Shown here: positions 1 through 64,000 of the stretch, piece after piece
How positions within the stretch are numbered: the stretch's first letter is position 1
How the letters are laid out: the number at the start of each line of letters is the position of its first letter
Assembly: GCF_029846175.1 (NCBI RefSeq)
Contig: NZ_JARWAC010000007.1
Span: 124,001 to 188,000 of the forward strand
Source: Sphaerisporangium sp. TRM90804
GTDB taxonomy: Bacteria > Actinomycetota > Actinomycetes > Streptosporangiales > Streptosporangiaceae
DNA: 64,000 bases
Direction of reading: 5' to 3'
Made by a program: the position numbers and the translations under genes
Notes under the pieces: generated by a model
The model's database searches: none
The model's input: the letters and a program-made list of their open reading frames with translations, nothing else
Told to the model about the DNA's origin: nothing

Positions 1-87
1 CTCCAGGTGCACGTCCCGCAGGGCGCGCACGGCGCCGAACGACTTGCTCACGCCGGCCAGGGCCAGCACGGGGGTGGGATCGCTCAC
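1..87 (-). CDS. Sugar ABC transporter ATP-binding protein, N-terminal fragment
   Basis: Only the first 29 codons lie in the window; the gene runs off the left edge. The start is a GTG whose complement is at 85-87, preceded by AGGAG. The reading VSDPTPVLALAGVSKSFGAV is the usual opening of a sugar-importer ATPase (RbsA/MglA/XylG type): a short leader, then the beta strand and SKSFG-like segment that precede Walker A. Divergence from a LacI regulator followed by rhamnulokinase suggests a rhamnose importer. That substrate is inference from context, since the catalytic motifs are outside the window. Confidence 0.7.
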   Translation of the reverse strand, partial: MSDPTPVLALAGVSKSFGAVRALRDVHLE

Positions 88-154
88 CTGCCGTCTCCTG
101 ACATCATCCGCGGGTCCCTCGTGTAAAAATCGTTTTAAGGTCTGGTTACCGTGG

Positions 155-184
155 ACCGTAGATGTCACTCAACGCATGCGTCAA
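155..184 (-). promoter_or_regulatory. Putative promoter and operator of the divergent sugar ABC operon
   Basis: On the reverse strand TTGACG (179-184) and TACGGT (155-160) are 18 bp apart, a good sigma-70-type match upstream of the ABC gene start at 87. A perfect 10 bp palindrome, ACGCATGCGT (172-181), overlaps the -35 box and spacer. This is the position and central symmetry expected of a LacI-family operator, so it is the best candidate site for the neighbouring regulator. A second AT-rich half-palindrome, AAAATCGTTTT, lies at about 126-137. Confidence 0.45.
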
Positions 185-278
185 TACCTCCCCCGAAGCC
201 GAAATCGAAGGTTGACACGATTTAACGCAACGGTCAGGGTGGGGGGCCTGTCGCATCTCTCCCCCGCGAGGAACACCC

Positions 279-1346
279 ATGGCGCCATCGGACACCCGCC
301 CCCGTGCCGGTTCGCGGGGTGCGCGGGGTTCGGCGCGGGAGGGCACCCGCGACGGCACTGTGGGCATCAAGCAGGTCGCCGCCGCCGCGGGGGTGTCGGC
401 GGGCACGGTCTCCAACGTGCTGAACCGGCCCGAACGGGTCAGCCCGGCCACCCGGGCGCGGGTGCTGGCGGCCATCGGCGAGCTCGGGTTCGTCCGCAAC
501 GGCTCGGCCTCCAGCCTGCGGGCCGGGCAGGGCCGCACCGTCGGGCTCATGGTGCACGACCTGCTCAACCCGTTCTTCACCAGCCTGGCCGCGGGCGTCG
601 AGGACGTCATGAGCGAGCGCGGGCACGCCGTCATCATGTGCAGCTCGGGCAGCTCCCCCCAGCGCGAGGAGCGCAACCTGCGCATGCTCGCCGAGCAGAA
701 GGTGCGCGGCGTTCTGGTCACCCCGCTGGAGGAGGGCCCCGACCGGCTGCGGCTGCTGCGCGAGCGTGGCATCGCCACCGTCATGCTCGACCACGCGGCC
801 ACCCGCCCCCAGCAGTGCTCGGTGAGCGTCGACGACGTGGCGGGCGGGCAGATGGCGGTGCGGCACCTGCTGGAGCGCGGGGCCCGCGACATCGCCTACG
901 TCAGCGGCCCGCTGTCCATCCGCCAGTGCGCCGACCGGCGGGCCGGCGCGGCCAGGGCCATAGCGTCCGCCGGGTTCGGCGCCCTGCGTGAGGTCACCAT
1001 GGCCGAGATGACGCCGCGCGCCGGGCAGGAGGCCGGCGAGCACCTGCTCGCCGAGCTGCCCGACGCCGTCTTCTGCGCCAACGACCTGCTCGCGATGGGC
1101 GTCCTGCGGGCGCTGCTGCGGCAGGAGGTGCGCGTGCCCGAGCGGGTGCTGCTCATCGGCTACGACGACATCGAGTACGCCACCGCCTCGGCCGTCCCGC
1201 TCAGCTCGGTGCGCCAGCCCACCTACCAGCTCGGCCGCATCGCCGCCACGCAGCTGCTCGACGAGTGCGACGACCCCGGCGGGCACGCCCACCAGCAGAT
1301 CATGTTCCAGCCCGAGCTGGTCGTCCGGGAGTCCACCACCCCGTGA
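279..1346 (+). CDS. LacI-family transcriptional regulator of a rhamnose-type sugar locus
   Basis: A 355-residue protein of normal LacI/PurR layout. After about 28 loose residues comes the helix-turn-helix and hinge helix (GIKQVAAAAGVSAGTVSNVL near residues 29-50, then the TRARVLAAIGELGF stretch). The rest is a periplasmic-binding-protein-like sensor domain (VGLMVHDLLNPFF, then YDDIEYA near residue 300). The ATG at 279 follows GAGGAAC at a good distance. A TTGACA at 212-217 with a weak CAGGGT at 235-240 could be its own promoter. It lies between a divergent sugar ABC transporter and rhamnulokinase, so it probably represses both until a sugar such as L-rhamnose or rhamnulose binds. The effector is inference. 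Confidence 0.9.
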   Translation: MAPSDTRPRAGSRGARGSAREGTRDGTVGIKQVAAAAGVSAGTVSNVLNRPERVSPATRARVLAAIGELGFVRNGSASSLRAGQGRTVGLMVHDLLNPFFTSLAAGVEDVMSERGHAVIMCSSGSSPQREERNLRMLAEQKVRGVLVTPLEEGPDRLRLLRERGIATVMLDHAATRPQQCSVSVDDVAGGQMAVRHLLERGARDIAYVSGPLSIRQCADRRAGAARAIASAGFGALREVTMAEMTPRAGQEAGEHLLAELPDAVFCANDLLAMGVLRALLRQEVRVPERVLLIGYDDIEYATASAVPLSSVRQPTYQLGRIAATQLLDECDDPGGHAHQQIMFQPELVVRESTTP

Positions 1347-1494
1347 CGACCGCCTCCCCCGCCACCCCGCCCGGCGTCCCCCCGCCCCGGCCCACCACCG
1401 CCCGCGACGAGGCCGCCGTCCCCCCGCCCCGGACCGCCGGCACCCGGCGCTCCAGCCCGGCCGCCGCACGTCCCCGCTCCGAAGGTGGTGCCGC

Positions 1495-2916
1495 ATGACC
1501 GCGACGATCGCCGCGATCGACCTCGGAGCGTCCAGCGGACGCCTCATCACCGCGCGCGTCGGCGACGGTTCGCTGCACCTGACCGAGGTCCACCGCTTCG
1601 CCAACCAGCCGGTCGCCGTCGCCGGCAGGCTGCACTGGGACGTGCTCGGCCTGTACCGCGAGATCCTGCACGGCCTGCGCCTGGCCGGGCCCGGCCTCGC
1701 CTCGGTGGGCGTCGACGGCTGGGCCGTCGACTACGGCCTGCTGGACGACGCAGGCCACCTGCTCGGCAACCCCGTCCACTACCGCGACGAGCGCACCGCC
1801 GCGGTGATCGGCGCCGTGCACGACCGCGTCTCCCCCGAACGGCTGTACGCCGTCAACGGCCTGCAGTTCCTGCCGTTCAACACCCTGTACCAGCTCGCCG
1901 CCGAACCGCTGCTCGATCGGGCGGGCACGTTCCTGCTCGTCCCCGACCTGATCTCCTACTGGCTCACCGGCGAGCGCGGCGCCGAGCACACCAACGCCTC
2001 GACCACGGGCCTGTACGACGCCACGGCGCGGGCCTGGTCGCACGAGCTCATGGACGGGCTCGGCCTGCCCCGCGCGATCTTCCCCGGCCTGCGCGCCCCA
2101 GGCGACGCCGCCGGGCGCCTGCTGCCCGAGACCGGCCTGCCCGGCGTGCCGGTGACCGCCGTCGCCTCGCACGACACCGCCTCGGCCGTGGCCGCGGTGC
2201 CCGCCGCCGAAGGCGGCTTCGCCTACATCTCCTGCGGCACGTGGTCCCTGGCGGGGGTGGAGCTGCCCGCGCCGATTCTCGGCGAGCGCAGCCGCGCGGC
2301 CAACTTCACCAACGAGGCCGGCGTCGACGGCACGGTGCGCTACCTGCGCAACGTCATGGGCCTGTGGCTGCTGCAGGAGTCGCTGCGCACCTGGGGCGAG
2401 ACCCACCTCGACGCCCTGCTCCCGGCCGCCGCCGAGGTGCCCGCCCTGCGGTCGGTGGTCGACCCCGACGACCCGGCGTTCCTGCCGCCGGGCGACATGC
2501 CGGCCCGCATCCGCGCCTTCTGCGCCCGCACCGGGCAGCCCGTGCCGGAGTCCCGCGCCGAGGTGGTCCGCTGCGTGATGGACAGCCTGGCCCTGGGCCA
2601 CCGCGCCGCGATCCAACGCGCCGCCGACCTGTCGGGGCTGCCGGTCGAGGTCGTCCACCTGGTCGGCGGCGGCTCACGCAACGCCCTGCTGTGCCAGCTC
2701 ACCGCCGACGCCACCGGCCTGCCCGTCGTCGCCGGCCCCGCCGAGGCCACCGCCCTGGGCAACATCGGCGTCCAGGCCCGCGCCCTAGGCCTGATCGACG
2801 ACCTCCCCGCCCTGCGCGCCCTCGTCGCGGCCACCCAGCCGGTGCGCCGCTACACCCCCGCCGGCCCCGACACCCCCTGGGCCGAGGCCGCCGCACGCGT
2901 CGGCGACCCGCCTTAG
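1495..2916 (+). CDS. rhaB: Rhamnulokinase
   Basis: A FGGY-family carbohydrate kinase of 473 residues, the usual length for RhaB, which phosphorylates L-rhamnulose with ATP in rhamnose catabolism. The N-terminal ATPase lobe opens with AIDLGASSGR (phosphate-1 loop). The substrate segment VDGWAVDYGLLD and HYRDERT follow, then the SHDTASAVAAVP and CGTWSLAG segments typical of rhamnulokinases. The second lobe has the adenosine motif HLVGGGSRNALLCQLTAD near residue 390. The ATG at 1495 is preceded by GAAGG. It lies 148 bp downstream of the LacI regulator, probably in the same transcript. Isomerase and aldolase genes are not visible and may lie beyond the left edge. Confidence 0.88.
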   Translation: MTATIAAIDLGASSGRLITARVGDGSLHLTEVHRFANQPVAVAGRLHWDVLGLYREILHGLRLAGPGLASVGVDGWAVDYGLLDDAGHLLGNPVHYRDERTAAVIGAVHDRVSPERLYAVNGLQFLPFNTLYQLAAEPLLDRAGTFLLVPDLISYWLTGERGAEHTNASTTGLYDATARAWSHELMDGLGLPRAIFPGLRAPGDAAGRLLPETGLPGVPVTAVASHDTASAVAAVPAAEGGFAYISCGTWSLAGVELPAPILGERSRAANFTNEAGVDGTVRYLRNVMGLWLLQESLRTWGETHLDALLPAAAEVPALRSVVDPDDPAFLPPGDMPARIRAFCARTGQPVPESRAEVVRCVMDSLALGHRAAIQRAADLSGLPVEVVHLVGGGSRNALLCQLTADATGLPVVAGPAEATALGNIGVQARALGLIDDLPALRALVAATQPVRRYTPAGPDTPWAEAAARVGDPP

Positions 2917-2921
2917 GGACG

Positions 2922-2944
2922 GGGCGCCCGGCACTAAGGCGCCC
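2922..2944 (+). terminator. Possible hairpin terminator after rhamnulokinase
   Basis: GGGCGCC at 2922-2928 pairs with GGCGCCC at 2938-2944 around a 9-base loop, six bases after the rhaB stop codon. There is no T-run, as is common in very GC-rich genomes. Confidence 0.4.
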
Positions 2945-3082
2945 GGCGCCCGGCGGGCCGGGGGTAAGGCGGGGGGAGGCGCGTTGATAGGGCATCGTGC
3001 CGATGCGGCGGGTGGCGTCTTACGAGGACTCTTGAGTTATCGGCAGGTGAGGGACACCGGCCGACCGACCAGGGAGCACCCG

Positions 3083-3196
3083 ATGATGAGCCACGACATC
3101 CTCCGCGAGGTAGTGAACGACCGCGCGCGCCAGATGCGCCGCGACGCCAAGGCCGCCGTCAAGGCGACCAAAGCCGCCAAGGCCGCCAAGCGGTGA
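3083..3196 (+). CDS. Small basic hypothetical protein (37 aa)
   Basis: Starting at tandem ATG codons (3083 and 3086) preceded by AGGGAG, the frame encodes 37 residues: a short helical start (MMSHDILREVVNDRARQM) followed by a Lys/Ala-rich tail with repeated KAAKA units. Very short, strongly basic proteins of this type occur widely in actinomycetes without assigned function, and I do not assign one. The upstream in-frame ATG at 2984 has no good ribosome site and would add an Arg/Gly-rich leader, so the shorter form is preferred. It stands alone, convergent with the Liv operon. Confidence 0.5.
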   Translation: MMSHDILREVVNDRARQMRRDAKAAVKATKAAKAAKR

Positions 3197-3224
3197 GCCG
3201 GGCGTCACCGCTTCCCCGCCCGCC

Positions 3225-3253
3225 ACGCCCTCGCTCCTTCGGAACGGGGGCGT
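3225..3253. terminator. Possible bidirectional terminator hairpin
   Basis: ACGCCC (3225-3230) pairs with GGGCGT (3248-3253), located between the convergent small gene and livM. It is a weak call based only on symmetry and position. Confidence 0.3.
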
Positions 3254-3265
3254 CTCGCCGTCCGG

Positions 3266-4387
3266 CTACGGCCGGGGCGCGCGGCGCAGGCGGGCGACGG
3301 CGGCGGGGAACAGCCCCCTGGGCAGGAAGAGGACCACGGTGATGAGGACCACCGCGTAGACGGCGTACGACAGGACGCTCGGCGCGTAGCTGGGCATGCC
3401 GGGGGCCGTGCCGATGAGGTTGAGCGCCTGCACCAGGAGCGTGATGGCGGCCGCGCCGACCACCGCGCCCCACACCGTGCCGAGGCCGCCGACCACGGCC
3501 ATGACGATGTACTCGATGGACAGCAGCACGGGGAACGACGACGGGGCGACGTAGCCGGTGTAGTACGCGTAGATGCCGCCCGCCAGCCCGGCGAAGGCCG
3601 CGGACAGGGCGAAGACCACGAGCTTGTACCGGCCCACGGGCACGCCCGAGGACGCCGCCGCCGTCTCGCTCGTGGCCAGGGCGCGCAGCGCGCGGCCCGG
3701 CCGGGAGACGATCACGTTGCGGGTCACCAGCATGACCAGCGCCACCCCGCCCCAGGTCAGGTAGGCGTAGCCGACGGCGCCCGTGAGCTCGAAGGACCCC
3801 CACCCGAACGGCGGGATGGCCTGCAGCCCGATGTCGCCGCCGGTGATCGCCAGGCGGCCCGCCAGCGAGAGCACGATGAGCTGCATGGCGAGCGTCGCGA
3901 ACGCCAGGTGGTGCCCGCGCAGGCGCAGCAGCGGCACGCCGACGACCACCGCGAACGCCGCCGCGACGACCGGGGCCGCCAGCAGTCCGGCGATCGGCGG
4001 GCCGCCGCGCACGGCCAGGATGCCGGCGGTGTAGCCGCCGACCGCGTAGAACGCGCCCTGGCCGAGCGACACCTGCCCGGCGTACCCCATCAGCAGCGAG
4101 ACGCCCACGGTCACCATGGCGGCGAGGCCGAGGAAGATGTACACGGTCAGCGCGCTGTCGTCCAGGACGGCCGGCAGCGCCAGGGTGACCGCGCCCACCA
4201 CGAGGCCGGGCAGCAGGCGCGCCGCCCGGCGCGCGGGCCCGGGCGCCGGGGCGTCCTGCGGGGTGGACGGTGGCGTCACGCGGGCTCCTCCGGGAGGGTC
4301 GTGCGGCAGGTCGCGGGCGGCGGCGGGCGGCCCGCCGGGCCCGTGCGGCCGGGGCCCGGCGTCCTCGCCGGTCGGCGGGGACGTCAT
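3266..4387 (-). CDS. livM: Branched-chain amino acid ABC transporter permease, LivM type
   Basis: An integral membrane permease of the Liv family. It forms the inner-membrane channel with LivH and imports branched-chain amino acids or a related hydrophobic solute. About ten hydrophobic segments are visible from LLPGLVVGAVTLALPAVL onward, with family hallmarks LLMGYAGQVSLGQGAFYAVG and AVVGGLGTVWGAVVGAA. The ATG at 4387 overlaps the livH stop (ATGA), giving 373 residues with a 36-residue Pro/Gly-rich leader. A GTG at 4279 has an almost identical initiation region (GAGGAGCCCGC then A/GTGACG) and would give 337 residues, closer to family length. Either could be used; the leader looks like a duplicated start. 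The gene is translationally coupled to livH. Confidence 0.85.
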   Translation of the reverse strand: MTSPPTGEDAGPRPHGPGGPPAAARDLPHDPPGGARVTPPSTPQDAPAPGPARRAARLLPGLVVGAVTLALPAVLDDSALTVYIFLGLAAMVTVGVSLLMGYAGQVSLGQGAFYAVGGYTAGILAVRGGPPIAGLLAAPVVAAAFAVVVGVPLLRLRGHHLAFATLAMQLIVLSLAGRLAITGGDIGLQAIPPFGWGSFELTGAVGYAYLTWGGVALVMLVTRNVIVSRPGRALRALATSETAAASSGVPVGRYKLVVFALSAAFAGLAGGIYAYYTGYVAPSSFPVLLSIEYIVMAVVGGLGTVWGAVVGAAAITLLVQALNLIGTAPGMPSYAPSVLSYAVYAVVLITVVLFLPRGLFPAAVARLRRAPRP

Positions 4388-5244
4388 GCGGGCTCCTCCA
4401 GGACGCTGGTGCGGCGGGTCGACTGGACGACCATGATGACGAGCATGAGACCGAGCGCGATCTCCAGCTGGTAGGCCGCGTACCCGTATCCGGCGGCCAG
4501 CGACTCGGCGAGACCGAGCAGCAGCGCGCCCACCAGGGCGAGGCCCGCGCGGCCGAGCGAGCCGAACACGGCCGCGGCGAAGCCGTTGACGATGAGCGTG
4601 ACGTCGGTGTCGAACGAGATGGGCCGCAGCGGGGTCACCAGCACCCCGGCCACCCCGCCGAGCAGCCCGCCGAGCACGAACGCCAGCAGGCCCATGCGGG
4701 TGACGTCGATGCCGATCACCCGCGCGGCGTACGGGTTCGACGCGCACGCGGTGAGCGCCTTGCCGAGGTAGGTGCGGCCGAAGAAGGTGGTGAGCAGCGC
4801 GAATGTCACGGCCGTGGCCGCGATGACCAGCAGGTGCTGGCTCTGGACGCCCACCCCCGCCACGCTGACCGAACCGGGCAGGCCGGGGAACGAGCGGGGC
4901 TGGTCGCCCCAGACGACGATCTCCACCGCGTACGCCAGCACGCCGACGCCGAGCGTCACGATGAGGGCCGACTGCGGCGTGGTGCCGCGCCTGCCGATGG
5001 CGAGCAGGCCGGTGAGCAGCCCGGCCACGGCGGCGACCAGCACGGCGGCGCCCTCGCTCAGGCCGTGCGGCAGGCCGGTGCCGAGCAGCCACGACGCGCT
5101 CAGCCCGGCGACGACCGCGAACATGCCCTGGGCGAAGTTCACCACGCCGGTCACCCGGTGGACCGCCACGAGGCCGGCGGCGATCAACGCGAACCCGCAC
5201 CCGACGGCGAGCCCGTTCACGACGTAGGTCAGCAGCTCGCGCAC
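4384..5244 (-). CDS. livH: Branched-chain amino acid ABC transporter permease, LivH type
   Basis: A 286-residue permease with about eight transmembrane segments. It has the LivH signature near its N-terminus (ALIAAGLVAVHRVTGVVNFA, residues about 19-38) and the conserved C-terminal part GFAAAVFGSLGRAGLALVG. It pairs with LivM in the membrane. The start is GTG (5242-5244) with GGAAGGAC upstream. The stop overlaps the livM start by four bases. Just upstream, 5281-5336 holds a degraded copy of this gene's own first ~55 bases. Family assignment is clear; the transported substrate cannot be read from sequence. Confidence 0.88.
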   Translation of the reverse strand: MRELLTYVVNGLAVGCGFALIAAGLVAVHRVTGVVNFAQGMFAVVAGLSASWLLGTGLPHGLSEGAAVLVAAVAGLLTGLLAIGRRGTTPQSALIVTLGVGVLAYAVEIVVWGDQPRSFPGLPGSVSVAGVGVQSQHLLVIAATAVTFALLTTFFGRTYLGKALTACASNPYAARVIGIDVTRMGLLAFVLGGLLGGVAGVLVTPLRPISFDTDVTLIVNGFAAAVFGSLGRAGLALVGALLLGLAESLAAGYGYAAYQLEIALGLMLVIMVVQSTRRTSVLEEPA

Positions 5245-5280
5245 GCCCGCGTCCTTCCGGTCACCGCTCTCGCCCCGAGG

Positions 5281-5336
5281 GCGAGCCCGTTCACGACATG
5301 GGTCGGCTCGCGCACGCCGGCGTCCTTTCCGGTCAC
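5281..5336. repeat. Decayed tandem copy of the livH start
   Basis: 5281-5336 repeats 5207-5265 imperfectly (GCGAGCCCGTTCACGAC, then CTCGCGCACGCC, then GTCC...CCGGTCAC), with one 3-base deletion and several substitutions. It includes a copy of the livH GTG codon and its ribosome site, but the frame is lost. It fills the livF-livH junction. Confidence 0.7.
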
Positions 5337-6028
5337 TTCCGGGTCTCCTCGATGGAACCGCCCAGGTAGGCGCGGGCGACCCGAGGGCTCTCCGCCAGCT
5401 CGGCGCATGGCCCCTCGGCGACGATGCGGCCCGCCTCCAGCACGTAGGCCCGCTCGCAGACGTCGAAGGCGAGGCGGGCGTTCTGCTCGATGAGCAGCAC
5501 GGTGAGGCCGTGCTCGGCGTTGAGTTGGGTGAGGTGGCGGGCCAGGTCGCGGGTGACGATGGGGGCGAGTCCGAGGGACAGCTCGTCCACCACCAGCACG
5601 TCGGGCCGGGACATCAGCGCCCTGCCGAAGGCCACCATCTGCTGCTCGCCCCCGGACAGCACCCCGGCCAGGCGCCGCCGGATCGCCGCGAGCTGGGGAA
5701 GCAGCTCGTACACCTGCGCCGGGTCGCGGCGGCGGGAGCGCCAGCCGCCCAGGCGCAGGTTGTCCTCCACGCTGAGGTCGGGGAAGAGCTGGCGGCCCTC
5801 GGGGATGTGCGCCAGCCTTCCGCCCACCTCGACCGTGCCGGACGCCGGGGTGAGGATCCCCGACAGGGTGTCGGCCAGCGTCGACTTGCCCGCGCCGTTC
5901 GGCCCGAGCAGGGCGACCATCTCCCCGCGCCCGGCCGACAGGCTCACGCCGTCGAGCGCGACGGCCGACCCGTACCGCACGACCAGGTCGGCGATCTCCA
6001 CCACACCGGTGCCCGCGGGGGTGGTCAC
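5333..6028 (-). CDS. livF: Branched-chain amino acid ABC transporter ATPase, LivF type
   Basis: A 231-residue ABC ATPase. Walker A is GPNGAGKST (near residue 42), the signature is LSGGEQQ (near 131), and Walker B is VLVVDELSLGLAP (near 151). The short length and LSLGLAP after Walker B are typical of LivF, the ATPase partner of LivG. The start is GTG at 6026-6028. A 33-base near copy of the livG 3' end overlaps this start. It powers the LivHM importer from the cytoplasm. Confidence 0.88.
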   Translation of the reverse strand: MTTPAGTGVVEIADLVVRYGSAVALDGVSLSAGRGEMVALLGPNGAGKSTLADTLSGILTPASGTVEVGGRLAHIPEGRQLFPDLSVEDNLRLGGWRSRRRDPAQVYELLPQLAAIRRRLAGVLSGGEQQMVAFGRALMSRPDVLVVDELSLGLAPIVTRDLARHLTQLNAEHGLTVLLIEQNARLAFDVCERAYVLEAGRIVAEGPCAELAESPRVARAYLGGSIEETRK

Positions 6029-6057
6029 GAGGCCGCTCCCGGGTAGGCGGGGACCAC
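6025..6057. repeat. Copy of the livG 3' end at the livG-livF junction
   Basis: 6025-6057 matches 6117-6149 with few mismatches (shared GAGGCCGCTCCC then GGTAGGCGG then GACCAC). In translation it would again read ...AYPGAAS-stop, echoing the true LivG ending SAYLGAAS. The offset is 92 bp. Confidence 0.7.
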
Positions 6058-6116
6058 GGGGACGCCCGAGCGGGGGCCCACGCGGCTCCCGGACGGGCGG
6101 AGCCGGGCCTGGGTGT

Positions 6117-6872
6117 TCATGAGGCCGCTCCCAGGTAGGCGGAGACCACCAGGGGGTCGGCGCGGACCTCGGCGGGGGTGCCCTCGGTGATCACCTCGCC
6201 GAGGTTGAGCACGGTGATCCGGTCGGCGAGCCGGGTGACGAACGCGACGTCGTGCTCCACGAGCATGATCGTGAGGCCGCCGGCGCGCAGCTCCTCGATC
6301 AGCGTCGCGAGGGCCTCGCGCTCCGCCGCCCGCAGGCCCGAGGCGGGCTCGTCCAGCAGCAGGAGCCGCGGCCCCGCGCACAGGGCACGCGCCACCTGCA
6401 TCGAGCGCTGCTGCCCGAGCGGCAGCAGGCCCGCCTCGCGGCCGGCCCACTCCGTCAGGCCCACCCGCTCCAGCGCCTCGTCCGCGCGCCGCGCGATCTC
6501 CCGCTCGTCGCGGCGGTGCCGGGGGAGCCGCAGCGCGGCCGCGGCGAAGCCGGCGCGCGTGCGCCCGTGCGCCCCGACCATGACGTTCTCCCTGACCGTC
6601 ATGCCGCGGAACACCCGCGCGCCCTGGAAGGCGATGGAGACGCCGAGGCGCGCGCGCCGGTGCGCCGGGAGGCGCTCGATGCGCTCGGACCCGAGGGAGA
6701 TGGCGCCCCCGTCGGCGGCCAGGTGGCCGGTGATCAGGGAGAACAACGTGGACTTGCCCGCGCCGTTGGGCCCGATCACGCCGCGCACCTCCCCCTCGGC
6801 GATGTCGAGGCTGACCTCCCGCACGGCGTAGACGCCTCCGAAGGAGCGGGACACCCCCTTGACGCTCAGCAA
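6117..6872 (-). CDS. livG: Branched-chain amino acid ABC transporter ATPase, LivG type
   Basis: A 251-residue ABC ATPase with Walker A GPNGAGKST (near residue 36), a Q-loop followed by ARVFRGMTVRENV, and a signature region reading LLPLGQQRSMQVARALC instead of the canonical LSGGQ. The degenerate signature is common in LivG proteins. Walker B is LLLLDEPASGL, and the long insertion before the signature is LivG-like. The chosen start is TTG (6870-6872), which gives LSVKGVSRSFGG at the right place; its ribosome site is weak. It lies 133 bp downstream of the binding-protein gene and 88 bp upstream of livF, in one operon. Confidence 0.87.
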   Translation of the reverse strand: MLSVKGVSRSFGGVYAVREVSLDIAEGEVRGVIGPNGAGKSTLFSLITGHLAADGGAISLGSERIERLPAHRRARLGVSIAFQGARVFRGMTVRENVMVGAHGRTRAGFAAAALRLPRHRRDEREIARRADEALERVGLTEWAGREAGLLPLGQQRSMQVARALCAGPRLLLLDEPASGLRAAEREALATLIEELRAGGLTIMLVEHDVAFVTRLADRITVLNLGEVITEGTPAEVRADPLVVSAYLGAAS

Positions 6873-6904
6873 TTCCTACTCCGTCGGCTCGGGCGGGCCG
6901 CCGC

Positions 6905-6958
6905 GACCCGGGTGGACGAGACGGCCCGGGTGGGCGGGGCGGCCCGGGTACACGTGGC
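6905..6958. repeat. 18 bp tandem repeat in the leader between binding protein and livG
   Basis: Three consecutive 18-base units starting at 6905, 6923 and 6941 share the core G(A/G)CCCGGGT followed by a variable half. They occupy most of the 133 bp gap upstream of livG. Confidence 0.55.
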
Positions 6959-7005
6959 CGGTGCCACGACGGGACAGGCCGGTCGGCGCATCCGCGCTGC
7001 CCGCC

Positions 7006-8193
7006 CTACTCGGCGGAGACGGTCTTGGTGAGCTGCTCCTTGGCCCACTCGGTGGGGACGAACTGGCCGTCCTTGACGGTGTTGACGGAGATGTACTCGG
7101 GCCGCAGCCCGGAGTGGTCGGTGGCCGAGTACCGGAACCGGCCGTTGGGGGTGATCAGGTCCATGTTCTCCAGCGCCTGCCGCACCTTGGCCTTGTCGGT
7201 GCCGCCGGCCTTCCTGATCGCCTCGAACAGCAGCAGGCTGGCGCTGTAACCGTCCTGGGCGAACTGCGGCGGCGGGTAGCCGTACTTCTGCTTGAACGGC
7301 GTGGCCATCTGGTCGATGACCTGCTTCTGCTTGCTGTCGGGCAGATGGTCGCCCACGACGCCGATGGCGCTCTGGACGGTCATGCCCTCGGCGTCCGCGC
7401 CCATCGGCTCCAGCCAGAGCTTGCTGGCCTGCGACCCGGTCAGCAGCAGCGGGACCTTCAACCCCGAGGCGGCGTACTGCTTGCCCGCCGTGACCCCCGG
7501 CGCGCCCGACCCCCAGAAGACCAGGGCCTGCGCGCCCGACTCGCGCACGTGGGTGAAGACGGCGCTGAAGTCGGACGTGGTGGTCTCGTACGGCTCGTCG
7601 GCGACGATGGTGACCCCGTACTTGGCCGCCAGGGCCGTCATCGCGGCGTTGCCGGAGACGGAGTAGGCGCTCTTGGTGTCGTGCGCCACGGCGATCTTGG
7701 TGATGTCCTCCGCCTGCAGGTACTGCAGGTACCGCTCGGCGTACATGCTCGACAGCGCGGGCGTGACGAAGATGTGCGGCTTGATGGGCTCGACCTGCTC
7801 CTGCGCCGGGGCGAGGGAGAGGTAGGGGATCTTCGCGCGCTCGGCCAGCGGCTCGACCGCGAGGGCGGAGTTGGAGAACACCGGCCCGATCAGCGCGTCG
7901 ATCTGCCCCTTGATCTGGTTGAACGCCACGATGCCCTGGTCGGGGGCGGTCTTGTCGTCGCGCTGGACGAGCTCCACCTTGCGCCCGAGCAGCCCGCCCT
8001 GGGCGTTGACCTGCTCGACCGCGAGCTCGACGGCCTTCTTGTCCTCGCTGCCGAGCGGGGTGTAGTTGCCGGTGAGGGAGACGATGAGGCCGACCCTGAT
8101 GGGGCCCGCGCTCCCGCCTTCGGACTCCCCGGCCCCGCCGCATGCCGTCGCCACCAGGGCGAGACAGGCGATCGCTGGGATGAGCTTGCGCAC
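7006..8193 (-). CDS. Branched-chain amino acid-type ABC transporter substrate-binding lipoprotein
   Basis: A type-I periplasmic-binding-fold protein of the LivK class. The N-terminus VRKLIPAIACLALVATACGG is a lipoprotein signal with the lipidated Cys near residue 18. The mature part opens with IRVGLIVSLTGNYTPLGSE and contains NAQGGLLGRKVELVQRDDKT, both typical of Liv ligand receptors. GTG at 8193 is chosen over an upstream in-frame ATG because AGGAGG lies six bases before it and the signal peptide then begins correctly. It is the first gene of the Liv operon and would capture ligand outside the membrane for LivHM. Several paralogous classes bind amides or aromatic acids rather than Leu/Ile/Val, so the ligand is open. 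Confidence 0.88.
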   Translation of the reverse strand: MRKLIPAIACLALVATACGGAGESEGGSAGPIRVGLIVSLTGNYTPLGSEDKKAVELAVEQVNAQGGLLGRKVELVQRDDKTAPDQGIVAFNQIKGQIDALIGPVFSNSALAVEPLAERAKIPYLSLAPAQEQVEPIKPHIFVTPALSSMYAERYLQYLQAEDITKIAVAHDTKSAYSVSGNAAMTALAAKYGVTIVADEPYETTTSDFSAVFTHVRESGAQALVFWGSGAPGVTAGKQYAASGLKVPLLLTGSQASKLWLEPMGADAEGMTVQSAIGVVGDHLPDSKQKQVIDQMATPFKQKYGYPPPQFAQDGYSASLLLFEAIRKAGGTDKAKVRQALENMDLITPNGRFRYSATDHSGLRPEYISVNTVKDGQFVPTEWAKEQLTKTVSAE

Positions 8194-8283
8194 GTGCGCC
8201 TCCTGGAGGTCGTGTCGCGGCACCCAGGCTCCGCGCGTGCCTCCGTCACGCCGACACGGCCACCGCGGGGGGGTAAAGCGTGT

Positions 8284-8333
8284 GATCAGGCTCTGATCGC
8301 CCTGAATTTAGGCACGCCTCTTACGGCTGTCAA
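8284..8333 (-). promoter_or_regulatory. Strong promoter and operator-like palindrome of the Liv operon
   Basis: Reverse-strand TTGACA (8328-8333) and TAAATT (8305-8310) are separated by exactly 17 bp, the best promoter match in the window. A perfect inverted repeat, GATCAG-GCT-CTGATC (8284-8298), sits where transcription should begin. A bound repressor there would block initiation. The binding factor is unknown. Confidence 0.7.
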
Positions 8334-8366
8334 TACATATGTGAGAGCCGTCGCCCAGCGGTGAAA

Positions 8367-8398
8367 GCGATCGCCCGAGCGGACGCCCGGGCGATCGC
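8367..8398 (-). terminator. Hairpin terminator downstream of the GH81 gene
   Basis: GCGATCGCCCG (8367-8377) pairs perfectly with CGGGCGATCGC (8388-8398) around a 10-base loop, 13 bases past the glucanase stop codon. It also isolates the Liv promoter from read-through. Confidence 0.65.
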
Positions 8399-8411
8399 CG
8401 TCATACGAGGA

Positions 8412-11222
8412 TCAGTTGAAGGGGAGGTTCAGGACGGAGCGGTTGCCGACGCCCAGCGAGATCGGGTTCGAGCCGATCGCGCTCCAGACTTCGAAGCGCA
8501 CCCGGCCGTTCCTGAGGTTGCCGAGCGTTCCGGAGGACGAGCTGAGCCCGGCCGCCTGGGTGTAGTGCTCCCATCCGGTCACCGGGTCGGTGGCCATGTA
8601 CCGGTAGGTCTCCACCCGGTCGTAGCTGCCGTCACCGGTGAGGTCGTAGGAGACGCGGGCCTGCGCGCCGTTGGCGACGAAGCTCCCGGAGTCGACGAAC
8701 AGGTCGAACCCGGTCGCGCCGCCGGTGTAGTTCATGGTCACGCCGGTCGCGGTGTAGACCAGCGGGTTGTACGGCGTGCCGTCGTGGTTGGTGCCGCCGG
8801 CCGAGGGGATCGAGTCGGCTCCCGCCGCGCCCGCGGTGCCCGCCAGGCCGCCCCCGGTCACCAGGTACCGCACGGGCGCCTGCGGATCCGGCGTCGGGGT
8901 GGGCGTGGGGGTGGGAGTGGGCGTGGGGGTCGGATCGGGGTCGGGCGCGCCGCCGGCGCTGGTCGCCGTGGAACCGGCCGGCACGGCCAGCGTGCGGCCG
9001 TCCGAGAACGTCACCGTGCGGGCGGCGGTGCCGTAGTTGTGCGCCACGTAGGTGCGGGTGCCGCCGGAGGTGAAGACGGCGGCCGTCGGGCTGTTGGCGG
9101 TCACCCCGGCGTCGACCAGGCCCAGCCTGGCCAGGTTGTAGATCCAGTGATAGGTGTGCGCCTTGGAGTCGCCCGACTCGGGGCTGTAGGAGTTCCAGCC
9201 GGCGTCCCAGTTCGCCTTCGCGGCGGCGGGGTCGCCGAGCGCACGGTACTTCCAGATGATGTCGCGCCACTCGACCGCCGGGCCGCCGTTGTTGGCCTCC
9301 AGCTCGGCGATGCCGGCCCGCACCTCGGCGGGGTAGAGCCCGTGGTAGAGCGAGCCGCTGGTGACGGGCAGGTAGTTGATGCCGTGGATCTCCTCGGGGT
9401 TGCCGGTCCACCAGGTGGCGTAGGCTCCGCCGTTGCTCCAGACCATCCCGACGGTGTCGTGGCCGAACGCGGCGGGGAACACCGTGTTGTCGGCGTCGAA
9501 CCAGTACTGGGCGATCGTGGCCGACTGCGTGGTGTAGAGGTAGATGCCGAGGTCACGCAGGCCGGTGTCGCCGGTGGCCGCGCCCAGCAGCAGGGCCGCC
9601 GCGGCGAAGTTCATGCCCTCGGACGTCGACTCCTCGTTGTTGCCGGCGGCGAAGCCCTGGTGGCCGGAGGCCCAGCCGTGGCCGGCGTAGGCGTCGAAGT
9701 TGCGCAGGAACGGGAACCTGGTGTCGCTTCGGTCCCAGTTGTTGGCGTCCCTGGCCAGGAGCTTGGCCATGCCGCCCCACTGCGCGTCGGACGCCCACGC
9801 CTTGTCGTACCGCGCCACCGTGGCGGCGGCCATCATGTAGTAGCCGTAGTGGAAGTGGTGGTCGTTGAGCTCGGTGTCGCTGCCGTACGAGGCCGGGTAG
9901 CCGGTGAGCGCGCCCCAGGCGGCGTCGTAGCGGAAGCCCTCCCCGCCGGCGGTGAACCAGCTCTGCAGCTCGGCCTTGAGCAGGCCGAGCAGCTTGTCGC
10001 GCGAGGTGGTGTCACCGAGCTGCGCGGCGATCGGCACGAGCTGCGAGAGCCGGCCGAGTGCCTTGCCCGCCCAGTAGGTGTCGCCGGCGCCCTTCCAGGG
10101 GTCGGCGGCGTTGGCCTCCTGCCGGACGAAGTCGCCCAGCCGCGCCCGGTCGTAGGCGCCGAGGTCGGGCAGCGACGGCAGGACGCCGTGGAAGGTCTGC
10201 CGGGTGGTGAACGTGCCGCCCTCGCGCAGCTTCATCGTGCCGCGCGGCGACACGTAGGTGTAGCTGGTGAGCGCGTCGGGGCTGGTCAGCCACTGGTGCC
10301 GGTACAGCGCCTGCAGGGTGCCGGTCTGGGTGCCCTCCTTGGCGCTGGTCGTCGCGGTGTAGGTGGTCGTCAGCCTGGCGGCGGCCTCGTCGTACGCCCA
10401 GCTCACCCGGGTGTCGGTGACGAAGGAGTAGGCGTACTTGGCGAACAGGTCGAGCGCGGCGCGCGAGGGCAGCGCGGCGACGGAGTAGTAGTTCCTGCCG
10501 CCGAGCGCGGCGGTCACCGTGGTGCCCGCGATGCTCCAGTCGGTGCCGGTGGGCGCGAACAGGGCGTAGTCGTGCCCGTTGACCGTGGCGCCGAGCACGT
10601 TGCCGCGGTCGGCCCAGATGGTCGGCGTGGCCACGAAGGACACCTGCGCGTTGCCGCCGGTCGGGGTGGCGTACACGAAGGGGAGCCCGTGCCCGATCGT
10701 GGCGCGCAGGGTGCGGGTGCCGTCCGACCAGTACGGGGTGACCGTCCAGTCGCCCCAGCCGTCGACCTCGGTGCGCGGCGCGTTGAGGCCGGTCACGCCG
10801 AGGGTGAGGTCACGCGCGTGGTCGTAACTGTATTGACTGGCGGAGATCGACGGCGTGGTCGGGTAGCTGACCTCCAGGCCGCCGGCGACCGCGTGGAAGG
10901 CCATGGGGTGGGCGTACATGTTCTCGGAGTACGGGTTGCCCGCGTACCTCTGGAAGGCCAGCGAGGACCACCAGTCGTTGGTCGGGACCTTGCCCGTGAC
11001 GTTCGCGGTGACCTTGGGGGTGACCGCCGCGCCGGCGCTGTTGGTGGGGCCGGATGCGCCGGCGGGGAGGTCGGTCGTGTAGCTGCCGGCGCCGACGCTG
11101 ATGGTGGCGGCGTCGGCCGCGGTGGCGGGGACGACGGCGAGCAGGCCGGCCACCAGCATCGTGGCCGTGAGCCCGGCGGACCGCCGCCTCGGTGAGGGTT
11201 TGGCGGGGGATTCGAAGATCAT
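8412..11222 (-). CDS. Secreted GH81 endo-beta-1,3-glucanase with C-terminal glucan-binding-type module
   Basis: A 936-residue exported enzyme. Residues 1-38 are a Sec signal ending in ATAADAA. The GH81 catalytic part runs to about residue 740, with family landmarks PTNDWWSSLAFQRY near the start, LNDHHFHYGYYMMAAA, and the acidic motif GNNEESTSEGMN near residue 535, where the catalytic carboxylates of GH81 lie. A Pro/Thr/Asp linker (about 757-781) leads to a ~150-residue beta-rich domain starting YLVTGGGLAG. This resembles beta-1,3-glucan-binding CBM56-like modules, but that label is from memory. It would cleave laminarin or fungal-wall glucan. Start ATG 11220-11222; the ribosome site is weak. 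LacI-type operators lie upstream. Confidence 0.87.
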   Translation of the reverse strand: MIFESPAKPSPRRRSAGLTATMLVAGLLAVVPATAADAATISVGAGSYTTDLPAGASGPTNSAGAAVTPKVTANVTGKVPTNDWWSSLAFQRYAGNPYSENMYAHPMAFHAVAGGLEVSYPTTPSISASQYSYDHARDLTLGVTGLNAPRTEVDGWGDWTVTPYWSDGTRTLRATIGHGLPFVYATPTGGNAQVSFVATPTIWADRGNVLGATVNGHDYALFAPTGTDWSIAGTTVTAALGGRNYYSVAALPSRAALDLFAKYAYSFVTDTRVSWAYDEAAARLTTTYTATTSAKEGTQTGTLQALYRHQWLTSPDALTSYTYVSPRGTMKLREGGTFTTRQTFHGVLPSLPDLGAYDRARLGDFVRQEANAADPWKGAGDTYWAGKALGRLSQLVPIAAQLGDTTSRDKLLGLLKAELQSWFTAGGEGFRYDAAWGALTGYPASYGSDTELNDHHFHYGYYMMAAATVARYDKAWASDAQWGGMAKLLARDANNWDRSDTRFPFLRNFDAYAGHGWASGHQGFAAGNNEESTSEGMNFAAAALLLGAATGDTGLRDLGIYLYTTQSATIAQYWFDADNTVFPAAFGHDTVGMVWSNGGAYATWWTGNPEEIHGINYLPVTSGSLYHGLYPAEVRAGIAELEANNGGPAVEWRDIIWKYRALGDPAAAKANWDAGWNSYSPESGDSKAHTYHWIYNLARLGLVDAGVTANSPTAAVFTSGGTRTYVAHNYGTAARTVTFSDGRTLAVPAGSTATSAGGAPDPDPTPTPTPTPTPTPTPDPQAPVRYLVTGGGLAGTAGAAGADSIPSAGGTNHDGTPYNPLVYTATGVTMNYTGGATGFDLFVDSGSFVANGAQARVSYDLTGDGSYDRVETYRYMATDPVTGWEHYTQAAGLSSSSGTLGNLRNGRVRFEVWSAIGSNPISLGVGNRSVLNLPFN

Positions 11223-11351
11223 GCGTTAGGACACTTCCGTCGTGAGGGGTGGGCCGGCCCGCCTGCGGCGAGGCGATGACCGGCGACGACTCTGTACGGC
11301 AGGCGCGACGCCGTTCGTGCCCGCACATGGCTGCGAACCCGGGATTCGCAC

Positions 11352-11416
11352 ACACGTAACGTGTTCGTAACTCTCTCGGTGTCGCTGACGCTAGATCCCC
11401 CGACAGGCGGTGTCAA
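11352..11416 (-). promoter_or_regulatory. Promoter of the GH81 gene with downstream inverted repeat
   Basis: Reverse-strand TTGACA (11411-11416) and TAGCGT (11388-11393) have a 17 bp spacer. About 20 bases past the predicted start of transcription is a perfect inverted repeat, ACACGT-A-ACGTGT (11352-11364). The 5' leader would be about 155 bases. Confidence 0.55.
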
Positions 11417-11444
11417 CCGCCGGAAAAAGGTTTCTCGACACCGT

Positions 11445-11456
11445 GAGAACGCTCTC
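11445..11456. promoter_or_regulatory. LacI-type operator candidate 1 upstream of GH81
   Basis: GAGAACGCTCTC is palindromic except for one base pair and resembles the GAGAGCGCTCTC-like sites of actinomycete CebR/BglR LacI regulators that control glucan-degrading enzymes. It lies about 30 bp upstream of the -35 box. Confidence 0.45.
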
Positions 11457-11611
11457 TGCGACTCCCCGTCGCCTTCCAGGCGAAACGCCCAGCGGCCCCG
11501 GAAACACCTTCTCGAAACTTCCGCCTTCGCCATACAGACCGGGGTCCACCGGGGTGCCCTTCCAGCGCGCCGCTCCATCCAGGAAGATCGGTCTCGTGTC
11601 TTCCCGTCTCC

Positions 11612-11623
11612 GAAAGCGCTCTC
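11612..11623. promoter_or_regulatory. LacI-type operator candidate 2
   Basis: GAAAGCGCTCTC is palindromic except for one base pair and belongs to the same motif family as the site at 11445. It lies in the 514 bp gap between the GH81 gene and the devR-like gene. A spaced pair of such sites suggests looping or glucose-sensitive repression of the glucanase. Confidence 0.45.
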
Positions 11624-11684
11624 CTGAAGATCAAGTTTTGTGGGGTGCGGAAGCCGTCCGGCGGGGGGTGCCGGAGGGGCGGGC

Positions 11685-11729
11685 AGGGACCTAGGCCCCT
11701 ACCGCCGGGCGGCGAACACGGCCTAAATT
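11685..11729 (+). promoter_or_regulatory. DosR-box-like palindrome and -10 box of the devR-like gene
   Basis: AGGGACCTAGGCCCCT (11685-11700) is a 16 bp palindrome with one mismatched pair. It matches the GGGACC..GGTCCC style of DevR/DosR boxes. TAAATT at 11724-11729 is a good -10 box that puts the transcription start at or next to the ATG at 11737, so the mRNA is probably leaderless. The box sits at about the -35 position, as in DosR-activated promoters, suggesting autoregulation. Confidence 0.55.
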
Positions 11730-11736
11730 CGGGGGC

Positions 11737-12378
11737 ATGATTCGCGTTTTCCTGCTCGACGATCACGAGGTCGTCCGTCGCGGCGTCGCGGCCCTGCTCG
11801 ACTCCGAGGACGACATCGAGGTCATCGGCGAGGCCGGCACGGCCGAGTCGGCGATCGCCCGCATCCCGGCGCTGCGGCCCGACGTGGCGGTGCTGGACGT
11901 CCGGCTGCCCGACGGCAGCGGCGTCGACGTGTGCCGCGAGGTGCGTTCCCGGCTCCCGGAGCTGGCCTGCCTGATGCTCACCTCCTACGCCGACGACGAC
12001 GCGCTGTTCGACGCCGTCATGGCCGGGGCCTCCGGCTACGTGCTCAAGCAGATCCACGGCTCCGACCTGGTCGGCGCGGTGCGGACGGTGGCCGGCGGCC
12101 AGTCGCTGCTCGACCCGCAGACCACCGCCGCGATGCTGCACCGGCTGCGCGACCAGGCCGCGAGGAAGGACCCGCTGGCCGGCCTGTCCACCCAGGAGCG
12201 CCACATCCTGGAGCTGATCGGCGAGGGCCTGACCAACCGCCAGATCGGCGAGCGCATGTTCCTGGCGGAGAAGACCGTCAAGAACTACGTCTCCAACCTG
12301 CTGAGCAAGCTCGACATGCAGCGCCGCACCCAGGCCGCGGCCTTCGCCGCGCGGATGAAGGCGGAACGGCACGAGTGA
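11737..12378 (+). CDS. devR: DevR/DosR-like NarL-family response regulator
   Basis: A 213-residue regulator. The receiver domain MIRVFLLDDHEVVRRGVAAL has the acidic pair, the phospho-acceptor Asp in AVLDVRLPDG (near residue 54), Thr/Ser in LTSYADDD and Lys in GYVLKQIHG. The C-terminal LuxR-type HTH runs LSTQERHILELIGEGLTNRQ and EKTVKNYVSNLLSKLDMQRR. The sequence and the neighbourhood (GAF-type DevS-like kinase, PPOX proteins, CydB, DosR-like boxes) fit the actinobacterial DevR regulon that responds to hypoxia or redox stress. The gene symbol is by similarity and context. Its transcript is predicted leaderless. Confidence 0.8.
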   Translation: MIRVFLLDDHEVVRRGVAALLDSEDDIEVIGEAGTAESAIARIPALRPDVAVLDVRLPDGSGVDVCREVRSRLPELACLMLTSYADDDALFDAVMAGASGYVLKQIHGSDLVGAVRTVAGGQSLLDPQTTAAMLHRLRDQAARKDPLAGLSTQERHILELIGEGLTNRQIGERMFLAEKTVKNYVSNLLSKLDMQRRTQAAAFAARMKAERHE

Positions 12379-12379
12379 C

Positions 12380-12394
12380 GTGACTTTGGTCCCT
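12380..12394 (+). promoter_or_regulatory. DosR-box-like site upstream of the first PPOX gene
   Basis: GTGACTTTGGTCCCT matches the GGGACTTT-GGTCCC style of DosR boxes with a degraded left half. It lies in the 51 bp gap between the devR-like gene and the PPOX gene, about 43 bp before its ATG. Confidence 0.45.
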
Positions 12395-12429
12395 CATCCT
12401 GGACGTCAGGACGAGACACGCTGGTAGAC

Positions 12430-12834
12430 ATGAAAGTCGACTCGGCCGGACTACGCGTGCTGACCCGCCACGAGTGCCTGCACCTGCTGACACAGACCCC
12501 CATCGGGCGCATCGTGTTCACCGATCGCGCCCTGCCCGCCGTCCAGCCGGTCAACTACCACTTCGACGGCGTGCACATCGTCATCCGCACCACCGCGGGG
12601 TCCAAGCTGGCCGCCGCCACCCGCAACGCCGTGGTGGCCTTCGAGGCCGACGAGATCGACCCGCAGGCGCGCACGGGATGGTCGGTGACGGTCGTCGGGC
12701 ACGCCAGGACCGCGACGGAACCGGCCGAGGTCGAACGCCTGACCGCGCTGCCGCTGCACCCGTGGGCGCCGGAGAGCCGTGACCACTTCATCGTTATCCC
12801 GGTGGAGCAGGTCTCCGGGCGCCGCCTCATGTGA
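12430..12834 (+). CDS. Pyridoxamine 5'-phosphate oxidase (PPOX)-fold flavoprotein
   Basis: A 134-residue split-barrel protein. Conserved blocks are IGRIVFTDRALPAVQPVNYH near residues 25-45, then IRTTAGSKLAA and WSVTVVGHARTAT. This small PPOX class binds FMN or F420 and is a usual companion of DevR regulons, with redox or stress roles that are poorly defined. The ATG at 12430 has a weak ribosome site. The 3' end overlaps that of the convergent kinase gene by 8 bp. A second, related PPOX gene lies at 15735. Confidence 0.8.
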   Translation: MKVDSAGLRVLTRHECLHLLTQTPIGRIVFTDRALPAVQPVNYHFDGVHIVIRTTAGSKLAAATRNAVVAFEADEIDPQARTGWSVTVVGHARTATEPAEVERLTALPLHPWAPESRDHFIVIPVEQVSGRRLM

Positions 12835-14521
12835 GGGGCGCGCTCCAGACCACCCGTGTCCCGCCCCCGTCGCCCGCCCGCTCCGCCGTGAACTCCCCGC
12901 CGAGCTGGGTGGCACGGTCGTACAGGTTGCGCAGGCCGCTGCGCCGGCCGTCGGGCGGCAGGCCCACGCCGTTGTCCCGGACGACGAGCACGACCCGGCC
13001 GCCGGTCACCTCCGCCGACACCTCCGCCTTGGACGCCTTGGCGTGCCGCACCACGTTCGACAGGGCCTCCTGCAGGACGGCGAGCAGGTGGTCGGCCACC
13101 GGCCCGGGCACCGCGTTGTCCAGCCGGCCCTCCATGCGCAGCCCCGGCATGAAGCCGAGGTGGCCGCGCGCGCTCTCGACCAGGTCGACGATCCGGGTCC
13201 GCAGGCTGGGATCTCCGGTGCCGCGCGGCACCTGGAGCGCGAAGATCGTGGAACGGATCTGCCGGATCGTCTCGTCGAGCTCGTCCACCGCGTGCTGCAC
13301 GCGGGTGGCCGCCTCGGGGCGCTCGACCAGCCGCACCACGCTCATCAACGTCATCGCGACCGCGAACAGGCGCTGGATGACGACGTCGTGCAGGTCCTTG
13401 GCGATGCGGTCGCGGTCCTCCAGCAGGCCCAGGCGCTCGGCGTCCTCGCGGGCCTCGGCCAGCTCCAGCGCGATGGCGGCCTGGCCGGCGTAGGCGTGCA
13501 GCATGCGCAGCGTCGACGGCGTGAACGGGAACCGGCCCGACCGCTTGCCCAGCCCGAGCACGGCGCGCACCGAACCGGCCGCGCCGAGCGGCACCGCCGC
13601 CGCCGGGCCCAGCGGCGGGCCGGACGGCCAGGGGAAGTCGCCGGCGTCCAGGTCGCTGACCATCCGCGGCTCGCCGCTCGTGTACGCGGCGCCGGGCAGC
13701 GAGCCGTCCACGGGCACCTCGGTGCCGATCAGCCCGTCGGCCCCCTCGGCGTACATCACCCGGAGGGTCTCGCCCTCCTCGGCGGGGAACAGGACCGTTG
13801 TGACGTCGGCGTCGGCCATCTCGCACACACGGACGGCCACCCGGGTCAGCACCTCCTCGGCGCCCGCGCCCGACAACAGGCTGGTCGTGACCTCCGAGGA
13901 CGCCTGGAGCCAGATCTCCCTGCGGCGCGTGTCCTCGTACAACCGGGCGTTCTCGATGGCGACCCCCGCGGCCGTGGCGAGCGCGATGACGACGGCCTGG
14001 TCCTCCTCGTCGAACTCGGCCCCGCCCCGCTTCTCGGTCAGGTAGAGGGTGCCGAACACCTCGTCGCGCACCCGCAGCGGCACGCCCAGGAACGAGCCCA
14101 TCGGCGGGTGGCCGGGCGGGAAGCCGTACGACTCGGGATGTTCGGAGATGGACGGCAGCCGCAACGGAGCCGGCTCCTTGATCAGCAGGCCCAGCAGGCC
14201 GAGGCCGTGCGGCCAGTGCTCGATGCGGGCGATCTCCTCCTCGGACAGCCCGACGGGGATGAACTCCATCAGCGTGCCGCCGTCGCCGACCACGCCGAGC
14301 GCGCCGTAGCTGGCGTCCACCAGCCGGGTCGCCGTCTCGACGATGCGGCGCAGCACCGCTTCCAGCTCCAGGCCGCTGCCCACCGAGACGACGGCCTCCA
14401 GCAGCGTGTGCACCCGGTCGCGGGTGGCCAGGACGGCTTCCAGTCTCGTCTGGAGCTCCGAGAGCAACTCGTCCAGCCGCATGTGAGGGATCAGGGGCCG
14501 GCCGGGGTCTCCGAGGGTCAT
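12827..14521 (-). CDS. devS: DevS/DosS-like GAF-domain sensor histidine kinase
   Basis: A 564-residue soluble kinase, close to DosS length. Two GAF domains lie at about 50-200 and 210-370. The first has SEHPESYGFPPGHPPMGSFL, the segment that in DosS/DosT carries the haem-ligand His. The HisKA_3 phospho-acceptor is in RIAKDLHDVVIQRLF (near residue 390), and the ATPase has LQEALSNVVRHAKASKAEVS and VRDNGVGLPPDGRRSGL. It should phosphorylate the DevR-like regulator in response to oxygen, NO or redox state; haem binding is inference. The ATG at 14521 is chosen; a second ATG at 14482 is possible. It lies 50 bp after cydB on the same strand, probably one transcript. Confidence 0.82.
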   Translation of the reverse strand: MTLGDPGRPLIPHMRLDELLSELQTRLEAVLATRDRVHTLLEAVVSVGSGLELEAVLRRIVETATRLVDASYGALGVVGDGGTLMEFIPVGLSEEEIARIEHWPHGLGLLGLLIKEPAPLRLPSISEHPESYGFPPGHPPMGSFLGVPLRVRDEVFGTLYLTEKRGGAEFDEEDQAVVIALATAAGVAIENARLYEDTRRREIWLQASSEVTTSLLSGAGAEEVLTRVAVRVCEMADADVTTVLFPAEEGETLRVMYAEGADGLIGTEVPVDGSLPGAAYTSGEPRMVSDLDAGDFPWPSGPPLGPAAAVPLGAAGSVRAVLGLGKRSGRFPFTPSTLRMLHAYAGQAAIALELAEAREDAERLGLLEDRDRIAKDLHDVVIQRLFAVAMTLMSVVRLVERPEAATRVQHAVDELDETIRQIRSTIFALQVPRGTGDPSLRTRIVDLVESARGHLGFMPGLRMEGRLDNAVPGPVADHLLAVLQEALSNVVRHAKASKAEVSAEVTGGRVVLVVRDNGVGLPPDGRRSGLRNLYDRATQLGGEFTAERAGDGGGTRVVWSAPLT

Positions 14522-14571
14522 GGAAGGGATTGTTCCACCCGCCGGCCACACCCGCCCATCCCAACGGCCGC

Positions 14572-15552
14572 TCACGCTCCGCGGCCGGCGGTCAACCGCT
14601 TGCGGAACACCCAGCACGTCCACGCCTGGTAGGTCAGCACCACCGGCGTGAGGATCCCCGCCACCCAGGTCAGGACGCTCAGCGTGTACGGCGTCGAGGA
14701 GGCGTCGTAGACCGTGAGGGTGTTGGCCGGGTCCAGCGCCGGCATGACGTTCGGCCACAGGTTCATGAACAGGGTGGCGGTGACCGCGACGATCGCGGCC
14801 GCGTTGGCGGCGAACGCCCAGCCGTCCCGGCGCCGCACCGTCGCGACCAGCGCCGCGGCCACCGCCATGACGGCCATGGCGGCGGTGAGCCAGGTGACCG
14901 GCTTGCCGGAGTCGAGCTCGGTGGTCACCAGGAACGCGCCGACGACGACCAGCGCGACCAGGCCCAGCCTGCGGGCCGCGCGGGCCGCCGCCGCTCGCAG
15001 CTCCCCCTCGGTGCGCAGGGCGAGGAACACCGCGCCGTACAGCGCGAACAGCACGAGGGTGGCCGCCCCGCCGAGCAGGGCGTAGGGGTTGACCAGCGTC
15101 AGCGGCGAGCCCCTGTACGCGTGGCCGACGTCCAGCGGCACACCGTGGACGATGTTGGCGAACGCCGCGCCCCACAGGAACGACGGGATGAGCGAGGCCC
15201 AGAAGAACGCCCGGTCCCACCCCCGGGCGCCGTCGCTCCCGCGGTGGTACGCCAGGGCGGCCATCCGGATGATCACCGCCGCCAGGATGAGGAGGAGCGG
15301 CAGGCGGAAGCCGCTGAACAGGGTGGCGTACCACGCGGGGAAGGCCGCGAAGGTGGCGGCGCCGGCCCCCAGGAACCAGACCTCGTTGCCGTCCCAGACC
15401 GGCCTGATCGACTCGGCGACGGCCCGGCGCTCGGCCTCGTCCCGGGCCAGGAACGGCAGCACGACCCCGACGCCGAAGTCGAAGCCCTCCAGGACGAAGT
15501 ACCCCGCCCACAACATCGCGATGAGGACGAACCAGACGGTTGTCAGCTGCAT
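14572..15552 (-). CDS. cydB: Cytochrome bd-type quinol oxidase subunit II (CydB), without CydA
   Basis: A 326-residue membrane protein with the CydB hallmark start TTVWFVLIAMLWAGYFVLEG followed by FDFGVGVVLPFLARDE, then RPVWDGNEVWFLGAGAATFA, and about eight to nine hydrophobic helices. CydB forms the terminal oxidase with CydA, which carries the haems. No cydA or cydDC genes flank it, so either it partners a distant CydA or has a separate role. The ATG at 15552 is chosen (GGAGGG upstream). The frame continues upstream, but that part is not membrane-like. It is followed by the DevS-like gene and shares a divergent control region containing a DosR-like box. Confidence 0.85.
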   Translation of the reverse strand: MQLTTVWFVLIAMLWAGYFVLEGFDFGVGVVLPFLARDEAERRAVAESIRPVWDGNEVWFLGAGAATFAAFPAWYATLFSGFRLPLLLILAAVIIRMAALAYHRGSDGARGWDRAFFWASLIPSFLWGAAFANIVHGVPLDVGHAYRGSPLTLVNPYALLGGAATLVLFALYGAVFLALRTEGELRAAAARAARRLGLVALVVVGAFLVTTELDSGKPVTWLTAAMAVMAVAAALVATVRRRDGWAFAANAAAIVAVTATLFMNLWPNVMPALDPANTLTVYDASSTPYTLSVLTWVAGILTPVVLTYQAWTCWVFRKRLTAGRGA

Positions 15553-15641
15553 GAGCGGGATTTCCCTCCAAGGTGCTCGGCCGCCTTCCCAGCGTGTGGC
15601 ACGGGCGCCGGCCGCCCAAGGGGCCGCCGACCCCACACGCA

Positions 15642-15655
15642 GGGCCATTGGTCCC
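15642..15655. promoter_or_regulatory. DosR-box-like palindrome between cydB and the second PPOX gene
   Basis: GGGCCATTGGTCCC is a 14 bp near-palindrome of the DosR-box type, centred between the divergent cydB and PPOX genes. It could activate both. No clear -10 box was recognised on either side. Confidence 0.5.
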
Positions 15656-15734
15656 GGCCGCCGGAGCCCATCGGCCGTGTCGGCCCGGGGCCGGGGCGGG
15701 AAGACTGGGATCGGAGACGACGAAAGGACGACCC

Positions 15735-16169
15735 ATGTCTGAGACGGCGAACACCACCGCCCACCTTGAGGAGCTGGGCGAGGAGGAGTGCCTCGCGCTC
15801 ATCTCCCCCGGCGGCATCGGCCGGGTGGCGTTCGGCGGTGCGCCGGGGCCGACCGTGCTCCCGGTGAACTACCGCGTCCTCGACGGCGCGATCGTGTTCC
15901 GCACCCGCACCGGCGGCGCCATGGACGAGGACCTGCGCTCCGGCATCCGCGGCCTCGACATCAAGATCGCCTTTGAGGTGGACGACATCGACGCGGCCGA
16001 GCACCGGGGGTGGAGCGTCCTGATCCAGGGCCCGGCCCACCACATGTCGAAGGACGAGGTGGCCGCCCTGCCCGGCTCCGCCGCGCACCCGTGGGCCGGC
16101 GGCGACCGCGACCACTACGTCCGCATCATCCCGATGCGCATCACCGGCCGCCGCATCACCGCACTCTGA
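15735..16169 (+). CDS. PPOX-fold flavoprotein, second copy
   Basis: A 144-residue paralogue of the PPOX protein at 12430. It has ISPGGIGRVAFGGAPGPTVL, then VNYRVLDGAIVFRTRTG, and HRGWSVLIQGPAHHMSKDEV with a C-terminal RIIPMRITGRRI. The ATG at 15735 follows AAAGGA. It is divergent from cydB across a DosR-like palindrome and ends before a long perfect hairpin. FMN or F420 binding is the family expectation; the substrate is unknown. Confidence 0.8.
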   Translation: MSETANTTAHLEELGEEECLALISPGGIGRVAFGGAPGPTVLPVNYRVLDGAIVFRTRTGGAMDEDLRSGIRGLDIKIAFEVDDIDAAEHRGWSVLIQGPAHHMSKDEVAALPGSAAHPWAGGDRDHYVRIIPMRITGRRITAL

Positions 16170-16221
16170 TCCCGCCCTCGGAAGGCGCGCCGGACACCCG
16201 GCGGCACGATCCACGACGAGC

Positions 16222-16261
16222 CGAGAAGGGCCTCATCCGACCCCGGATGAGGCCCTTCTCG
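16222..16261. terminator. Strong hairpin terminator after the second PPOX gene
   Basis: An 18 bp perfect stem (16222-16239 with 16244-16261) and 4-base loop ACCC, about 50 bp after the stop. It is the strongest hairpin in the window. Confidence 0.75.
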
Positions 16262-16387
16262 CGTGCGTCCCGCCACCGCGAGCCGGCGTGATGGCCGGGC
16301 TCGCCCATAAGGAGCCGTGGACGGCCGGCGGACCCGGGTGAGGTGGCCGCGCCCCCGATGAGGGGCGGGCGGGGCGATCCGCCGAAG

Positions 16388-16406
16388 GTCCCGAATCGGG
16401 CGGGAC
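16388..16406. promoter_or_regulatory. Inverted repeat upstream of the DoxX-like gene
   Basis: GTCCCG (16388-16393) and CGGGAC (16401-16406) are inverted around 7 bases in the otherwise featureless gap 16262-16512. It may be a divergent DosR-type site, but the match is weak. Confidence 0.3.
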
Positions 16407-16512
16407 GTCTGGCCGGAGGGTGGAGTCGTACGGCACTGCTCGTGGGAGCGGCCAGACGATGTCATTGAGTCAAGCAAGAACAGTGACCCCCGCACTGAAA
16501 GCGAGGCCAGCC

Positions 16513-17070
16513 ATGGCACTCACCGAAGGACGCCACCAGAACGCCACCCACGCCCCCGTGCCGGCCGGCCAAGCCGAGGTGCTCAACCGCCCCGCCCGTC
16601 ACGTGTTCGCCGTCGCCCGCCTGGCCCTCGGCTGGGTCTTCCTGTGGGCCTTCCTCGACAAGCTGTTCGGCTGGGGTCTCGCCACGCCGGCCGAGCGCGC
16701 CTGGCTCAACGGCGGAAGCCCGACCACCGGGTTCCTCAAGGGCACCGGCGAGAACACCTTCGGCGCCTTCTTCGCCGGCCTGGCCGGTCAGCCCTGGGTC
16801 GACTGGCTGTTCATGATCGGCCTGCTCGGCATCGGCACCGCCCTCATCCTCGGCATCGGAATGAACATCGCCGCCATCACCGGCGGCCTGCTGCTGGTGC
16901 TGATGTGGGCGGCCGAGCTGCCGCTGGCCAACAACCCCTTCATGGACGACCACCTCGTCTACGCCGTCGTCCTGGCCGGCCTGGCCCTGATCGGCGCCGG
17001 CAACACCCTGGGCCTGGGCGAATGGTGGGGCCGCACCGACCTGGTCCGCCGCTACCCGATCCTCAAGTAG
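16513..17070 (+). CDS. DoxX-family membrane protein
   Basis: About 185 residues. After a polar leader (ALTEGRHQNATHAPVPAGQA) come four hydrophobic helices, with AVARLALGWVFLWAFLDKLF typical of DoxX/DoxD-like proteins, ILGIGMNIAAITGGLLLVLM, and a final VVLAGLALIGAGNTLGLGEW. DoxX relatives are quinone-associated membrane proteins linked to thiosulfate or redox stress; the role here is unknown. ATG 16513 is preferred (GAGG upstream); an ATG at 16459 is possible. The position beside the DevR-type genes suggests the same redox regulon. Confidence 0.72.
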   Translation: MALTEGRHQNATHAPVPAGQAEVLNRPARHVFAVARLALGWVFLWAFLDKLFGWGLATPAERAWLNGGSPTTGFLKGTGENTFGAFFAGLAGQPWVDWLFMIGLLGIGTALILGIGMNIAAITGGLLLVLMWAAELPLANNPFMDDHLVYAVVLAGLALIGAGNTLGLGEWWGRTDLVRRYPILK

Positions 17071-17153
17071 CCATCCGTGGCACCGCTCCCGCGCCCGCCC
17101 TCGACCGACGAGGACGGGCGCCGGCGTGTGCGCCCCGAAACAGGTACGACGTC

Positions 17154-17310
17154 CCCGCCCTCACCCCTGAGGGCGGGCATCGGCATGTCCACCCCGTCAC
17201 GTTGGCGGACCCGCTCCCCACCCCTTGGGGAGCGGGCATCGGCATGCCCACCCCGCACGCGCGTGGCCGGCCCGCTCCCCACCCCGAGGGCGGGCGTCGG
17301 CGTCCGCGCC
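17154..17310. repeat. Three-unit hairpin repeat downstream of the DoxX-like gene
   Basis: Three imperfect ~60 bp units, each with a GC hairpin followed by GGGC(A/G)TCGGC(A/G)T. The stems are 17154-17163 with 17168-17177 (10 bp, loop CCCC), 17210-17219 with 17227-17236 (10 bp), and a weaker third at about 17272-17294. Together they fill the 333 bp gap and probably act as a terminator block. No gene is seen in this gap. Confidence 0.55.
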
Positions 17311-17403
17311 ATGGGTGCGGCGGACGGGTAGCCGTGCGCCGGGTTCTCACGCTTCGTGGTAGGACCGTCGGTGACAGGTGTTCGCGAGTGGGGGGAGTGA
17401 CCC

Positions 17404-18180
17404 GTGGCCCGTGTTCTCGTCACCGGATCGAGTACCGGTCTGGGGTTGATGGCCGCTCAACTGCTCGCCCGGGAGGGGCACCGCGTCACGCTGCACGCCC
17501 GGGACGAGGCGCGCGCCGGTGACGCCCGGGCGGCGCTTCCGGAGGCCGAGGCCGTCGTGACCGGTGACCTGTCGAGCCTGGCGGAGACACGGGCGGTCGC
17601 CGAGCAGGCGAACGCGCTGGGTCGCTACGACGCCGTGATCCACAACGCGGCCGTCGGCTACCAGGAGCCGCGCCGCGTCGCGACGGCCGACGGGCTGGCC
17701 CACGTGTTCGTCGTCAACGTGGTGGCGCCGTACCTGCTGACCGCGCTGATCACGCCGCCCCGCAGGCTGGTCTACCTCAGCTCCGGCATGCACCGGGGCG
17801 GCACCGCCGACCTGGCGGACCCCCAGTGGACTTCTCGCCGGTGGAACGGCCCCCAGGCGTACTCCGACAGCAAGATGTACGACATCCTGCTCGCGTTCGG
17901 GGTGGCCCGCCGGTGGCCCGACGTGCTGTCCAACTCGGTGGACCCCGGCTGGGTGCCGACCAGGATGGGCGGCCCCGCCGCCCCCGACGACCTGTCGCTG
18001 GGCCCGAAGACCCAGGCCTGGCTCGCCGTCAGCGACGACCCCGCCGCCACCGTCACCGCCCGCCACTTCCACCACCAGCGCCCCCGGACCACCGCGCCCG
18101 ACGCCCTCGACGAGAAGAGACAGGACGCCCTCCTCGACTACTGCGCCGGCCTGACCGGAACCCCGCTCCCCCGCCCCTGA
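17404..18180 (+). CDS. Short-chain dehydrogenase/reductase (SDR)
   Basis: A 258-residue classical-type SDR. The Rossmann motif is TGSSTGLG at the N-terminus, the NAG-like motif is HNAAVGY, the catalytic Ser is in RRLVYLSSGMH, and Tyr-Lys is in AYSDSKMYD (near residue 158). It oxidises or reduces an unknown alcohol or carbonyl with NAD(P). The start is GTG (17404) with a G-rich ribosome site. It stands between two repeat blocks with no partner genes. Confidence 0.83.
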   Translation: MARVLVTGSSTGLGLMAAQLLAREGHRVTLHARDEARAGDARAALPEAEAVVTGDLSSLAETRAVAEQANALGRYDAVIHNAAVGYQEPRRVATADGLAHVFVVNVVAPYLLTALITPPRRLVYLSSGMHRGGTADLADPQWTSRRWNGPQAYSDSKMYDILLAFGVARRWPDVLSNSVDPGWVPTRMGGPAAPDDLSLGPKTQAWLAVSDDPAATVTARHFHHQRPRTTAPDALDEKRQDALLDYCAGLTGTPLPRP

Positions 18181-18279
18181 CCCGCGCAGGTCTGCGGCGC
18201 GGCGGTTCCCGGCCGGCCACTGGCGATCGAGGCGGCACCGCCCGTGACAAGCGGCACCCCTGTGGGAAGCCGTTCGCGC

Positions 18280-18415
18280 AACCCGCCCGCCGGTGATCGG
18301 GGCACGACCGCATCTCGGAACCCGCCCGCCGGTGATCGACGTGCGAGCCACGCGGGAATCCACCCCGTCGGTTGTCGACGTGCGAGCAACGCGGGGACCG
18401 CCCGCCGATGACGGC
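18280..18415. repeat. Four-unit tandem repeat of about 39 bp
   Basis: Units begin at about 18280, 18319, 18357 and 18396. The first two share AACCCGCCCGCCGGTGATCG exactly; units 2 and 3 share CGACGTGCGAGC then ACGCGGG. Drift increases downstream. The array fills most of the 245 bp gap between two convergent genes; nothing else was seen there. Confidence 0.7.
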
Positions 18416-18425
18416 CCTGAGGGCT

Positions 18426-19085
18426 TCAGGCGGCGGACGGGTCCCGGCCGGTGCGTACTGCGAGCGCGAGGTAGCGGTCGTCGCCGTCGTCGCAGGCGGT
18501 GAGGGTCCACCCGGTGCCGGCGAGCAGGGGGCGCAGGTTGGGCTCGGCGCGCACGTCACCGGCGTCGGGGACGCGGCCGTGGCGGGCCGCCAGCGCCGCG
18601 CGGCCCACCGGGTGGAACAGCGCCAGCCGGCCGCCCGCGACGGTGACCCTGGCCAGTTCCGCCAGCACCGCCGCCGCGTCGGGAAGGTGCCCGACCAGCC
18701 CTGCGGCCAGCACGCCGTGCACGACGCCGTCGCGCAGCGGAAGGCGTGCGGCGTCGCCGACCAGCAGGTGCCCCCACGCGCCCCGGCCCCTGTCTCTCGC
18801 GGACCAGATCATGCTCGGCGTGACGTCGACGCCGACGACGTGCCCGGCGCCGCCCACCGCCGCCCGCAGGGGCGCGAACGCCCTGGCCGTGCCGCACCCG
18901 GCGTCCAGCACCGTCGCCCCGGGTTCCAGCGCCAGCTCAGCCACCGCGGCGGCGAAGGCGGGGTCGTCATCGGGGAACTTCTCGTCCCACCCCGCCGCCC
19001 GGGCGGCGAAGAACTCCTGGGTCTCGCGCAGATCCCGCCGCTCCCGGCGCCCGGCCGTGGAGGCCCCGCCCTGTTCCTCGTTCAT
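18426..19085 (-). CDS. Class I SAM-dependent methyltransferase
   Basis: 219 residues with motif I ATVLDAGCGTARAFAPL (near residue 60), VVGVDVTPSMI, the acidic loop LVGDAARLPLRDGVV and motif IV-like VTVAGGRLALFHPVGRAAL. This is the UbiE/Methyltransf_11 type, acting on an unknown small molecule. The ATG at 19085 is chosen over an upstream in-frame ATG because of the GAGAAG site. Confidence 0.82.
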   Translation of the reverse strand: MNEEQGGASTAGRRERRDLRETQEFFAARAAGWDEKFPDDDPAFAAAVAELALEPGATVLDAGCGTARAFAPLRAAVGGAGHVVGVDVTPSMIWSARDRGRGAWGHLLVGDAARLPLRDGVVHGVLAAGLVGHLPDAAAVLAELARVTVAGGRLALFHPVGRAALAARHGRVPDAGDVRAEPNLRPLLAGTGWTLTACDDGDDRYLALAVRTGRDPSAA

Positions 19086-19202
19086 GATCACTTCTCGTCG
19101 CTCGCCGGAAGCCGCCTGCCAAGCACGATATGCCACCCCCGTGAAGCGTCCGGGCGTCAGTGCTCGCCCATCCCCGTCACCCCCGCATGCCCTGTCCGGG
19201 CG

Positions 19203-20243
19203 TCAGTCCGTGTTGAGTTCGGCCAGCCAGGCGAGCTGTTCGACGCGGTCGTCCAGGGTGGGGGCGTTCAGGCCGGCGATGAGCGTGGTGGCCCCTGCCT
19301 CGCGGTAGGCGGCGAGGCGCTCGCGCACCCGGGCGGGGGTGCCGCAGAGCGTCAGGGAGTCCACGAGGTCGTCCGGCAGCTCCTCCATGGCCTCGCCCAG
19401 GCCGCCGTCGAGGTAGGAGTCCTGCACGCGCTCGGCGGCGTCGGCGAAGCCGAGGCGGTGCGCCAGGCGGTTGTAGAAGTTCACCTCCCGCGTCCCCATG
19501 CCGCCGAGGTACAGCGCGAGCATGGGGCGCGCCAGGTCGCGCGCGTAGTCGGCGTCGTCGTCCACCATGGCCATGACCATCGGCGACACGGCGATCCGCG
19601 ACGCGTCCCGCCCGGCCCGCGCCGCGCCCTCGCGCAGGAGCGGGAGCGACGCGGCGACGTGCTCGGGCGGGAAGTGGATCGGCAGCCAGCCGTCGGCCAC
19701 CTCACCCGCGAGCGCGATGGCCTTCGGGCCCATGGCCGCCAGGTGGATCGGCAGCGGCTTGCGCACCGGCTCGGCCGCCATCGTCAGCGCCTTGCCCCGG
19801 CTGTCGGGCAACGGCAGCACCAGGGTCGGCCCCTCGTGCCGCACCGGCTCGCCCGCCAGGGCGGTGCGCACGACCTTCACGTAGTCGCGCAGGTGGGCCA
19901 GCGGGCGTTCGTAACGCTGCCCGTGCCACCCCTCGGCCACCTGCGGCCCGGAGGTGCCGAGCCCGAGCCGGAACCGCCCGTTGGACAGCCGGTCGATCGT
20001 GACCGCCGTCATCGCACCGGCGATGGCCGTGCGCGCGGAGATCTGCAGCACCCCCGTGCCCAGCTCGATACGCTCGGTGCCCGCCGCCAGCCACGCGAGC
20101 GTCGCCGCCGGGTCGACCCCGTACCCCTCCGAGGCCCACACGGACTCGTACCCGAGCCGCTCCGCCTGCTGAACGAGTTTGAGCTGGTCCCCGGGGGACG
20201 AGGCGACGGGTCCCAGGGTGCCGATGCTGAAGCCGAGGCGCAC
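19203..20243 (-). CDS. LLM-class F420-dependent oxidoreductase
   Basis: 346 residues of luciferase-like TIM-barrel: LGFSIGTLGPVASSPGDQLK start, then ESVWASEGYGVDPAATLAWL, RIELGTGVLQISARTAIAGA and GRFRLGLGTSGPQVAEGWHG. This is the typical pattern of F420-dependent oxidoreductases of the Rv-type subfamily. GTG (20243) is preceded by AAGGAG. The substrate is unknown. It is a single gene. Confidence 0.83.
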   Translation of the reverse strand: MRLGFSIGTLGPVASSPGDQLKLVQQAERLGYESVWASEGYGVDPAATLAWLAAGTERIELGTGVLQISARTAIAGAMTAVTIDRLSNGRFRLGLGTSGPQVAEGWHGQRYERPLAHLRDYVKVVRTALAGEPVRHEGPTLVLPLPDSRGKALTMAAEPVRKPLPIHLAAMGPKAIALAGEVADGWLPIHFPPEHVAASLPLLREGAARAGRDASRIAVSPMVMAMVDDDADYARDLARPMLALYLGGMGTREVNFYNRLAHRLGFADAAERVQDSYLDGGLGEAMEELPDDLVDSLTLCGTPARVRERLAAYREAGATTLIAGLNAPTLDDRVEQLAWLAELNTD

Positions 20244-20380
20244 GATGACTCCTTGCCGGAAACGCGGTTCTTGATCCCATCCTCCCCACAGAACCCCGCC
20301 CACGACAGCCCTTCCAGGAGCCGTCACACGATCGAACGCCCGGGCGCGGGCGCGGACCCGCCAGGACGGCCCGGTGACGG

Positions 20381-20800
20381 TCAGCCGACGCGGTCGGCGC
20401 GGCGGGCGCGGTTCAGGACCAGCCCGCCGAGAACCATGGCGATCACCCCGATCAGCAGGGCGATGAAGCCGCCGACTATTCCGTAGCCGGTGCTGGGGCC
20501 GCCTTCGGCGGCGGCCACGACCATCCCGCCGACGGCCGCGCCCACCAGCCCCGCCACCAGGGCCACGACGGCCCCTCTTCTCCCGTCTCCGGCGCCGGCG
20601 CGACGGGCGCGGGTCAGAGCCCGGCCGCCCGCGACCGCGCCGACCAGCCCTATCAGCGTGCCCACCATGGCCCAGACCCGCCCGGGGGTCATGGTGTAGG
20701 AACTGACGGGGGCCAGGAGGGCCGAGACGCGCGCGGCCGCCGGTGCGGCGAGCCCGTGACCTCCGAGCACGGCGGCGGCGAGCAGGTGACGGACGGACAT
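20381..20800 (-). CDS. DUF6223-type small membrane protein
   Basis: 139 residues: a signal-like N-terminus (MSVRHLLAAAVLGGHGLAAP), a segment YTMTPGRVWAMVGTLIGLVG, then two more hydrophobic segments ending IALLIGVIAMVLGGLVLNRA. I recognise this as the DUF6223 pattern seen next to NarL-type two-component systems in actinomycetes. Function unknown. It is divergent from the kinase gene across 218 bp containing a perfect palindrome and is probably its regulatory target. Confidence 0.68.
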   Translation of the reverse strand: MSVRHLLAAAVLGGHGLAAPAAARVSALLAPVSSYTMTPGRVWAMVGTLIGLVGAVAGGRALTRARRAGAGDGRRGAVVALVAGLVGAAVGGMVVAAAEGGPSTGYGIVGGFIALLIGVIAMVLGGLVLNRARRADRVG

Positions 20801-20942
20801 GGGGTGCTCCTTCTCATGCTGCGACTGGATGTCGCCTGATCATGTCCGCTGGACGGCCGCCGGTCGTCCCGCCGGCGCAGGCGATTCACGCTGCCGCGCG
20901 TGGGGCATCCGGCTGCCGCAGGCGCCGCAGGCGCCGGGAACA

Positions 20943-20958
20943 TACCGCGTGCGCGGTA
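20943..20958. promoter_or_regulatory. Palindromic operator candidate between DUF6223 and kinase genes
   Basis: TACCGCG-TG-CGCGGTA is a perfect 7+7 inverted repeat in the divergent control region. It is the natural candidate binding site for the response regulator encoded at 22140. Confidence 0.45.
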
Positions 20959-21018
20959 GGCGGCCGCTCGTCCATGAGGAGGTGTCGTCCGCGGCACGAC
21001 CTGGCTTAAGGTGCGCGC

Positions 21019-22143
21019 ATGGGCCCAGGACGGTCCGGTGTTCCGGCCGGTGTCAGAGATTGGGCGATCGCCGTCTGCGTGGCTGCGGCGCTGCTGGTCG
21101 CCGGGCTGTCCGAGAACCGCTCCGCCACCGACGCCGACCTGCTCGGCTACACGCTGCTGGCGGCCGGCGGCCTGGCGCTGACCGCGCGCCGCCGGGCCCC
21201 GGTGCCCGTCCTGGCCGTCACCGGGCTGTGCGCGGTGGGTCACCAGGCGGCCGGGTTCGACGTGCCCGCCGTGGCGTTCCTGTTCGCCGTGTACGCCGCC
21301 GTACGGGCGGGCCACCGCGGCGTCACGGTGGCGGCGGCCGTGCTGACGCTGGTCGCCCTCCCGCTCGTGGCCCTCGCCGTGCAGGGCCTGCCCGTGGGCG
21401 AGGCGCTCGCGCGAGCCCGGGGCGCCTTGGAGCTGGCCTGGCTGGTCGCCGCCGGCGCGGCGGGTGAAGCGCTGCGGCAGGCCGAGCGGCGGGCGGACGA
21501 AGCCGAGCGCACCCGGGAGGAGACCGCGCTGCGCCGCGCGAACGAGGAGCGGCTGCACATCGCACGCGAGCTGCACGATTCGCTCACCCACCAGATCTCG
21601 GTCATCAAGGTGCAGGCCGGAGCCGCCGTCCACCTGGCCCGCAGGCGTGGCGAGCGGGTGCCGGAAGCCCTGCTGGCGATCCAGGAGGCCGCTCGCGAGG
21701 CGAACCGGGAGCTGCGGGCGACCCTGGAGGCGCTGCGCGAGGACGGCGACGCTCCGCCGCGCGGGCTCGACCACGTCCCCGAACTGGTCGAGCGGGTCCG
21801 CATGACCGGCCTGGACGCGACGCTGACGATCGAGGGCCAACGGCACGACGTGCCCGCCGCCGTGGGCCAGACCGCCTACCGGATCGTCCAGGAGTCGCTC
21901 ACCAACATCGCCCGGCACGCCTCCGCCGCCACCGCGTCGGTCCGGATCGGCTACCGCCCGGACGCCCTCGCCATCCGCGTCGACGACGACGGCAAGGCCA
22001 GGCCCGGCACCGCCCCGGTGCCCGGCGTCGGGCTGCTCGGGATGCGCGAACGCGTCACCGCCCTCGGCGGCCGGCTGCGCGCGCAGCCACGCGACGAGGG
22101 CGGCTTCACCGTCGATGCCGAACTGCCCGTGGCCCGGCCGTGA
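21019..22143 (+). CDS. NarL-type membrane sensor histidine kinase
   Basis: 374 residues. Residues 1-155 hold about five membrane helices and no large sensor domain. The HisKA_3 segment is RLHIARELHDSLTHQISVIK with phospho-acceptor His near residue 190. The ATPase has IVQESLTNIARHASAATASV and VGLLGMRERVTALGG. The signal is probably sensed within the membrane. The ATG follows AAGG. The stop overlaps the regulator start (GTGA). Confidence 0.86.
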   Translation: MGPGRSGVPAGVRDWAIAVCVAAALLVAGLSENRSATDADLLGYTLLAAGGLALTARRRAPVPVLAVTGLCAVGHQAAGFDVPAVAFLFAVYAAVRAGHRGVTVAAAVLTLVALPLVALAVQGLPVGEALARARGALELAWLVAAGAAGEALRQAERRADEAERTREETALRRANEERLHIARELHDSLTHQISVIKVQAGAAVHLARRRGERVPEALLAIQEAAREANRELRATLEALREDGDAPPRGLDHVPELVERVRMTGLDATLTIEGQRHDVPAAVGQTAYRIVQESLTNIARHASAATASVRIGYRPDALAIRVDDDGKARPGTAPVPGVGLLGMRERVTALGGRLRAQPRDEGGFTVDAELPVARP

Positions 22144-22802
22144 TCCGCGTCCTGCTCGTCGACGACCAGCCGCTCCTCCGTGGCGGGTTCCGCGCGCTGC
22201 TCGACATCGAGGACGACATCGAGGTGGTGGCCGAGGCCGCCGACGGGATGGAGGGGGTGGCCCTGGCCGGGGAACACCTGCCCGACATCGCGCTCATCGA
22301 TATCCAGATGCCGGTCATGGACGGCATCGAGGCGACCCGGCGCATCGCCGCGAACCCGGCCCTGGCCCGGGTGCACGTCGTCATCCTGACCAACTACGGC
22401 CTCGACGAACACGTCTTCCACGCTCTGCGCGCCGGCGCCGCCGGTTTCCTCGTCAAGGACATCGAGCCGGAGGACTTCCTGCACGCCATCCGCGTCGCCG
22501 CCCGCGGCGACGCGCTGCTCGCACCGTCGATCACCCGCATGCTCATGGACCGCTACGTCACCGAGCCGCTCCACCAGAACACGGACGCGGCCCTGAAATG
22601 GCTGACCGCCCGCGAACGGGAGGCCGTCGTCCTGGTCGCCCGCGGCCTGTCCAACGACGAGATCGCCGAGCGCATGCTCATCACCCCCCTGACCGCGAAG
22701 ACCCACGTCAACCGGGCCATGACCAAGCTCCACGCCCGCGACCGCGCCCAACTGGTGGTCCTCGCCTACGAGTCCGGCCTGGTGACCCCCCGCACCCGCT
22801 GA
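22140..22802 (+). CDS. NarL-family response regulator
   Basis: 220 residues: receiver domain IRVLLVDDQPLLRGGFRALL with acceptor Asp in ALIDIQMPVMDG and Lys in FLVKDIEPEDF, then LuxR HTH LTAREREAVVLVARGLSNDE. It starts at a GTG overlapping the kinase stop by four bases, so the pair is coupled. The likely target is the divergent DUF6223 gene; that is inference. Confidence 0.88.
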   Translation: MIRVLLVDDQPLLRGGFRALLDIEDDIEVVAEAADGMEGVALAGEHLPDIALIDIQMPVMDGIEATRRIAANPALARVHVVILTNYGLDEHVFHALRAGAAGFLVKDIEPEDFLHAIRVAARGDALLAPSITRMLMDRYVTEPLHQNTDAALKWLTAREREAVVLVARGLSNDEIAERMLITPLTAKTHVNRAMTKLHARDRAQLVVLAYESGLVTPRTR

Positions 22803-22905
22803 CCTCCAGACCGTTTCCACCCATCGCCAAGCTGACAGGCTTCTCAGCAGCCGGCCTCCGCAGCCCCGTGCGGCTGCTGCCCGAGCAGCCGGGACACCGC
22901 CGGGA

Positions 22906-23838
22906 TCACGCGAACCAGGTGATCGCCTGCCCGTGCGAGCGGGTCCAGGCGAGCGGCGTCCCGTCCAGCGCCAGTACGTTCGGCGCGCCACCGGGCGGCT
23001 CGGGCAGCGCGTCGTTGGGCAGCACGTCCGGGTTCTCGTTCGCGATCCAGTGCCCGGGCAGTCCGCGTACCACGTCGGCGAACGCTTTCCTGCGCGGCGC
23101 GGGCACCTGGTACATCACCGAGGTGTGGAACACCACCAACGTCGCGCCGGCCGGCGCCCGCGCGGCCAGCGCCGGCAGGTCGTCCACCAGGTCGCCGCGC
23201 ACGAGCAGCGGCGGCTCGGCCGCCGCGACGGCGGCCGCGGCCCGCAGCCGGGCGCGGCGGTGCGTGTGCTCCGGCCAGATGAGGGCGTCGAGCCATGCGA
23301 GATCGGCGGGGTCGGTGACATCGAGCGGGTTCAGATCCAGGCCGGCCCGCCACACCACCTCGGGTACGCCGGTCGGCGGCGCCACTCCGGTCGCCGCGCA
23401 GTCCAGGACCGGTTCGCCGGCGCCGACCACGTGCTCTCCGTAGCGGTAGGCGTACCGGTCGGGGTAGAGGCACAGCCCGGCGGACGCGCCGACCTCCAGC
23501 AGCGCGAGCGGCTGTGGCAGCGTGGCGAGCACCGGCAGCAGTACGGCACATCGTCCGGCCTCGTTCGTCTGCGTGGCCCGGGTGCGCATCTCCGCCTCGA
23601 TCGCCGGCCAGTTCGCCACGGTGTAGTCGTGGAACGAGGCCGGGTCCTCGACCGCGCCACCGAGGAGGCGTACGACGCCGAAAAGCAGGTTCGGCTGACG
23701 CTTGGCCGGTGGAAGTGTTCCGAGCAGTGCGAGTACCTCGTCGTCTCGGGAGACCGCGAGCGACAGGCGCTCGTACGCCGGCGACACGCCGTGCGCCTCG
23801 TGCGCGGCGAACTCGGCGTACTGCGCGGCAGTCGTCAT
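22906..23838 (-). CDS. DUF2332 family protein
   Basis: 310 residues with the DUF2332 pattern: YAEFAAHEAHGVSPAYERLS start, PNLLFGVVRLLGG, then TNEAGRCAVLLPVLATLP and LLEVGASAGLCLYPDRYAYR, ending in HGQAITWFA. The EVGASAGL segment looks like a nucleotide- or SAM-type glycine loop, but the family has no established activity. ATG 23838; the ribosome site is weak. Confidence 0.75.
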   Translation of the reverse strand: MTTAAQYAEFAAHEAHGVSPAYERLSLAVSRDDEVLALLGTLPPAKRQPNLLFGVVRLLGGAVEDPASFHDYTVANWPAIEAEMRTRATQTNEAGRCAVLLPVLATLPQPLALLEVGASAGLCLYPDRYAYRYGEHVVGAGEPVLDCAATGVAPPTGVPEVVWRAGLDLNPLDVTDPADLAWLDALIWPEHTHRRARLRAAAAVAAAEPPLLVRGDLVDDLPALAARAPAGATLVVFHTSVMYQVPAPRRKAFADVVRGLPGHWIANENPDVLPNDALPEPPGGAPNVLALDGTPLAWTRSHGQAITWFA

Positions 23839-23852
23839 GTCCGTATCATCCC

Positions 23853-24296
23853 GCAGAGGCGGCCCTCGTGACCGGCGCCACCGCCGGTATCGGCCGCGCC
23901 GTCGCGCCGCGACTGGCAGCCGGCGGCATCGACGTGGTCGCCCACGGCCGCGACCCCGAACGCGGCGCCCAGCTCGTCGAGGAGATCTCGGCACAAGGCG
24001 GCAGCGCGCGTTCGCCGCGGCAGACCTGACGAACGCCCAGGAGGTCTTGGCGCTCGCCAAGGAGGCGGGTGACGTGGACATCCTTGTCGACAACGCCCGA
24101 ATCTACGTGTTCACCAGCACGCCAGACACGACGGCCGACAGCTTCGATCAGCACTTCGCGATCAACACCCGGGTCCCGTTCCTGCTCTTCGGCGCATCGG
24201 CGCCCCCATGGCCGAACGTGGGCACGGGTGGATCGTCAACGTCACCTCGACCGCCGCGACGTCGCCCCCCATCGGCGGCGCGTACGGCGCGTCCTG
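23853..24296 (+). pseudogene. SDR pseudogene, frameshifted and truncated
   Basis: Three frames in turn read an SDR: AALVTGATAGIGRAVAPRLA (23859 on), then after a shift near 24005 AAADLTNAQEVLALAKEAGD and NARIYVFTSTPDTTADSFDQ, then after a shift near 24200 MAERGHGWIVNVTSTAATSP and AYGAS. The Tyr-Lys catalytic part begins but the C-terminal ~80 residues are gone; the sequence runs into the MerR gene at about 24300. It has no start codon of its own. It may be a decayed paralogue of the SDR at 24813. Confidence 0.72.
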
Positions 24297-24321
24297 CCGG
24301 GGGACCTGCGGGGTGATGAGG

Positions 24322-24717
24322 TCAGTGGGCTGGTGCTTGCGCCTGGCCTGTGCGCAGGGCGGGGCAGTGGTCCGGGTGGGGGTGGCGGGCGATGTCGATC
24401 ATGCGGTCGAGGTGGGCGAGCGCCTGTTCCAGCTCGTTCATCGTCGCCGCGATGCGGGCGCGCTCGGTGGCCAGGACGTCGAGGACCTTGGGGGTCGCGG
24501 TGCCGGTGTCGACGCAGGGTAGTACCTGCAGGATGGTGCGGCTCGACAAGCCCGCGGCATAGAACTGCTGGATGAGGCGGACCCGCTCGACCACGGACTC
24601 GGCGTAGGTGCGCTGACCGCTTGAGGTGCGCTCGGCACTGAGCAGCCCTTGCTCCTCGTAGTACCGCAACGCCCGCACGCTCACTCCCGCGCGGCTCGCC
24701 ACATCGCCGATTCGCAT
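24322..24717 (-). CDS. MerR-family regulator
   Basis: 131 residues: winged HTH MRIGDVASRAGVSVRALRYY then EEQGLLSAERTSSGQRTYAE, and a dimerisation helix ARIAATMNELEQALAHLDRM. A single Cys (PCVDTGTA) and another near the end (HCPALR) give no clear metal or redox site. It is divergent from an SDR gene with a textbook MerR-type operator between, and probably controls both. The ligand is unknown. Confidence 0.83.
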   Translation of the reverse strand: MRIGDVASRAGVSVRALRYYEEQGLLSAERTSSGQRTYAESVVERVRLIQQFYAAGLSSRTILQVLPCVDTGTATPKVLDVLATERARIAATMNELEQALAHLDRMIDIARHPHPDHCPALRTGQAQAPAH

Positions 24718-24739
24718 GCGAACTCCTTCGGTCGCCGAC

Positions 24740-24771
24740 TTGCCTCTGACGTCAACGTCAGGGAATAGCGT
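24740..24771 (+). promoter_or_regulatory. MerR-type promoter/operator of the SDR gene
   Basis: TTGCCT (24740-24745) and TAGCGT (24766-24771) are 20 bp apart, an over-long spacer typical of MerR-activated promoters. The spacer holds the perfect inverted repeat CTGACGT-CA-ACGTCAG (24746-24761). Confidence 0.65.
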
Positions 24772-24812
24772 AGCCGCGTTGGACAGTCACGAAGGATGAG
24801 GAACACATTCAC

Positions 24813-25520
24813 ATGAACATCACCGACCAGGTCGCCCTCGTCACCGGAGCCAACCGCGGCATCGGACGGCAGTTCGTCGAGGAGCTTGTCGAGCGTGGCG
24901 CGCGCAAGGTCTACGCGACCGCCCGCCGCCCCGAGCTGCTCGACGTGCCCGGGGTCAAGGTGCTGCGGTTGGACATCACCGACCACGACTCGGTCGTCGC
25001 GGCGGCCGAGGCGGCGTCGGACGTCACGCTGCTCGTCAACAACGCGGGCGTCTCGACGGGCACACCGCTGGTCACCGGCGACCTCGCGGACATCCGCCGC
25101 GAGATGGACACGCACTTCTGGGGCACGCTCGACATGATCCGCGCGTTCGCGCCGGCGCTCGCCGCGAACGGCGGCGGCGCCGTCGTCAACGTGCTCTCCG
25201 CGCTGTCGTGGTTCGCCTATCCCGGTAACGGCGCCTACGCGGCGGCGAAGGCGGCCGCGTGGAACCTGACCAACGCCGTCCGGCTCGACCTCGCCGGGCA
25301 GGGCACCCTGGTCCAGGGCATCCACCTGGGCGCGGCCGACACCGACATGATGGCCGACTACGACGGACCCAAGATCGACCCGCGCGACGTGGCCCGCGCC
25401 TCCCTCGACGGCCTCGCCGCCGGGTCGATCGAGATCGTCGCCGACGAGTGGAGCGCGATGGTCAAGGCCTCCCTCGCGGGCGACCCCGCCGCCTTCTACG
25501 CCACCTGGCTCGCCGGCTGA
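24813..25520 (+). CDS. SDR-family oxidoreductase under MerR control
   Basis: 235 residues of classical SDR: TGANRGIG, NNAGVS, catalytic Ser in VVNVLSALSWF and YxxxK as YAAAKAAAW (near residue 148). The substrate is unknown. The ATG is 10 bases after AAGGATGAGG. It is probably induced by whatever the MerR protein senses, for example an electrophile or drug. Confidence 0.86.
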   Translation: MNITDQVALVTGANRGIGRQFVEELVERGARKVYATARRPELLDVPGVKVLRLDITDHDSVVAAAEAASDVTLLVNNAGVSTGTPLVTGDLADIRREMDTHFWGTLDMIRAFAPALAANGGGAVVNVLSALSWFAYPGNGAYAAAKAAAWNLTNAVRLDLAGQGTLVQGIHLGAADTDMMADYDGPKIDPRDVARASLDGLAAGSIEIVADEWSAMVKASLAGDPAAFYATWLAG

Positions 25521-25631
25521 GCCGGACAGACGAGGGCCAACGGACGAGGCGAACACCCTCGCGCGGCCTACCGAGCGGCCACCCGTCCGGTCGGCCGTCT
25601 CGGGTCCCGAGGTCGGCGTGGACCACACGCG

Positions 25632-25690
25632 CGGTCAGACGGCGTCGTCCAGTTGTTCGGTCAGACGGCGTCGTCCAGCTGTTCGGTCAG
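25632..25690. repeat. 26 bp tandem duplication over the 3' end of the TPR gene
   Basis: The unit CGGTCAGACGGCGTCGTCCA plus GTTGTT begins at 25632, repeats at 25658 with one substitution, and a third partial copy starts at 25684. It duplicates the last codons and stop of the adjacent reverse-strand gene; the extra copy lies after the stop. Confidence 0.75.
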
Positions 25691-26125
25691 CCGCTCCAGG
25701 CCGCCCCTGATGAGCTGCCCGTACTCGTCGTCGCCGAGTGCGCCCATCCCGGCTCGCGCCTGCCGGAGGTGCTCACGGGCGCGGTCGAGATCGCCCAGCT
25801 TGCGGTAGCAGTCGCTCAGATTGAGGTGCAACGACGGATACAAGCCGGCCACTGAGAGCGGCACCCCTGCTTGGGCCACGCGCTCATCGGTGACCAGACC
25901 GACGGCGGCGAGCGCCCGCAGATCCCACATCAGCTCCTGGCGCACGTCGTCCTGCACGTCGGCCATCGAATGGGCGAGGACGCAGACATGCAGCGGGTCG
26001 CCTCGCTCGCCGCCGATGTCGTCCCAGATCCGCGCGAACAGGTCGCGAGCGGCTGCACGCTGACCCTGGTGGTGGTGCAGCTCCACCCCCTGGCCGATGC
26101 GGGTCATCGTCGGGTCGGTGGTCAT
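25661..26125 (-). CDS. TPR-like helical protein
   Basis: 154 residues, all helical: MTRIGQGVELHHHQGQRAAA start, then DPLHVCVLAHSMADVQDDVR and YPSLHLNLSDCYRKLGDLDR, a tetratricopeptide-type unit, and REHLRQARAGMGALGDDEYG. Proteins of this type are widespread in actinomycetes and probably mediate protein contacts; no function is assigned. ATG 26125 follows GGGAG. Confidence 0.68.
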   Translation of the reverse strand: MTTDPTMTRIGQGVELHHHQGQRAAARDLFARIWDDIGGERGDPLHVCVLAHSMADVQDDVRQELMWDLRALAAVGLVTDERVAQAGVPLSVAGLYPSLHLNLSDCYRKLGDLDRAREHLRQARAGMGALGDDEYGQLIRGGLERLTEQLDDAV

Positions 26126-26275
26126 CGGCGGCTCCCTCACCATCGCGGGCGACCCCGGCCAGCCTAGTCGCCTGACGCGTCCCGACGATCTCAAAGCCGC
26201 TGACCGGCCGGTCCTCTTGACGGCTCAGACGACCACGGCCACGTCCTCGACACAGGGGGGTCGCGGGGGGCGGCT

Positions 26276-27139
26276 TCACCGCCGGGGGGTGAGCTCCGCC
26301 AGCATCGAGCGGACCGGCGTTGCTGGGCGCTGGAGGAGCTTCTCCAGGTCGGGCCCGGCGGTGGAGAACTCCCCGCGGCGGCTCGCCTGGAACATGCCGA
26401 GCAGCATGTTCGCCTGGTCCGCGGGGACCCCGTGGCCGATCATCGTGGCCGTCCACGCCTCGTCGTCGGCGACGACGCGGCGGATGGCGCGCCCGCTCAG
26501 TTCGGTGACGATGCCGGCGATGTCCGCGAGGTCGAGCGCGTCCGGTGCGGTCAGCGGCGGGGTCGGGCCGTCGAAGCCGATCTCGGCGGCGAGGAGGGTC
26601 GCCGCCGCCTCGGCGAGGTCGGCGTGCGTGGTCCAGGAGACGGGCCCGTCGGCGGGGGCAACGAGTTCGCCGGTCTCGAACGCCTGGCCGAGCAGGAGCC
26701 GGACGGTGTCGGCGTAGAAGCCGTTCCGCAGCGCCGTGAACGGCGTGCCCGCCTTCGCCAGGTACTGCTCGGTGGCGGCGTGGTCGCGCATCGGCGCGAA
26801 GAGCGAGTCGTCGGCGACGCCCTGGTGGCTGGTGTAGAGGATGCGCTCGGCGCCGGCATCGCGGGCGGCGTCGATCGCGGCGACGTGCTGGGCGACGGCC
26901 GCCTGGCCCGTCCGGTCCGTCGAGACGATGAGCACCTGGGTCGCGCCCTCGAACGCGTCGGCGAGGGAGCCGGGGTCGGTGAAGTCGCCGCGTCGCACGC
27001 GTACCCCGCGCGCGGCCAGGTCCCCGGCGCGGCCGGTGTCACGAACGCTCACGCCGACCCGGTCAGCCGAGACGCGGCCGATCAGCCGATCGACGATCTG
27101 GGAGCCGAGCCGGCCTGTACCACCGGTGATGACGATCAT
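26276..27139 (-). CDS. NmrA/QorB-type NAD(P)-binding reductase
   Basis: 287 residues of atypical SDR: MIVITGGTGRLGSQIVDRLI, RGDFTDPGSLADAFEGATQV, ILYTSHQGVAD, and RNGFYADTV. It lacks a clear YxxxK, as in NmrA/QorB relatives that act as quinone reductases or redox sensors. It has a strong ribosome site, AGGAGG, before the ATG. It is divergent from a TetR gene with repeated half-sites between them. Confidence 0.8.
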   Translation of the reverse strand: MIVITGGTGRLGSQIVDRLIGRVSADRVGVSVRDTGRAGDLAARGVRVRRGDFTDPGSLADAFEGATQVLIVSTDRTGQAAVAQHVAAIDAARDAGAERILYTSHQGVADDSLFAPMRDHAATEQYLAKAGTPFTALRNGFYADTVRLLLGQAFETGELVAPADGPVSWTTHADLAEAAATLLAAEIGFDGPTPPLTAPDALDLADIAGIVTELSGRAIRRVVADDEAWTATMIGHGVPADQANMLLGMFQASRRGEFSTAGPDLEKLLQRPATPVRSMLAELTPRR

Positions 27140-27150
27140 GTCTTCCTCCT

Positions 27151-27216
27151 GCTAACACTGGAATGACATGGATGCTATCACCGTTAGCAACAACGATAGC
27201 AATAGCGCGTTATCAT
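27151..27216. promoter_or_regulatory. TetR operator region with four GCTA(A/T)C-type half-sites
   Basis: GCTAAC (27151), GCTATC (27174), GTTAGC (27183) and GATAGC (27195) form inverted pairs across the 84 bp divergent gap. TATCAT (27211-27216) is a -10 match that would start the TetR transcript at about its GTG (27224), so it may be leaderless. The region is notably AT-rich. Confidence 0.55.
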
Positions 27217-27223
27217 TGACAGC

Positions 27224-28012
27224 GTGGCAGAGGCTCGACCGGACGGCACCGGCAGGAACAGGACGCGAACGAACATCGTGGAGTGCGCGGCGCGGCTCCT
27301 GCGCGAGCAGGGCGCGGGTGCGGTCACCACCCGCGCGGTCGCGCAGGCGGCCGGCATGCAGGCGCCGACCATCTACCGGTTCTTCGAGGACAAGGACGCG
27401 CTGCTCGACGCGGTCGCCGAGCACGTCTTCGCCACCTACGTCGCGGGGAAGACCCTCGCCGAGGACGGCGGCGACCCGGTCGCGGACCTCCGGGCGGGGT
27501 GGGACACGCACATCGGCTTCGGCCTCGCCAACGCTGCGCTGTTCGGCCTGCTCACCGACCCCGCGCGCGGTGCGCGTTCACCGGCGGCCGCCGCCGGCCT
27601 GGAGGTCCTGCGCGCCCGGGTGCACCGCGTCGCGGCGGTCGGCCGGCTTCTCGTCCCCGAGAGGCGCGCCGTGGACCTCATCCACGCCGCCGGCACCGGC
27701 GCCGTGCTCACCTTGCTCGCCACCCCGCCCGAACACCGAGACCTCGGCCTAGCGGACGCGATGTACGAGGCGGTGACCCGATCGATCCTCACCGACACCC
27801 CGGCGCTCCCCGCCGACAGCGCGACGGCCGCCGCCATCGCCTTCCGAGCCGTCGCCCCCAACCTGACCCAGCTCACCGAAACCGAGCGCGCCCTGCTCAC
27901 GGAGTGGCTGAGCCGAGCCGACACCCCCCACCCACCCCCGCCGCCCCAGCCGACCCCGCCTGACACGACGACCAGGCGCCCCTCGAAGTCGAAGCGGCCT
28001 CGAAACGTCTGA
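27224..28012 (+). CDS. TetR-family transcriptional regulator
   Basis: 262 residues. The HTH runs NIVECAARLLREQGAGAVTT then RAVAQAAGMQAPTIYRFFED; the ligand-binding helical domain follows. The last ~30 residues are a Pro/Thr/Lys-rich tail (PHPPPPPQPTPPDTTTRRPS) unusual for the family. Start GTG 27224. It probably represses itself and the divergent reductase. It ends 12 bp from a convergent gene. Confidence 0.85.
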   Translation: MAEARPDGTGRNRTRTNIVECAARLLREQGAGAVTTRAVAQAAGMQAPTIYRFFEDKDALLDAVAEHVFATYVAGKTLAEDGGDPVADLRAGWDTHIGFGLANAALFGLLTDPARGARSPAAAAGLEVLRARVHRVAAVGRLLVPERRAVDLIHAAGTGAVLTLLATPPEHRDLGLADAMYEAVTRSILTDTPALPADSATAAAIAFRAVAPNLTQLTETERALLTEWLSRADTPHPPPPPQPTPPDTTTRRPSKSKRPRNV

Positions 28013-28024
28013 GTGGGTGGACGC

Positions 28025-29302
28025 CTAATCAGCCCTCGCACGCCATCGCTGCTCTTCGTTCTGCAATCCTTCATCTTGGGTGACAAGGAGGACGAGTTCC
28101 ATTATCGCCGACTCTGCCGAAGCGCTCCTTTCAAGCCGCCACCCACTGTTCGATGGCAACCAAAGCGTCTTGTCCGGCTGGTCATGCCGATACGGCACTT
28201 CTTTCCACCACTGCTCGGCGACGTCGAGGGCAGCTCTCGGCTGACGGAGCGCGACATGGCAGCACATTCGGTTGTAGACGTTGACGGCAATGGGTTCGTA
28301 CCCCTGCCGCGCCGCCATGTTCAGATGGGTCAGTGCGCGTGCCGGATCAACAGGCATCAGGCAGAACCCAAGATTGTTCCGTGCGCTGACGTCGTTCGGC
28401 CACTGCCGGACGGCGAACTCGAAGAGTGCGGCCGCATCCATCGCACGACCATTGGCCAGGAGCTCGCGGGCGTGCTCGGTGATCCCTGCCGGCATGAACG
28501 CAGTACGCGGCGGTCCGTCGGAAAGCGGATTCCATTCGACTGCCGCTCGGTGCGCGATCGCCGTGGTCACGTCCCCAAGAGGCACATCACGCGCCTCCAG
28601 CACCCATCCGGGGAAACTCATCGGTTGCAAGTTGTGCCGATATCGGTACTCAAGCAGCAGCGAAGCTTTAGACCATGACTTCATATAGGTTTCGGTCAGC
28701 CGCTCAACGAGCCAACGGTACTCGGTCACGAGGGTCAGGTGATCGGCCGGCAGGTTCGCCCGGGTCCAGAACTCTCGTCCGTCAGGAACTTCGAGGCTGA
28801 CGAGAGCCGCCAGACGTGCCCGCCCCACCCAGTTCACGAGCGGGGGCGTCACTGAAGTGATCGTGCTGTTGACGAGACTGGTGAACTCGTCGTTGCTCTC
28901 TGGCACCTGAGCAGGGACTCGCAGCAAGCTGCGCCACCCCTCGATGTCGACACCGAACCCTCTTAGATGGTCACCGCTGTCGGACTGCGGCAAGATCTTG
29001 TCGATCAGCAGCACGACGAAGACGGGCCCGAGGATCTCGCCGATCATCCCGTAACGCACGAGGGAGTCCGCGTCCACCCCTCGCCGCGTCAGCTCCGCAG
29101 CCGCCGCCTCGAACGCTTCGATCTTGCTGAGGTCCGGCTTGGCGGTGAATCGGGCGAGGAGAGCCTGCTTCATCTCCGTCACGAGACTGATCGCCTGCCA
29201 GCTCTCGCGAGACCCCGAGTGATCTTCACACAGCAAGGCCTTGTGCGCGTCGAACGGCTGCGGCTCCCGGCCCAACCCGGCCTCCCCGTACAGAAGCTTC
29301 AC
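28025..29302 (-). CDS. Unrecognised 425-aa protein with C-terminal TPR-like region
   Basis: I do not recognise the N-terminal two-thirds: mixed helical sequence with a hydrophobic stretch MIGEILGPVFVVLLIDKILP near residue 85 and Trp/Arg-rich segments. From about residue 300 there are TPR-like helices (ARELLANGRAMDAAALFEFA, VSARNNLGFCLMPVDPARAL, CHVALRQPRAALDVAEQWW). GTG 29302 is taken as the start; TACAAT at 29339-29344 is a possible -10. Base composition is clearly less GC-rich than the surroundings. It is divergent from a toxin-antitoxin-like pair, with which it may form a transferred island. Confidence 0.55.
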   Translation of the reverse strand: MKLLYGEAGLGREPQPFDAHKALLCEDHSGSRESWQAISLVTEMKQALLARFTAKPDLSKIEAFEAAAAELTRRGVDADSLVRYGMIGEILGPVFVVLLIDKILPQSDSGDHLRGFGVDIEGWRSLLRVPAQVPESNDEFTSLVNSTITSVTPPLVNWVGRARLAALVSLEVPDGREFWTRANLPADHLTLVTEYRWLVERLTETYMKSWSKASLLLEYRYRHNLQPMSFPGWVLEARDVPLGDVTTAIAHRAAVEWNPLSDGPPRTAFMPAGITEHARELLANGRAMDAAALFEFAVRQWPNDVSARNNLGFCLMPVDPARALTHLNMAARQGYEPIAVNVYNRMCCHVALRQPRAALDVAEQWWKEVPYRHDQPDKTLWLPSNSGWRLERSASAESAIMELVLLVTQDEGLQNEEQRWRARAD

Positions 29303-29309
29303 CGATTGG

Positions 29310-29344
29310 TTACTGCAACATCTACGAAACCATCTAAGATTGTA
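29310..29344. promoter_or_regulatory. Overlapping divergent promoters of the AT-rich island
   Basis: Forward TAAGAT (29335-29340), with TTACTG 19 bp upstream, faces the antitoxin-like gene. Reverse TACAAT (29339-29344) faces the TPR-protein gene. The two -10 boxes overlap, so the two transcripts would compete. Confidence 0.4.
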
Positions 29345-29372
29345 GCTACGATCCTGGCAACGGAGGACCGCC

Positions 29373-29831
29373 ATGAGAGACATCATCTTCCAAGCCTCAG
29401 ATCTCGCGAACAAGCGTACGGAAATCCTCGAATCAGCTCGCCAAGGTCTAGCCCAGATCCGCGACAAGGACAGCACGAGCCTGGTCATGCTGCCGGAGCG
29501 TCGGTTGCGGATGCTCGAAGAGATCGCCAAGTGGTCGCTCGCCCACATGCGCCTGGATGATCTGCTACGCCGTGACGCCGAGCCGAGCATCGGCGATCTA
29601 GGAGATCTCGCGTGGCTTCGAGTCTTCGACGTAGACGATCTACGGGAGTTCGTGGACGAGCTGCACTCGGCCCTGATCGCAGCCCACTCTGATCAGGATG
29701 CATCCGTACTGGATGAGTTCATTCGAGCCTGGCGTATCACTGCGCGTCAGCTTGAGGATCCCCTGAGAAGGTCGGTGCTTCTTGGTCGCCACAACCCAGA
29801 AGACTTCTCAGAGGCATCCCCGCCCCAATGA
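29373..29831 (+). CDS. Putative Phd/YefM-like antitoxin
   Basis: 152 residues. The N-terminus reads IIFQASDLANKRTEILESAR then IRDKDSTSLVMLPERRLRML. This has the shape of Phd/YefM antitoxins: a start region, then a strand giving way to VMLPE in place of the usual AVLVP. The C-terminal ~90 residues are helical and acidic, as expected for a toxin-wrapping part, but longer than usual. Strong GGAGGA before the ATG. The stop overlaps the next start (ATGA). The assignment rests on pattern and pairing only. Confidence 0.45.
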   Translation: MRDIIFQASDLANKRTEILESARQGLAQIRDKDSTSLVMLPERRLRMLEEIAKWSLAHMRLDDLLRRDAEPSIGDLGDLAWLRVFDVDDLREFVDELHSALIAAHSDQDASVLDEFIRAWRITARQLEDPLRRSVLLGRHNPEDFSEASPPQ

Positions 29832-30214
29832 CTACAAGTGCCTACGACCCGATGCGACCTGCTCGCCGTCCTGGCAGGAGGCCCGAGGCCACGCCTAGGT
29901 ATCGGGTCCTGGTGCATCGACGTTTCGCCCAGCATTACGAGCAGCTTGTCCACCGCGTCGGCCTGCAGCAGGCCGAGCAGTTCTGGGATCATGTCTCCCA
30001 GGAGCCGGGCAAGCCGTCGGCGCTGGCCTCGATCACTATTCTCAAGGGCTCCGCGGGAAAGCCCAGGGGCTCAGGTTGGTCCCGAACCCACCACTACGAA
30101 CTCACCAGCATGGCTCGCGTCGACTACCAGTATCACGACGGATACCGGACGGCACCGGATGGAGACGCGCATCCAGTCGTCGCCATCCTCACGATCAGCT
30201 TTGGTAGTCACTGA
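29828..30214 (+). CDS. Putative RelE/ParE-fold toxin
   Basis: 128 residues; after a basic leader the core reads RYRVLVHRRFAQHYEQLVHR, then SALASITILKGSAGKP, THHYELTSMARVDYQYHD and a final hydrophobic strand HPVVAILTISFGSH. The order, two helices then a four-strand sheet with basic residues, fits RelE/ParE toxins. It is coupled by ATGA to the antitoxin-like gene. No catalytic residue set can be confirmed by eye. The IS element begins 12 bases after the stop. Confidence 0.45.
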   Translation: MTTSAYDPMRPARRPGRRPEATPRYRVLVHRRFAQHYEQLVHRVGLQQAEQFWDHVSQEPGKPSALASITILKGSAGKPRGSGWSRTHHYELTSMARVDYQYHDGYRTAPDGDAHPVVAILTISFGSH

Positions 30215-30241
30215 TTGCCCTGCTAGGGCGTGTCCGGTAGA

Positions 30242-30751
30242 TCACGCGTGGATCCATAACAGGGTGCTGACCAGGGTGATGCCGGCCTGGTAGTTGCGGG
30301 TGAGCTTGTCATATCGGGTGGCGATGCCGCGCCATTGCTTGAGCCGGTTGATGCAGCGTTCGACGACGTTGCGGCGGCGGTAGGCGGCCGGGTCGAACAA
30401 TGGTGGACGGCCACCGCGGTTGCCCCGTCGCAGGCGTCCGTCCTGCTGGTCGATCCGTTCGGGGATGGTCGCGGTGATATTGCGGGATCGCAGGTGGGTG
30501 CGGATGGCGCGGGAGCTGTAGGCCTTGTCGGCGATGACCCGGTCCGGCCGGGTGCGGGGACGTCCCGCGCCAGCCCGGGGGATCGTGATGGCATCCATTA
30601 CCTGCGCAAAGACGGTGCAGTCGTTGACGTTGCCCGCGGTGATGATCACAGTGAGCGGCAGCCCGCGTCCATCGACGGCCAGGTGCAGTTTGCTGGTCAG
30701 CCCGCCCCGGGACCGGCCGAGCGCCTGATTCGTCCCGGGTCGGTCCCCTTT
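30242..30751 (-). CDS. IS5-family transposase, downstream frame (OrfB)
   Basis: Entered by a -1 shift, this frame reads TNQALGRSRGGLTSKLHLAV, then TAGNVNDCTVFAQVMDAI, the second Asp in VIADKAYSSRAIRTHL and the Glu in VVERCINRLKQWRGIATRYD. This completes the DDE triad. Its stop overlaps the left inverted repeat. No independent start is needed if the frameshift is programmed; an internal ATG exists at 30649. Confidence 0.78.
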   Translation of the reverse strand, partial: KGDRPGTNQALGRSRGGLTSKLHLAVDGRGLPLTVIITAGNVNDCTVFAQVMDAITIPRAGAGRPRTRPDRVIADKAYSSRAIRTHLRSRNITATIPERIDQQDGRLRRGNRGGRPPLFDPAAYRRRNVVERCINRLKQWRGIATRYDKLTRNYQAGITLVSTLLWIHA

Positions 30752-31092
30752 TTCCTGGCCCCGGCCGCGTGCTGGTGCGCGCGGACGATGGTGGAGTCCA
30801 CGCTGACCGTCCAGTCCAGGCGGCCGATCGCGTCATCGTGCACCTGCACCTGCTTCAGCAGGGCATCGAAGGTCCCCTCAGCCGCCCAGCGCCGGTAGCG
30901 CTCATAGACGCTTTTCCAGTTGCCGTATCGCTCGGGCAGATCCCGCCACGGCGCGCCGGTGGCCAGCTTCCACAAGATCCCGTTCAGGACCGTCCGATGG
31001 TCCAGCCACCGCCTGCCCTGCACAGGCTGGGCAGGCAGTAACGGCTCGATCCGCGCCCACGCGGCATCGGTCAGCTCATGACGACGCACCAT
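30697..31092 (-). CDS. IS5-family transposase, upstream frame (OrfA)
   Basis: 131 residues: HTH-rich start RRHELTDAAWARIEPLLPAQ, the DUF4096-type segment LDHRTVLNGILWKLATGAPW then ERYGNWKSVYERYRRWAAEG, and the first catalytic Asp in VSVDSTIVRAHQHAAG. An A5G4 run (30745-30753) about 50 bases before its stop is a plausible -1 slip site joining it to the downstream frame. Confidence 0.82.
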   Translation of the reverse strand: MVRRHELTDAAWARIEPLLPAQPVQGRRWLDHRTVLNGILWKLATGAPWRDLPERYGNWKSVYERYRRWAAEGTFDALLKQVQVHDDAIGRLDWTVSVDSTIVRAHQHAAGARKKGTDPGRIRRSAGPGAG

Positions 31093-31249
31093 GCAGGCAT
31101 CTCACCGCAACCTGCTGATCGACCTCAGCTCAACGCCAAGATCTAACGGACACGCCCTAGCTCCCGAGCCCTGAGACCGGGCCGGCCACCACATCGGCCG
31201 TTCCGTCGCTCCGGCGGCGGGCCCCGGGTCGGCCCCGGCCCAGTCCTGC

Positions 31250-31852
31250 TCAGTTCTGGGGTTTGCGCCAGGTGATGCTGTAGCGCAGCATCAGGTGGCG
31301 GCGGTACTGGGAGCCGGGCAGGAGGTCGGCGGCCAGTGCGCGCATCTGCGGGTACGTCACCGGGGGCGGCCACACGAGGGGGGACGGGTGCTCCCAGTGG
31401 CCCTTCGCGGCGCGGTGGAAGGTGCTGACGGCGACGCCCGCGAGGTCGCGCGGCAGGTCGTGGGGCATGGTGCTGCGGGCGAGGCCGACGATCGCCAGCA
31501 CGCCCCCGGGACGCAGCAGCTCGCGCATGCGGGCCAGCCCGGTGGCGGCGTCCATGTGGTGCAGGGTGGCCACCGACGCGACTACGTCGAACGAGGCGGG
31601 CGCGAACGGGTGGGTGAGGAAGTCGCCGAGGATGTAGTCGACGTCGTCGGGGTGCTCGCGGGCCTGGGCGATGCTTGGCGCGTCGAGGTCGATGCCGGTG
31701 ACCTGCGGTAAGACCCGCCGCAGTTCACGAGCGAGCATCCCCTCCCCGCACCCGACATCGAGCGCGCGCCGGGCGCCCTCGGGAACCGCGCGCAGGATGC
31801 ACGGGTGGTAGTGGATGTTGTGGTTCCACCGCCTGCCGTTCCTCATCGTCAT
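31250..31852 (-). CDS. Class I SAM-dependent methyltransferase
   Basis: 200 residues: RALDVGCGEGMLARELRRVL (motif I, near residue 28), VTGIDLDAPSIAQAREH, VDYILGDFLTHPFAPASFDV and LRPGGVLAIVGLARSTMPHD. The N-terminus NHNIHYHPCILRAVPEGARR is typical of a small-molecule methyltransferase group in actinomycetes. Start ATG 31852, with a second ATG at 31846; ribosome sites are weak. Confidence 0.8.
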   Translation of the reverse strand: MTMRNGRRWNHNIHYHPCILRAVPEGARRALDVGCGEGMLARELRRVLPQVTGIDLDAPSIAQAREHPDDVDYILGDFLTHPFAPASFDVVASVATLHHMDAATGLARMRELLRPGGVLAIVGLARSTMPHDLPRDLAGVAVSTFHRAAKGHWEHPSPLVWPPPVTYPQMRALAADLLPGSQYRRHLMLRYSITWRKPQN

Positions 31853-31942
31853 CGGATCATCGTGCCGGACGCACGACGTCCAGGTGGCGATCACCGCGAA
31901 TCCAGACGCACCGCCCGTGCGCGACTGATCTAGGGGCGCCGC

Positions 31943-32189
31943 ATGACGACCGTGCTCTGCGTACCGCAATGGCAAGGCTCGGCGTCCGGCGTCGCGGCTG
32001 ACGCCCGGTGCTCACCGAACCGCCGAACTCGTTCCTGCCGACGCCGTGGGTGACCGTGCCGGTGCTCGCGGATGGCGGGGAGAAGATCGCGGGGATCCGC
32101 GCGTTCGACGCGTTCGTGGAGACGATGACGACCCCGACCCCGGCGAGGACGAGGTGATCCGCCGGTTGGGGGCCGCTCTGACGCGCTGA
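31943..32189 (+). pseudogene. Decayed gene remnant in several frames
   Basis: From ATG 31943 the frame reads MTTVLCVPQWQGSASGVAAD, like the start of arginase-family proteins. It then breaks. A second frame reads LTEPPNSFLPTPWVTVPVLA then GEKIAGIRAFDAFVETM, and a third ends EDEVIRRLGAALTR-stop at 32189. Whether the pieces come from one gene is uncertain. Confidence 0.4.
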
Positions 32190-32260
32190 CGCTCGCGACA
32201 GAGCCGAAACCGTGCGGTCCCGCGGGATGTGGAGGAGGAGGATCTGGTGCTGCCGGTCGG

Positions 32261-33088
32261 CTAGCCGGCGAGGAAGCCCTCGACTGCCTCGGCGAAGGTC
32301 TTCGGAGCGGTGACCCAGGGGTAGTGAGCCCCGGGCAGCACGACGCTGGTCCCGCGCGGGAAGATCGCGGCCAGCTCGGCCGCGTGGGCGGGTGATGGTC
32401 CTGGATCCCGCTCTCCCGCGATCACCAGGACCGGCGTGGTGACCTTCGCCAGGCTCGCGCGGGTGTTCTCGGCAGCGGGCATGGCGGTGTGGAAGCGCTT
32501 CGCCGCCTCGGCCGAGCGTTCGGCGAACCGGGTGGCGTGCGCTTCGGCGGTCTCGTTCCAAGGACTGTAGAAGAACGGCTGCGCCCTCAGGCGCCGGCTC
32601 TCATCGCCCGCGTCCCACGCCTTGAGGTCTGGCAGTCTGCTCTCGTACCAGCTCTCGTCAGCGCGGCGCTCGATCTGGGCGTACCACTGCTCATCGGTTA
32701 TCTCGATCCCCACCAGGTGCACGGTCGGTGTGACCAACACCAGGTGCCCTATCCGTTCGGGATACCGGGCCGCATACAGCAACGCCAGCCCTCCGGCCGC
32801 CGAATGCCCGAGCAGGTCCATCCGCTCGAACCCCAGACGCACACGCAGCGCCTCGACATCCGCGACCATGCGGTCCACCGCATAGGTGCCTGGATCCAAC
32901 GGCGCCGCGGATTCGCCGGTTCCTCGGTTGTCCAGCAAGAAGAGCCGACGCTGAGCCGCCAGACCGCCGAGGTCTCCCAGGTATCGCGAGGACCGCCCCG
33001 GCCCGCCCGGCAAGCAGACCAGCGCCGGCCCTTCTCCCCGCTCATGACAGACGAGCACGGTCCCGTCGTAAGAGGCAAAACCGATCAT
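32261..33088 (-). CDS. Alpha/beta hydrolase (proline iminopeptidase-like)
   Basis: 275 residues with oxyanion segment CLPGGPGRSSRYLGDLG, nucleophile elbow GHSAAGG (Ser near residue 94), acid in VIAGERDPGPSP and the terminal His in PGAHYPWVTAPKTFAEA. The LDNRGTGES segment is typical of the peptidase S33/proline iminopeptidase-like group. Substrate unknown; probably cytoplasmic. ATG 33088. Confidence 0.83.
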   Translation of the reverse strand: MIGFASYDGTVLVCHERGEGPALVCLPGGPGRSSRYLGDLGGLAAQRRLFLLDNRGTGESAAPLDPGTYAVDRMVADVEALRVRLGFERMDLLGHSAAGGLALLYAARYPERIGHLVLVTPTVHLVGIEITDEQWYAQIERRADESWYESRLPDLKAWDAGDESRRLRAQPFFYSPWNETAEAHATRFAERSAEAAKRFHTAMPAAENTRASLAKVTTPVLVIAGERDPGPSPAHAAELAAIFPRGTSVVLPGAHYPWVTAPKTFAEAVEGFLAG

Positions 33089-33285
33089 CCCGCCATCCTC
33101 GCATCGCGGCCCCGAGAGCCGTCGCGTCTCGATCTCGATCTCAAGCCCGGAGCCACCGGTAACGGGCCGTCGACGGCGGAGTGCCCGCTCTCGTTTGGCG
33201 GGTAGACGCCATCCATCGCCTGCCGATCTCCGGTGTGCGCGCCGCTTGCGTAGGCTTGCGCCTGCCGACCGGAGATCCGCGGGGG

Positions 33286-34566
33286 ATGGAGAGTGGTGTG
33301 CGCGTCGTCGTCTGCGCCCTTGGGACCCGTGGCGACGTGCAGCCGCCGGCCGTCCTGGCGGCGGAGCTCCAGGCTCGGGGCCACCAGGTGCTGGTGGCGA
33401 CCACCCACGATCTGATCGACTTCGTCGCTAGCCTGGGCCTGCGGACGGCCCCGTTGAGTGCCGACATCAAGGGCATCTTCCAGTCGCCCGAGGGGCAGCG
33501 GCTCATGGCGTCGGGCAACGCCAGGGCGTTCCTGAAGCACATCGCCGGCATCCGCCGCGAGCGGGTGACGACCGTCCAGGACGAGATGATCGCGCTCGCG
33601 CGAGGTGCCGACCTGCTCATCGCGGGCAAGCACAGCGAGGACGACACGGCCTGCATCGCCGAGGCGTACGGGGTGCCGCTGGTCACCCTCCATCACGCTC
33701 CCTGGGGCGGCAACCCCGTGTACCCCGCGTTCCTGGCGACGACCCGCCGACTCCCGGGCGGGCTCCGGCAGGCCAGCCATTGGTACGTCGAGCGGGCCAC
33801 CTGGAAGTCCCTCGAAGCCGACATCAGGCGCATCCGCCAGGTTCTCGCCCTGCCGCCGGTTTCCAAGCCCACCGAGGCCGGGCTGTACCGCGTCGACGCC
33901 CTCCAGATCCAGGCCTACAGCCGCCATCTGACCCCCGAGCTCGTGGACTGGCATCCGCGCCGCCCGCTGACCGGCTTCATCGAACCGACGAGAGCCCAGC
34001 ACGAGGCCTTCGGCGACGCCACCGCCGACCCCGATCTCGGACGATGGCTCGACGCCGGCGACCCGCCGATCTACTTCGGCTTCGGCAGCATGCCGGTCCT
34101 CGACCCGGACGCGATGCTTCAGATGGTCACGAACGTCAGCCGCGCGCTGAACATGCGCGGGCTCGTCGTCGCGGGCTGGACCGAGCTGCGCAGGACGCCG
34201 GCCCCGGACGGCCCGATCCACGTCACGCCCGCCGTCGACCACGGGGCGGTACTGCCGCGCTGTCGAGTGGCCGTGCACCACGGCGGCGCCGGCACCACCG
34301 CCGCCTCCATCGGAGCGGGCCTCCCGACCGTCGCCGCCGCGGTCTTCATGGACCAGCCCTTCTGGGCGAACCGGTTGGAACGCCTGGGCGTCGGACGAGC
34401 GATGCGGTTCGCCGACCTCACCGAGAAGAGCCTTCTGCGGGCGATCGAATCGCTACTGGGGCCGGAACCCAAGCGCCGGGCGGCCGCGATCGCGTCAGCC
34501 ATGCGAACGGAGAACGGCACGTCCAACGCGGCCGATGCGGTAGAGAAGGCCCCCTTCGAGGCATGA
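33286..34566 (+). CDS. GT1-family (MGT-type) glycosyltransferase
   Basis: About 426 residues in the two-lobe GT-B fold. The N-terminal acceptor lobe starts RVVVCALGTRGDVQPPAVLA. The C-terminal nucleotide-sugar lobe has PPIYFGFGSMPVLDPDAM and the family signature [20 protein letters not shown] near residue 330, then MDQPFWANRLERLGVG. It transfers a sugar from a nucleotide donor to a lipid or natural-product acceptor (sterol/flavonoid glucosyltransferase-like). ATG 33286 is annotated; GTG 33298, with GGAGAG close by, is equally plausible. Confidence 0.85.
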   Translation: MESGVRVVVCALGTRGDVQPPAVLAAELQARGHQVLVATTHDLIDFVASLGLRTAPLSADIKGIFQSPEGQRLMASGNARAFLKHIAGIRRERVTTVQDEMIALARGADLLIAGKHSEDDTACIAEAYGVPLVTLHHAPWGGNPVYPAFLATTRRLPGGLRQASHWYVERATWKSLEADIRRIRQVLALPPVSKPTEAGLYRVDALQIQAYSRHLTPELVDWHPRRPLTGFIEPTRAQHEAFGDATADPDLGRWLDAGDPPIYFGFGSMPVLDPDAMLQMVTNVSRALNMRGLVVAGWTELRRTPAPDGPIHVTPAVDHGAVLPRCRVAVHHGGAGTTAASIGAGLPTVAAAVFMDQPFWANRLERLGVGRAMRFADLTEKSLLRAIESLLGPEPKRRAAAIASAMRTENGTSNAADAVEKAPFEA

Positions 34567-34622
34567 GCCGTCCCGCAGATTGACCGCGAGCATGGTCAGC
34601 ACGAGCCACCACGGCCGCCAGG

Positions 34623-34928
34623 TCACCCGGTGGCGTAGCCGTTGGTGTGGGCGATGGCGTCCTGGGCGGCCAGGGCCGCTACCAGGCCTTCGGCCTCGCG
34701 CATCAGGTGCCGCAACTCCTCGGCACCGGACACCGCGATGCACACCGGCTCTGCCGCCCACCGCGCGAACGCCACGAACTGCCGCGTCCCCTCGCCGTAC
34801 ATCACCACCCAGGCGGGCTCCAGCTGGTCAAGTTGCGCGGCGGCGGCCTTCTTCGCCCGGGCGAAGCGGCGGGAGGTGAACCCGGGCGGACGCCCGCCTT
34901 CCCGGTGCCGTCCCACGGGGCGGCTCAT
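34623..34928 (-). CDS. Conserved-looking hypothetical protein (101 aa)
   Basis: Basic N-terminus (MSRPVGRHREGGRPPGFTSR) followed by a compact domain: AAAAQLDQLEPAWVVMYGEG, TRQFVAFARWAAEPVCIAVS and EELRHLMREAEGLVAALAAQ. Composition and codon bias look like a real gene. I do not recognise a function. It is convergent with the glycosyltransferase gene. Confidence 0.5.
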   Translation of the reverse strand: MSRPVGRHREGGRPPGFTSRRFARAKKAAAAQLDQLEPAWVVMYGEGTRQFVAFARWAAEPVCIAVSGAEELRHLMREAEGLVAALAAQDAIAHTNGYATG

Positions 34929-35627
34929 GTCGATTCCTGATCACAGACTGCTGTCATGCCGTGACCGTACGTTCACTGTCCGCTACGGGACCGAACCGGC
35001 GTGGGCGAACTTCTGGTTCGCGTCCGGCTACTGGAGGATGCGGTGACGCTCGGCCAGGTAACGTACTTCCGGTGCCCACGACGGCCGGGCGCGACGAGCC
35101 AGAGAACTCACCATCTCCCTCAACAGCCGCTTGTAGTCCAGCTTTCCTCCCAAAAGGACTTCGCCCCGGCGGCAGTGCCGGCATCGGACACGATGCCCAC
35201 ACCCTCCGGCACATGGATCGGCGGGGGGACGTCCGCGCCAAGGACCTGCGCGGGCAAGCGGAGGTCGCCTGAGAAGACTGCGCCGAAGGCACCACTGAGC
35301 CTTGTCTGGACTTCGCGGCTTCGACTCATCCACCAGGGGCCTCACTACGTCTGCGGCCAGACGCCCAACCCGCGATCATGCTGTGACCAGCCAGCCCTCG
35401 CACGGGGATGAAAAAGGCTGTGGAATGGGCATATTTCGGTGGCCGGTCCCGGGCGTGCCCCGGTAAAGCGCGCGCCGCCGCATTTCGCCGGATACGAGGA
35501 TTCATCCAGGCGGCACTAGGTTTCGGGCGCCCGGAGTCCCGGTTCGCCCGACCTTAAATAGACGGCGGTCGCGGGCGCGTCCATACTCGATTTGTCCCGG
35601 GCTACCCAACGCCTTTCCGGAGGAATC
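34929..35627. other. 699 bp stretch without a supported gene
   Basis: No convincing gene. A reverse frame ending at 35028 contains GGKLDYKRLLREMVSSLARR then PEVRYLAERHRILQ, which could be the tail of a decayed protein. A palindrome CGGGCGCCCG lies at 35524-35533. The stretch contains copy A of the ~85 bp direct repeat (35214-35296). Confidence 0.4.
35214..35296 (+). repeat. Degenerate direct repeat, copy A
   Basis: Matches 36236-36321 in the same orientation: TGGATCGGCGG, GGGACG, GGACCTGC, GGGCA then CTGCGCCGAAGGCACCA. About three-quarters of bases are conserved by eye. The two copies bracket the secreted-protein gene. Confidence 0.55.
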
Positions 35628-36200
35628 TTGAACACGCTAATCCGTAGAACGCGATTACGCCGGGCGCTGGCCCTGCTGATCGCCATCGTGGTCGCCTCGA
35701 CCGGAACGGTGGCGGGCACCGCCTCTCCGGCCCAGGCAGGAGTCATCGACTGGGTCGACAGCCTCGAAGGACCGACCCCCTGGACCACATGGGAGGGAGG
35801 CGGCCAAGGAGACGGCGTCGCCGGCTACGACATCAACGGAGGGGTGGCCCATTCGGGGCTGAACGACGGCTGGCTCTACGTGGGCAACGGCTGGGCCGCC
35901 AACCGGATCCGCAAACCCCTCGCCAGTATGAGCCCCCGTTACAACTGCTCGGCGGCCGTCTGGTTCAACGTCCTGGCCTCCGGCGCGCAGGTCGGCCTGC
36001 AGATCTGGAACCCGAACGGATGGCGCGTCATCGCGGAAACCTATCCGTGGGTCGCCGGAGGCGGCTACAGGCAGGTCTACATAACCGGACTCAACCTGCA
36101 ATCCTACGGGGAAATCTACCTGCAGGTCATCTACGGCAACAGCAACGGCGTCAGAACCTACATCCGCTTCGACCACATGCAACTCCAGTGTTACTACTGA
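35628..36200 (+). CDS. Secreted hypothetical protein (190 aa)
   Basis: A TTG start (35628) preceded by GGAGGA gives a signal peptide with Arg-rich start and core RRALALLIAIVVASTGTVAG, cut near ASPAQA. The mature ~150 residues are rich in Gly, Asn, Trp and Tyr in alternating strand pattern (IDWVDSLEGPTPWTTWEGGG, NGWAANRIRKPLASM, GEIYLQVIYGNSNGVRTYIR), like a beta-sandwich carbohydrate-binding protein. Two Cys, NCSAAV and LQCYY at the end, may form a disulphide. No family recognised. It is bracketed by a direct repeat. Confidence 0.62.
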   Translation: MNTLIRRTRLRRALALLIAIVVASTGTVAGTASPAQAGVIDWVDSLEGPTPWTTWEGGGQGDGVAGYDINGGVAHSGLNDGWLYVGNGWAANRIRKPLASMSPRYNCSAAVWFNVLASGAQVGLQIWNPNGWRVIAETYPWVAGGGYRQVYITGLNLQSYGEIYLQVIYGNSNGVRTYIRFDHMQLQCYY

Positions 36201-36235
36201 ACGTTTTCTCATCAATGAACATTTTCAACCGGCCC

Positions 36236-36321
36236 TGGATCGGCGGTGGGACGCCCCGCGCGACGGACCTGCATCGGGCAGGTCGAGGGTCGCTGAATAA
36301 GGCTGCGCCGAAGGCACCATT
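36236..36321 (+). repeat. Degenerate direct repeat, copy B
   Basis: Partner of 35214-35296, starting 36 bases after the secreted-protein stop. See copy A for shared blocks. Confidence 0.55.
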
Positions 36322-36347
36322 TCGAGGGCAGGGCTGCTTAACGATCG

Positions 36348-36379
36348 CCGGCGCCGCCCGAGAGAACGGGCGGCGCCGG
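36348..36379 (-). terminator. Terminator of the NRPS-PKS/exporter operon
   Basis: A 13 bp perfect stem, CCGGCGCCGCCCG (36348-36360) with CGGGCGGCGCCGG (36367-36379), and 6-base loop, eight bases beyond the MFS stop codon. The symmetric stem may also stop the convergent secreted-protein transcript. Confidence 0.72.
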
Positions 36380-36387
36380 GGAGGGGG

Positions 36388-37662
36388 TTAGGCGGAGAGG
36401 GTTTCTGGCATTTTCTTTAGTTTGGGGATGGGGGAGAAGGCCAGGACGGCTATGGGGACGAGGGCGCCGATCAGGGCGGCGGCGAAGACGACCGGGCGCA
36501 TGCCTATGGCCTGGCCCACCAGGCCCGCGACCAGGGCGCCCAGGGGGGCGGGGATGAGGCCCATGGCCCAGATGGTGGCGATGACGCGGCCGACCATCTC
36601 GCGGGGGGTGGCCGTCTGGAGCACGGTGATGTTGTTGACCACGAAGATCTGCGTGGTCAGACCGACGATGAGCTGCGAGACCCCGAGCATGGTCAGCGCG
36701 AGCCACAGCGGCCCGCCGGCCAGCGGCACCAGCAGCAGCGAGCTGTTGCCGATGACCGTGGCCCACAGCATCGTCGGGCCCGGCCCGGCGGACTTCATGA
36801 GGCGGACCGCCAGCCAGGCGCCCGCGATCGCGCCGACGCCGCCCACGGCCAGCACGCCGCCGACCCAGGCGGCGGGCACGCCCGCGTCCTCCACGACGTA
36901 CGGGAAGTAGAGCGTCTGCAGGATGCCGATGTCGAAGAACGAGTACACGGCGCTCGCGATCGCGAGCGGACGGATCATCGGCTGACCCATCACCCAGCGC
37001 AGGCCGTGCCAGATGGCCTGCAGCATCGAGGGGCCGCCCGGCTCCGGCTGCGGCTTGTCCTCAGGCTTGCGGATGAACAGCAGGCAGATCGCCGAGGTGA
37101 GGTACGTCACCACGTCGATGATGATGACCAGCGGCGCGGACCGCGCGGCCACCAGCACGCCCGCGAGGCTCGGCCCCACGGCCTTGGCGACCGAGTCGCT
37201 GAGCTGCAGCTTGCTGTTGCCCTCGCCGAGGAGCTCGCCCGGCACCAGGCTCGGCAGGTAGGAGCGGTAGGCGATCTCGAACAGCACGCCGAACAGGCCC
37301 ATCGTGAACACCACGACGTAGAGCCACCACAGCGTCAGCATGTCCATGAAGAAGAACAGCGGGACCGTGAGCAGGATGGCGGCCCGGGCGAAGTCGCTGA
37401 CGACCAGCACCGGCCGGTGACGCATGCGGTCGACCCAGACGCCGACGACCAGGAACAGCACCAGGGGCAGCCGGGCGAGCGCCCCGAGGAAGCCCATCTC
37501 GGCGACCGAGGCGTTCAGCAGCAGGTACGCCACGATGGGCATCGCCAGGACGGTGACCTGCGTGCCGACCTGAGAAAGGCTCTGGCCGGCCCAGAGCTTG
37601 AGGAAGTCCGGGTGCTTCCACAGCGTGGCCGGCTCCGCCCGCTCAGTCGTGGGTGAGGCCAT
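36388..37662 (-). CDS. MFS exporter of the NRPS-PKS operon
   Basis: 424 residues with about twelve hydrophobic helices; typical MFS_3/EntS-type start LWKHPDFLKLWAGQSLSQVG and motif VGVWVDRMRHRPVLVVSD between helices 2 and 3. Its ATG overlaps the 3' end of the terminal NRPS gene by 20 bp, so it is last in the operon and probably exports the product or gives self-resistance. That role is inferred from position. Confidence 0.82.
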   Translation of the reverse strand: MASPTTERAEPATLWKHPDFLKLWAGQSLSQVGTQVTVLAMPIVAYLLLNASVAEMGFLGALARLPLVLFLVVGVWVDRMRHRPVLVVSDFARAAILLTVPLFFFMDMLTLWWLYVVVFTMGLFGVLFEIAYRSYLPSLVPGELLGEGNSKLQLSDSVAKAVGPSLAGVLVAARSAPLVIIIDVVTYLTSAICLLFIRKPEDKPQPEPGGPSMLQAIWHGLRWVMGQPMIRPLAIASAVYSFFDIGILQTLYFPYVVEDAGVPAAWVGGVLAVGGVGAIAGAWLAVRLMKSAGPGPTMLWATVIGNSSLLLVPLAGGPLWLALTMLGVSQLIVGLTTQIFVVNNITVLQTATPREMVGRVIATIWAMGLIPAPLGALVAGLVGQAIGMRPVVFAAALIGALVPIAVLAFSPIPKLKKMPETLSA

Positions 37663-40600
37663 GATCCATGCAACTCCTCAGTTCGGCGGCCGCGTCGGCG
37701 ACCAGGGGTTCGTACATGACGGTGAAGCGCTCGCCGAGGATGGGCGAGATGCGCAGCCGGCCGGTGACGACGGCGCGCCACCCCATGTCGTCCGGGTCCG
37801 CGCCCTCCCGGGCGGGCGAGAACAGCAGCACGTCGCCGTCGTAGGACTCGTGCCGGTAGTAACCGACGGCGTGCGCGTTGGCGCGGAAGACGTTCACGAA
37901 GCGCCGCGCCTGCTCCAGGTCGGCGGCGTCGGGCTGCAGCCGGTCGGCCTTGGCGGCGGCCTCGATGACGGCGAGCAGCCGCTCGTCGGGCTCCATGCGC
38001 CGCAGGCTCTCCAGGTCGGCCTCCACCGAGCCGCCGGCCAGCGCGTGCATCAGCAGGACGGCGTCGTCCTGGAGCGACCCGCGGATCACCGGCTCGTCGG
38101 CGTCGGAGTAGAAGAGCACGACCAGCGGGACCTCGTGCCCCATCTCGCGCAGCCGCCGCGCCGTCTCCAGGGCGATGTTGCCGCCGATGCAGTAGCCGCC
38201 GAGGACGTACGGGCCCTCGGGGCGCACCTTGAGCAGGTGGCCGACGTAGTCGTCGACCATCTCCTCCATGCTGGTGTGCGGCTCCTCGCCCGGCGCCAGG
38301 CCGCTGGCCTGGATGGCGTGGACCGGCTGGTCGGGGCCGAGGTGGCGGGTCAGCGGCAGGTAGCGGAACACCTGCCCGCCCAGGGCGTGCGACAGGAAGA
38401 CCGGCGGACGGTCGCCGCCCGGCCGCAGCGGCACGATGCGCTGCCCGCCCTCGCTGTCCTGCGGGCGGCGCAACGCGACGGCGAGCAGCGCCACGGTCGG
38501 CGCGGTGAGCACCAGCGAGACGGGGATCTCCCGGCCCAGCTCCTTGCGCAGCTTCATGGCCAGCCGCAGCGCCAGCAGCGAGTGGCCGCCGAGCGCGAAG
38601 AAGTCGTCGTGCACGCCGATGGCGCTCAGCCCCAGCGTCTCCTCCCACAGGGTCGCCAGGCGCGCCTCGAACGGGTCGCGCGGCGGCAGGTAGGGAGCGC
38701 GGCCGGTGATGCCGGGGTCGGGCAGCGCGGCCCGGTCGAGCTTGCCGTTGGCGGTGACCGGTAGGGCGTCGAGCGGCACCCAGGCCGACGGCACCATGTG
38801 GTCGGGCAGGACGGGGCGCAGCCGCGCGGCGAGGTCGACGTCGGCGCCGGGCTCGGTGGGCACCACGTACGCGGCGAGGGTGCCGCCGCGCAGCGCCACC
38901 ACGGCGGTCCTGACCTCGGGCAGCGCGGCCAGCCGGGCCTCGATCTCGCCCAGCTCGACCCGCTGCCCGCGGATCTTCACCTGGAAGTCGGTGCGGCCGA
39001 GGTACTCGATCTCGCCGTCCGGCAGCCACCGGGCCACGTCGCCGGAGCGATACAGCCGCGCCCCCGGCGGGCCGTAAGGGTCGGGGACGAACCGTTCGGC
39101 CGTCAGCGCGGGGCGGTTCACGTAGCCCCGGGCGAGCTGGACGCCGCCGATGCACAACTCCCCGGGCGTCCCGACGGGCACCCGCTCGCCGCGCGTGTCG
39201 AGCACCTCCAGCCGGGTGTTGGCGACGGGCCGCCCGATGGGGACGACGCTCTCGCCGGCCGCGCAGGCGTGCCACGAGACGTCCACGGCCGCCTCGGTGG
39301 GGCCGTACAGGTTGTGCAGGCCCACGCCGGGCAGCCGCTCGTGGAAGCGCCAGGCCAGCTCGGCGGGCAGCGCCTCACCCGAGCAGATCACCCGCCGCAT
39401 GCGCCCGGGAAGGGTGGGCTCCTCCAGGAAGAGCTCCAGCATGGACGGCACGAAGTGCAGGGTCGTGACGCCCTCCGTCTCGATGAGCGAGGCCAGGTAG
39501 GCGCTGTCCCGGTGCCCGTCCGGCCGGGCGACCGCGAGCCCGGCCCCGGTCATGAGCGGCCAGAACAGCTCCCACACCGACACGTCGAACCCGATGGGCG
39601 TCTTCTGGACGACGCGGTCGGCGGAGGTCAGCCCGAACGTCTCCTGCATCCACAGCAGGCGGTTCACGATCGCGCGGTGGGAGACGCCCACGCCCTTCGG
39701 CCTGCCGGTGGAGCCGGAGGTGAAGATCACGTACGCCAGGGCGTCGGGCGGGACGGACGGCGGTGCGTGGCCCGCCGGGGCCTCGGCGGGCGGCGCGTCC
39801 ACGCGCAGCGCGACGCCGCCGGGCACCGCGCCCTCGGTCTCCCCGACCACCAGCACCGTGCGGGCCCGCGCCTCTTCGATCATGTACGACAGCCGCTCGG
39901 CGGGCAGGCCGGGCTCCAGCGGCAGGTAGGCCGCGCCCGCGCCGAGCACGCCCAGCAGCGCGGGCAGCAGCTCCGGGCCGCGCGGCAGGTGCACGCCCAC
40001 GACGTCGCCGGGACGGGTGCCGGCGCCCACCAGCAGGGACGTCACCGCCGCCGCCCGTGCCGCCAGCTCGCGGTAGGTCAGCCAGAGGCCGTCGTAGCCG
40101 ACGGCCGGCGCCGACGGCGTGCGCGCGGCCTGCGCGGCGATCAGCTCGTGCAGCGTCCCGGCGGCGTACGGCCGCCGCGTCGCGTTCCAGCGCTCGATCG
40201 TGTCGCCGTCCGCGGCGAGGTAGGGCGCCGACGGACGGGGGTCGCCGTCGGGCCCGGCGGCCAGGGCGCGCAGCGCGGTCAGGTAGTGGTCGCGGATCCG
40301 CTCCATCTGCGCGGCGGTGAACTGGGCGCGGTCGTAGGTGAGGGTCAGGTCGAAGCCGCCGTGGTCCCTGCTCCGGCCGAAGCTGACGGTGAGCGGCAGG
40401 TCGGTCTGCTCGAAGAACTCCTGGTCGAGGAGCTCGATCCCCGCCTCCGCGGGCATGCCGCGGTAGACGTGGAAGTCGCGGAAGTCGAACAGCACGTCCA
40501 GCAGGGGCGAGCGTCCGCTGGCGCGCTGGATCTCGAACAGCGGGTACTGCCGGTGCGGCAGCAGCGCGACCTCCGCGTCGAAGACGCGCCGCACCAGCGC

Positions 40601-41545
40601 GCCCCACGTGGGCGCGCCGGCGTCCACCCCCAGCGGAACGGTGTTGAGGAACAGCCCGAGCACCTCCTCGCCGGCCTCGCTCTCCGGGCGGCCGTGCGTG
40701 ACCAGGCCGGTCATCACCTCCGGCCGTCCGGTCAGCAGGGCGAGCACCCGCGCGTGGACGGCGAGCAGCACGGTGCGCAACGGCACCTGGAGCGTCCGCG
40801 CCACCGCCCGCAGGTCGTCCAGCACGCCGGCGGGCACCGGTGCGGCCAGGACGTCGACGGCGCGCGTCTCCCCGGCCGGGGCGCCCGGCAGGCGCGGGAT
40901 CCGGGTGTCGGGGGCGTCGGCGACCCGGGCGTTCCAGAAGTCCTTCGCCTCCGGGGAGGCGACCAGGGCGCGCTCGCGGGCCACCAGGTCGCGGAACGCC
41001 GCGCCGGGCGGCCGCACCGGGAGCGGGGCGCCGGCCAGGTGCGCCGCGTACCGGCGGAACAGCTCGGTGGTGAACGCGGCCACGCTCCAGCCGTCGAGGA
41101 TCGCGTGGTGGAAGCTGAGGCTGAACGCGAACAGGCCGCCGGGGAGAAGGTGCACGTGGACGCGGGCCAGCGGCGGGCGGGCCCAGTCGAACGGGCGCAG
41201 CTTCTCCCGCTCCGACCACTCCCGCAGCCGGGCGGGCGCGTCGGCCTCGCCCGTGAGGTCGGTGACCTCCAGGGGCAGCTCGGCGGACCGGTGCACGAGC
41301 TGGATGGGCTCGCTGAACCCGGCGAGGTCGAAGGAGGTGCGCAGGACGGGATGGCCGGCGGTCACCTCCGCGAGCGCCGCCGCGAAGGCCGCGCGGTCGA
41401 ACCGGCCGCGCAGGGTGATGGTCGTCAGATCGTGGTAGGTGGGCGCGCCGGGCTCGTACTCGCTGTGGAACAGCATGCCGGCCTGGAGCGCCGCCAGCGG
41501 ATAGGCGTCCTCGAGACCTCGTGCGGGACCGGCCGTGACCGTCAT
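37643..41545 (-). CDS. NRPS termination module C-A-PCP-TE (predicted Ser)
   Basis: 1300 residues. C domain (about 10-440) opens [16 protein letters not shown], a DCL-like start, with HHAILDG near 147. A domain (460-950): [14 protein letters not shown]; pocket read by eye D-V-W-H-I-S-L-V-D, matching the serine code. [16 protein letters not shown] (Ser near 987). TE (about 1040-1300): nucleophile elbow GGYCIGGN has Cys in place of Ser, and where the catalytic His is expected the sequence is [11 protein letters not shown], an Arg. The TE is therefore non-canonical. The ATG overlaps the upstream gene stop (ATGA). It should add the last residue and release the chain, perhaps unconventionally. Confidence 0.88.
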
Positions 41546-44500
41546 CGCATCTCACCTCCGAGCAGTCGGGCCATGTCATCGGGGTTGAGCAGGCCGAAGG
41601 CCGCCGCGCTCGGCTGCTCCGGCTCGGTGTCGTCCCGCGCGGAACGCAGGTGCGCGGCCAGCTCGCGCACGGTCTGGTGCAGGAAGACCTGCTCCAGCCG
41701 GACGCCGTAGCCCTCCTTGCGGAGCCTCGCCACCACCTTGAGGCTGCGGATGGAGTCGCCGCCGACGGCGAAGAAGTTGTCGTGCGCGGAGACGCGGTCG
41801 AGGGCCAGCACCGCGCGCCACGCCTCGGCGACGGCCGCCTCGGCCGGGCCGCGCGGGTCGTCGTGGGGAGCCCGCTCGTCGGGGCCCGGCACCGGCAGGG
41901 CGCGCCGGTCGAGCTTGCCGCTGCCGGTGACGGGCAGCTCGTCCAGCACCACCCAGCTCGCGGGGATCATGTGGTCGGGCAGCCGCGCCGCGAGCGCGTC
42001 GCGCCACTCCCGGACGGAAGCCGTGCCGGTCGCGTGCTCCGGGGCCGTGGCGGCCGGCTCCCGGACGGAAGTCGTGCCGGCCGGGCGGTCGGGGACGGAC
42101 ACCGGTCCCGCCTCGGCGGGGGGCGTGGTGGCCGGATGCTCGGGGACGGACGCCGGGCTCGCCTGGGCGGGGGCCGTGCCGGTCGGGCGGTCGGGGACGA
42201 CGTAGCCGGCGAGGCGGAGGCCGGCGCCGTCTCGCACGGCGTGGACGGCGGCGGCCCGCACACCGGGCAGGGACGCCAGCGCCGCCTCGATCTCGCCCAG
42301 CTCGACCCGCATGCCGCGGATCTTCACCTGGAAGTCGGTGCGGCCGAGGTACTCGATCTCGCCGTCCGGCCGCCACCGCGCGAGGTCGCCGGTGGCGTAC
42401 AGGCGCGCCCCCGGCGGGCCGTGCGGGTCGGGCACGAAACGCTCGGCGGTCAGGGCCGGCCGGTTCACGTAGCCCCGGGCGAGCTGCACGCCGCCGATCC
42501 ACAGCTCGCCGGGCACGCCGACGGGCACCCGGTTCAGCCGGGCGTCCAGGATCTCCAGCCGGGTGTTGGCGATCGGCCGGCCGATCGGCACCGTGCCCTC
42601 CCCCGGGGCGCAGGCGTGCCACGACACGTCCACGGCGGCCTCGGTCGGGCCGTACAGGTTGTGCAGCCCGGCGGCGGGGGCGGCCAGGGTGAGGCGTCCG
42701 GCCAGCTCGGCGGGCAGGGCCTCGCCGGAGCAGACCACGGTGCGCACGCCGCTCAGCCGCCGTTCGAGGCCGGGCTCGTCGAGGAAGGCGTCCAGCAGGG
42801 ACGGCACGAAGTGCAGCGTGGTGACCGCCTCGGCCTCGATGACGTCCGCGAGGTAGGCGGGGTCGGCGTGCCCGCCCGGGCGTGCCACCACCATGCCCGC
42901 GCCGGTGATCAGTGGCCAGAACAGCTCCCACACCGACACGTCGAAGGTGAACGGCGTCTTGTGCAGCACCCGGTCGTCCGGCCCGAGGGCGAACGTCTCC
43001 TGCATCCAGCGCAGCCGGTTGACGATCGCCCGATGTGACACGCCCGCGCCCTTGGGCCGCCCGGTCGAGCCCGAGGTGAAGATCACGTACGCCAGCGCGT
43101 CCTGCGGCACGTCCACGTCCGGCAGGACCGCCACGTCGGCGGGCGCGTCCTCGGCAGAAGCGGCGTCGGCGGGCGCGGCGTCAGCGGGCACAACCTCGGT
43201 GGGCGCGACGTCGGGGGTGTCCAGCAGGATGGGGGTGACTTCGGCGGGGAGGGACGCGGCCGTCGTGGCGGTGGTGAGGACGAGGCGGGCGCCGGCCTCG
43301 GCGGTCATGAACGCGAGGCGTTCGGCCGGGTGGCCGGGCTCCAGGGGGAGGTAGGCGGCGCCGGCGGCCAGGACGGCGTGCACGGCGACGACCAGGTCGG
43401 CTCCGCGCTCCAGGCACACCCCGACCACCTGGTCCGGGCCGGCGCCGTGCCGCCGCAGCGTGCCGGCCAGCCGGTTCACCCGGTCGGTGAACTGCCCGTA
43501 CGTCAGCCAGGCCCGGCCCCGCCCGTCCGGCCGCTCGTACCCGAGCGCCGGGGCGTCCGGCGTCGCCGCCGCCTGCCAGGCCACCAGGCCGTGCAGGGTC
43601 GCCGCGTCGCCGTCCGGGTCCTCGTACACGCGGGCGGTGGCGTTGGCCGTCTCGATGGTCGCCAGCTCACCGGCGGTGAGCAGCGGGAGGGCGGAGATCG
43701 GGGTGTCCGGCTCGGCGACGGCGGCGGCGAGGAAGGCGCGGTAGTGCTCGGCGAGGCGCTCCACGCGCTCGTGGCCGAACAGGTCGGTCGCGTAGTGCAG
43801 CAGCCCGACCAGGCGGTCCCCGGCCTCCTCGACCACCAGGTGCAGGTCCACCTGCGCGACGCCGGGGTCGAGGTCGAGGGTCCGCAGCGTCAGGCCCGCC
43901 GCCTCGGGCGGCGAGGGCGGGACGTTCTGGTAGGCGAACATCACCTGGAACAGCGGGTTGCGCGACAGGCTGCGCTTCTCGGCCAGCTCCTCGACCAGGA
44001 CCTCGAACGGCAGATCGGCGTGGTCGTGCGCCTCCAGCACCCGCTCCCTGGTGCGGTGCAGCAGCTCGGCGAAGCCGGGATCGCCGGACAGGTCGCCGCG
44101 CAGCACCAGCGTGTTGAGGAAGAGCCCGGCGACCTCCTCGACGGCGGGGTGGTCGCGCCCGGAGACCGGCGTGCCGACGGGGATGTCGGTCCTGCCGGTG
44201 TAGCGGGACAGCAGAGCCTGGAGCGCGGCCAGCATCACCATGAACGGCGTGGCGCCGCGCGACTGGGCGAACGCCCGCACGGCGGCGACCGTTCCGGCGT
44301 CGACGGTGAACGTCAGCCGCCGCCCCTCGAAGGTGGGCCGTCCCGGCCGGTGGCGGTCGGCGGGCAGGTCGAGCGTGTCGGGCAGGTCGGCGAGCGCCCG
44401 CTTCCAGTAGTCGAGAGCGCCGCCGCTCGGGCGTCCGCGCTGCCAGACGGCGAAGTCCCGGAACCCGGCGGTCAGCTCGGGCAGCTCGGGGCGGTCGCCG

Positions 44501-47500
44501 GAGACGCGTGCCCGGTACAGCTCCATCAGGTCGCGGAGCAGGATCGACAGCGACCACCTGTCGGTGATCACGTGGTGCAGGGTGAGCAGCAGGTGGTGCT
44601 CCTCCGGGGCCACCCGGAGCAGCGTCGCCCTGATCAGCGGCCCCTCGGCCAGGTCGAACCGGTGCCGCGCCTCGGCACGGCCGATCTCGGCGGCGGCTTC
44701 GGAAGCCGTAGAAAGGTCCCCTGCCGGAAGGGCGGGCCCGGCGCGGCCCGCCTCGTCCGCGGCCTCAAGGCTCACCTCCCGCGTGACGAGGGCGGGGCGG
44801 TGGCGCCCCTCCGCCAGCAGCGGTTCGCCGTCCTCGTCGGTGATCACCATGCGCAGGGCCTCGTGCCGGTCCACCAGGGCGTCGAACGCGCCGGCCAGCG
44901 CCTCGGCGTCCAGCGGGCCGAGCAGGCGCTCGGCCCAGGCGACGTTGTAGGCGGGGTTGCCGGGGTCGAGCCGGTCCATGAACCACAGGCGGACCTGGGC
45001 GGGCGAGGGCGGCACCGGGTCGTCGCCCGCCGGCGGGATCGTCCCGGCGACCGCCTGGGCCGACCTGCCGGCGAGCAGCGGGGCCAGGCCCGCGATGGTC
45101 GGCGTCTCGAAGCAGCGGCGCAGCGGGACGGCCACGCCGAACGCCTCGCGCAGGCGCGTCACGAGGCGCAGCGCGAGCAGCGAGTGGCCGCCCATGGCGA
45201 AGAAGTCGTGCTCGACGCCGATGTCGTCGCGTTCGAGCAGCTCGGCGAACATGGCGTGCAGCGCCCGCTCCTCGTCGGTGCGCGGTGCGACGCGCGCCCG
45301 CGCCCCGGCCTCCTCGGCCGCCGGTGCGGGCAGCGCGGCCCGGTCGAGCTTGCCGCTGGGCAGGGTGGGGAAGCGCTCCAGCGCCACGAAGGCGGCGGGC
45401 ACCATGGCCTCGGGCAGCCGCGCACGCAGATAGGCACGCAGCTCGGCCGCGGGATCCCCCGCCGCGTCGTCGCCACCGGCCGCACGAGCCCCGAGGGCCG
45501 CGGGGGCGCCCGCGACCTGGTCAACGTCGGCCGCATCAGGCTCGCCGGCCACTTCGCGACGGGGGACGAGGCCGGTGGCGCCCGTCCAGTCGACGTAGGC
45601 GACCAGGCCACGGCCGCCCGGGGCGTCGTCGCGGACGGTCACGACGGCGCGCCCGACCCGGGGGTGCCCGGTCAGGACCGCCGCGACCTCGTCCAGCTCG
45701 ATGCGCACGCCGCGGATCTTCACCTGGTGGTCGATGCGGCCCAGGTACTCCAGCGTGCCGTCGGCGCTCCAGCGCACCAGGTCGCCCGTGCGGTACAGCC
45801 GTCCGCCCGGCGGGCCGAACGGGTCGGGCACGAACCGCTCGGCGGTGAGCCCGGGGCGGCCGTGGTAGCCGCGCGCCACGCCCACCCCCCCGATCAGCAG
45901 CTCCCCGGCCACCCCGGAGGGGACCGGGCGCAGCGCGGCGTCCACGACGTACACCCGCGTGTTCGCCACCGGGATGCCGATACCGGCCGAGCCTGGCTCG
46001 ACGCGCCGCCTTGTGGACCAGACGGTCGTCTCCGTGGGCCCGTACAGGTCCCACAGCTCGCCGGTCGTCTTGAGCAGGCGGGCCGCCAGGGGCTGCGGCA
46101 GGGCCTCGCCGGTGCTGATGATCCTCGGAACGCCGCCCGCGAGCGCGGGCAGCAGGGCTTCCAGCACCGACGGCGTGGTCTGGACGGTGTGCAGCCGTCC
46201 CCCCTGAACGAGGTCGCGCACGCGGCCGGTGTCGGAGGTGGACGCGACCACCACCGTGCCGCCGGTGACCAGCGGCCCGAACAGCTCGACCATGGCGATG
46301 TCGAAGGACAGCGACGTCAGGAACAGGAACCGGTCCCCCGGCGCCAGGCCGGGGCTGCGCCGCACGTCCCACAGGAGGCTGACCGCGCCCCGGTGCGGCA
46401 CCACCACCCCCTTGGGCCGTCCGGTCGAGCCGGAGGTGTAGATGAGGTAGGCCGCCTGGTCCAGCGGGACGACCGGCAGCTCGTCCGGCCCGTCATGGTC
46501 CGGCCCCAGGTCGGCCTCCGGCGCGTCCAGGAGGAGGAGCGGGGGGCGGGGATCGGGGAGGCGGTCGGCCAGGGCGGCGACGGTCAGGACGAGGGTGGCG
46601 CCGGAGTCGAGGACGACGTGGCCGAGGCGGTCGGCGGGGTAGTCGGGGTCCAGCGGCAGGTAGGCGCCGCCGGCCTTGAGGACGGCGAGCAGCGCCGTCG
46701 CCAGCTCGGGCTCGCGCGGCAGGCAGACGCCCACCCGGGTCTCGGGGCCCACCCCGAGCCGGACCAGCCGCCGGGCCAGCCGGTCGGCGCGCGACTCCAG
46801 CTCCGCGTAGGTGAGCGAGCCCCGGGCCCCCTCGACGGCGACCGCCAGGGGCGTGCGCGCGGCCTGCTCGGCGACCAGCTCGTGCAGCGGGCGGTCCGGG
46901 TAGGCGGCGACGGTGGCGTTCGGGCCGTGGAGCGTCCAGTGCAGCTCGTCCTCGTCCATGAGCGGCAGCGCCGACAGCGGCGTCTCCGGGTCGGCGGCGG
47001 CGGACGCGAGCAGGGTGCGCAGGTGACCGGCGAGCCGCTCCATGCGCGGGCGGTCGAACAGGTCGGTCGCGTAGTCGAGCACGCACAGCAGCCCGCCGTC
47101 GGCGCGCTCCTCGACGATGAAGTCGAGGTCGAACATGGCCGTCCCCGGCGGGACGTCGAGGCGCTCCAGCGTGAGGCCGTGGCCGCCGCCGGGAAGCGAC
47201 GGGGTGTTCTGGAAGGCCAGCATCACCTGGAACAGCGGGTTGCGCGACAGGTCGCGCCCGCTGACGAGCTGCTCGACCAGCGTCTCGAACGGCAGGCCGG
47301 CGTGCTCGAAGGCCGACAGGACGCGTTCGCGGGTCCGCCGGAGCAGGCCGGCGAAGCCCGGGTCGCCGGTGAGGTCGCCGCGCAGCACGACCGTGTTGAG
47401 GAACAGGCCCGCCGTCCTGTCCAGCGAGGGGTGCGGGCGTGACGACATCGGGGTGCCGAGCGGGATGTCGGTCTGACCGGTGTACCTGGCCAGCAGCGCC

Positions 47501-48675
47501 TGCAGGCCCGCGGTCAGCACCATGAACAGGGTGGCGCGCTCGCGCTGGGCCATCCGCCGCAGCTCGCCGGTCAGGGCCGCGTCCAGGCGGAACAGCAGCC
47601 GTTCGCCCGCGTTGGCCCGGACGGGCGGGCGCGGCCGGTCCGCGGGCAGGTCGAGCACCTCCGGCAGGCCGTCGAGCGCCCCCCGCCAGTACTCCAGGCT
47701 CTCGGCCCCCACCGGCCGCCCCCGCTGCCATGCGACGTAGTCGGCGTACGCCACGGGCGGCGCCCCGACGGCCTCGCCGTCCGAAGAACCCGTGGTCTCG
47801 TCGTCGAGAGAACCCGCGGTCTGGCCGTCCGCAGAACCCACGGCCTGGCCGTCCGGAGAACGTGTGGTCTCCCCGGCCCGCGATCGCGGGCCCGAGGGCT
47901 TTCGCGCCTCGTACAGGTTCAGCAGGTCCTCGAAGAGGATCGCCACCGACCACCGGTCGGCCACGATGTGGTGCAGCGTCAGCGTCAGCAGGTGGGCTTC
48001 GGGGGCCAGCCGGATGAGACGGGCGCGGACGAGCGGCCCGGCGGTGAGGTCGAACCGGAACCGCGCCTCCTCGGAGGCGAGCGCCATCGCCGCCTCGGTC
48101 GCCTCCGGCGTGGGCCCGCGCCCGGACATGCTAGCTATGTCGGATCTGCCGGGCGGGGCTGACCAGTCGGACGGGCCAGAGAGCGCGGAGGGGTCCGAAC
48201 GGTCGGACGGGCCGGAAAGCCCGGAAGGGCCGGATGGGTCGGACAGGTCGGTGAGCAGGAGGGTGGGGCGGGTCGGGCCCGGTTCCTGGTGGGGCTCGCC
48301 GGCGTGGACGGTGACCACGGCGCGCAGGACGGGGTGCCGGTCGACCAGGGCGTCGAAGGCGGCGGCGAGCGCCTGCCCGTCCAGCTCGCCGTCGACGCGG
48401 TACGCCCACGACAGCGTGTACGCGGGGTTGCCGGGGTCGAGCTGGTCGACGAACCACAGCCGCCGCTGGGCGTCCGACAGCGGCACGGGGGCGTCCGGAT
48501 CGTCCCGGCGCGGGATCGGCGGCTGCCCGGCGGGGCCGGAGCCCGATCGCCGGGCGGAACCGGCGCCCGGCGATCGCCCGGCGGTCCGGGCGCCTGCCAT
48601 GCGGGACTCCAGTGCCGCGCGCTGCTCCGGGGTGAGCCGGGCGAGCCTCTCGCGCAACCCGTCGACGTCGGTCAC
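41542..48675 (-). CDS. NRPS two modules C-A-PCP-C-A-PCP (predicted Gly-like, then Ser)
   Basis: 2377 residues from a GTG overlapping the upstream stop. An N-terminal ~60-residue helical region is a likely docking element. Module 1: C with HHIVADRWS (near 234), A with FDIAMVE (near 793) and pocket D-I-V-Q-I-T-L-V-W, nearest to glycine codes; [16 protein letters not shown] (near 1163). Module 2: C with HHVITDRWS (near 1370), A with FDVSVWE (near 1912) and pocket D-V-W-H-V-S-L-V-D, serine; [16 protein letters not shown] (near 2304). No epimerase. Low-complexity expansions occur at 48130-48250, 47766-47862, 43130-43210 and 42012-42198. Specificities are read by eye and need a predictor. Confidence 0.88.
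42012..42198. repeat. Degenerate repeat in the C-terminal subdomain of an A domain
   Basis: Alternating Pro/Thr/Ala blocks ([40 protein letters not shown]) form an in-frame ~60-residue insertion inside the second A domain of the 41542 gene, just before the segment leading to its A10 motif. Confidence 0.6.
47766..47862. repeat. 24 bp tandem repeat (8 residues x4) in a C domain
   Basis: [32 protein letters not shown] in register, inserted in the first C domain of the 41542 gene after the active-site histidines. The frame is kept throughout. Confidence 0.7.
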
Positions 48676-51600
48676 CGCTCCTCCTCCGCCAGCAGGTCGA
48701 GCAGGTCCGCGTCCGTCAGGCTCGCCTCGAGCACGGCGAGGGCCTGCTCCTCGACCGTGCTGGCGTCGAAGCAGCGCCGCAGGGACAGCTCCACGCCGAA
48801 CTCGTCGGCGATCCGCCCGATCAGGCGCACCACCAGCAGCGAGTGCCCGCCGAGCGCGAAGAAGTCGTCGGTCACGCCGACACGCTCGCGCCCGAGCAGC
48901 TCGCCCCAGACGGCGGCGAGGGTCTGCTCCATCGGCGTGCGTGGAGGCACGAAGGACGGCGCAGGCCCGGCGGCCGGAGGCGGCAGCGCGGCGCGGTCGA
49001 GCTTGCCGCTGGGCAGCATGGGGAAGCCGTCCACCAGCACGAACGCCACCGGGATCATCGCGTCGGTGACCCGGGGCCGCAGGTGCTCCCGCAACCGCGC
49101 CACCGCCTCGGCGTGCCCGGTGTCCGCCGCGTGCCCGGTGTCCGCCGCGTGCCCGGTGTCCGCCGCGTGCCCGGTGTCCGCCGCATGCCCGGCGGGGCCG
49201 GGGTCGGGGGTGGGTTCGCCGCTCGCCCAGTCGACGTAGGCGACCAGGCCTCGGCCGCCCGGGGCGTCGTCGCGGACGACGACGACGGCGCGGCGGACGC
49301 GGGGGTGTTCGGCGAGCACGGCCGCGACCTCGTCCGGCTCGATCCGCACGCCGCGCACCTTGACCTGGTGGTCCAGGCGGCCGAGGAACTCCAGCACCCC
49401 GGCGGCGCTCCAGCGCACCAGGTCGCCCGTGCGGTACAGGCGTCCGCCCGGGGCGCCGAACGGGTCGGGCACGAACCGCTCGGCGGTCAGCCCCGCGCGG
49501 CCGTGGTAGCCGCGCGCCACGCCGGCGCCGCCGATGAGCAGCTCCCCCGGCACCCCGGCGGGGACCGGGCGCAGCGCGGCGTCCACCACGTACACCTGCG
49601 TGTTGGCGACCGGGGTGCCGATGCCCGCCGAGCCGGGCTCGACGCGGTGACGGGTGGACCAGACGGTCGTCTCCGTGGGCCCGTAGTAGTTCCACAGGCT
49701 CGGGGTGACGTCGAGCAGCCTGCCCGCGAGGTCGGGCGGCAGCGCCTCGCCGCCGACGATGATCCGGGGCAGCCCGTGCGGCAGCTCGCCGAGCAGCATC
49801 TCGGCGACCGACGGGGTGAGCTGGACCAGGTCGGCCCGCTCGGCGGCCCTGCGCACCTCCTTGGGCGTCTTGACCGCCTCGTCCGGCGCGACGATCAGCG
49901 TGCGGCCGGACAGCAGCGGAGTGAAGATCTCCAGCGCCGCGATGTCGAAGGAGAGCGAGGTGAGCAGTAGCACGTCGCCGTCGCCCTGCTCACGCAGCAC
50001 GTCGGTGACCAGGTTGACCACGCCCCGGTGCGGCACCTCCACGCCCTTGGGGCGGCCGGTCGACCCGGAGGTGTAGATCAGGTAGGCCAGCCGGTCGGGG
50101 CCGACCTCCGGCAAGGGTGACGGCGCCGGCTCCGGGGACTGCGGCCCCGCCGGCCCGTCCGGGAGCGCTTCGCGCGCGATCGCGCGGCCGTCGGGCTCCG
50201 TCTCGCCCGCGTGCCCGTCCGGGAAGGGCCCGGCCGTGGGTGCGAGGCCGTCGAGCAGCAGTTGGGGCGGGCCTTGCGCCGGGAGGCGGTCGCGGAGGGC
50301 GGGGTGGGTGAGGACGAGGCGGGCGCCGGAGTCCTCCAGGATGTACCTCAGCCGTTCCGGCGGGTAGGCGGGGTCCAGGGGCAGGTAGTGGGCGCCCGCG
50401 CGCAGGACCGCCAGCAGGGCGACGATGAGGGCGGGGTCGCGCGGCAGGCACACCGCGACGCACGACTCGTCGGTGACGCCGCACGCGCGAAGCTCGCGGG
50501 CGAGGGCCGCCGACCGCTCGTCCAGCTCGGCATAGGTCAGCTCGGCGTAGGTCAGCTCGGCGCCCTCGGGGGTGCACACCGCCGTGGCGCCGGGGACGCG
50601 GCGCGCCTGCTCGGCGAACAGCTCGTGCAGCGGCAGCTCCGGGTAGGGGGCCGCCGTGGAGTTGGCCTCGGCCAGCAGCCGGCGGCGCTGCCCCTCGGTC
50701 ATCACGGGCAGCTCCGACAGGCGGGCCTCCGGGTCGGCCACGGCCGCCTCCAGCAGGACGCGGTAGGCCGTGACCAGCCGGGCGACGGTCTCCTCCTCGA
50801 ACAGCTCGGTGCTGTACTCCACCCAGACGCCGATCCCGTCGCCGGTCCTGACCACGTCCATGCTCAGGTCGAGCTGGGCGGTGCCGTTGGAGAACAGGGG
50901 GCGCCCGCCCATGGGCAGCAGGTTGAACTGCACCTGGTACAGGGGCGGCCTGTTCGCCTCGCGGTGCGGATGCAGGGCCTCGACCAGCCGGTCGAACGGC
51001 ACCTCCGCGTGGTCCAGGGCGTCCACGACGGTGGTCCGCACCCGCTCCAGCGCCTCGGCGAAGGACGGGTCCCCGTCGAACCGGGTGCGCAGCACCAGCG
51101 TGTTCACGAACATGCCGATCAGCGGCCCGACCTCCGGCAGGTCGCGCCCGGCGACGGGCGAGCCCACGACCACGTCGTCCCGGCCGGCGAAGCGCGCGAG
51201 GACGGCCTTGAGGCCGGCGAGCAGCGCCATGAACAGCGTCGCGCCCCGCCCCCGCGCCAGCGCCTCCAGGTCGGCGGCGAGGCCGGCGGGCAGGTCGGCG
51301 TGGTAGTCCGCGCCGGCGTAGGTGCGTCGGGCGGGGCGCGGGCGGTCGGCGGGCAGCTCCACGTCCGCCGGGATCCCGTCGAGCTTCTCCCGCCAGTAGC
51401 CGAGCTGGCCGTCGAGCACGCCCCCGCCGAGGTGCTCCCGCTGCCAGACCGCGTAGTCGGCGTACTGGACGGGAAGCTCGGGCAGGCGCGGCGGCCTGCC
51501 CTGTCCGAGCGCCTCGTAGTGCTCCGTCAACTCGTCCGAGAGGTTGATCCCCGACCGGGCGTCGAAGACCGCGTGGTGCACGACGAACACCAGGCGCCAG

Positions 51601-52001
51601 TCCTCGGCGGCCACCCGCGCCAGGTGCGCGCGCCACAACGGCGCGGCGCCCAGCTCGAACGGCCGCGCCGCCTCCCGGGCGGCCAGCTCGTCGAACGCCT
51701 TCTCCCGGCCGGGGCCGTCCCGGCCGTCGTCCGCGGTCAGGTCGGTGACGGCCATCGTGACGGGCAGCTCCACCGCGACGAGCTGCACCAGGGCGCCGTC
51801 CTCGACCACCAGGGCGGTGCGCAGCGCCTCGTGCCGCTCGACCACCCCGGCCAGGGCCTTCCGCAGCCGGTCGGGGTCGATCTCTCCGGGCAGGTCGATC
51901 CGCACGTTGAGGTTCTGGACGGGGATGTCGGGTTCCAGCCTGCTCAGGAACCACAGGCGCTCCTGGGCGAACGAGGCCGGGAACACGTAGCTGCGCGTCA
52001 C
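48672..52001 (-). CDS. NRPS single module C-A-PCP (predicted Gly)
   Basis: 1109 residues. GTG 52001 follows GGAAGG and gives [20 protein letters not shown], a direct C-domain start. C active site [10 protein letters not shown] (near 145), with Ala where Gly is usual. A domain with [14 protein letters not shown] and FDIAALE (near 687); pocket D-I-L-Q-I-G-Y-V-W, close to the glycine code [25 protein letters not shown] (Ser near 1051). It follows the PKS and MbtH genes, so its C domain should accept the ketide-extended chain. An 18 bp repeat sits in the linker at 49111-49194. The stop overlaps the next GTG. Confidence 0.88.
49111..49194. repeat. 18 bp tandem repeat (GHAADT) in an A-domain tail
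   Basis: Four exact 18-base units GCGTGCCCGGTGTCCGCC at 49111, 49129, 49147 and 49165, plus a partial fifth. They encode GHAADT repeats in frame, between the A8 and A10 regions of the 48672 gene. Confidence 0.85.
50526..50555. repeat. 15 bp duplication within the A2 core motif
   Basis: Two 15-base copies turn the conserved LTYAEL (A2 motif) into [11 protein letters not shown] in the 48672 gene, keeping frame. Confidence 0.75.
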
Positions 52002-52012
52002 TGATGCCCTTC

Positions 52013-52204
52013 CTAACCGCCCATGGCTTCGCGCAGGCTGCGCGGCCGCATGTCTGTCCACACCTGGTCGATGTGGTCGAGGCACTGCTGCTTCTCGCCC
52101 GAGAAGCCCGTCTCCCGCCATCCGCCGGGGACCGGCCGGTCGGCGAACCAGATCGAGTACTGCTCCTCGTGGTTCACCACGACCTTGTACGAGCCGTCCT
52201 GCAT
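52013..52204 (-). CDS. MbtH-like NRPS accessory protein
   Basis: 63 residues with the family pattern: SYKVVVNHEEQYSIWFADRP, then GWRETGFSGEKQQCLDHIDQ and VWTDMRPRSLREAM, including the conserved Trp residues. MbtH proteins bind A domains and support their folding and activity. It lies one base after the PKS stop and 11 bp before the next NRPS start, embedded in the operon. Confidence 0.95.
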   Translation of the reverse strand: MQDGSYKVVVNHEEQYSIWFADRPVPGGWRETGFSGEKQQCLDHIDQVWTDMRPRSLREAMGG

Positions 52205-52205
52205 G

Positions 52206-55200
52206 TCACGCCCTCTCCATTCGGGGCAGCCGCTTGATGGCCACCTGCTTGTCGCCGCCGGACGCGGCCGGGGCGGCGTCCTTGCCCGCCCCGCCGCCGG
52301 AGCCCTGGGCGCGGATCTCCTCGACCAGCGCGGCCATGCCCCTGACCGTCGGCACCTGGAAGAGGCTGCGCATCGGGAGCCGCACGCCGAGCTTCTTGCG
52401 AAGCAGGGCGATGAGCTGGACGGCGACCAGCGAGTTGCCGCCCAGCTCGAAGAACTCGTCCTCGACGCTGACCCGCTTGGCGCCGAGGACCTCGCACCAC
52501 AGCCCGGCCAGGGTGCTCTCCAGCTCGGTGCGCGGCGCCACGTGCCCCGTCGCGTCGTCGTCCGCGACGGCCTCGCCGGCGGTCGTGCCCAGTTCCTCGG
52601 CCACGGTGTCCTGCGTCAGCTCGCGCACGCCGGCCACGAACTCCGCGAGCGGGGTCGCGTTCACCACGACCTGCACGCCGAGGTCGAAGGCGACCAGCCT
52701 GCGGAAGGCGTCGGCGCCCTCGGCGGGCGCGATGCCGCGCTTGGCGCCCTCGGCGTCCAGGGCCGCGCCCGCGGCGGCCGACTGCTCGTCGACGGCCTGC
52801 GCGCCGGCCGTCTCGCGGGCGGCCTCGTCGACGCCGCGGGCGACGTCGGCGGCGTCGATCCGCCTGAGCACGAAGTCGGCGACCTCCGCGACCCGTTCGC
52901 CGCCGTCGTCGTACAGCGTCAGGTCGACGGCCACGATCTCGCCGCCCTCGGTGTCGCGGAGCCGCGCGTGGCTCCACAGCTTGGCGGGCAGTGGGGCGAG
53001 CAGCGTGAGGCGCCCGTACCCGAGCGGCAGGTACTTGCCGCCGACCAGGGCGCTGACGAAGGCGGTCGCCTCGTCCAGCAGCGCCGGGTGCAGCGGCAGC
53101 CGGTCCAACTCGGCGGCCGCCTCCCGGCCGGCCTCCAGCCGGGCCAGGTGCTCGTTCTGCCCCATGTGGACGGCGCGCACGCCGCCCCACCGGGAGCCGA
53201 ACGTCAGCAGCCCCGAGGAGGAGGCGGAGAACATCTCGTCGGTGGCGTGGCTGATCCCGTAGGAGCACCGCAGCCGCACCTCGGCGAGGTCGCCGGCGTC
53301 GTCGGCGCGCGCCGCGGCGGGCACCCACGACGCGATGCCGCGCGCGTGTGAGGTGGACCGCTCGCCGGCGACGCTGGTCACCTCGAACTCCACGCCGTCG
53401 CCTCCCGGCGCGAACACGACGCGCAGCTCGGCCGACGCGTCGTCGGCCAGGGACAGCGGCGTCGTGAACGCCACGTCGCGCAGCTCCACGACGTGGCCGG
53501 GGCCGGGGCTGGGGACGGATGCCTCGAAGGCGTGGCGCGCGGTCTCCAGGTAGCCGGTGCCGGGCATCACCGCGACGCCGGCGATGCGGTGCTCGTCGAG
53601 CAGCCAGTGCGTCGCGGGCGAGATCTGGCCGGTGCACCAGGGCAGCCGGTCCGCGGACGGCTCGTGCCGGTGGGTGAGCACGGGATGGTCGAGCGCGGTG
53701 ACCCGGTCGCCGCGCTGGAGGGCGCGGAACGCCACCGGCGCGGCCACCTCCGCCGCCATGCCGACCTCCAGCCAGGCGCCCCAGTTCACCGAGACGACCC
53801 GGCCCGGCCAGGTCTGGGCGTAGGCGTCGAGGAAGTTGTTGGCGGCGCAGTAGTCGACCTGGCCGAACCCGCCGGCGACCGCGGTCACCGAGGAGCACAG
53901 CATGACGACGTCCAGGTCGAGATCGCCGAAGGCCTCGCGCAGCGCGACCGCGCCGAGGATCTTGGGCGCCAGCACGCTCTCGGCCGTCTCGCGCTCCTTC
54001 ACCTCGGCCATGCCGCCGCCGGGCAGCCCGGCCGCGTGCACGACGCCGTCGACGCGGCCGAAGCGGGCGAGCGTCTCCTCGCGGACCCGGCGCATGGCGC
54101 CGGCGTCGGTCACGTCGGCCGCCAGGGTCAGCACCTGCGCCCCGGCCGCCTCCATGCGGCGGATCGCGGCGACGGCGCGCGACGTGCGGTCGGCGCCGCC
54201 CGCGAGGGCGTCCCACTCCTCGCGCGGCGGCAGCCCGGAGCGGCCGAGCAGCACCAGCCGGGCCCGCAGGCGCACGGCCAGGTCCTCGGCCAGGGTCACG
54301 CCGATGCCGCCCAGACCGCCCGTGATGACGTACACGCCGCCCTGCCTGAGGCCCGCGTCCGCGGCGGTCACCTCGACGGGCTCGTAGCCGCGGACCCAGC
54401 GGCGCCCGCCGCGCAGCGCGACCGGGGACGGCGGAGTGCCCTCCTCGGGCCGGTCGAGGGCGGGGTCGCGGGCCAGCTCGGCCAGCAGCGGGGCGAGGTC
54501 GTGGGAGGGGTCCGCCAGGTCGACGTGGCGCACCGACAGCCACGGCGCCTCCAGCGGCACGACCTTGGCGATGCCCGCCACCGTCGCGTGCTCGGGACGG
54601 GTCAGGTCGGCCCCGACGACGCCCTGCGTGCCCGCGGTGAGCACGTCGAGGTGGACGTCGGCCTCGCGGTCGGCCTGGGCCAGCGCCTGCACCAGGTTGA
54701 GCAGGCTGAAGAACCCGAGGTCCTGCGCGGCCCACACGCGGCCGGGCGTCCGCTCGTCCGGCGGTTCGTCGAGCGCCCAGGCGTGGACCACCCGCTCCGG
54801 GACGCCGGCCTCGGCGACCAGCGCGTCGTAGTCCTCGCGCACCCCGGGCCGGACGGTGAACGAGCCGTCCGGCGAGCGCCCGTACGCGTCCCCGGCCGTC
54901 ACGGTGACGACCTCGGCGCCCCCGGCGCGCAGGGCCGCGACCAGCGGGGCCGCCGTCGGGCCCGCGAAGGCCAGGCAGCGCCCCGTCAGGGGCGTGCCGG
55001 TGACGGGGACGGGCGCCTGCCGCCAGGCCGGGACGCTGAACCACTCCTGCACCGGCAGCGCGCCCGTGCGCGGCGGTGCGGGGTAGACCATCTCCGGGTC
55101 GGGCAGGATCGGCACCCAGTGGTGGGAGCGCTCGAAGGGGTAGTGCGGCAGCGGGACGCGGCGGCCCGGCGCGGTCAGCGCCCCGGGGTCCACGGCCGCG

Positions 55201-57764
55201 CCGGCCGTCCACAGGGTTCCGGCGGTGGCGCACAGCACCTGGAGGTCCGACTTGGCGTCCGACGGTCCGGGCAGGCTGGCCAGCGGCGCCGTGCCGCCCT
55301 GCCGCACCTGTGTCCTGGCCAGGCCGGCGAGCTGGCGTCCGGGCCCGCACTCGACCATCAGCCAGTCGCCCTCGGCGAGCAGGGTGGCGACGCAGTCGCC
55401 GAACCGGACGGTCTCCCGCAGGTGGCGCGTCCAGTACGCCGGGTCCACGGCCTCCTCGGCGGTGATCCACGTGCCGGTGAGGTTGGACAGGAAGGGCAGG
55501 CCGGGCACGTGCCGCGTCACCCCGGCGACCAGGTCGTGGAACTCGGCGAGGACGGGGTCCATCATCGGCGAGTGGAAGGCGTGCGAGGTGCGCAGCCGCG
55601 TGTGACCGGTGCCGTCCTCGGCGAGCGTCGCCGCGTACCGGTCGACCAGGTCGTCCGGCCCCGCCACCACGCAGGCCCCCGGGCCGTTGACGGTGGCGAT
55701 CGACAGGCCGTCGGGCAGGCGCCCGCGCAGCTCGTCCTGGTCGAGGCGGACGGCGAGCATCGAGCCCGGCGGGATGCCCTGCATCAGCCGGCCCCGGGCC
55801 GCCACCAGGCGCAGCGCGTCGGGCAGGTCGAAGACGCCCGCGCAGGCGGCGGCCACGTACTCCCCGATGCTGTGGCCGATCATGCCGGAGGGCTCGACCC
55901 CGCACGAGCGCCAGAACCGCGCGAGCGCGTACTCCACGGTGAACAGCGCGGGCTGGGTGAACTCGGTGCGGCGCAGCCGCTCCTCGGCGGCCTGGCGGTC
56001 GGCTTCGGCGGGCATCAGCAGGTCGCGCAGGTCGAGGCCGATCTCGTCGCGCAGGATCTCCGCGCACTCGTCCACGGCCGCCCGGAACGTCTCCTCGGCG
56101 CGGTAGAGCTCGGCGCCCATGCCCGCGTACTGGGAGCCCTGGCCGGAGAACAGCCACGCCACGCGCGGCCGTCCGGCGCTGCCCTTGACCAGGCGCCGCG
56201 GGTCGCGAAGCGCGCGCACCGCGTCGGCGGCGTCCGAGGCTACGACGACGGCGCGGTGCTTCATCTCGCGCCTGCCGGCGCCCAGGGTGAAGGCGACGTC
56301 GGCCAGGTCGAGGTCCTGGCCCGGCTCCTCCAGCCGGTCGGCGAGGCGCGTCGCCATTGCGGCGAGCGCGGACGGCGTGCGGGCCGAGAGCCGCAGCAGG
56401 TGGGCGGTGCGCGGCTCGCGGGGCACCGGGTCCAGAGGGGGCGCCTCCTGCAGCACCACGTGGGCGTTGGTGCCGCCGATGCCGAACGAGCTGACGCCCG
56501 CGCGGCGCGGGAAGTCCTCCGGCTCCCACTTGGTGGGGGCGCTGACGACGTAGAAGGGGTTCTTCCCGAACCCGATCTCGGGGTTCGGGCGCTCGAAGTT
56601 GATGCTCGGCGGGATCAGCCCGTTCTCCAGCGCCAGCACCGTCTTGACGAACCCGGCGATGCCGGCGGCCGGACCGAGGTGCCCGATGTTGGTCTTGACC
56701 GAGCCGATGCCGCACCAGCCGGCCTCCGTCGTGTCCCGGTGGAACACGTTCGACAGGGCCGCCACCTCGATGGGGTCGCCCATGGAGGTGCCCGTGCCGT
56801 GCGCCTCGACGTAGGTCACCGTGCGCGGGTCGGCCCCGGCCACGTCGAGCGCCTGCGCGACGGCGACCGCCTGCCCCTCGGAGCTGGGCGCGGAGAACCC
56901 CACCTTGGTGGCGCCGTCGTTGTTGATCGCGTTGCCGATCACGATCGCGCGGATGTGGTCGCCCGCGGCGACCGCCTCCGACAGCCGCTTCAGCACCGCG
57001 ACGCCGCCCCCGCCGCCCCACACCGTGCCCTTGGCGCCCGCGTCGAAGGCCCGGCAGTGCCCGTCGGCGGCGTAGATGCCGTCCTGGTGGTACTGGTAGC
57101 CCCACTCGGGCGGCATCTCGATCGAGACGCCGCCGGTGAGCACCATGTCGCACTCCCCGGCCCGCAGCGCCTCGCACGCCACGTGCAGCGCGACCAGCGA
57201 GGAGGAGCAGGCGGTGTGCATCGTCAGGCTCGGGCCGCGCAGGTCGAGCTTGTAGGAGACGAGCGTGGACAGGTAGTCGGGGTGGTTGCCGACGTAGATG
57301 CCGAGGTTGCCCACCGAGGCGTGCACGCTCTTGTCGCGCCGGATGTACATCCACTGGTACTCGTCGGAGCCGACGGCCCCGTAGACGCCGATCTCGCCCG
57401 GGTAGCGGGCCGGGTCGTACCCGGCGTCCTCCAGGGCGGAGTGCGCCAGCTCCAGGAACATCCGGTGCTGCGGGTCGCGCGTCTCGGCCTCGCGCGGCGA
57501 CATGCCGAAGAACGGGGCGTCCAGGGCGCCGTAGTCGGCGGCGATGGACGCGGCCCGGACGAAGGTGGGGTCGTCCAGCAGGTAGCCGGGCACGCCGAGC
57601 GCCGCCTGCTCCTCCTTGGTGTAGAACCTGACCGACTCCACCCCGTCCACCAGGTTGCGCCAGAACGCCGGGACGTCCGGCGCGCCGGGCAGCCGGCAGG
57701 ACAGGCCGACGACCGCGATCGGCTCGACCGTGTATTCCTCGTCAGTGCTCATCGGGCCGGTCAT
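52206..57764 (-). CDS. Type I PKS module KS-AT-KR-DH-ACP (malonyl)
   Basis: 1852 residues. KS with Cys in HTACSSSLVALH (near 185), EAHGTGTSMGDP and KTNIGHLGPAAG. AT GHSIGEY (near 632) with HAFHS (near 730), predicting malonyl-CoA. KR with ITGGLGGIG (near 1150) and Tyr-Asn in VDYCAANNF (near 1303). DH follows the KR: HRIAGVAVMPGTGYLE (His near 1393) and HPALLDEA. Carrier FFELGGNSLVAVQ (near 1778). All catalytic residues look intact, so an alpha,beta-unsaturated two-carbon extension is expected. KR before DH is an unusual order. The ATG overlaps the upstream NRPS stop (ATGA); AGGAG precedes it. Confidence 0.9.
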   Translation of the reverse strand: MTGPMSTDEEYTVEPIAVVGLSCRLPGAPDVPAFWRNLVDGVESVRFYTKEEQAALGVPGYLLDDPTFVRAASIAADYGALDAPFFGMSPREAETRDPQHRMFLELAHSALEDAGYDPARYPGEIGVYGAVGSDEYQWMYIRRDKSVHASVGNLGIYVGNHPDYLSTLVSYKLDLRGPSLTMHTACSSSLVALHVACEALRAGECDMVLTGGVSIEMPPEWGYQYHQDGIYAADGHCRAFDAGAKGTVWGGGGGVAVLKRLSEAVAAGDHIRAIVIGNAINNDGATKVGFSAPSSEGQAVAVAQALDVAGADPRTVTYVEAHGTGTSMGDPIEVAALSNVFHRDTTEAGWCGIGSVKTNIGHLGPAAGIAGFVKTVLALENGLIPPSINFERPNPEIGFGKNPFYVVSAPTKWEPEDFPRRAGVSSFGIGGTNAHVVLQEAPPLDPVPREPRTAHLLRLSARTPSALAAMATRLADRLEEPGQDLDLADVAFTLGAGRREMKHRAVVVASDAADAVRALRDPRRLVKGSAGRPRVAWLFSGQGSQYAGMGAELYRAEETFRAAVDECAEILRDEIGLDLRDLLMPAEADRQAAEERLRRTEFTQPALFTVEYALARFWRSCGVEPSGMIGHSIGEYVAAACAGVFDLPDALRLVAARGRLMQGIPPGSMLAVRLDQDELRGRLPDGLSIATVNGPGACVVAGPDDLVDRYAATLAEDGTGHTRLRTSHAFHSPMMDPVLAEFHDLVAGVTRHVPGLPFLSNLTGTWITAEEAVDPAYWTRHLRETVRFGDCVATLLAEGDWLMVECGPGRQLAGLARTQVRQGGTAPLASLPGPSDAKSDLQVLCATAGTLWTAGAAVDPGALTAPGRRVPLPHYPFERSHHWVPILPDPEMVYPAPPRTGALPVQEWFSVPAWRQAPVPVTGTPLTGRCLAFAGPTAAPLVAALRAGGAEVVTVTAGDAYGRSPDGSFTVRPGVREDYDALVAEAGVPERVVHAWALDEPPDERTPGRVWAAQDLGFFSLLNLVQALAQADREADVHLDVLTAGTQGVVGADLTRPEHATVAGIAKVVPLEAPWLSVRHVDLADPSHDLAPLLAELARDPALDRPEEGTPPSPVALRGGRRWVRGYEPVEVTAADAGLRQGGVYVITGGLGGIGVTLAEDLAVRLRARLVLLGRSGLPPREEWDALAGGADRTSRAVAAIRRMEAAGAQVLTLAADVTDAGAMRRVREETLARFGRVDGVVHAAGLPGGGMAEVKERETAESVLAPKILGAVALREAFGDLDLDVVMLCSSVTAVAGGFGQVDYCAANNFLDAYAQTWPGRVVSVNWGAWLEVGMAAEVAAPVAFRALQRGDRVTALDHPVLTHRHEPSADRLPWCTGQISPATHWLLDEHRIAGVAVMPGTGYLETARHAFEASVPSPGPGHVVELRDVAFTTPLSLADDASAELRVVFAPGGDGVEFEVTSVAGERSTSHARGIASWVPAAARADDAGDLAEVRLRCSYGISHATDEMFSASSSGLLTFGSRWGGVRAVHMGQNEHLARLEAGREAAAELDRLPLHPALLDEATAFVSALVGGKYLPLGYGRLTLLAPLPAKLWSHARLRDTEGGEIVAVDLTLYDDGGERVAEVADFVLRRIDAADVARGVDEAARETAGAQAVDEQSAAAGAALDAEGAKRGIAPAEGADAFRRLVAFDLGVQVVVNATPLAEFVAGVRELTQDTVAEELGTTAGEAVADDDATGHVAPRTELESTLAGLWCEVLGAKRVSVEDEFFELGGNSLVAVQLIALLRKKLGVRLPMRSLFQVPTVRGMAALVEEIRAQGSGGGAGKDAAPAASGGDKQVAIKRLPRMERA

Positions 57765-60700
57765 TCGTTGTTCTCCTGTCTGGCCTGGTGAGGCCTTCGC
57801 GACGAGGGACGCGCCTGGCGCGCGGCGATCCGCCGGGCGGCGCGCTCCGATCCTTGGAGCCTTCGGTCGCCGTCCAGGTGCGCGGCGAGGGAGCGGACGG
57901 TCGGGAAGCGGAAGAGGTCGACGATCGGCACCTCGCGGCCGAGGGAGGCGGCCAGGCGCACCTGGACCTGCGCGGTGGCGAGCGAGTGACCGCCGATGTC
58001 GAAGAAGTTCTCCTCTGCGGAGACCCTCGGCACGCCGAGGACCTCGCGCCAGACGGCGGTGATCAGCCGCTCGGTCGCGGTCGCCGACTCCTGGCCGGGC
58101 CCGCGCGCGGGGCGCGGCGCCGGGGCGGGAAGCGCGGCCCGGTCGACCTTCCCGTTCGGGGTCAGCGGCAGGGCGGGCAGCAGGATCACGTCGGCGGGCA
58201 CGGCGTAGCCGGGCAGGCGGTCGCGCAGGTGGCGGCGCAGCTCGCCCGGCGGCGTGCCGGCCGCGGCCGGAACGGCGTACGCGCGCAGCAGGGGGCCGTC
58301 GGGCCGGTCGACCGCGACGACGACGGCGGCCCGCACGCCCGGGTGCGCGGCGAGGGTGTTCTCGATCTCGCCCAGCTCGACCCGGTAGCCGCGGATCTTC
58401 ACCTGGCCGTCGCGCCTGCCGGCGAGCACGACGCGGCCGTCGGGGTCGTAACGCCCGAGGTCGCCGGTCCGGTACCGGCGGACGGCCTCGTCGGGGCCCT
58501 CCGGCGTGAACCGCTCCTTGGTGAGCGCCTCGTCGAGGTACCCCTCGGCCAGCCGGCGCCCGCGCACCACCACCTCGCCCAGCTCGCCCACGGCGGCCGG
58601 CGCGCCGCCGGGCGTCAGCACGAGCAGCTCGGCGCCGTCCACGCCGTGCCCCACGGGCACCGGTCCCGCGGCGGCCGTCCGGTCGGTGATCTCGTACATG
58701 GCCTGCACCTGGGGCGTCTCGGTGGTCCCGTAGGTGTTCACCAGCCGGGCGTTCGGCGCGACCCGCGCGAGGCGCGCGACGTCGGCGCGGGTGAGCCGGT
58801 CGCCGCCGAACAGCACCAGCCGCAGGGCGGGCAGCCGGACGCCCGCGGCGGCCACGAGCGTGGCGAGCTGCGGGGTGACGTGGGCGACGGTGACGGCCTC
58901 GTCGCGCAGCCACGCGGCCAGGACCGCGGGGTCGCGGACGGCGTCCTGCCCGGGGACCCGCAGCGTCGCGCCCGTGACCAGGGGGGTGAAGGCGTCGCGC
59001 AGCAGCGGGTCGTGGGCCGGGCCGGCGAGCAGGGCGAACCTGTCGTCCGGCCCGAGGCCGAAGGCGCGCGGGTACCAGTCGAGGAAGCGGGCGAGCGGGC
59101 CTTCGGCCGCGCGCACCGGCTTGGGCTCGCCCGTGGTGCCCGAGGTGAACGACAGGTAGCCACGCCGTCCGGCGGGCACGACCGGGGCCTCGCCGTCGCT
59201 GTTCGACTCCAGGACCGGCTCGGGGCGCCCGGCCAGTTCAGGGAGCCCGGCCGGCTCGGGGAGCCCGGCCAACTCGGGGAGCCCGGCCAACTCGGGGAGT
59301 CCGGCCAGTTCGGGGGGCGTGACGGTGCCCGGGCAGCGCAGCAGGGCGCGGGCGTCGACGGCCCGGGCCTGGGCCGCCAGCCGGGCGGGCGGCAGCGCCG
59401 GGTCGAGCACGGCCCACCGCGCGCCGCTCGCGAGCACGCCGAGCAGCAGGGCGGGCAGCTCGCGGTGGCGGGCGGCCAGCACCGCGACCGCCTGGCCGGG
59501 CAGGACGCCCGCGGCGGCGACGGCGCGTGCCGTGCGGTTCATGAGGCCGACCAGCTCGGCATAGGTCAGCTGGCCGCCCGCGTCGGCGACCGCGACCCGC
59601 CCGGGGTGGCTCGCCGCCCGGCGCAGCACCCGCTCGACCAGGCCGGGGCCGTCCCACGCGGGCAGCTCGGCGCTCCCGTCGGGAAGCGCCCGGCCCACCG
59701 GGCCCGCCGGTCGGAGCCGGGCGAGGCCCGCCGGCCGGGCGGGGTCGTCCACCAGCTCGCCGAGCAGGTGGACGTACCCCGCGAGCAGGGCCTCGACGCG
59801 CTCGGCCCGGAACAGGCGGGGGTTGTACACGGTGTGGAGGACGTAGCGGCCGTCCCGCTCGGCCACGTACATCGTCAGGTCGAACAGCGAGCCGGGCAGT
59901 CCGGGCGGCAGCGGGCGGGCGGTGATCCCGGGCAGGTCGAGCCGGGGCTCGGAGAAGTCGTACATGTTGAACTGCACCTGGATGAGCGGGTTGCGCGACA
60001 GGTCGCGGCCCGCCACCAGCCGGTCCACCAGGCGCTCCAGCCGGGTGTCGAGGTGGGCGAAGGCGCCCGACAGCGCCTGCTGGCAACCGGTCGCCTGCTC
60101 CTCGAACGTCCGCTCGTCCGCCACGGTGAGCCGGAGCGGCATGACGTGGACGAGGCAGCCGGCCAGCGGCTCGAACGCCGGGTCCCGCCGGTCGGCGACC
60201 GGCGTGCCCACGATCACGTCCTCGGCGCCGCTCAGCCGCCGGAGCACCTGGGCGAACGCCGCGAGCAGCACGGCGTACGGCGTGACGCCGAGCCGCGCGG
60301 CGAGCCGGCGGACGCCCCGGCTCGCGCCGTCGTCCACCTCCGTCCCGGACGCGGCGCCCTCGAACGTCTGCACGGCCGGGCGCGGGTGGTCGCCGGGCAG
60401 GTCGAGCACGGTGGGCGCGCCGCGCAGCGCCTCGGCCCACCAGTCGAGGTCGGCTGGGGACTCCCGGGCCGCGAGCCAGGCGACGTAGCCGCCGAAGGAG
60501 GTCGCCAGCGGCGCGTACGGCTCGCGCCGGTACGCCCGTGCGACGTCCTCGTACAGCACCGCCTGCGACAGGCCGTCGAACACGATGTGGTGCGCCGTGA
60601 CGGCGAGCACGTGCTCGTCCGGCCCGAGCCGGAACAGCCGCGCCCGCCACAGCGGCCCGGCCGCGAGGTCGAAGGTGCGGCGCGCCTCCTCCTCCAGCAG

Positions 60701-63196
60701 CGAGCGCAGCGCCGAGTCCGGCGGGGCGGCCTCCTGCCCGGCGGCGGAGTCGAACGTGTGACGCGCCTCCTCCTCCAGCAGCGAGCGCAGCGCCGAGTCC
60801 TGAGCGGCGGCCTCCTGCCGCCCGGCGGCGGAGTCGAACGTGCGGCGCGCCTCCTGCTCAGGCGGCGGGGGTGACGCGGGCTCCGGCGCGCCGTCCCCCC
60901 GTCCGTCGAACGGGAGGGCGCCGGTCAGGTCCTCCACCGGCAGCGGCACCTCGCCCGGCGGCTCCACGACGACCACCGGCACGCCGCCGGTCTCCGGGAC
61001 ACGCCAGCGCAGCACCTCGTGCCGCCGGGCGACCTCCCCGAGCGCGGCGCGCAGCGCGCCTGCGTCGAGCGGGCCGGACAGCCGCAGCGCCATCGCGATG
61101 TTGTGCGCGGGCGTGCCGGGCGAGAGCCGTTCCACGAACCACATGCGCCGCTGGATCGCCGACAGCGCCGCCGGGGCCTCGGCGGGCGGGGCGCCCGCGG
61201 GCGGGGCGGCCTCGACCCGGCGCGCGATGCCCGCGACCGTCCGGCCCGAGAGCACGTCCTCGATGTAGACGTCCCTGCCCAGCTCGGCGCGCAGGGCCGA
61301 CACCAGGCGCATGGCGAGCAGCGAGTGGCCGCCCGCCGCGAAGAAGTCGTCGCCGGGCCCCGGCTCGGCGTCGCCGAACGTGCGGGCCCACGCCGCGGCG
61401 ACGAGCCGCTCGGTCTCGGTGCGGAGCGCCTCGCCGCGCGCCGGGACCGGGCCGGGGGCGGCGGCGTGGGCATGGGCGCGCAGGCGGGCCAGGTCGACCT
61501 TGCCCGCCGTGGTCAGCGGCAGCACGGGCAGCCCGACCACCTGCGTGGGGACCATGTAGGCGGGCAGGCGGGCCAGGCAGTGCTCGCGGATCGCCCCGGG
61601 GTCGGCGGCGTCCCCGGGCGCCAGGTAGGCGACGAGGGCCCGCAGGCCCGAGGGGCCGGTGTCCACGTCCACGACGGCCTGGCGCACGCCGGGGTGGGCG
61701 CGCAGCACCGACTCGACCTCGCCGATCTCCACCCGCTGCCCCTGGATCTTCACCTGGCGGTCGAGCCGTCCCAGGAAGCCGATCCGCCCGTCGGGCTCGA
61801 CCACGACGCGGTCGCCCGTGCGGTACAGCCGCGAGCCCGGCGGGCCGTGCGGGTCGGGGACGAAGCGGTCGGCCGACAGGCCCGGCCGATCCAGGTAGCC
61901 CCGGGCGAGCTGGGGACCGCCGATGCACAGCTCGCCGGGCGTGCCGGGCGGGCACGGCTCCAGCCGGTCGTCCAGCACCCGCGCCACGCAGCCGGGGAGC
62001 GCGTGGCCGATCGGCAGCGGCCGGTCCCACGCGCCGGACAGCTCGGTGCCGACCACGCACACCGTGGTCTCGGTGGGCCCGTACCAGTTGTGGAACCGCC
62101 GCGTCCCCGGGCGCGCCCACCTGGCGACCTGCTCCGGCCCGGCGGGCTCGCCGGCGGTGAGCAGGTCGCGCAGCAGGGGCAGCCGGTCGGGGTCGAGCAG
62201 CGGCAGCAACGCGGGCGGGATGGTGCCCCAGGTGACCTCGTGCGCCTCAAGAAAGCGCTGCAGCCGGACGGGGTCCACCCGGTCGTCGTCGGGGATGAAC
62301 GCGACCGAGCCGCCCCTGGCCAGCGGGGCGAAGACGTCGAGCACCGACACGTCGAAGCCCAGCGCGGCGAAGCCGATGCTGCGGCAGCCGGCGTCGAGGC
62401 CGAAGAACTCCCCGGCCATCGTGACGAACGCGACCGCGGACGCGTGGCTCACCACCACGCCCTTGGGACGGCCCGTGGACCCGGAGGTGTACAGCACGTA
62501 GGCCGCGTTGGACGGGTGCGGCCGCCCGTCCCGCGCCCCCGCCTCCCACGACGGCACGCCATCGGGAGCGGCCGAGTCGCCGGAGGCCGCCGCGTCTTCC
62601 GGGGTCTTCGGCCGGTCGCGGTGGGCCGGGACGTCGGGATGGGCCGGGCCGGAGGCGGCCGGGACGTCGGGGTGGGCCGCGCCGGAGGCGGCCGGGATGT
62701 CGGGGTGGGCCGCGCGGGAGGCGGCCGGGATGTCGGGGTGGGCCGCGCGGGAGGCGGCCGGGCCGTCGGGGTGGGCCGCGCCGGGGGTGGCCGGGGCGTC
62801 GTCCTCGGCGGGCGCGAACAGGCGGACCGGGAGGCCCGTCAGCAGGTCTTCGGCGCCGGGGCCGGCCACCACGTGTCGGATCCCCGCGTCCTCGACGACG
62901 CCGGCCAGCCGCGCGGGCGGGTGGCCGGGGTCCAGCGGCACGTACGCGCCGCCCGCCCGCAGCACGCCGAGCACCGCGATCAGCAGCTCGGGCGTCCGGC
63001 GGGCGCAGACGCCGACGCGCACCTCCGGCCCGACGCCGGCCTCGCGCAGCCGCGCGGCCAGGGCGTCCGCAGCGCCGGTGAGGCGCCGATAGGTCAACCG
63101 CCGGTCCCACTGCCGCACCGCGATGGCGTCCGGGGTGCGCGCGGCCTGGCTGACGACGAGATCGTGCAGGAGTGCCACCGTCGTGCCCCCGCTCAA
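57761..63196 (-). CDS. NRPS loading and second module A-PCP-C-A-PCP, second A Lys2-like
   Basis: 1811 residues. The protein begins directly with an A domain (loading): [21 protein letters not shown]; pocket D-V-L-G-L-A-W-V-C, no code I know. PCP FFAAGGHSLLAMR (near 622). C with HHIVFDGLS (near 869). The second A reads YLSFTSGTTGEPKP and AHDPLLRDAF (near 1397), the pattern of Lys2 alpha-aminoadipate reductases; pocket D-P-R-H-L-G-T-Q-V. PCP FFDIGGHSLATAQ (near 1737). TTG 63196 overlaps the upstream stop (TTGA). Tandem repeats at 62628-62792, 60679-60855 and 59231-59317 expand loops. It initiates the assembly line and hands a dipeptide to the PKS. Confidence 0.88.
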   Translation of the reverse strand: MSGGTTVALLHDLVVSQAARTPDAIAVRQWDRRLTYRRLTGAADALAARLREAGVGPEVRVGVCARRTPELLIAVLGVLRAGGAYVPLDPGHPPARLAGVVEDAGIRHVVAGPGAEDLLTGLPVRLFAPAEDDAPATPGAAHPDGPAASRAAHPDIPAASRAAHPDIPAASGAAHPDVPAASGPAHPDVPAHRDRPKTPEDAAASGDSAAPDGVPSWEAGARDGRPHPSNAAYVLYTSGSTGRPKGVVVSHASAVAFVTMAGEFFGLDAGCRSIGFAALGFDVSVLDVFAPLARGGSVAFIPDDDRVDPVRLQRFLEAHEVTWGTIPPALLPLLDPDRLPLLRDLLTAGEPAGPEQVARWARPGTRRFHNWYGPTETTVCVVGTELSGAWDRPLPIGHALPGCVARVLDDRLEPCPPGTPGELCIGGPQLARGYLDRPGLSADRFVPDPHGPPGSRLYRTGDRVVVEPDGRIGFLGRLDRQVKIQGQRVEIGEVESVLRAHPGVRQAVVDVDTGPSGLRALVAYLAPGDAADPGAIREHCLARLPAYMVPTQVVGLPVLPLTTAGKVDLARLRAHAHAAAPGPVPARGEALRTETERLVAAAWARTFGDAEPGPGDDFFAAGGHSLLAMRLVSALRAELGRDVYIEDVLSGRTVAGIARRVEAAPPAGAPPAEAPAALSAIQRRMWFVERLSPGTPAHNIAMALRLSGPLDAGALRAALGEVARRHEVLRWRVPETGGVPVVVVEPPGEVPLPVEDLTGALPFDGRGDGAPEPASPPPPEQEARRTFDSAAGRQEAAAQDSALRSLLEEEARHTFDSAAGQEAAPPDSALRSLLEEEARRTFDLAAGPLWRARLFRLGPDEHVLAVTAHHIVFDGLSQAVLYEDVARAYRREPYAPLATSFGGYVAWLAARESPADLDWWAEALRGAPTVLDLPGDHPRPAVQTFEGAASGTEVDDGASRGVRRLAARLGVTPYAVLLAAFAQVLRRLSGAEDVIVGTPVADRRDPAFEPLAGCLVHVMPLRLTVADERTFEEQATGCQQALSGAFAHLDTRLERLVDRLVAGRDLSRNPLIQVQFNMYDFSEPRLDLPGITARPLPPGLPGSLFDLTMYVAERDGRYVLHTVYNPRLFRAERVEALLAGYVHLLGELVDDPARPAGLARLRPAGPVGRALPDGSAELPAWDGPGLVERVLRRAASHPGRVAVADAGGQLTYAELVGLMNRTARAVAAAGVLPGQAVAVLAARHRELPALLLGVLASGARWAVLDPALPPARLAAQARAVDARALLRCPGTVTPPELAGLPELAGLPELAGLPEPAGLPELAGRPEPVLESNSDGEAPVVPAGRRGYLSFTSGTTGEPKPVRAAEGPLARFLDWYPRAFGLGPDDRFALLAGPAHDPLLRDAFTPLVTGATLRVPGQDAVRDPAVLAAWLRDEAVTVAHVTPQLATLVAAAGVRLPALRLVLFGGDRLTRADVARLARVAPNARLVNTYGTTETPQVQAMYEITDRTAAAGPVPVGHGVDGAELLVLTPGGAPAAVGELGEVVVRGRRLAEGYLDEALTKERFTPEGPDEAVRRYRTGDLGRYDPDGRVVLAGRRDGQVKIRGYRVELGEIENTLAAHPGVRAAVVVAVDRPDGPLLRAYAVPAAAGTPPGELRRHLRDRLPGYAVPADVILLPALPLTPNGKVDRAALPAPAPRPARGPGQESATATERLITAVWREVLGVPRVSAEENFFDIGGHSLATAQVQVRLAASLGREVPIVDLFRFPTVRSLAAHLDGDRRLQGSERAARRIAARQARPSSRRPHQARQENNE
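59231..59317. repeat. 18 bp tandem repeat (LPELAG) in the Lys2-like A domain
   Basis: Five units (59231, 59249, 59267, 59285, 59303) encode LPELAG or variants LPEPAG and RPEP, in frame, just before the nucleotide-binding A3 loop. Confidence 0.85.
60679..60855. repeat. 81/84 bp tandem duplication in a C domain
   Basis: The segment reading RRTFDSAAG...DSALRSLLEEEA occurs twice before the genuine RRTFDLAAGPLWRARLFRL; unit lengths are 81 and 84 bases (27 and 28 residues). It inserts about 55 residues ahead of the HHxxxDG motif while keeping frame. Confidence 0.82.
62628..62792. repeat. 33 bp tandem repeat (11 residues x5) in the loading A domain
   Basis: Five exact-length units starting 62628, 62661, 62694, 62727 and 62760 encode AAHPD(G/I/V)PAAS(R/G) repeats, positioned in the loop before A3. 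Units 3 and 4 are identical. Confidence 0.9.
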
Positions 63197-64000
63197 AGTG
63201 AACTGTCCAGGGTGTCGAAGCGCAGCAGCGTCCGGCCGCGCGGGAGGGCGACGGCCGCGAGCGCCTCACCGCGTGAGGTGGGCAGCGGCAGGTGGGTGAC
63301 GTGCCACCCCGCGATGTCGGTCGCCGTCGCCGTGGCGATGCCGGGCGCCGTCGCCGTCGCGAGGGCGGTCGCACGGCCCGGCGGCGCGGGCGGCGGGCCG
63401 GGGTCGCCGTGCGCGACGGGCCGCCACGTGCCGGGGGCGGCGAGGTCGGGGAAGCCGACGCTCGAAGGCTCGACCCCGCTCGCCGCCACCAGCGCCTTCT
63501 TCGCCGTACGCGCGCGCAGGGCCAGCCACGGACGGTCCTCCTCGGCGGCGCCCTCGATCTGCTCAAGCTCGTCGGCGCTGAGCAGGGCGTCGTCGGGGTG
63601 GCCGCCGTCCAGGGCGCGCAGCCGCTCGACCGCCACGCCGATCTCGCCGCCCGGGGAGACGGCGGCCAGCGCCAGGCCGTCGCCGCCGGCGACGCCGCAG
63701 CTCGGGGCCGGGCCGGCGGAGTCGTAGCGGCGCATGACGGCGTCCGCGAGGCGCGCGGCGGGGACGTCCCCGGTGGCCAGCCAGACGTGCACCTCGTCGT
63801 CGCCGACCCGTTCGGGGGCGTGGCCGTCCGCCAGGTCGTCGGCGAGCAGCCGGGCCAGGCCGGCGTCCGGGTCGGCCAGGAACAGGTGACCGCCGCGCAC
63901 GGTGCGCAGGCGGAAGCGGGAGCTGGTGTGCCTGCCCCATCCGAGCATCACCGGCGGCGGCACCTCGGCGTCGTCGAGCCCGGCGACGGCGACCACGGGA
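63193..64000 (-). CDS. Phosphopantetheinyl-transferase-like protein, partial and apparently degenerate
   Basis: The frame is open to the right edge, so the N-terminus may be missing (a GTG lies at 63996). The order resembles Sfp-type PPTases: an SPGGEIGVAVERLRAL segment where VGVDVE is expected, then SADELEQIEG and RPWLALRARTAKKALVAASG where WxxKEAxxKA.G is expected. The first metal-binding Asp is Ala and the KE pair is not intact. Either this is a diverged, possibly inactive PPTase or a relative I misplace. It is the most upstream operon gene seen, coupled to the NRPS by TTGA. Confidence 0.6.
   Translation of the reverse strand, partial: PVVAVAGLDDAEVPPPVMLGWGRHTSSRFRLRTVRGGHLFLADPDAGLARLLADDLADGHAPERVGDDEVHVWLATGDVPAARLADAVMRRYDSAGPAPSCGVAGGDGLALAAVSPGGEIGVAVERLRALDGGHPDDALLSADELEQIEGAAEEDRPWLALRARTAKKALVAASGVEPSSVGFPDLAAPGTWRPVAHGDPGPPPAPPGRATALATATAPGIATATATDIAGWHVTHLPLPTSRGEALAAVALPRGRTLLRFDTLDSSL

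Follow-up and report, generated by a model that had tools for sequence, protein, structure and literature searches.

A hybrid NRPS-PKS operon of Sphaerisporangium sp. TRM90804 with a predicted dehydroalanine-forming condensation domain and a Cys/Arg release thioesterase

Among the described systems related to the operon reported here are the microcystin synthetases, which are likewise NRPS-PKS hybrids; in these, a C_modAA-type condensation domain (McyA) follows a Ser module and gives rise to a dehydro residue, and McyE carries a Lys2-like adenylation (A) domain. DPRH codes are found in the A domains of Lys2 and McyE, both of which work on the distal carboxylate. The defining feature of C_modAA domains is, in the description of PMC11342130, a [K/R]SVLLAAH stretch located ahead of motif C5, and AmbE of the AMB pathway in Pseudomonas and Crz1 of the corallorazine pathway are members of this family with that signature (PMC11342130, PMC10880069). 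A DPRHL code in NRPS-PKS context was described for the first A domain of the zeamine synthetase Zmn16, where DPRHLALLAK was predicted to specify 2-aminoadipate (PMC3547906); the assignment is repeated among the codes printed in PMC12283262, which also assign a Lys2-like code otherwise (Asn-type DPRHVSLLAK). A KR domain ahead of DH after a C-A-T module is printed for colibactin ClbB (KS-AT-KR-DH-ER-T, PMC5490422). In case of chain release, the thioesterase (TE) of ObiF, with a Cys-His-Asp triad, is described as forming a beta-lactone, and exchange of its Cys for Ser leads mainly to hydrolysis (PMC6668435); for PacP, a TE lacking the usual triad is mentioned and termed inactive (PMC8748450).

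The operon is located in a stretch of 64,000 nt (the window), which is part of an 8.3-Mb assembly of 86 contigs and has a G+C content of 73% around the locus. Seven minus-strand genes of an assembly line with its exporter had been proposed for positions 36388-64000 from the sequence alone, and all seven were recovered by ORF and domain calls in this place and order, including the MFS exporter (Table 1). The proposed continuation to the right was found as well and consists of exactly one more gene, followed by a divergent gene. The full operon order is TE-pseudoPPTase / A-T-C-A-T / KS-AT-KR-DH-T / MbtH / C-A-T / C-A-T-C-A-T / C-A-T-TE / MFS and agrees from the second gene on with the domain order read before. 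With A, C and T domains, KS, AT and carrier domains, collinear genes and a terminal release domain, the locus represents a hybrid type I NRPS-PKS assembly line. Start sites were picked by ribosome-binding-site-like sequence and overlap; with these starts, 4-nt overlaps occur at first gene/N1, N1/PKS, N2/N3, and N3/N4, N4 and the MFS gene overlap by 20 nt, and gaps of 1 and 11 nt flank the MbtH gene. All reading frames are open across 28 kb. As judged from the sequence, the gene and domain anatomy is close to certain and co-transcription of the genes is likely. The divergent gene (65218-66357 in window-extended coordinates) matches the CBAH/AAT (C45-like) Ntn-hydrolases in Pfam above the cut-offs, and its NCBIfam C45 score of 74.2 bits is below the cut-off of 85. 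An assignment as siderophore (iron) cluster found no support in the right flank, where the ABC genes match permeases and binding proteins of the sugar type (BPD_transp_2, Peripla_BP_4).

Table 1. Features of the operon and of the region to its left; positions refer to the window.
Feature	Position	Strand	Evidence or context
First gene (TE-pseudoPPTase)	63193..64000, continuing to 64542 beyond the window	-	Pfam Thioesterase 2.3e-34
N1, A1-T-C-A2-T, loading and second module	57761..63196	-	Domain calls, pocket alignment, Lys2 profile
PKS, KS-AT(HAFH)-KR-DH-ACP, KR before DH	52206..57764	-	Domain calls, catalytic motifs
MbtH-like protein	52013..52204	-	PF03621 6.7e-22
N2, C-A3-T, Gly-type pocket	48672..52001	-	Domain calls, pocket alignment
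N3, C-A4-T-C-A5-T, Gly-like then Ser; second T with GGDSI	41542..48675	-	Domain calls, pocket alignment
N4, C_modAA-A6-T-TE, Ser pocket; TE with GYCIGG, Arg at catalytic His position	37643..41545	-	Domain calls, alignments
N4 C domain, C_modAA type, signature RTVLLAVH	40196..41545	-	McyA/AmbE matches, signature
MFS exporter	36388..37662	-	PF07690 2.1e-25; orthologues in the same place
Glycosyltransferase (insert gene)	33181..34566		Between LLM and MFS
Hydrolase (insert gene)	32261..33088		Between LLM and MFS
Methyltransferase (insert gene)	31250..31975		Between LLM and MFS
F420-type luciferase-like oxidoreductase (LLM), displaced from MFS	19203..20327	-	TIGR03559 337.6 bits, co-occurrence

A 401-residue stretch of the PKS (end of KR plus DH) served as query against 341 genomes of the family and matched 87 of them at E <= 1e-20; 24 of these, that of the window included, match over the full length of the query with at least 64% identity. 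When 394 genomes sampled across the class were searched, nine had a match at E <= 1e-60, and every one of them belongs to the window's own family. A gene-order search was positive for 54 of 345 genomes and adds little, since nearly all of this sample belongs to the same family. Loci were fetched from 20 genomes (individual genomes are given by G numbers). The C_modAA domain, the Cys-TE, and the MFS gene are consecutive in 13 of these 20, and due to this recurrence of the terminal half the gene order is no chance arrangement. Two subtypes were distinguished: the window type with Gly (A3) and Gly-like (A4) pockets, and a second type with Ser (A3) and DTEDIG(S/T)II (A4) in G047, G035, G354, and G356. 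G053, G261, G264, and G265 possess the first gene, N1, and the PKS together with divergent other NRPS genes, and G025 is restricted to first gene-N1-PKS-MbtH. In case of G257, N1 and PKS are present and N4, MFS, and LLM were unmatched within the 47 kb fetched; G060 is only 46-47% identical and has none of the companion genes. As the LLM gene occurs with N1-PKS without N4 in five relatives and is missing next to N1-PKS of G257, the plan is modular rather than fixed. N1-PKS is thus the conserved core of the line, and the C-terminal half of the line is exchanged.

For the PKS, a single malonate extension processed by KR and DH had been predicted, and this reading was borne out by the AT motif HAFH (malonyl type) and by KS (TACSSS), AT (GHSIGEY) and KR/DH motifs (YCAANNFLD, HRIAGVAVMPG, LHPALLD) that are intact in the window copy. 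In some relatives motif patterns were unmatched, e.g., for DH in G035, G356, and G060, and intactness is claimed solely for copies with matching motifs.

All six expected A domains are present, and their pocket codes were read after aligning every A domain of the fetched loci. The code of A1, DVLTLAWV-C, was extracted from 17 genomes and is the same in 13 of them; it fits no assignable substrate, as the sequence-only reading had already stated. A3 has the code DILQIGYV-W of the Gly type, and A5 (DVWHVSLV-D) and A6 (DVWHISLV-D) have Ser-type codes. The A4 code, DIVQITLV-W, is Gly-like, yet has T at position 301; A4 was left unextracted in several relatives and its substrate is given, with uncertainty, as Gly/Ala. 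Gly- and Ser-type pockets, as predicted before, are present. A Gly code printed in PMC12283262 is DILQLGMIWK. Neither the exact pocket codes of A1, A2, and A3 nor the Lys2/McyE DPRH code strings had a match in the full texts searched.

A2 had been described as Lys2-like with aminoadipate or a Lys-like residue as substrate; the likeness to Lys2 holds, and the code DPRHLGTQ-V and the Lys2-profile match point to an amino-dicarboxylic acid rather than to Lys. The code starts with DPRH in all 14 extracted copies, and an Arg is present at position 239 within HDPxxRD, a residue linked to a second carboxylate. The Lys2 profile TIGR03443 scores 315 bits over the A domain, almost equal to a generic A-domain model, and among the four A domains examined with it only A2 is matched at E <= 1e-50. 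With a profile cut-off of 1030 bits and no reductase, A2 is by sequence Lys2-like and no Lys2 enzyme. Loading of an amino-dicarboxylic acid is the best reading of the code and we hold it to be fairly likely; its distal carboxylate may be the one activated. An ordinary line might be considered instead, in which A2 loads Lys or a common amino acid via the alpha-carboxylate, the TE hydrolyses with a recruited base, and both Ser stay, resulting in a plain linear, lipidless hexapeptide-ketide. Such specificity codes are poorly calibrated, and 2-aminoadipate is named as hard to predict in the PARAS work; against this, A2 has Arg 239 and a match to the Lys2 profile that the three control A domains lack. 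Taken together with the evidence from N4 given below, we regard an ordinary line as unlikely. The N1 A domain could help to settle which substrates DPRH-type pockets activate, and via which carboxylate.

The nearest solved relatives of the N4 C domain in the PDB list are McyA (339.6 bits) and AmbE (238.8 bits), followed by PvdL (141.2 bits). In the alignment, RTVLLAVH of N4 is opposite KSVLLAAH of McyA and RSLLLAAH of AmbE. Among 13 orthologues the Arg of this signature is present in all and the His in 12, the exception being G354 with a terminal Cys; furthermore, the active-site DG is kept (HHAILDG), and the signature pattern was found in none of the other A- or KS-bearing frames of the window region. 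According to the pocket alignment, the residue loaded just ahead of the C_modAA domain is Ser in 11 of 11 clusters with that C domain. A Ser module upstream of a C_modAA-type C domain predicts dehydroalanine (Dha), and conversion of the first of the two Ser (loaded by A5) is, from the sequences, quite probable. Retention of both Ser, as in an ordinary line, is opposed by the kept signature and by a C_modAA match that exceeds the next class of C domains in the PDB list by 200 bits. Consequently, the previous count of six amino acids is right for the number of A domains and overstated for plain residues, as the preceding Ser should be turned into Dha. The C domains of N2 and N3 have HHxxxDA/HHxxxDR in place of HHxxxDG, and their activity is assumed.

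The N4 TE has an alpha/beta-hydrolase TE fold in the predicted model (AlphaFold, from 11 sequences; mean pLDDT 72.8, pTM 0.75, with low-confidence stretches), and the best structure match of this model is AB3403 (4zxh; Z 22.7, rmsd 3.5, 262 aligned residues), to which it is also closest in sequence among solved TEs. With ObiF, SulM, and AB3403 it shares a Cys nucleophile in a GxCxG motif (GGYCIGG in N4). Using a pattern that permitted Cys/Ser at the nucleophile and Arg/His/Lys/Gln at the His position, all 13 orthologues were found to have Cys at the former and Arg at the latter, so that a canonical Ser/Cys-His-Asp triad is lacking in the sequences of this family, which also sets it apart from the triad described for ObiF. 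The Arg is aligned with the His of GDH in AB3403 (xxR in the N4 TE family) and of GEH in Pks13, and the position of the Asp after strand 5/6 is odd (FYSDAD versus IDTRA in AB3403). Five His (H24, H61, H138, H196, and H203) are invariant in the 11-sequence alignment, one of which could serve as base instead; this is what hydrolysis in an ordinary line would need. Because this family lacks the His that usually acts as general base, and an acyl group bound to Cys is resistant to hydrolysis, ring closure is favoured over hydrolysis, and we give intramolecular ring closure an even chance as the preferred release mode. The Cys/Arg TE poses the question how a release domain works without a base.

The first gene product consists of a type II thioesterase and approximately 200 further residues (pLDDT of the structure model 80.6). 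An Sfp-type PPTase can still be recognised in the C-terminal part of the G047 orthologue (ACPS match 5.6e-15, metal-binding Asp of GVDxE present), whereas this part gave no Pfam match at all in the window copy and no ACPS match in the G025 and G035 copies. Inspected by eye, the Asp is kept in 1 of 15 copies, that of G047, and is replaced by Ala in the window. A stretch similar to EEDRxWLALRAxTAKxAL persists in most of the 15 copies, which suggests a conserved pseudoenzyme. With a type II TE as fusion partner and constraint seen across many species, the decayed PPTase would offer a tractable case for the study of pseudoenzymes. One might also suspect a relict that yields no finished product in this strain, given the pseudo-PPTase, which has lost its Asp in all but one of 15 copies, the absence of the TE His, the HHxxxDR motifs, and an insert of 16 kb, the window genome being the only one of the closely related type-I genomes in which LLM and MFS are separated. 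Open frames over 28 kb, intact catalytic motifs of KS, AT, KR, and DH, and conservation of the odd residues across genera, which is not expected from decay, make such a relict very improbable.

Tailoring enzymes had been denied for the window, and this statement does not hold: the N4 C domain is itself of a modifying type, and the LLM gene travels with the cluster. The LLM protein is assigned to the LLM class F420-dependent oxidoreductases with a narrow margin (337.6 bits for TIGR03559, cut-off 335). Counting the window copy, 18 of the 20 fetched genomes have the gene beside the cluster genes, and it was not found in the fetched stretches of G060 and G257. In most complete clusters it is situated beside MFS (8 kb away in G354), and beside PKS or MbtH in G025, G053, G261, G264, and G265, which have N1-PKS without N4. 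A search of the 341 family genomes at E <= 1e-110 found it in 41, each of which also has one of the 87 PKS matches, and it is present in 23 of the 24 genomes with high-identity PKS. Thus the oxidoreductase very probably belongs to the cluster. As it accompanies N1-PKS also in genomes that lack N4, its substrate is more likely the part derived from N1-PKS; reduction of Dha, as described for the F420-dependent reductase of lexapeptide (PMC10880069), is the alternative.

In the window, approximately 16 kb of other genes separate LLM from MFS, compared to approximately 140 bp in the sister species G007 of the same genus. In blastn of the window against the G007 stretch, homology is found on both sides of the interval and within it only as one 49-nt piece; the G+C content is 0.671 at 28000-36387 and 0.759 in the operon. 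An insertion in the window genome is the simplest reading. Since the glycosyltransferase, methyltransferase, and hydrolase genes sit between LLM and MFS, it is conceivable that their products all tailor the compound along with LLM to a glycosylated, methylated form in this strain. Counterparts of the insert genes with more than 30% identity and half the length were found in none of five relatives' stretches compared, and considering also the adjacent MFS and LLM of G007, we judge this improbable.

The following pathway, which we consider somewhat more likely than not, would belong to a dedicated, vertically shared NRPS-PKS assembly line devoted to one small exported peptide family. A1 would load an amino acid X, probably hydrophobic, which the C domain of N1 would couple to the amino-dicarboxylic acid from A2. 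The PKS would add one malonyl unit, and KR and then DH would produce an alpha,beta-enoyl group. N2 and N3 would append Gly, Gly/Ala, and Ser, whereupon the C_modAA domain of N4 would dehydrate that Ser and join the last Ser. The predicted chain, X - (amino-diacid + C2 ene) - Gly - Gly/Ala - Dha - Ser, would be transferred to the TE Cys and released by ring closure rather than by hydrolysis. The product would be exported by MFS, and the F420-type oxidoreductase may reduce or oxidise the N1-PKS-derived part (or Dha). It is tempting to speculate further on a new class of exported bis-electrophilic peptides: activation of the distal carboxylate would leave a free alpha-carboxylate beside the enoyl group, in addition to Dha, the His-less Cys TE would release only intramolecularly (e.g., as Ser-derived beta-lactone or macrocycle), and the first-gene TE with its dead PPTase would be kept as non-catalytic partner. 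This is a long shot. The pathway given first, if right, would mean a widespread group of products, undescribed in the literature searched, that are predicted to carry two Michael acceptors and come from cultivable and manipulable bacteria.

No described product or cluster with the plan of the operon was found in a full-text literature search, the coverage of which excludes most subscription journals. A partly similar cluster, likened by description only, is pks/nrps-2 of Herbidospora mongoliensis (PMC4599437) with KS/AT/DH/KR/ACP, A/T-C/A/T, and C/A/T genes; unlike the operon it is described with thirteen NRPS modules and an Asn/Thr-rich predicted peptide, and among the Herbidospora survey rows compared from this source none has the plan of the operon. 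ClbB resembles the PKS in the order of KR and DH, but has an extra ER and follows an unrelated product logic. Zmn16 shares the DPRHL code with A2; its substrate is likewise a prediction in the source, and its line and product differ. AmbE and Crz1 act in other lines on other substrates, and their descriptions name no PKS. The microcystin line, whose McyA is the closest solved relative of the N4 C domain, belongs to a different bacterial phylum and has a multi-module PKS for an aromatic beta-amino acid, whereas the operon has one KR-DH module, different residues and residue codes, a Cys/Arg TE, and no N-methylation domain was seen; it is thus no member of the microcystin synthetase family. The hybrid NRPS-PKS kind itself is well known; on the sequences compared, this line departs from the usual pattern in the fusion to a pseudo-PPTase and in a release domain with Cys and Arg that is kept in several genera.

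Approximately 16 kb of genes separate the F420-type luciferase-like oxidoreductase gene from the gene of the MFS exporter, and the G+C content amounts to 67% in positions 28000-36387 vs 76% in the operon. This interval is probably an insertion. In the DUF6223 gene region, a 49-nt stretch with 84% identity to the 3' part of the MFS gene of the sister species (G007) was observed, which is either a chance match or a remnant of the rearrangement.

Features of the operon and its surroundings (window numbering, continued past 64000)
Feature	Positions	Remarks
Interval genes	20328-36387	DUF6223, two-component pair, DUF2332, SDR, TPR, NmrA-like, TetR, methyltransferase, hydrolase, glycosyltransferase
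49-nt stretch	20528-20575
N2 and N3 C domains	41542-52001
Direct repeats	65036-65160	C63:189036-189160
CBAH/AAT-like Ntn-hydrolase	65218-66357	divergent from operon, adjoining

The Ntn-hydrolase gene has a copy in equivalent position in G007 (67% identity), and matches of 41-43% are located close to the clusters of G218, G236, G231, G227, and G258. It could represent an acylase, an acyltransferase, or a self-protection gene. The gap between this gene and the operon contains two direct repeats with a spacing of 60 bp, beginning with GACACTTCAACGATCG and each followed by the palindrome-like GGAACGGTCC; together they possibly constitute a regulator site.

In case of L023/L024 (G025:C9), a shortened cluster consists of the first gene, N1, the PKS gene, MbtH, and the oxidoreductase gene without N2 to MFS, and is either a relict or an assembly line with a much smaller product. 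The C domains of the NRPS genes N2 and N3 carry HHAVFDA, HHIVADR, and HHVITDR in place of HHxxxDG; HHAVFDA and two HHxxADR motifs are likewise present in G218, G236, G231, G224, G227, and G246.
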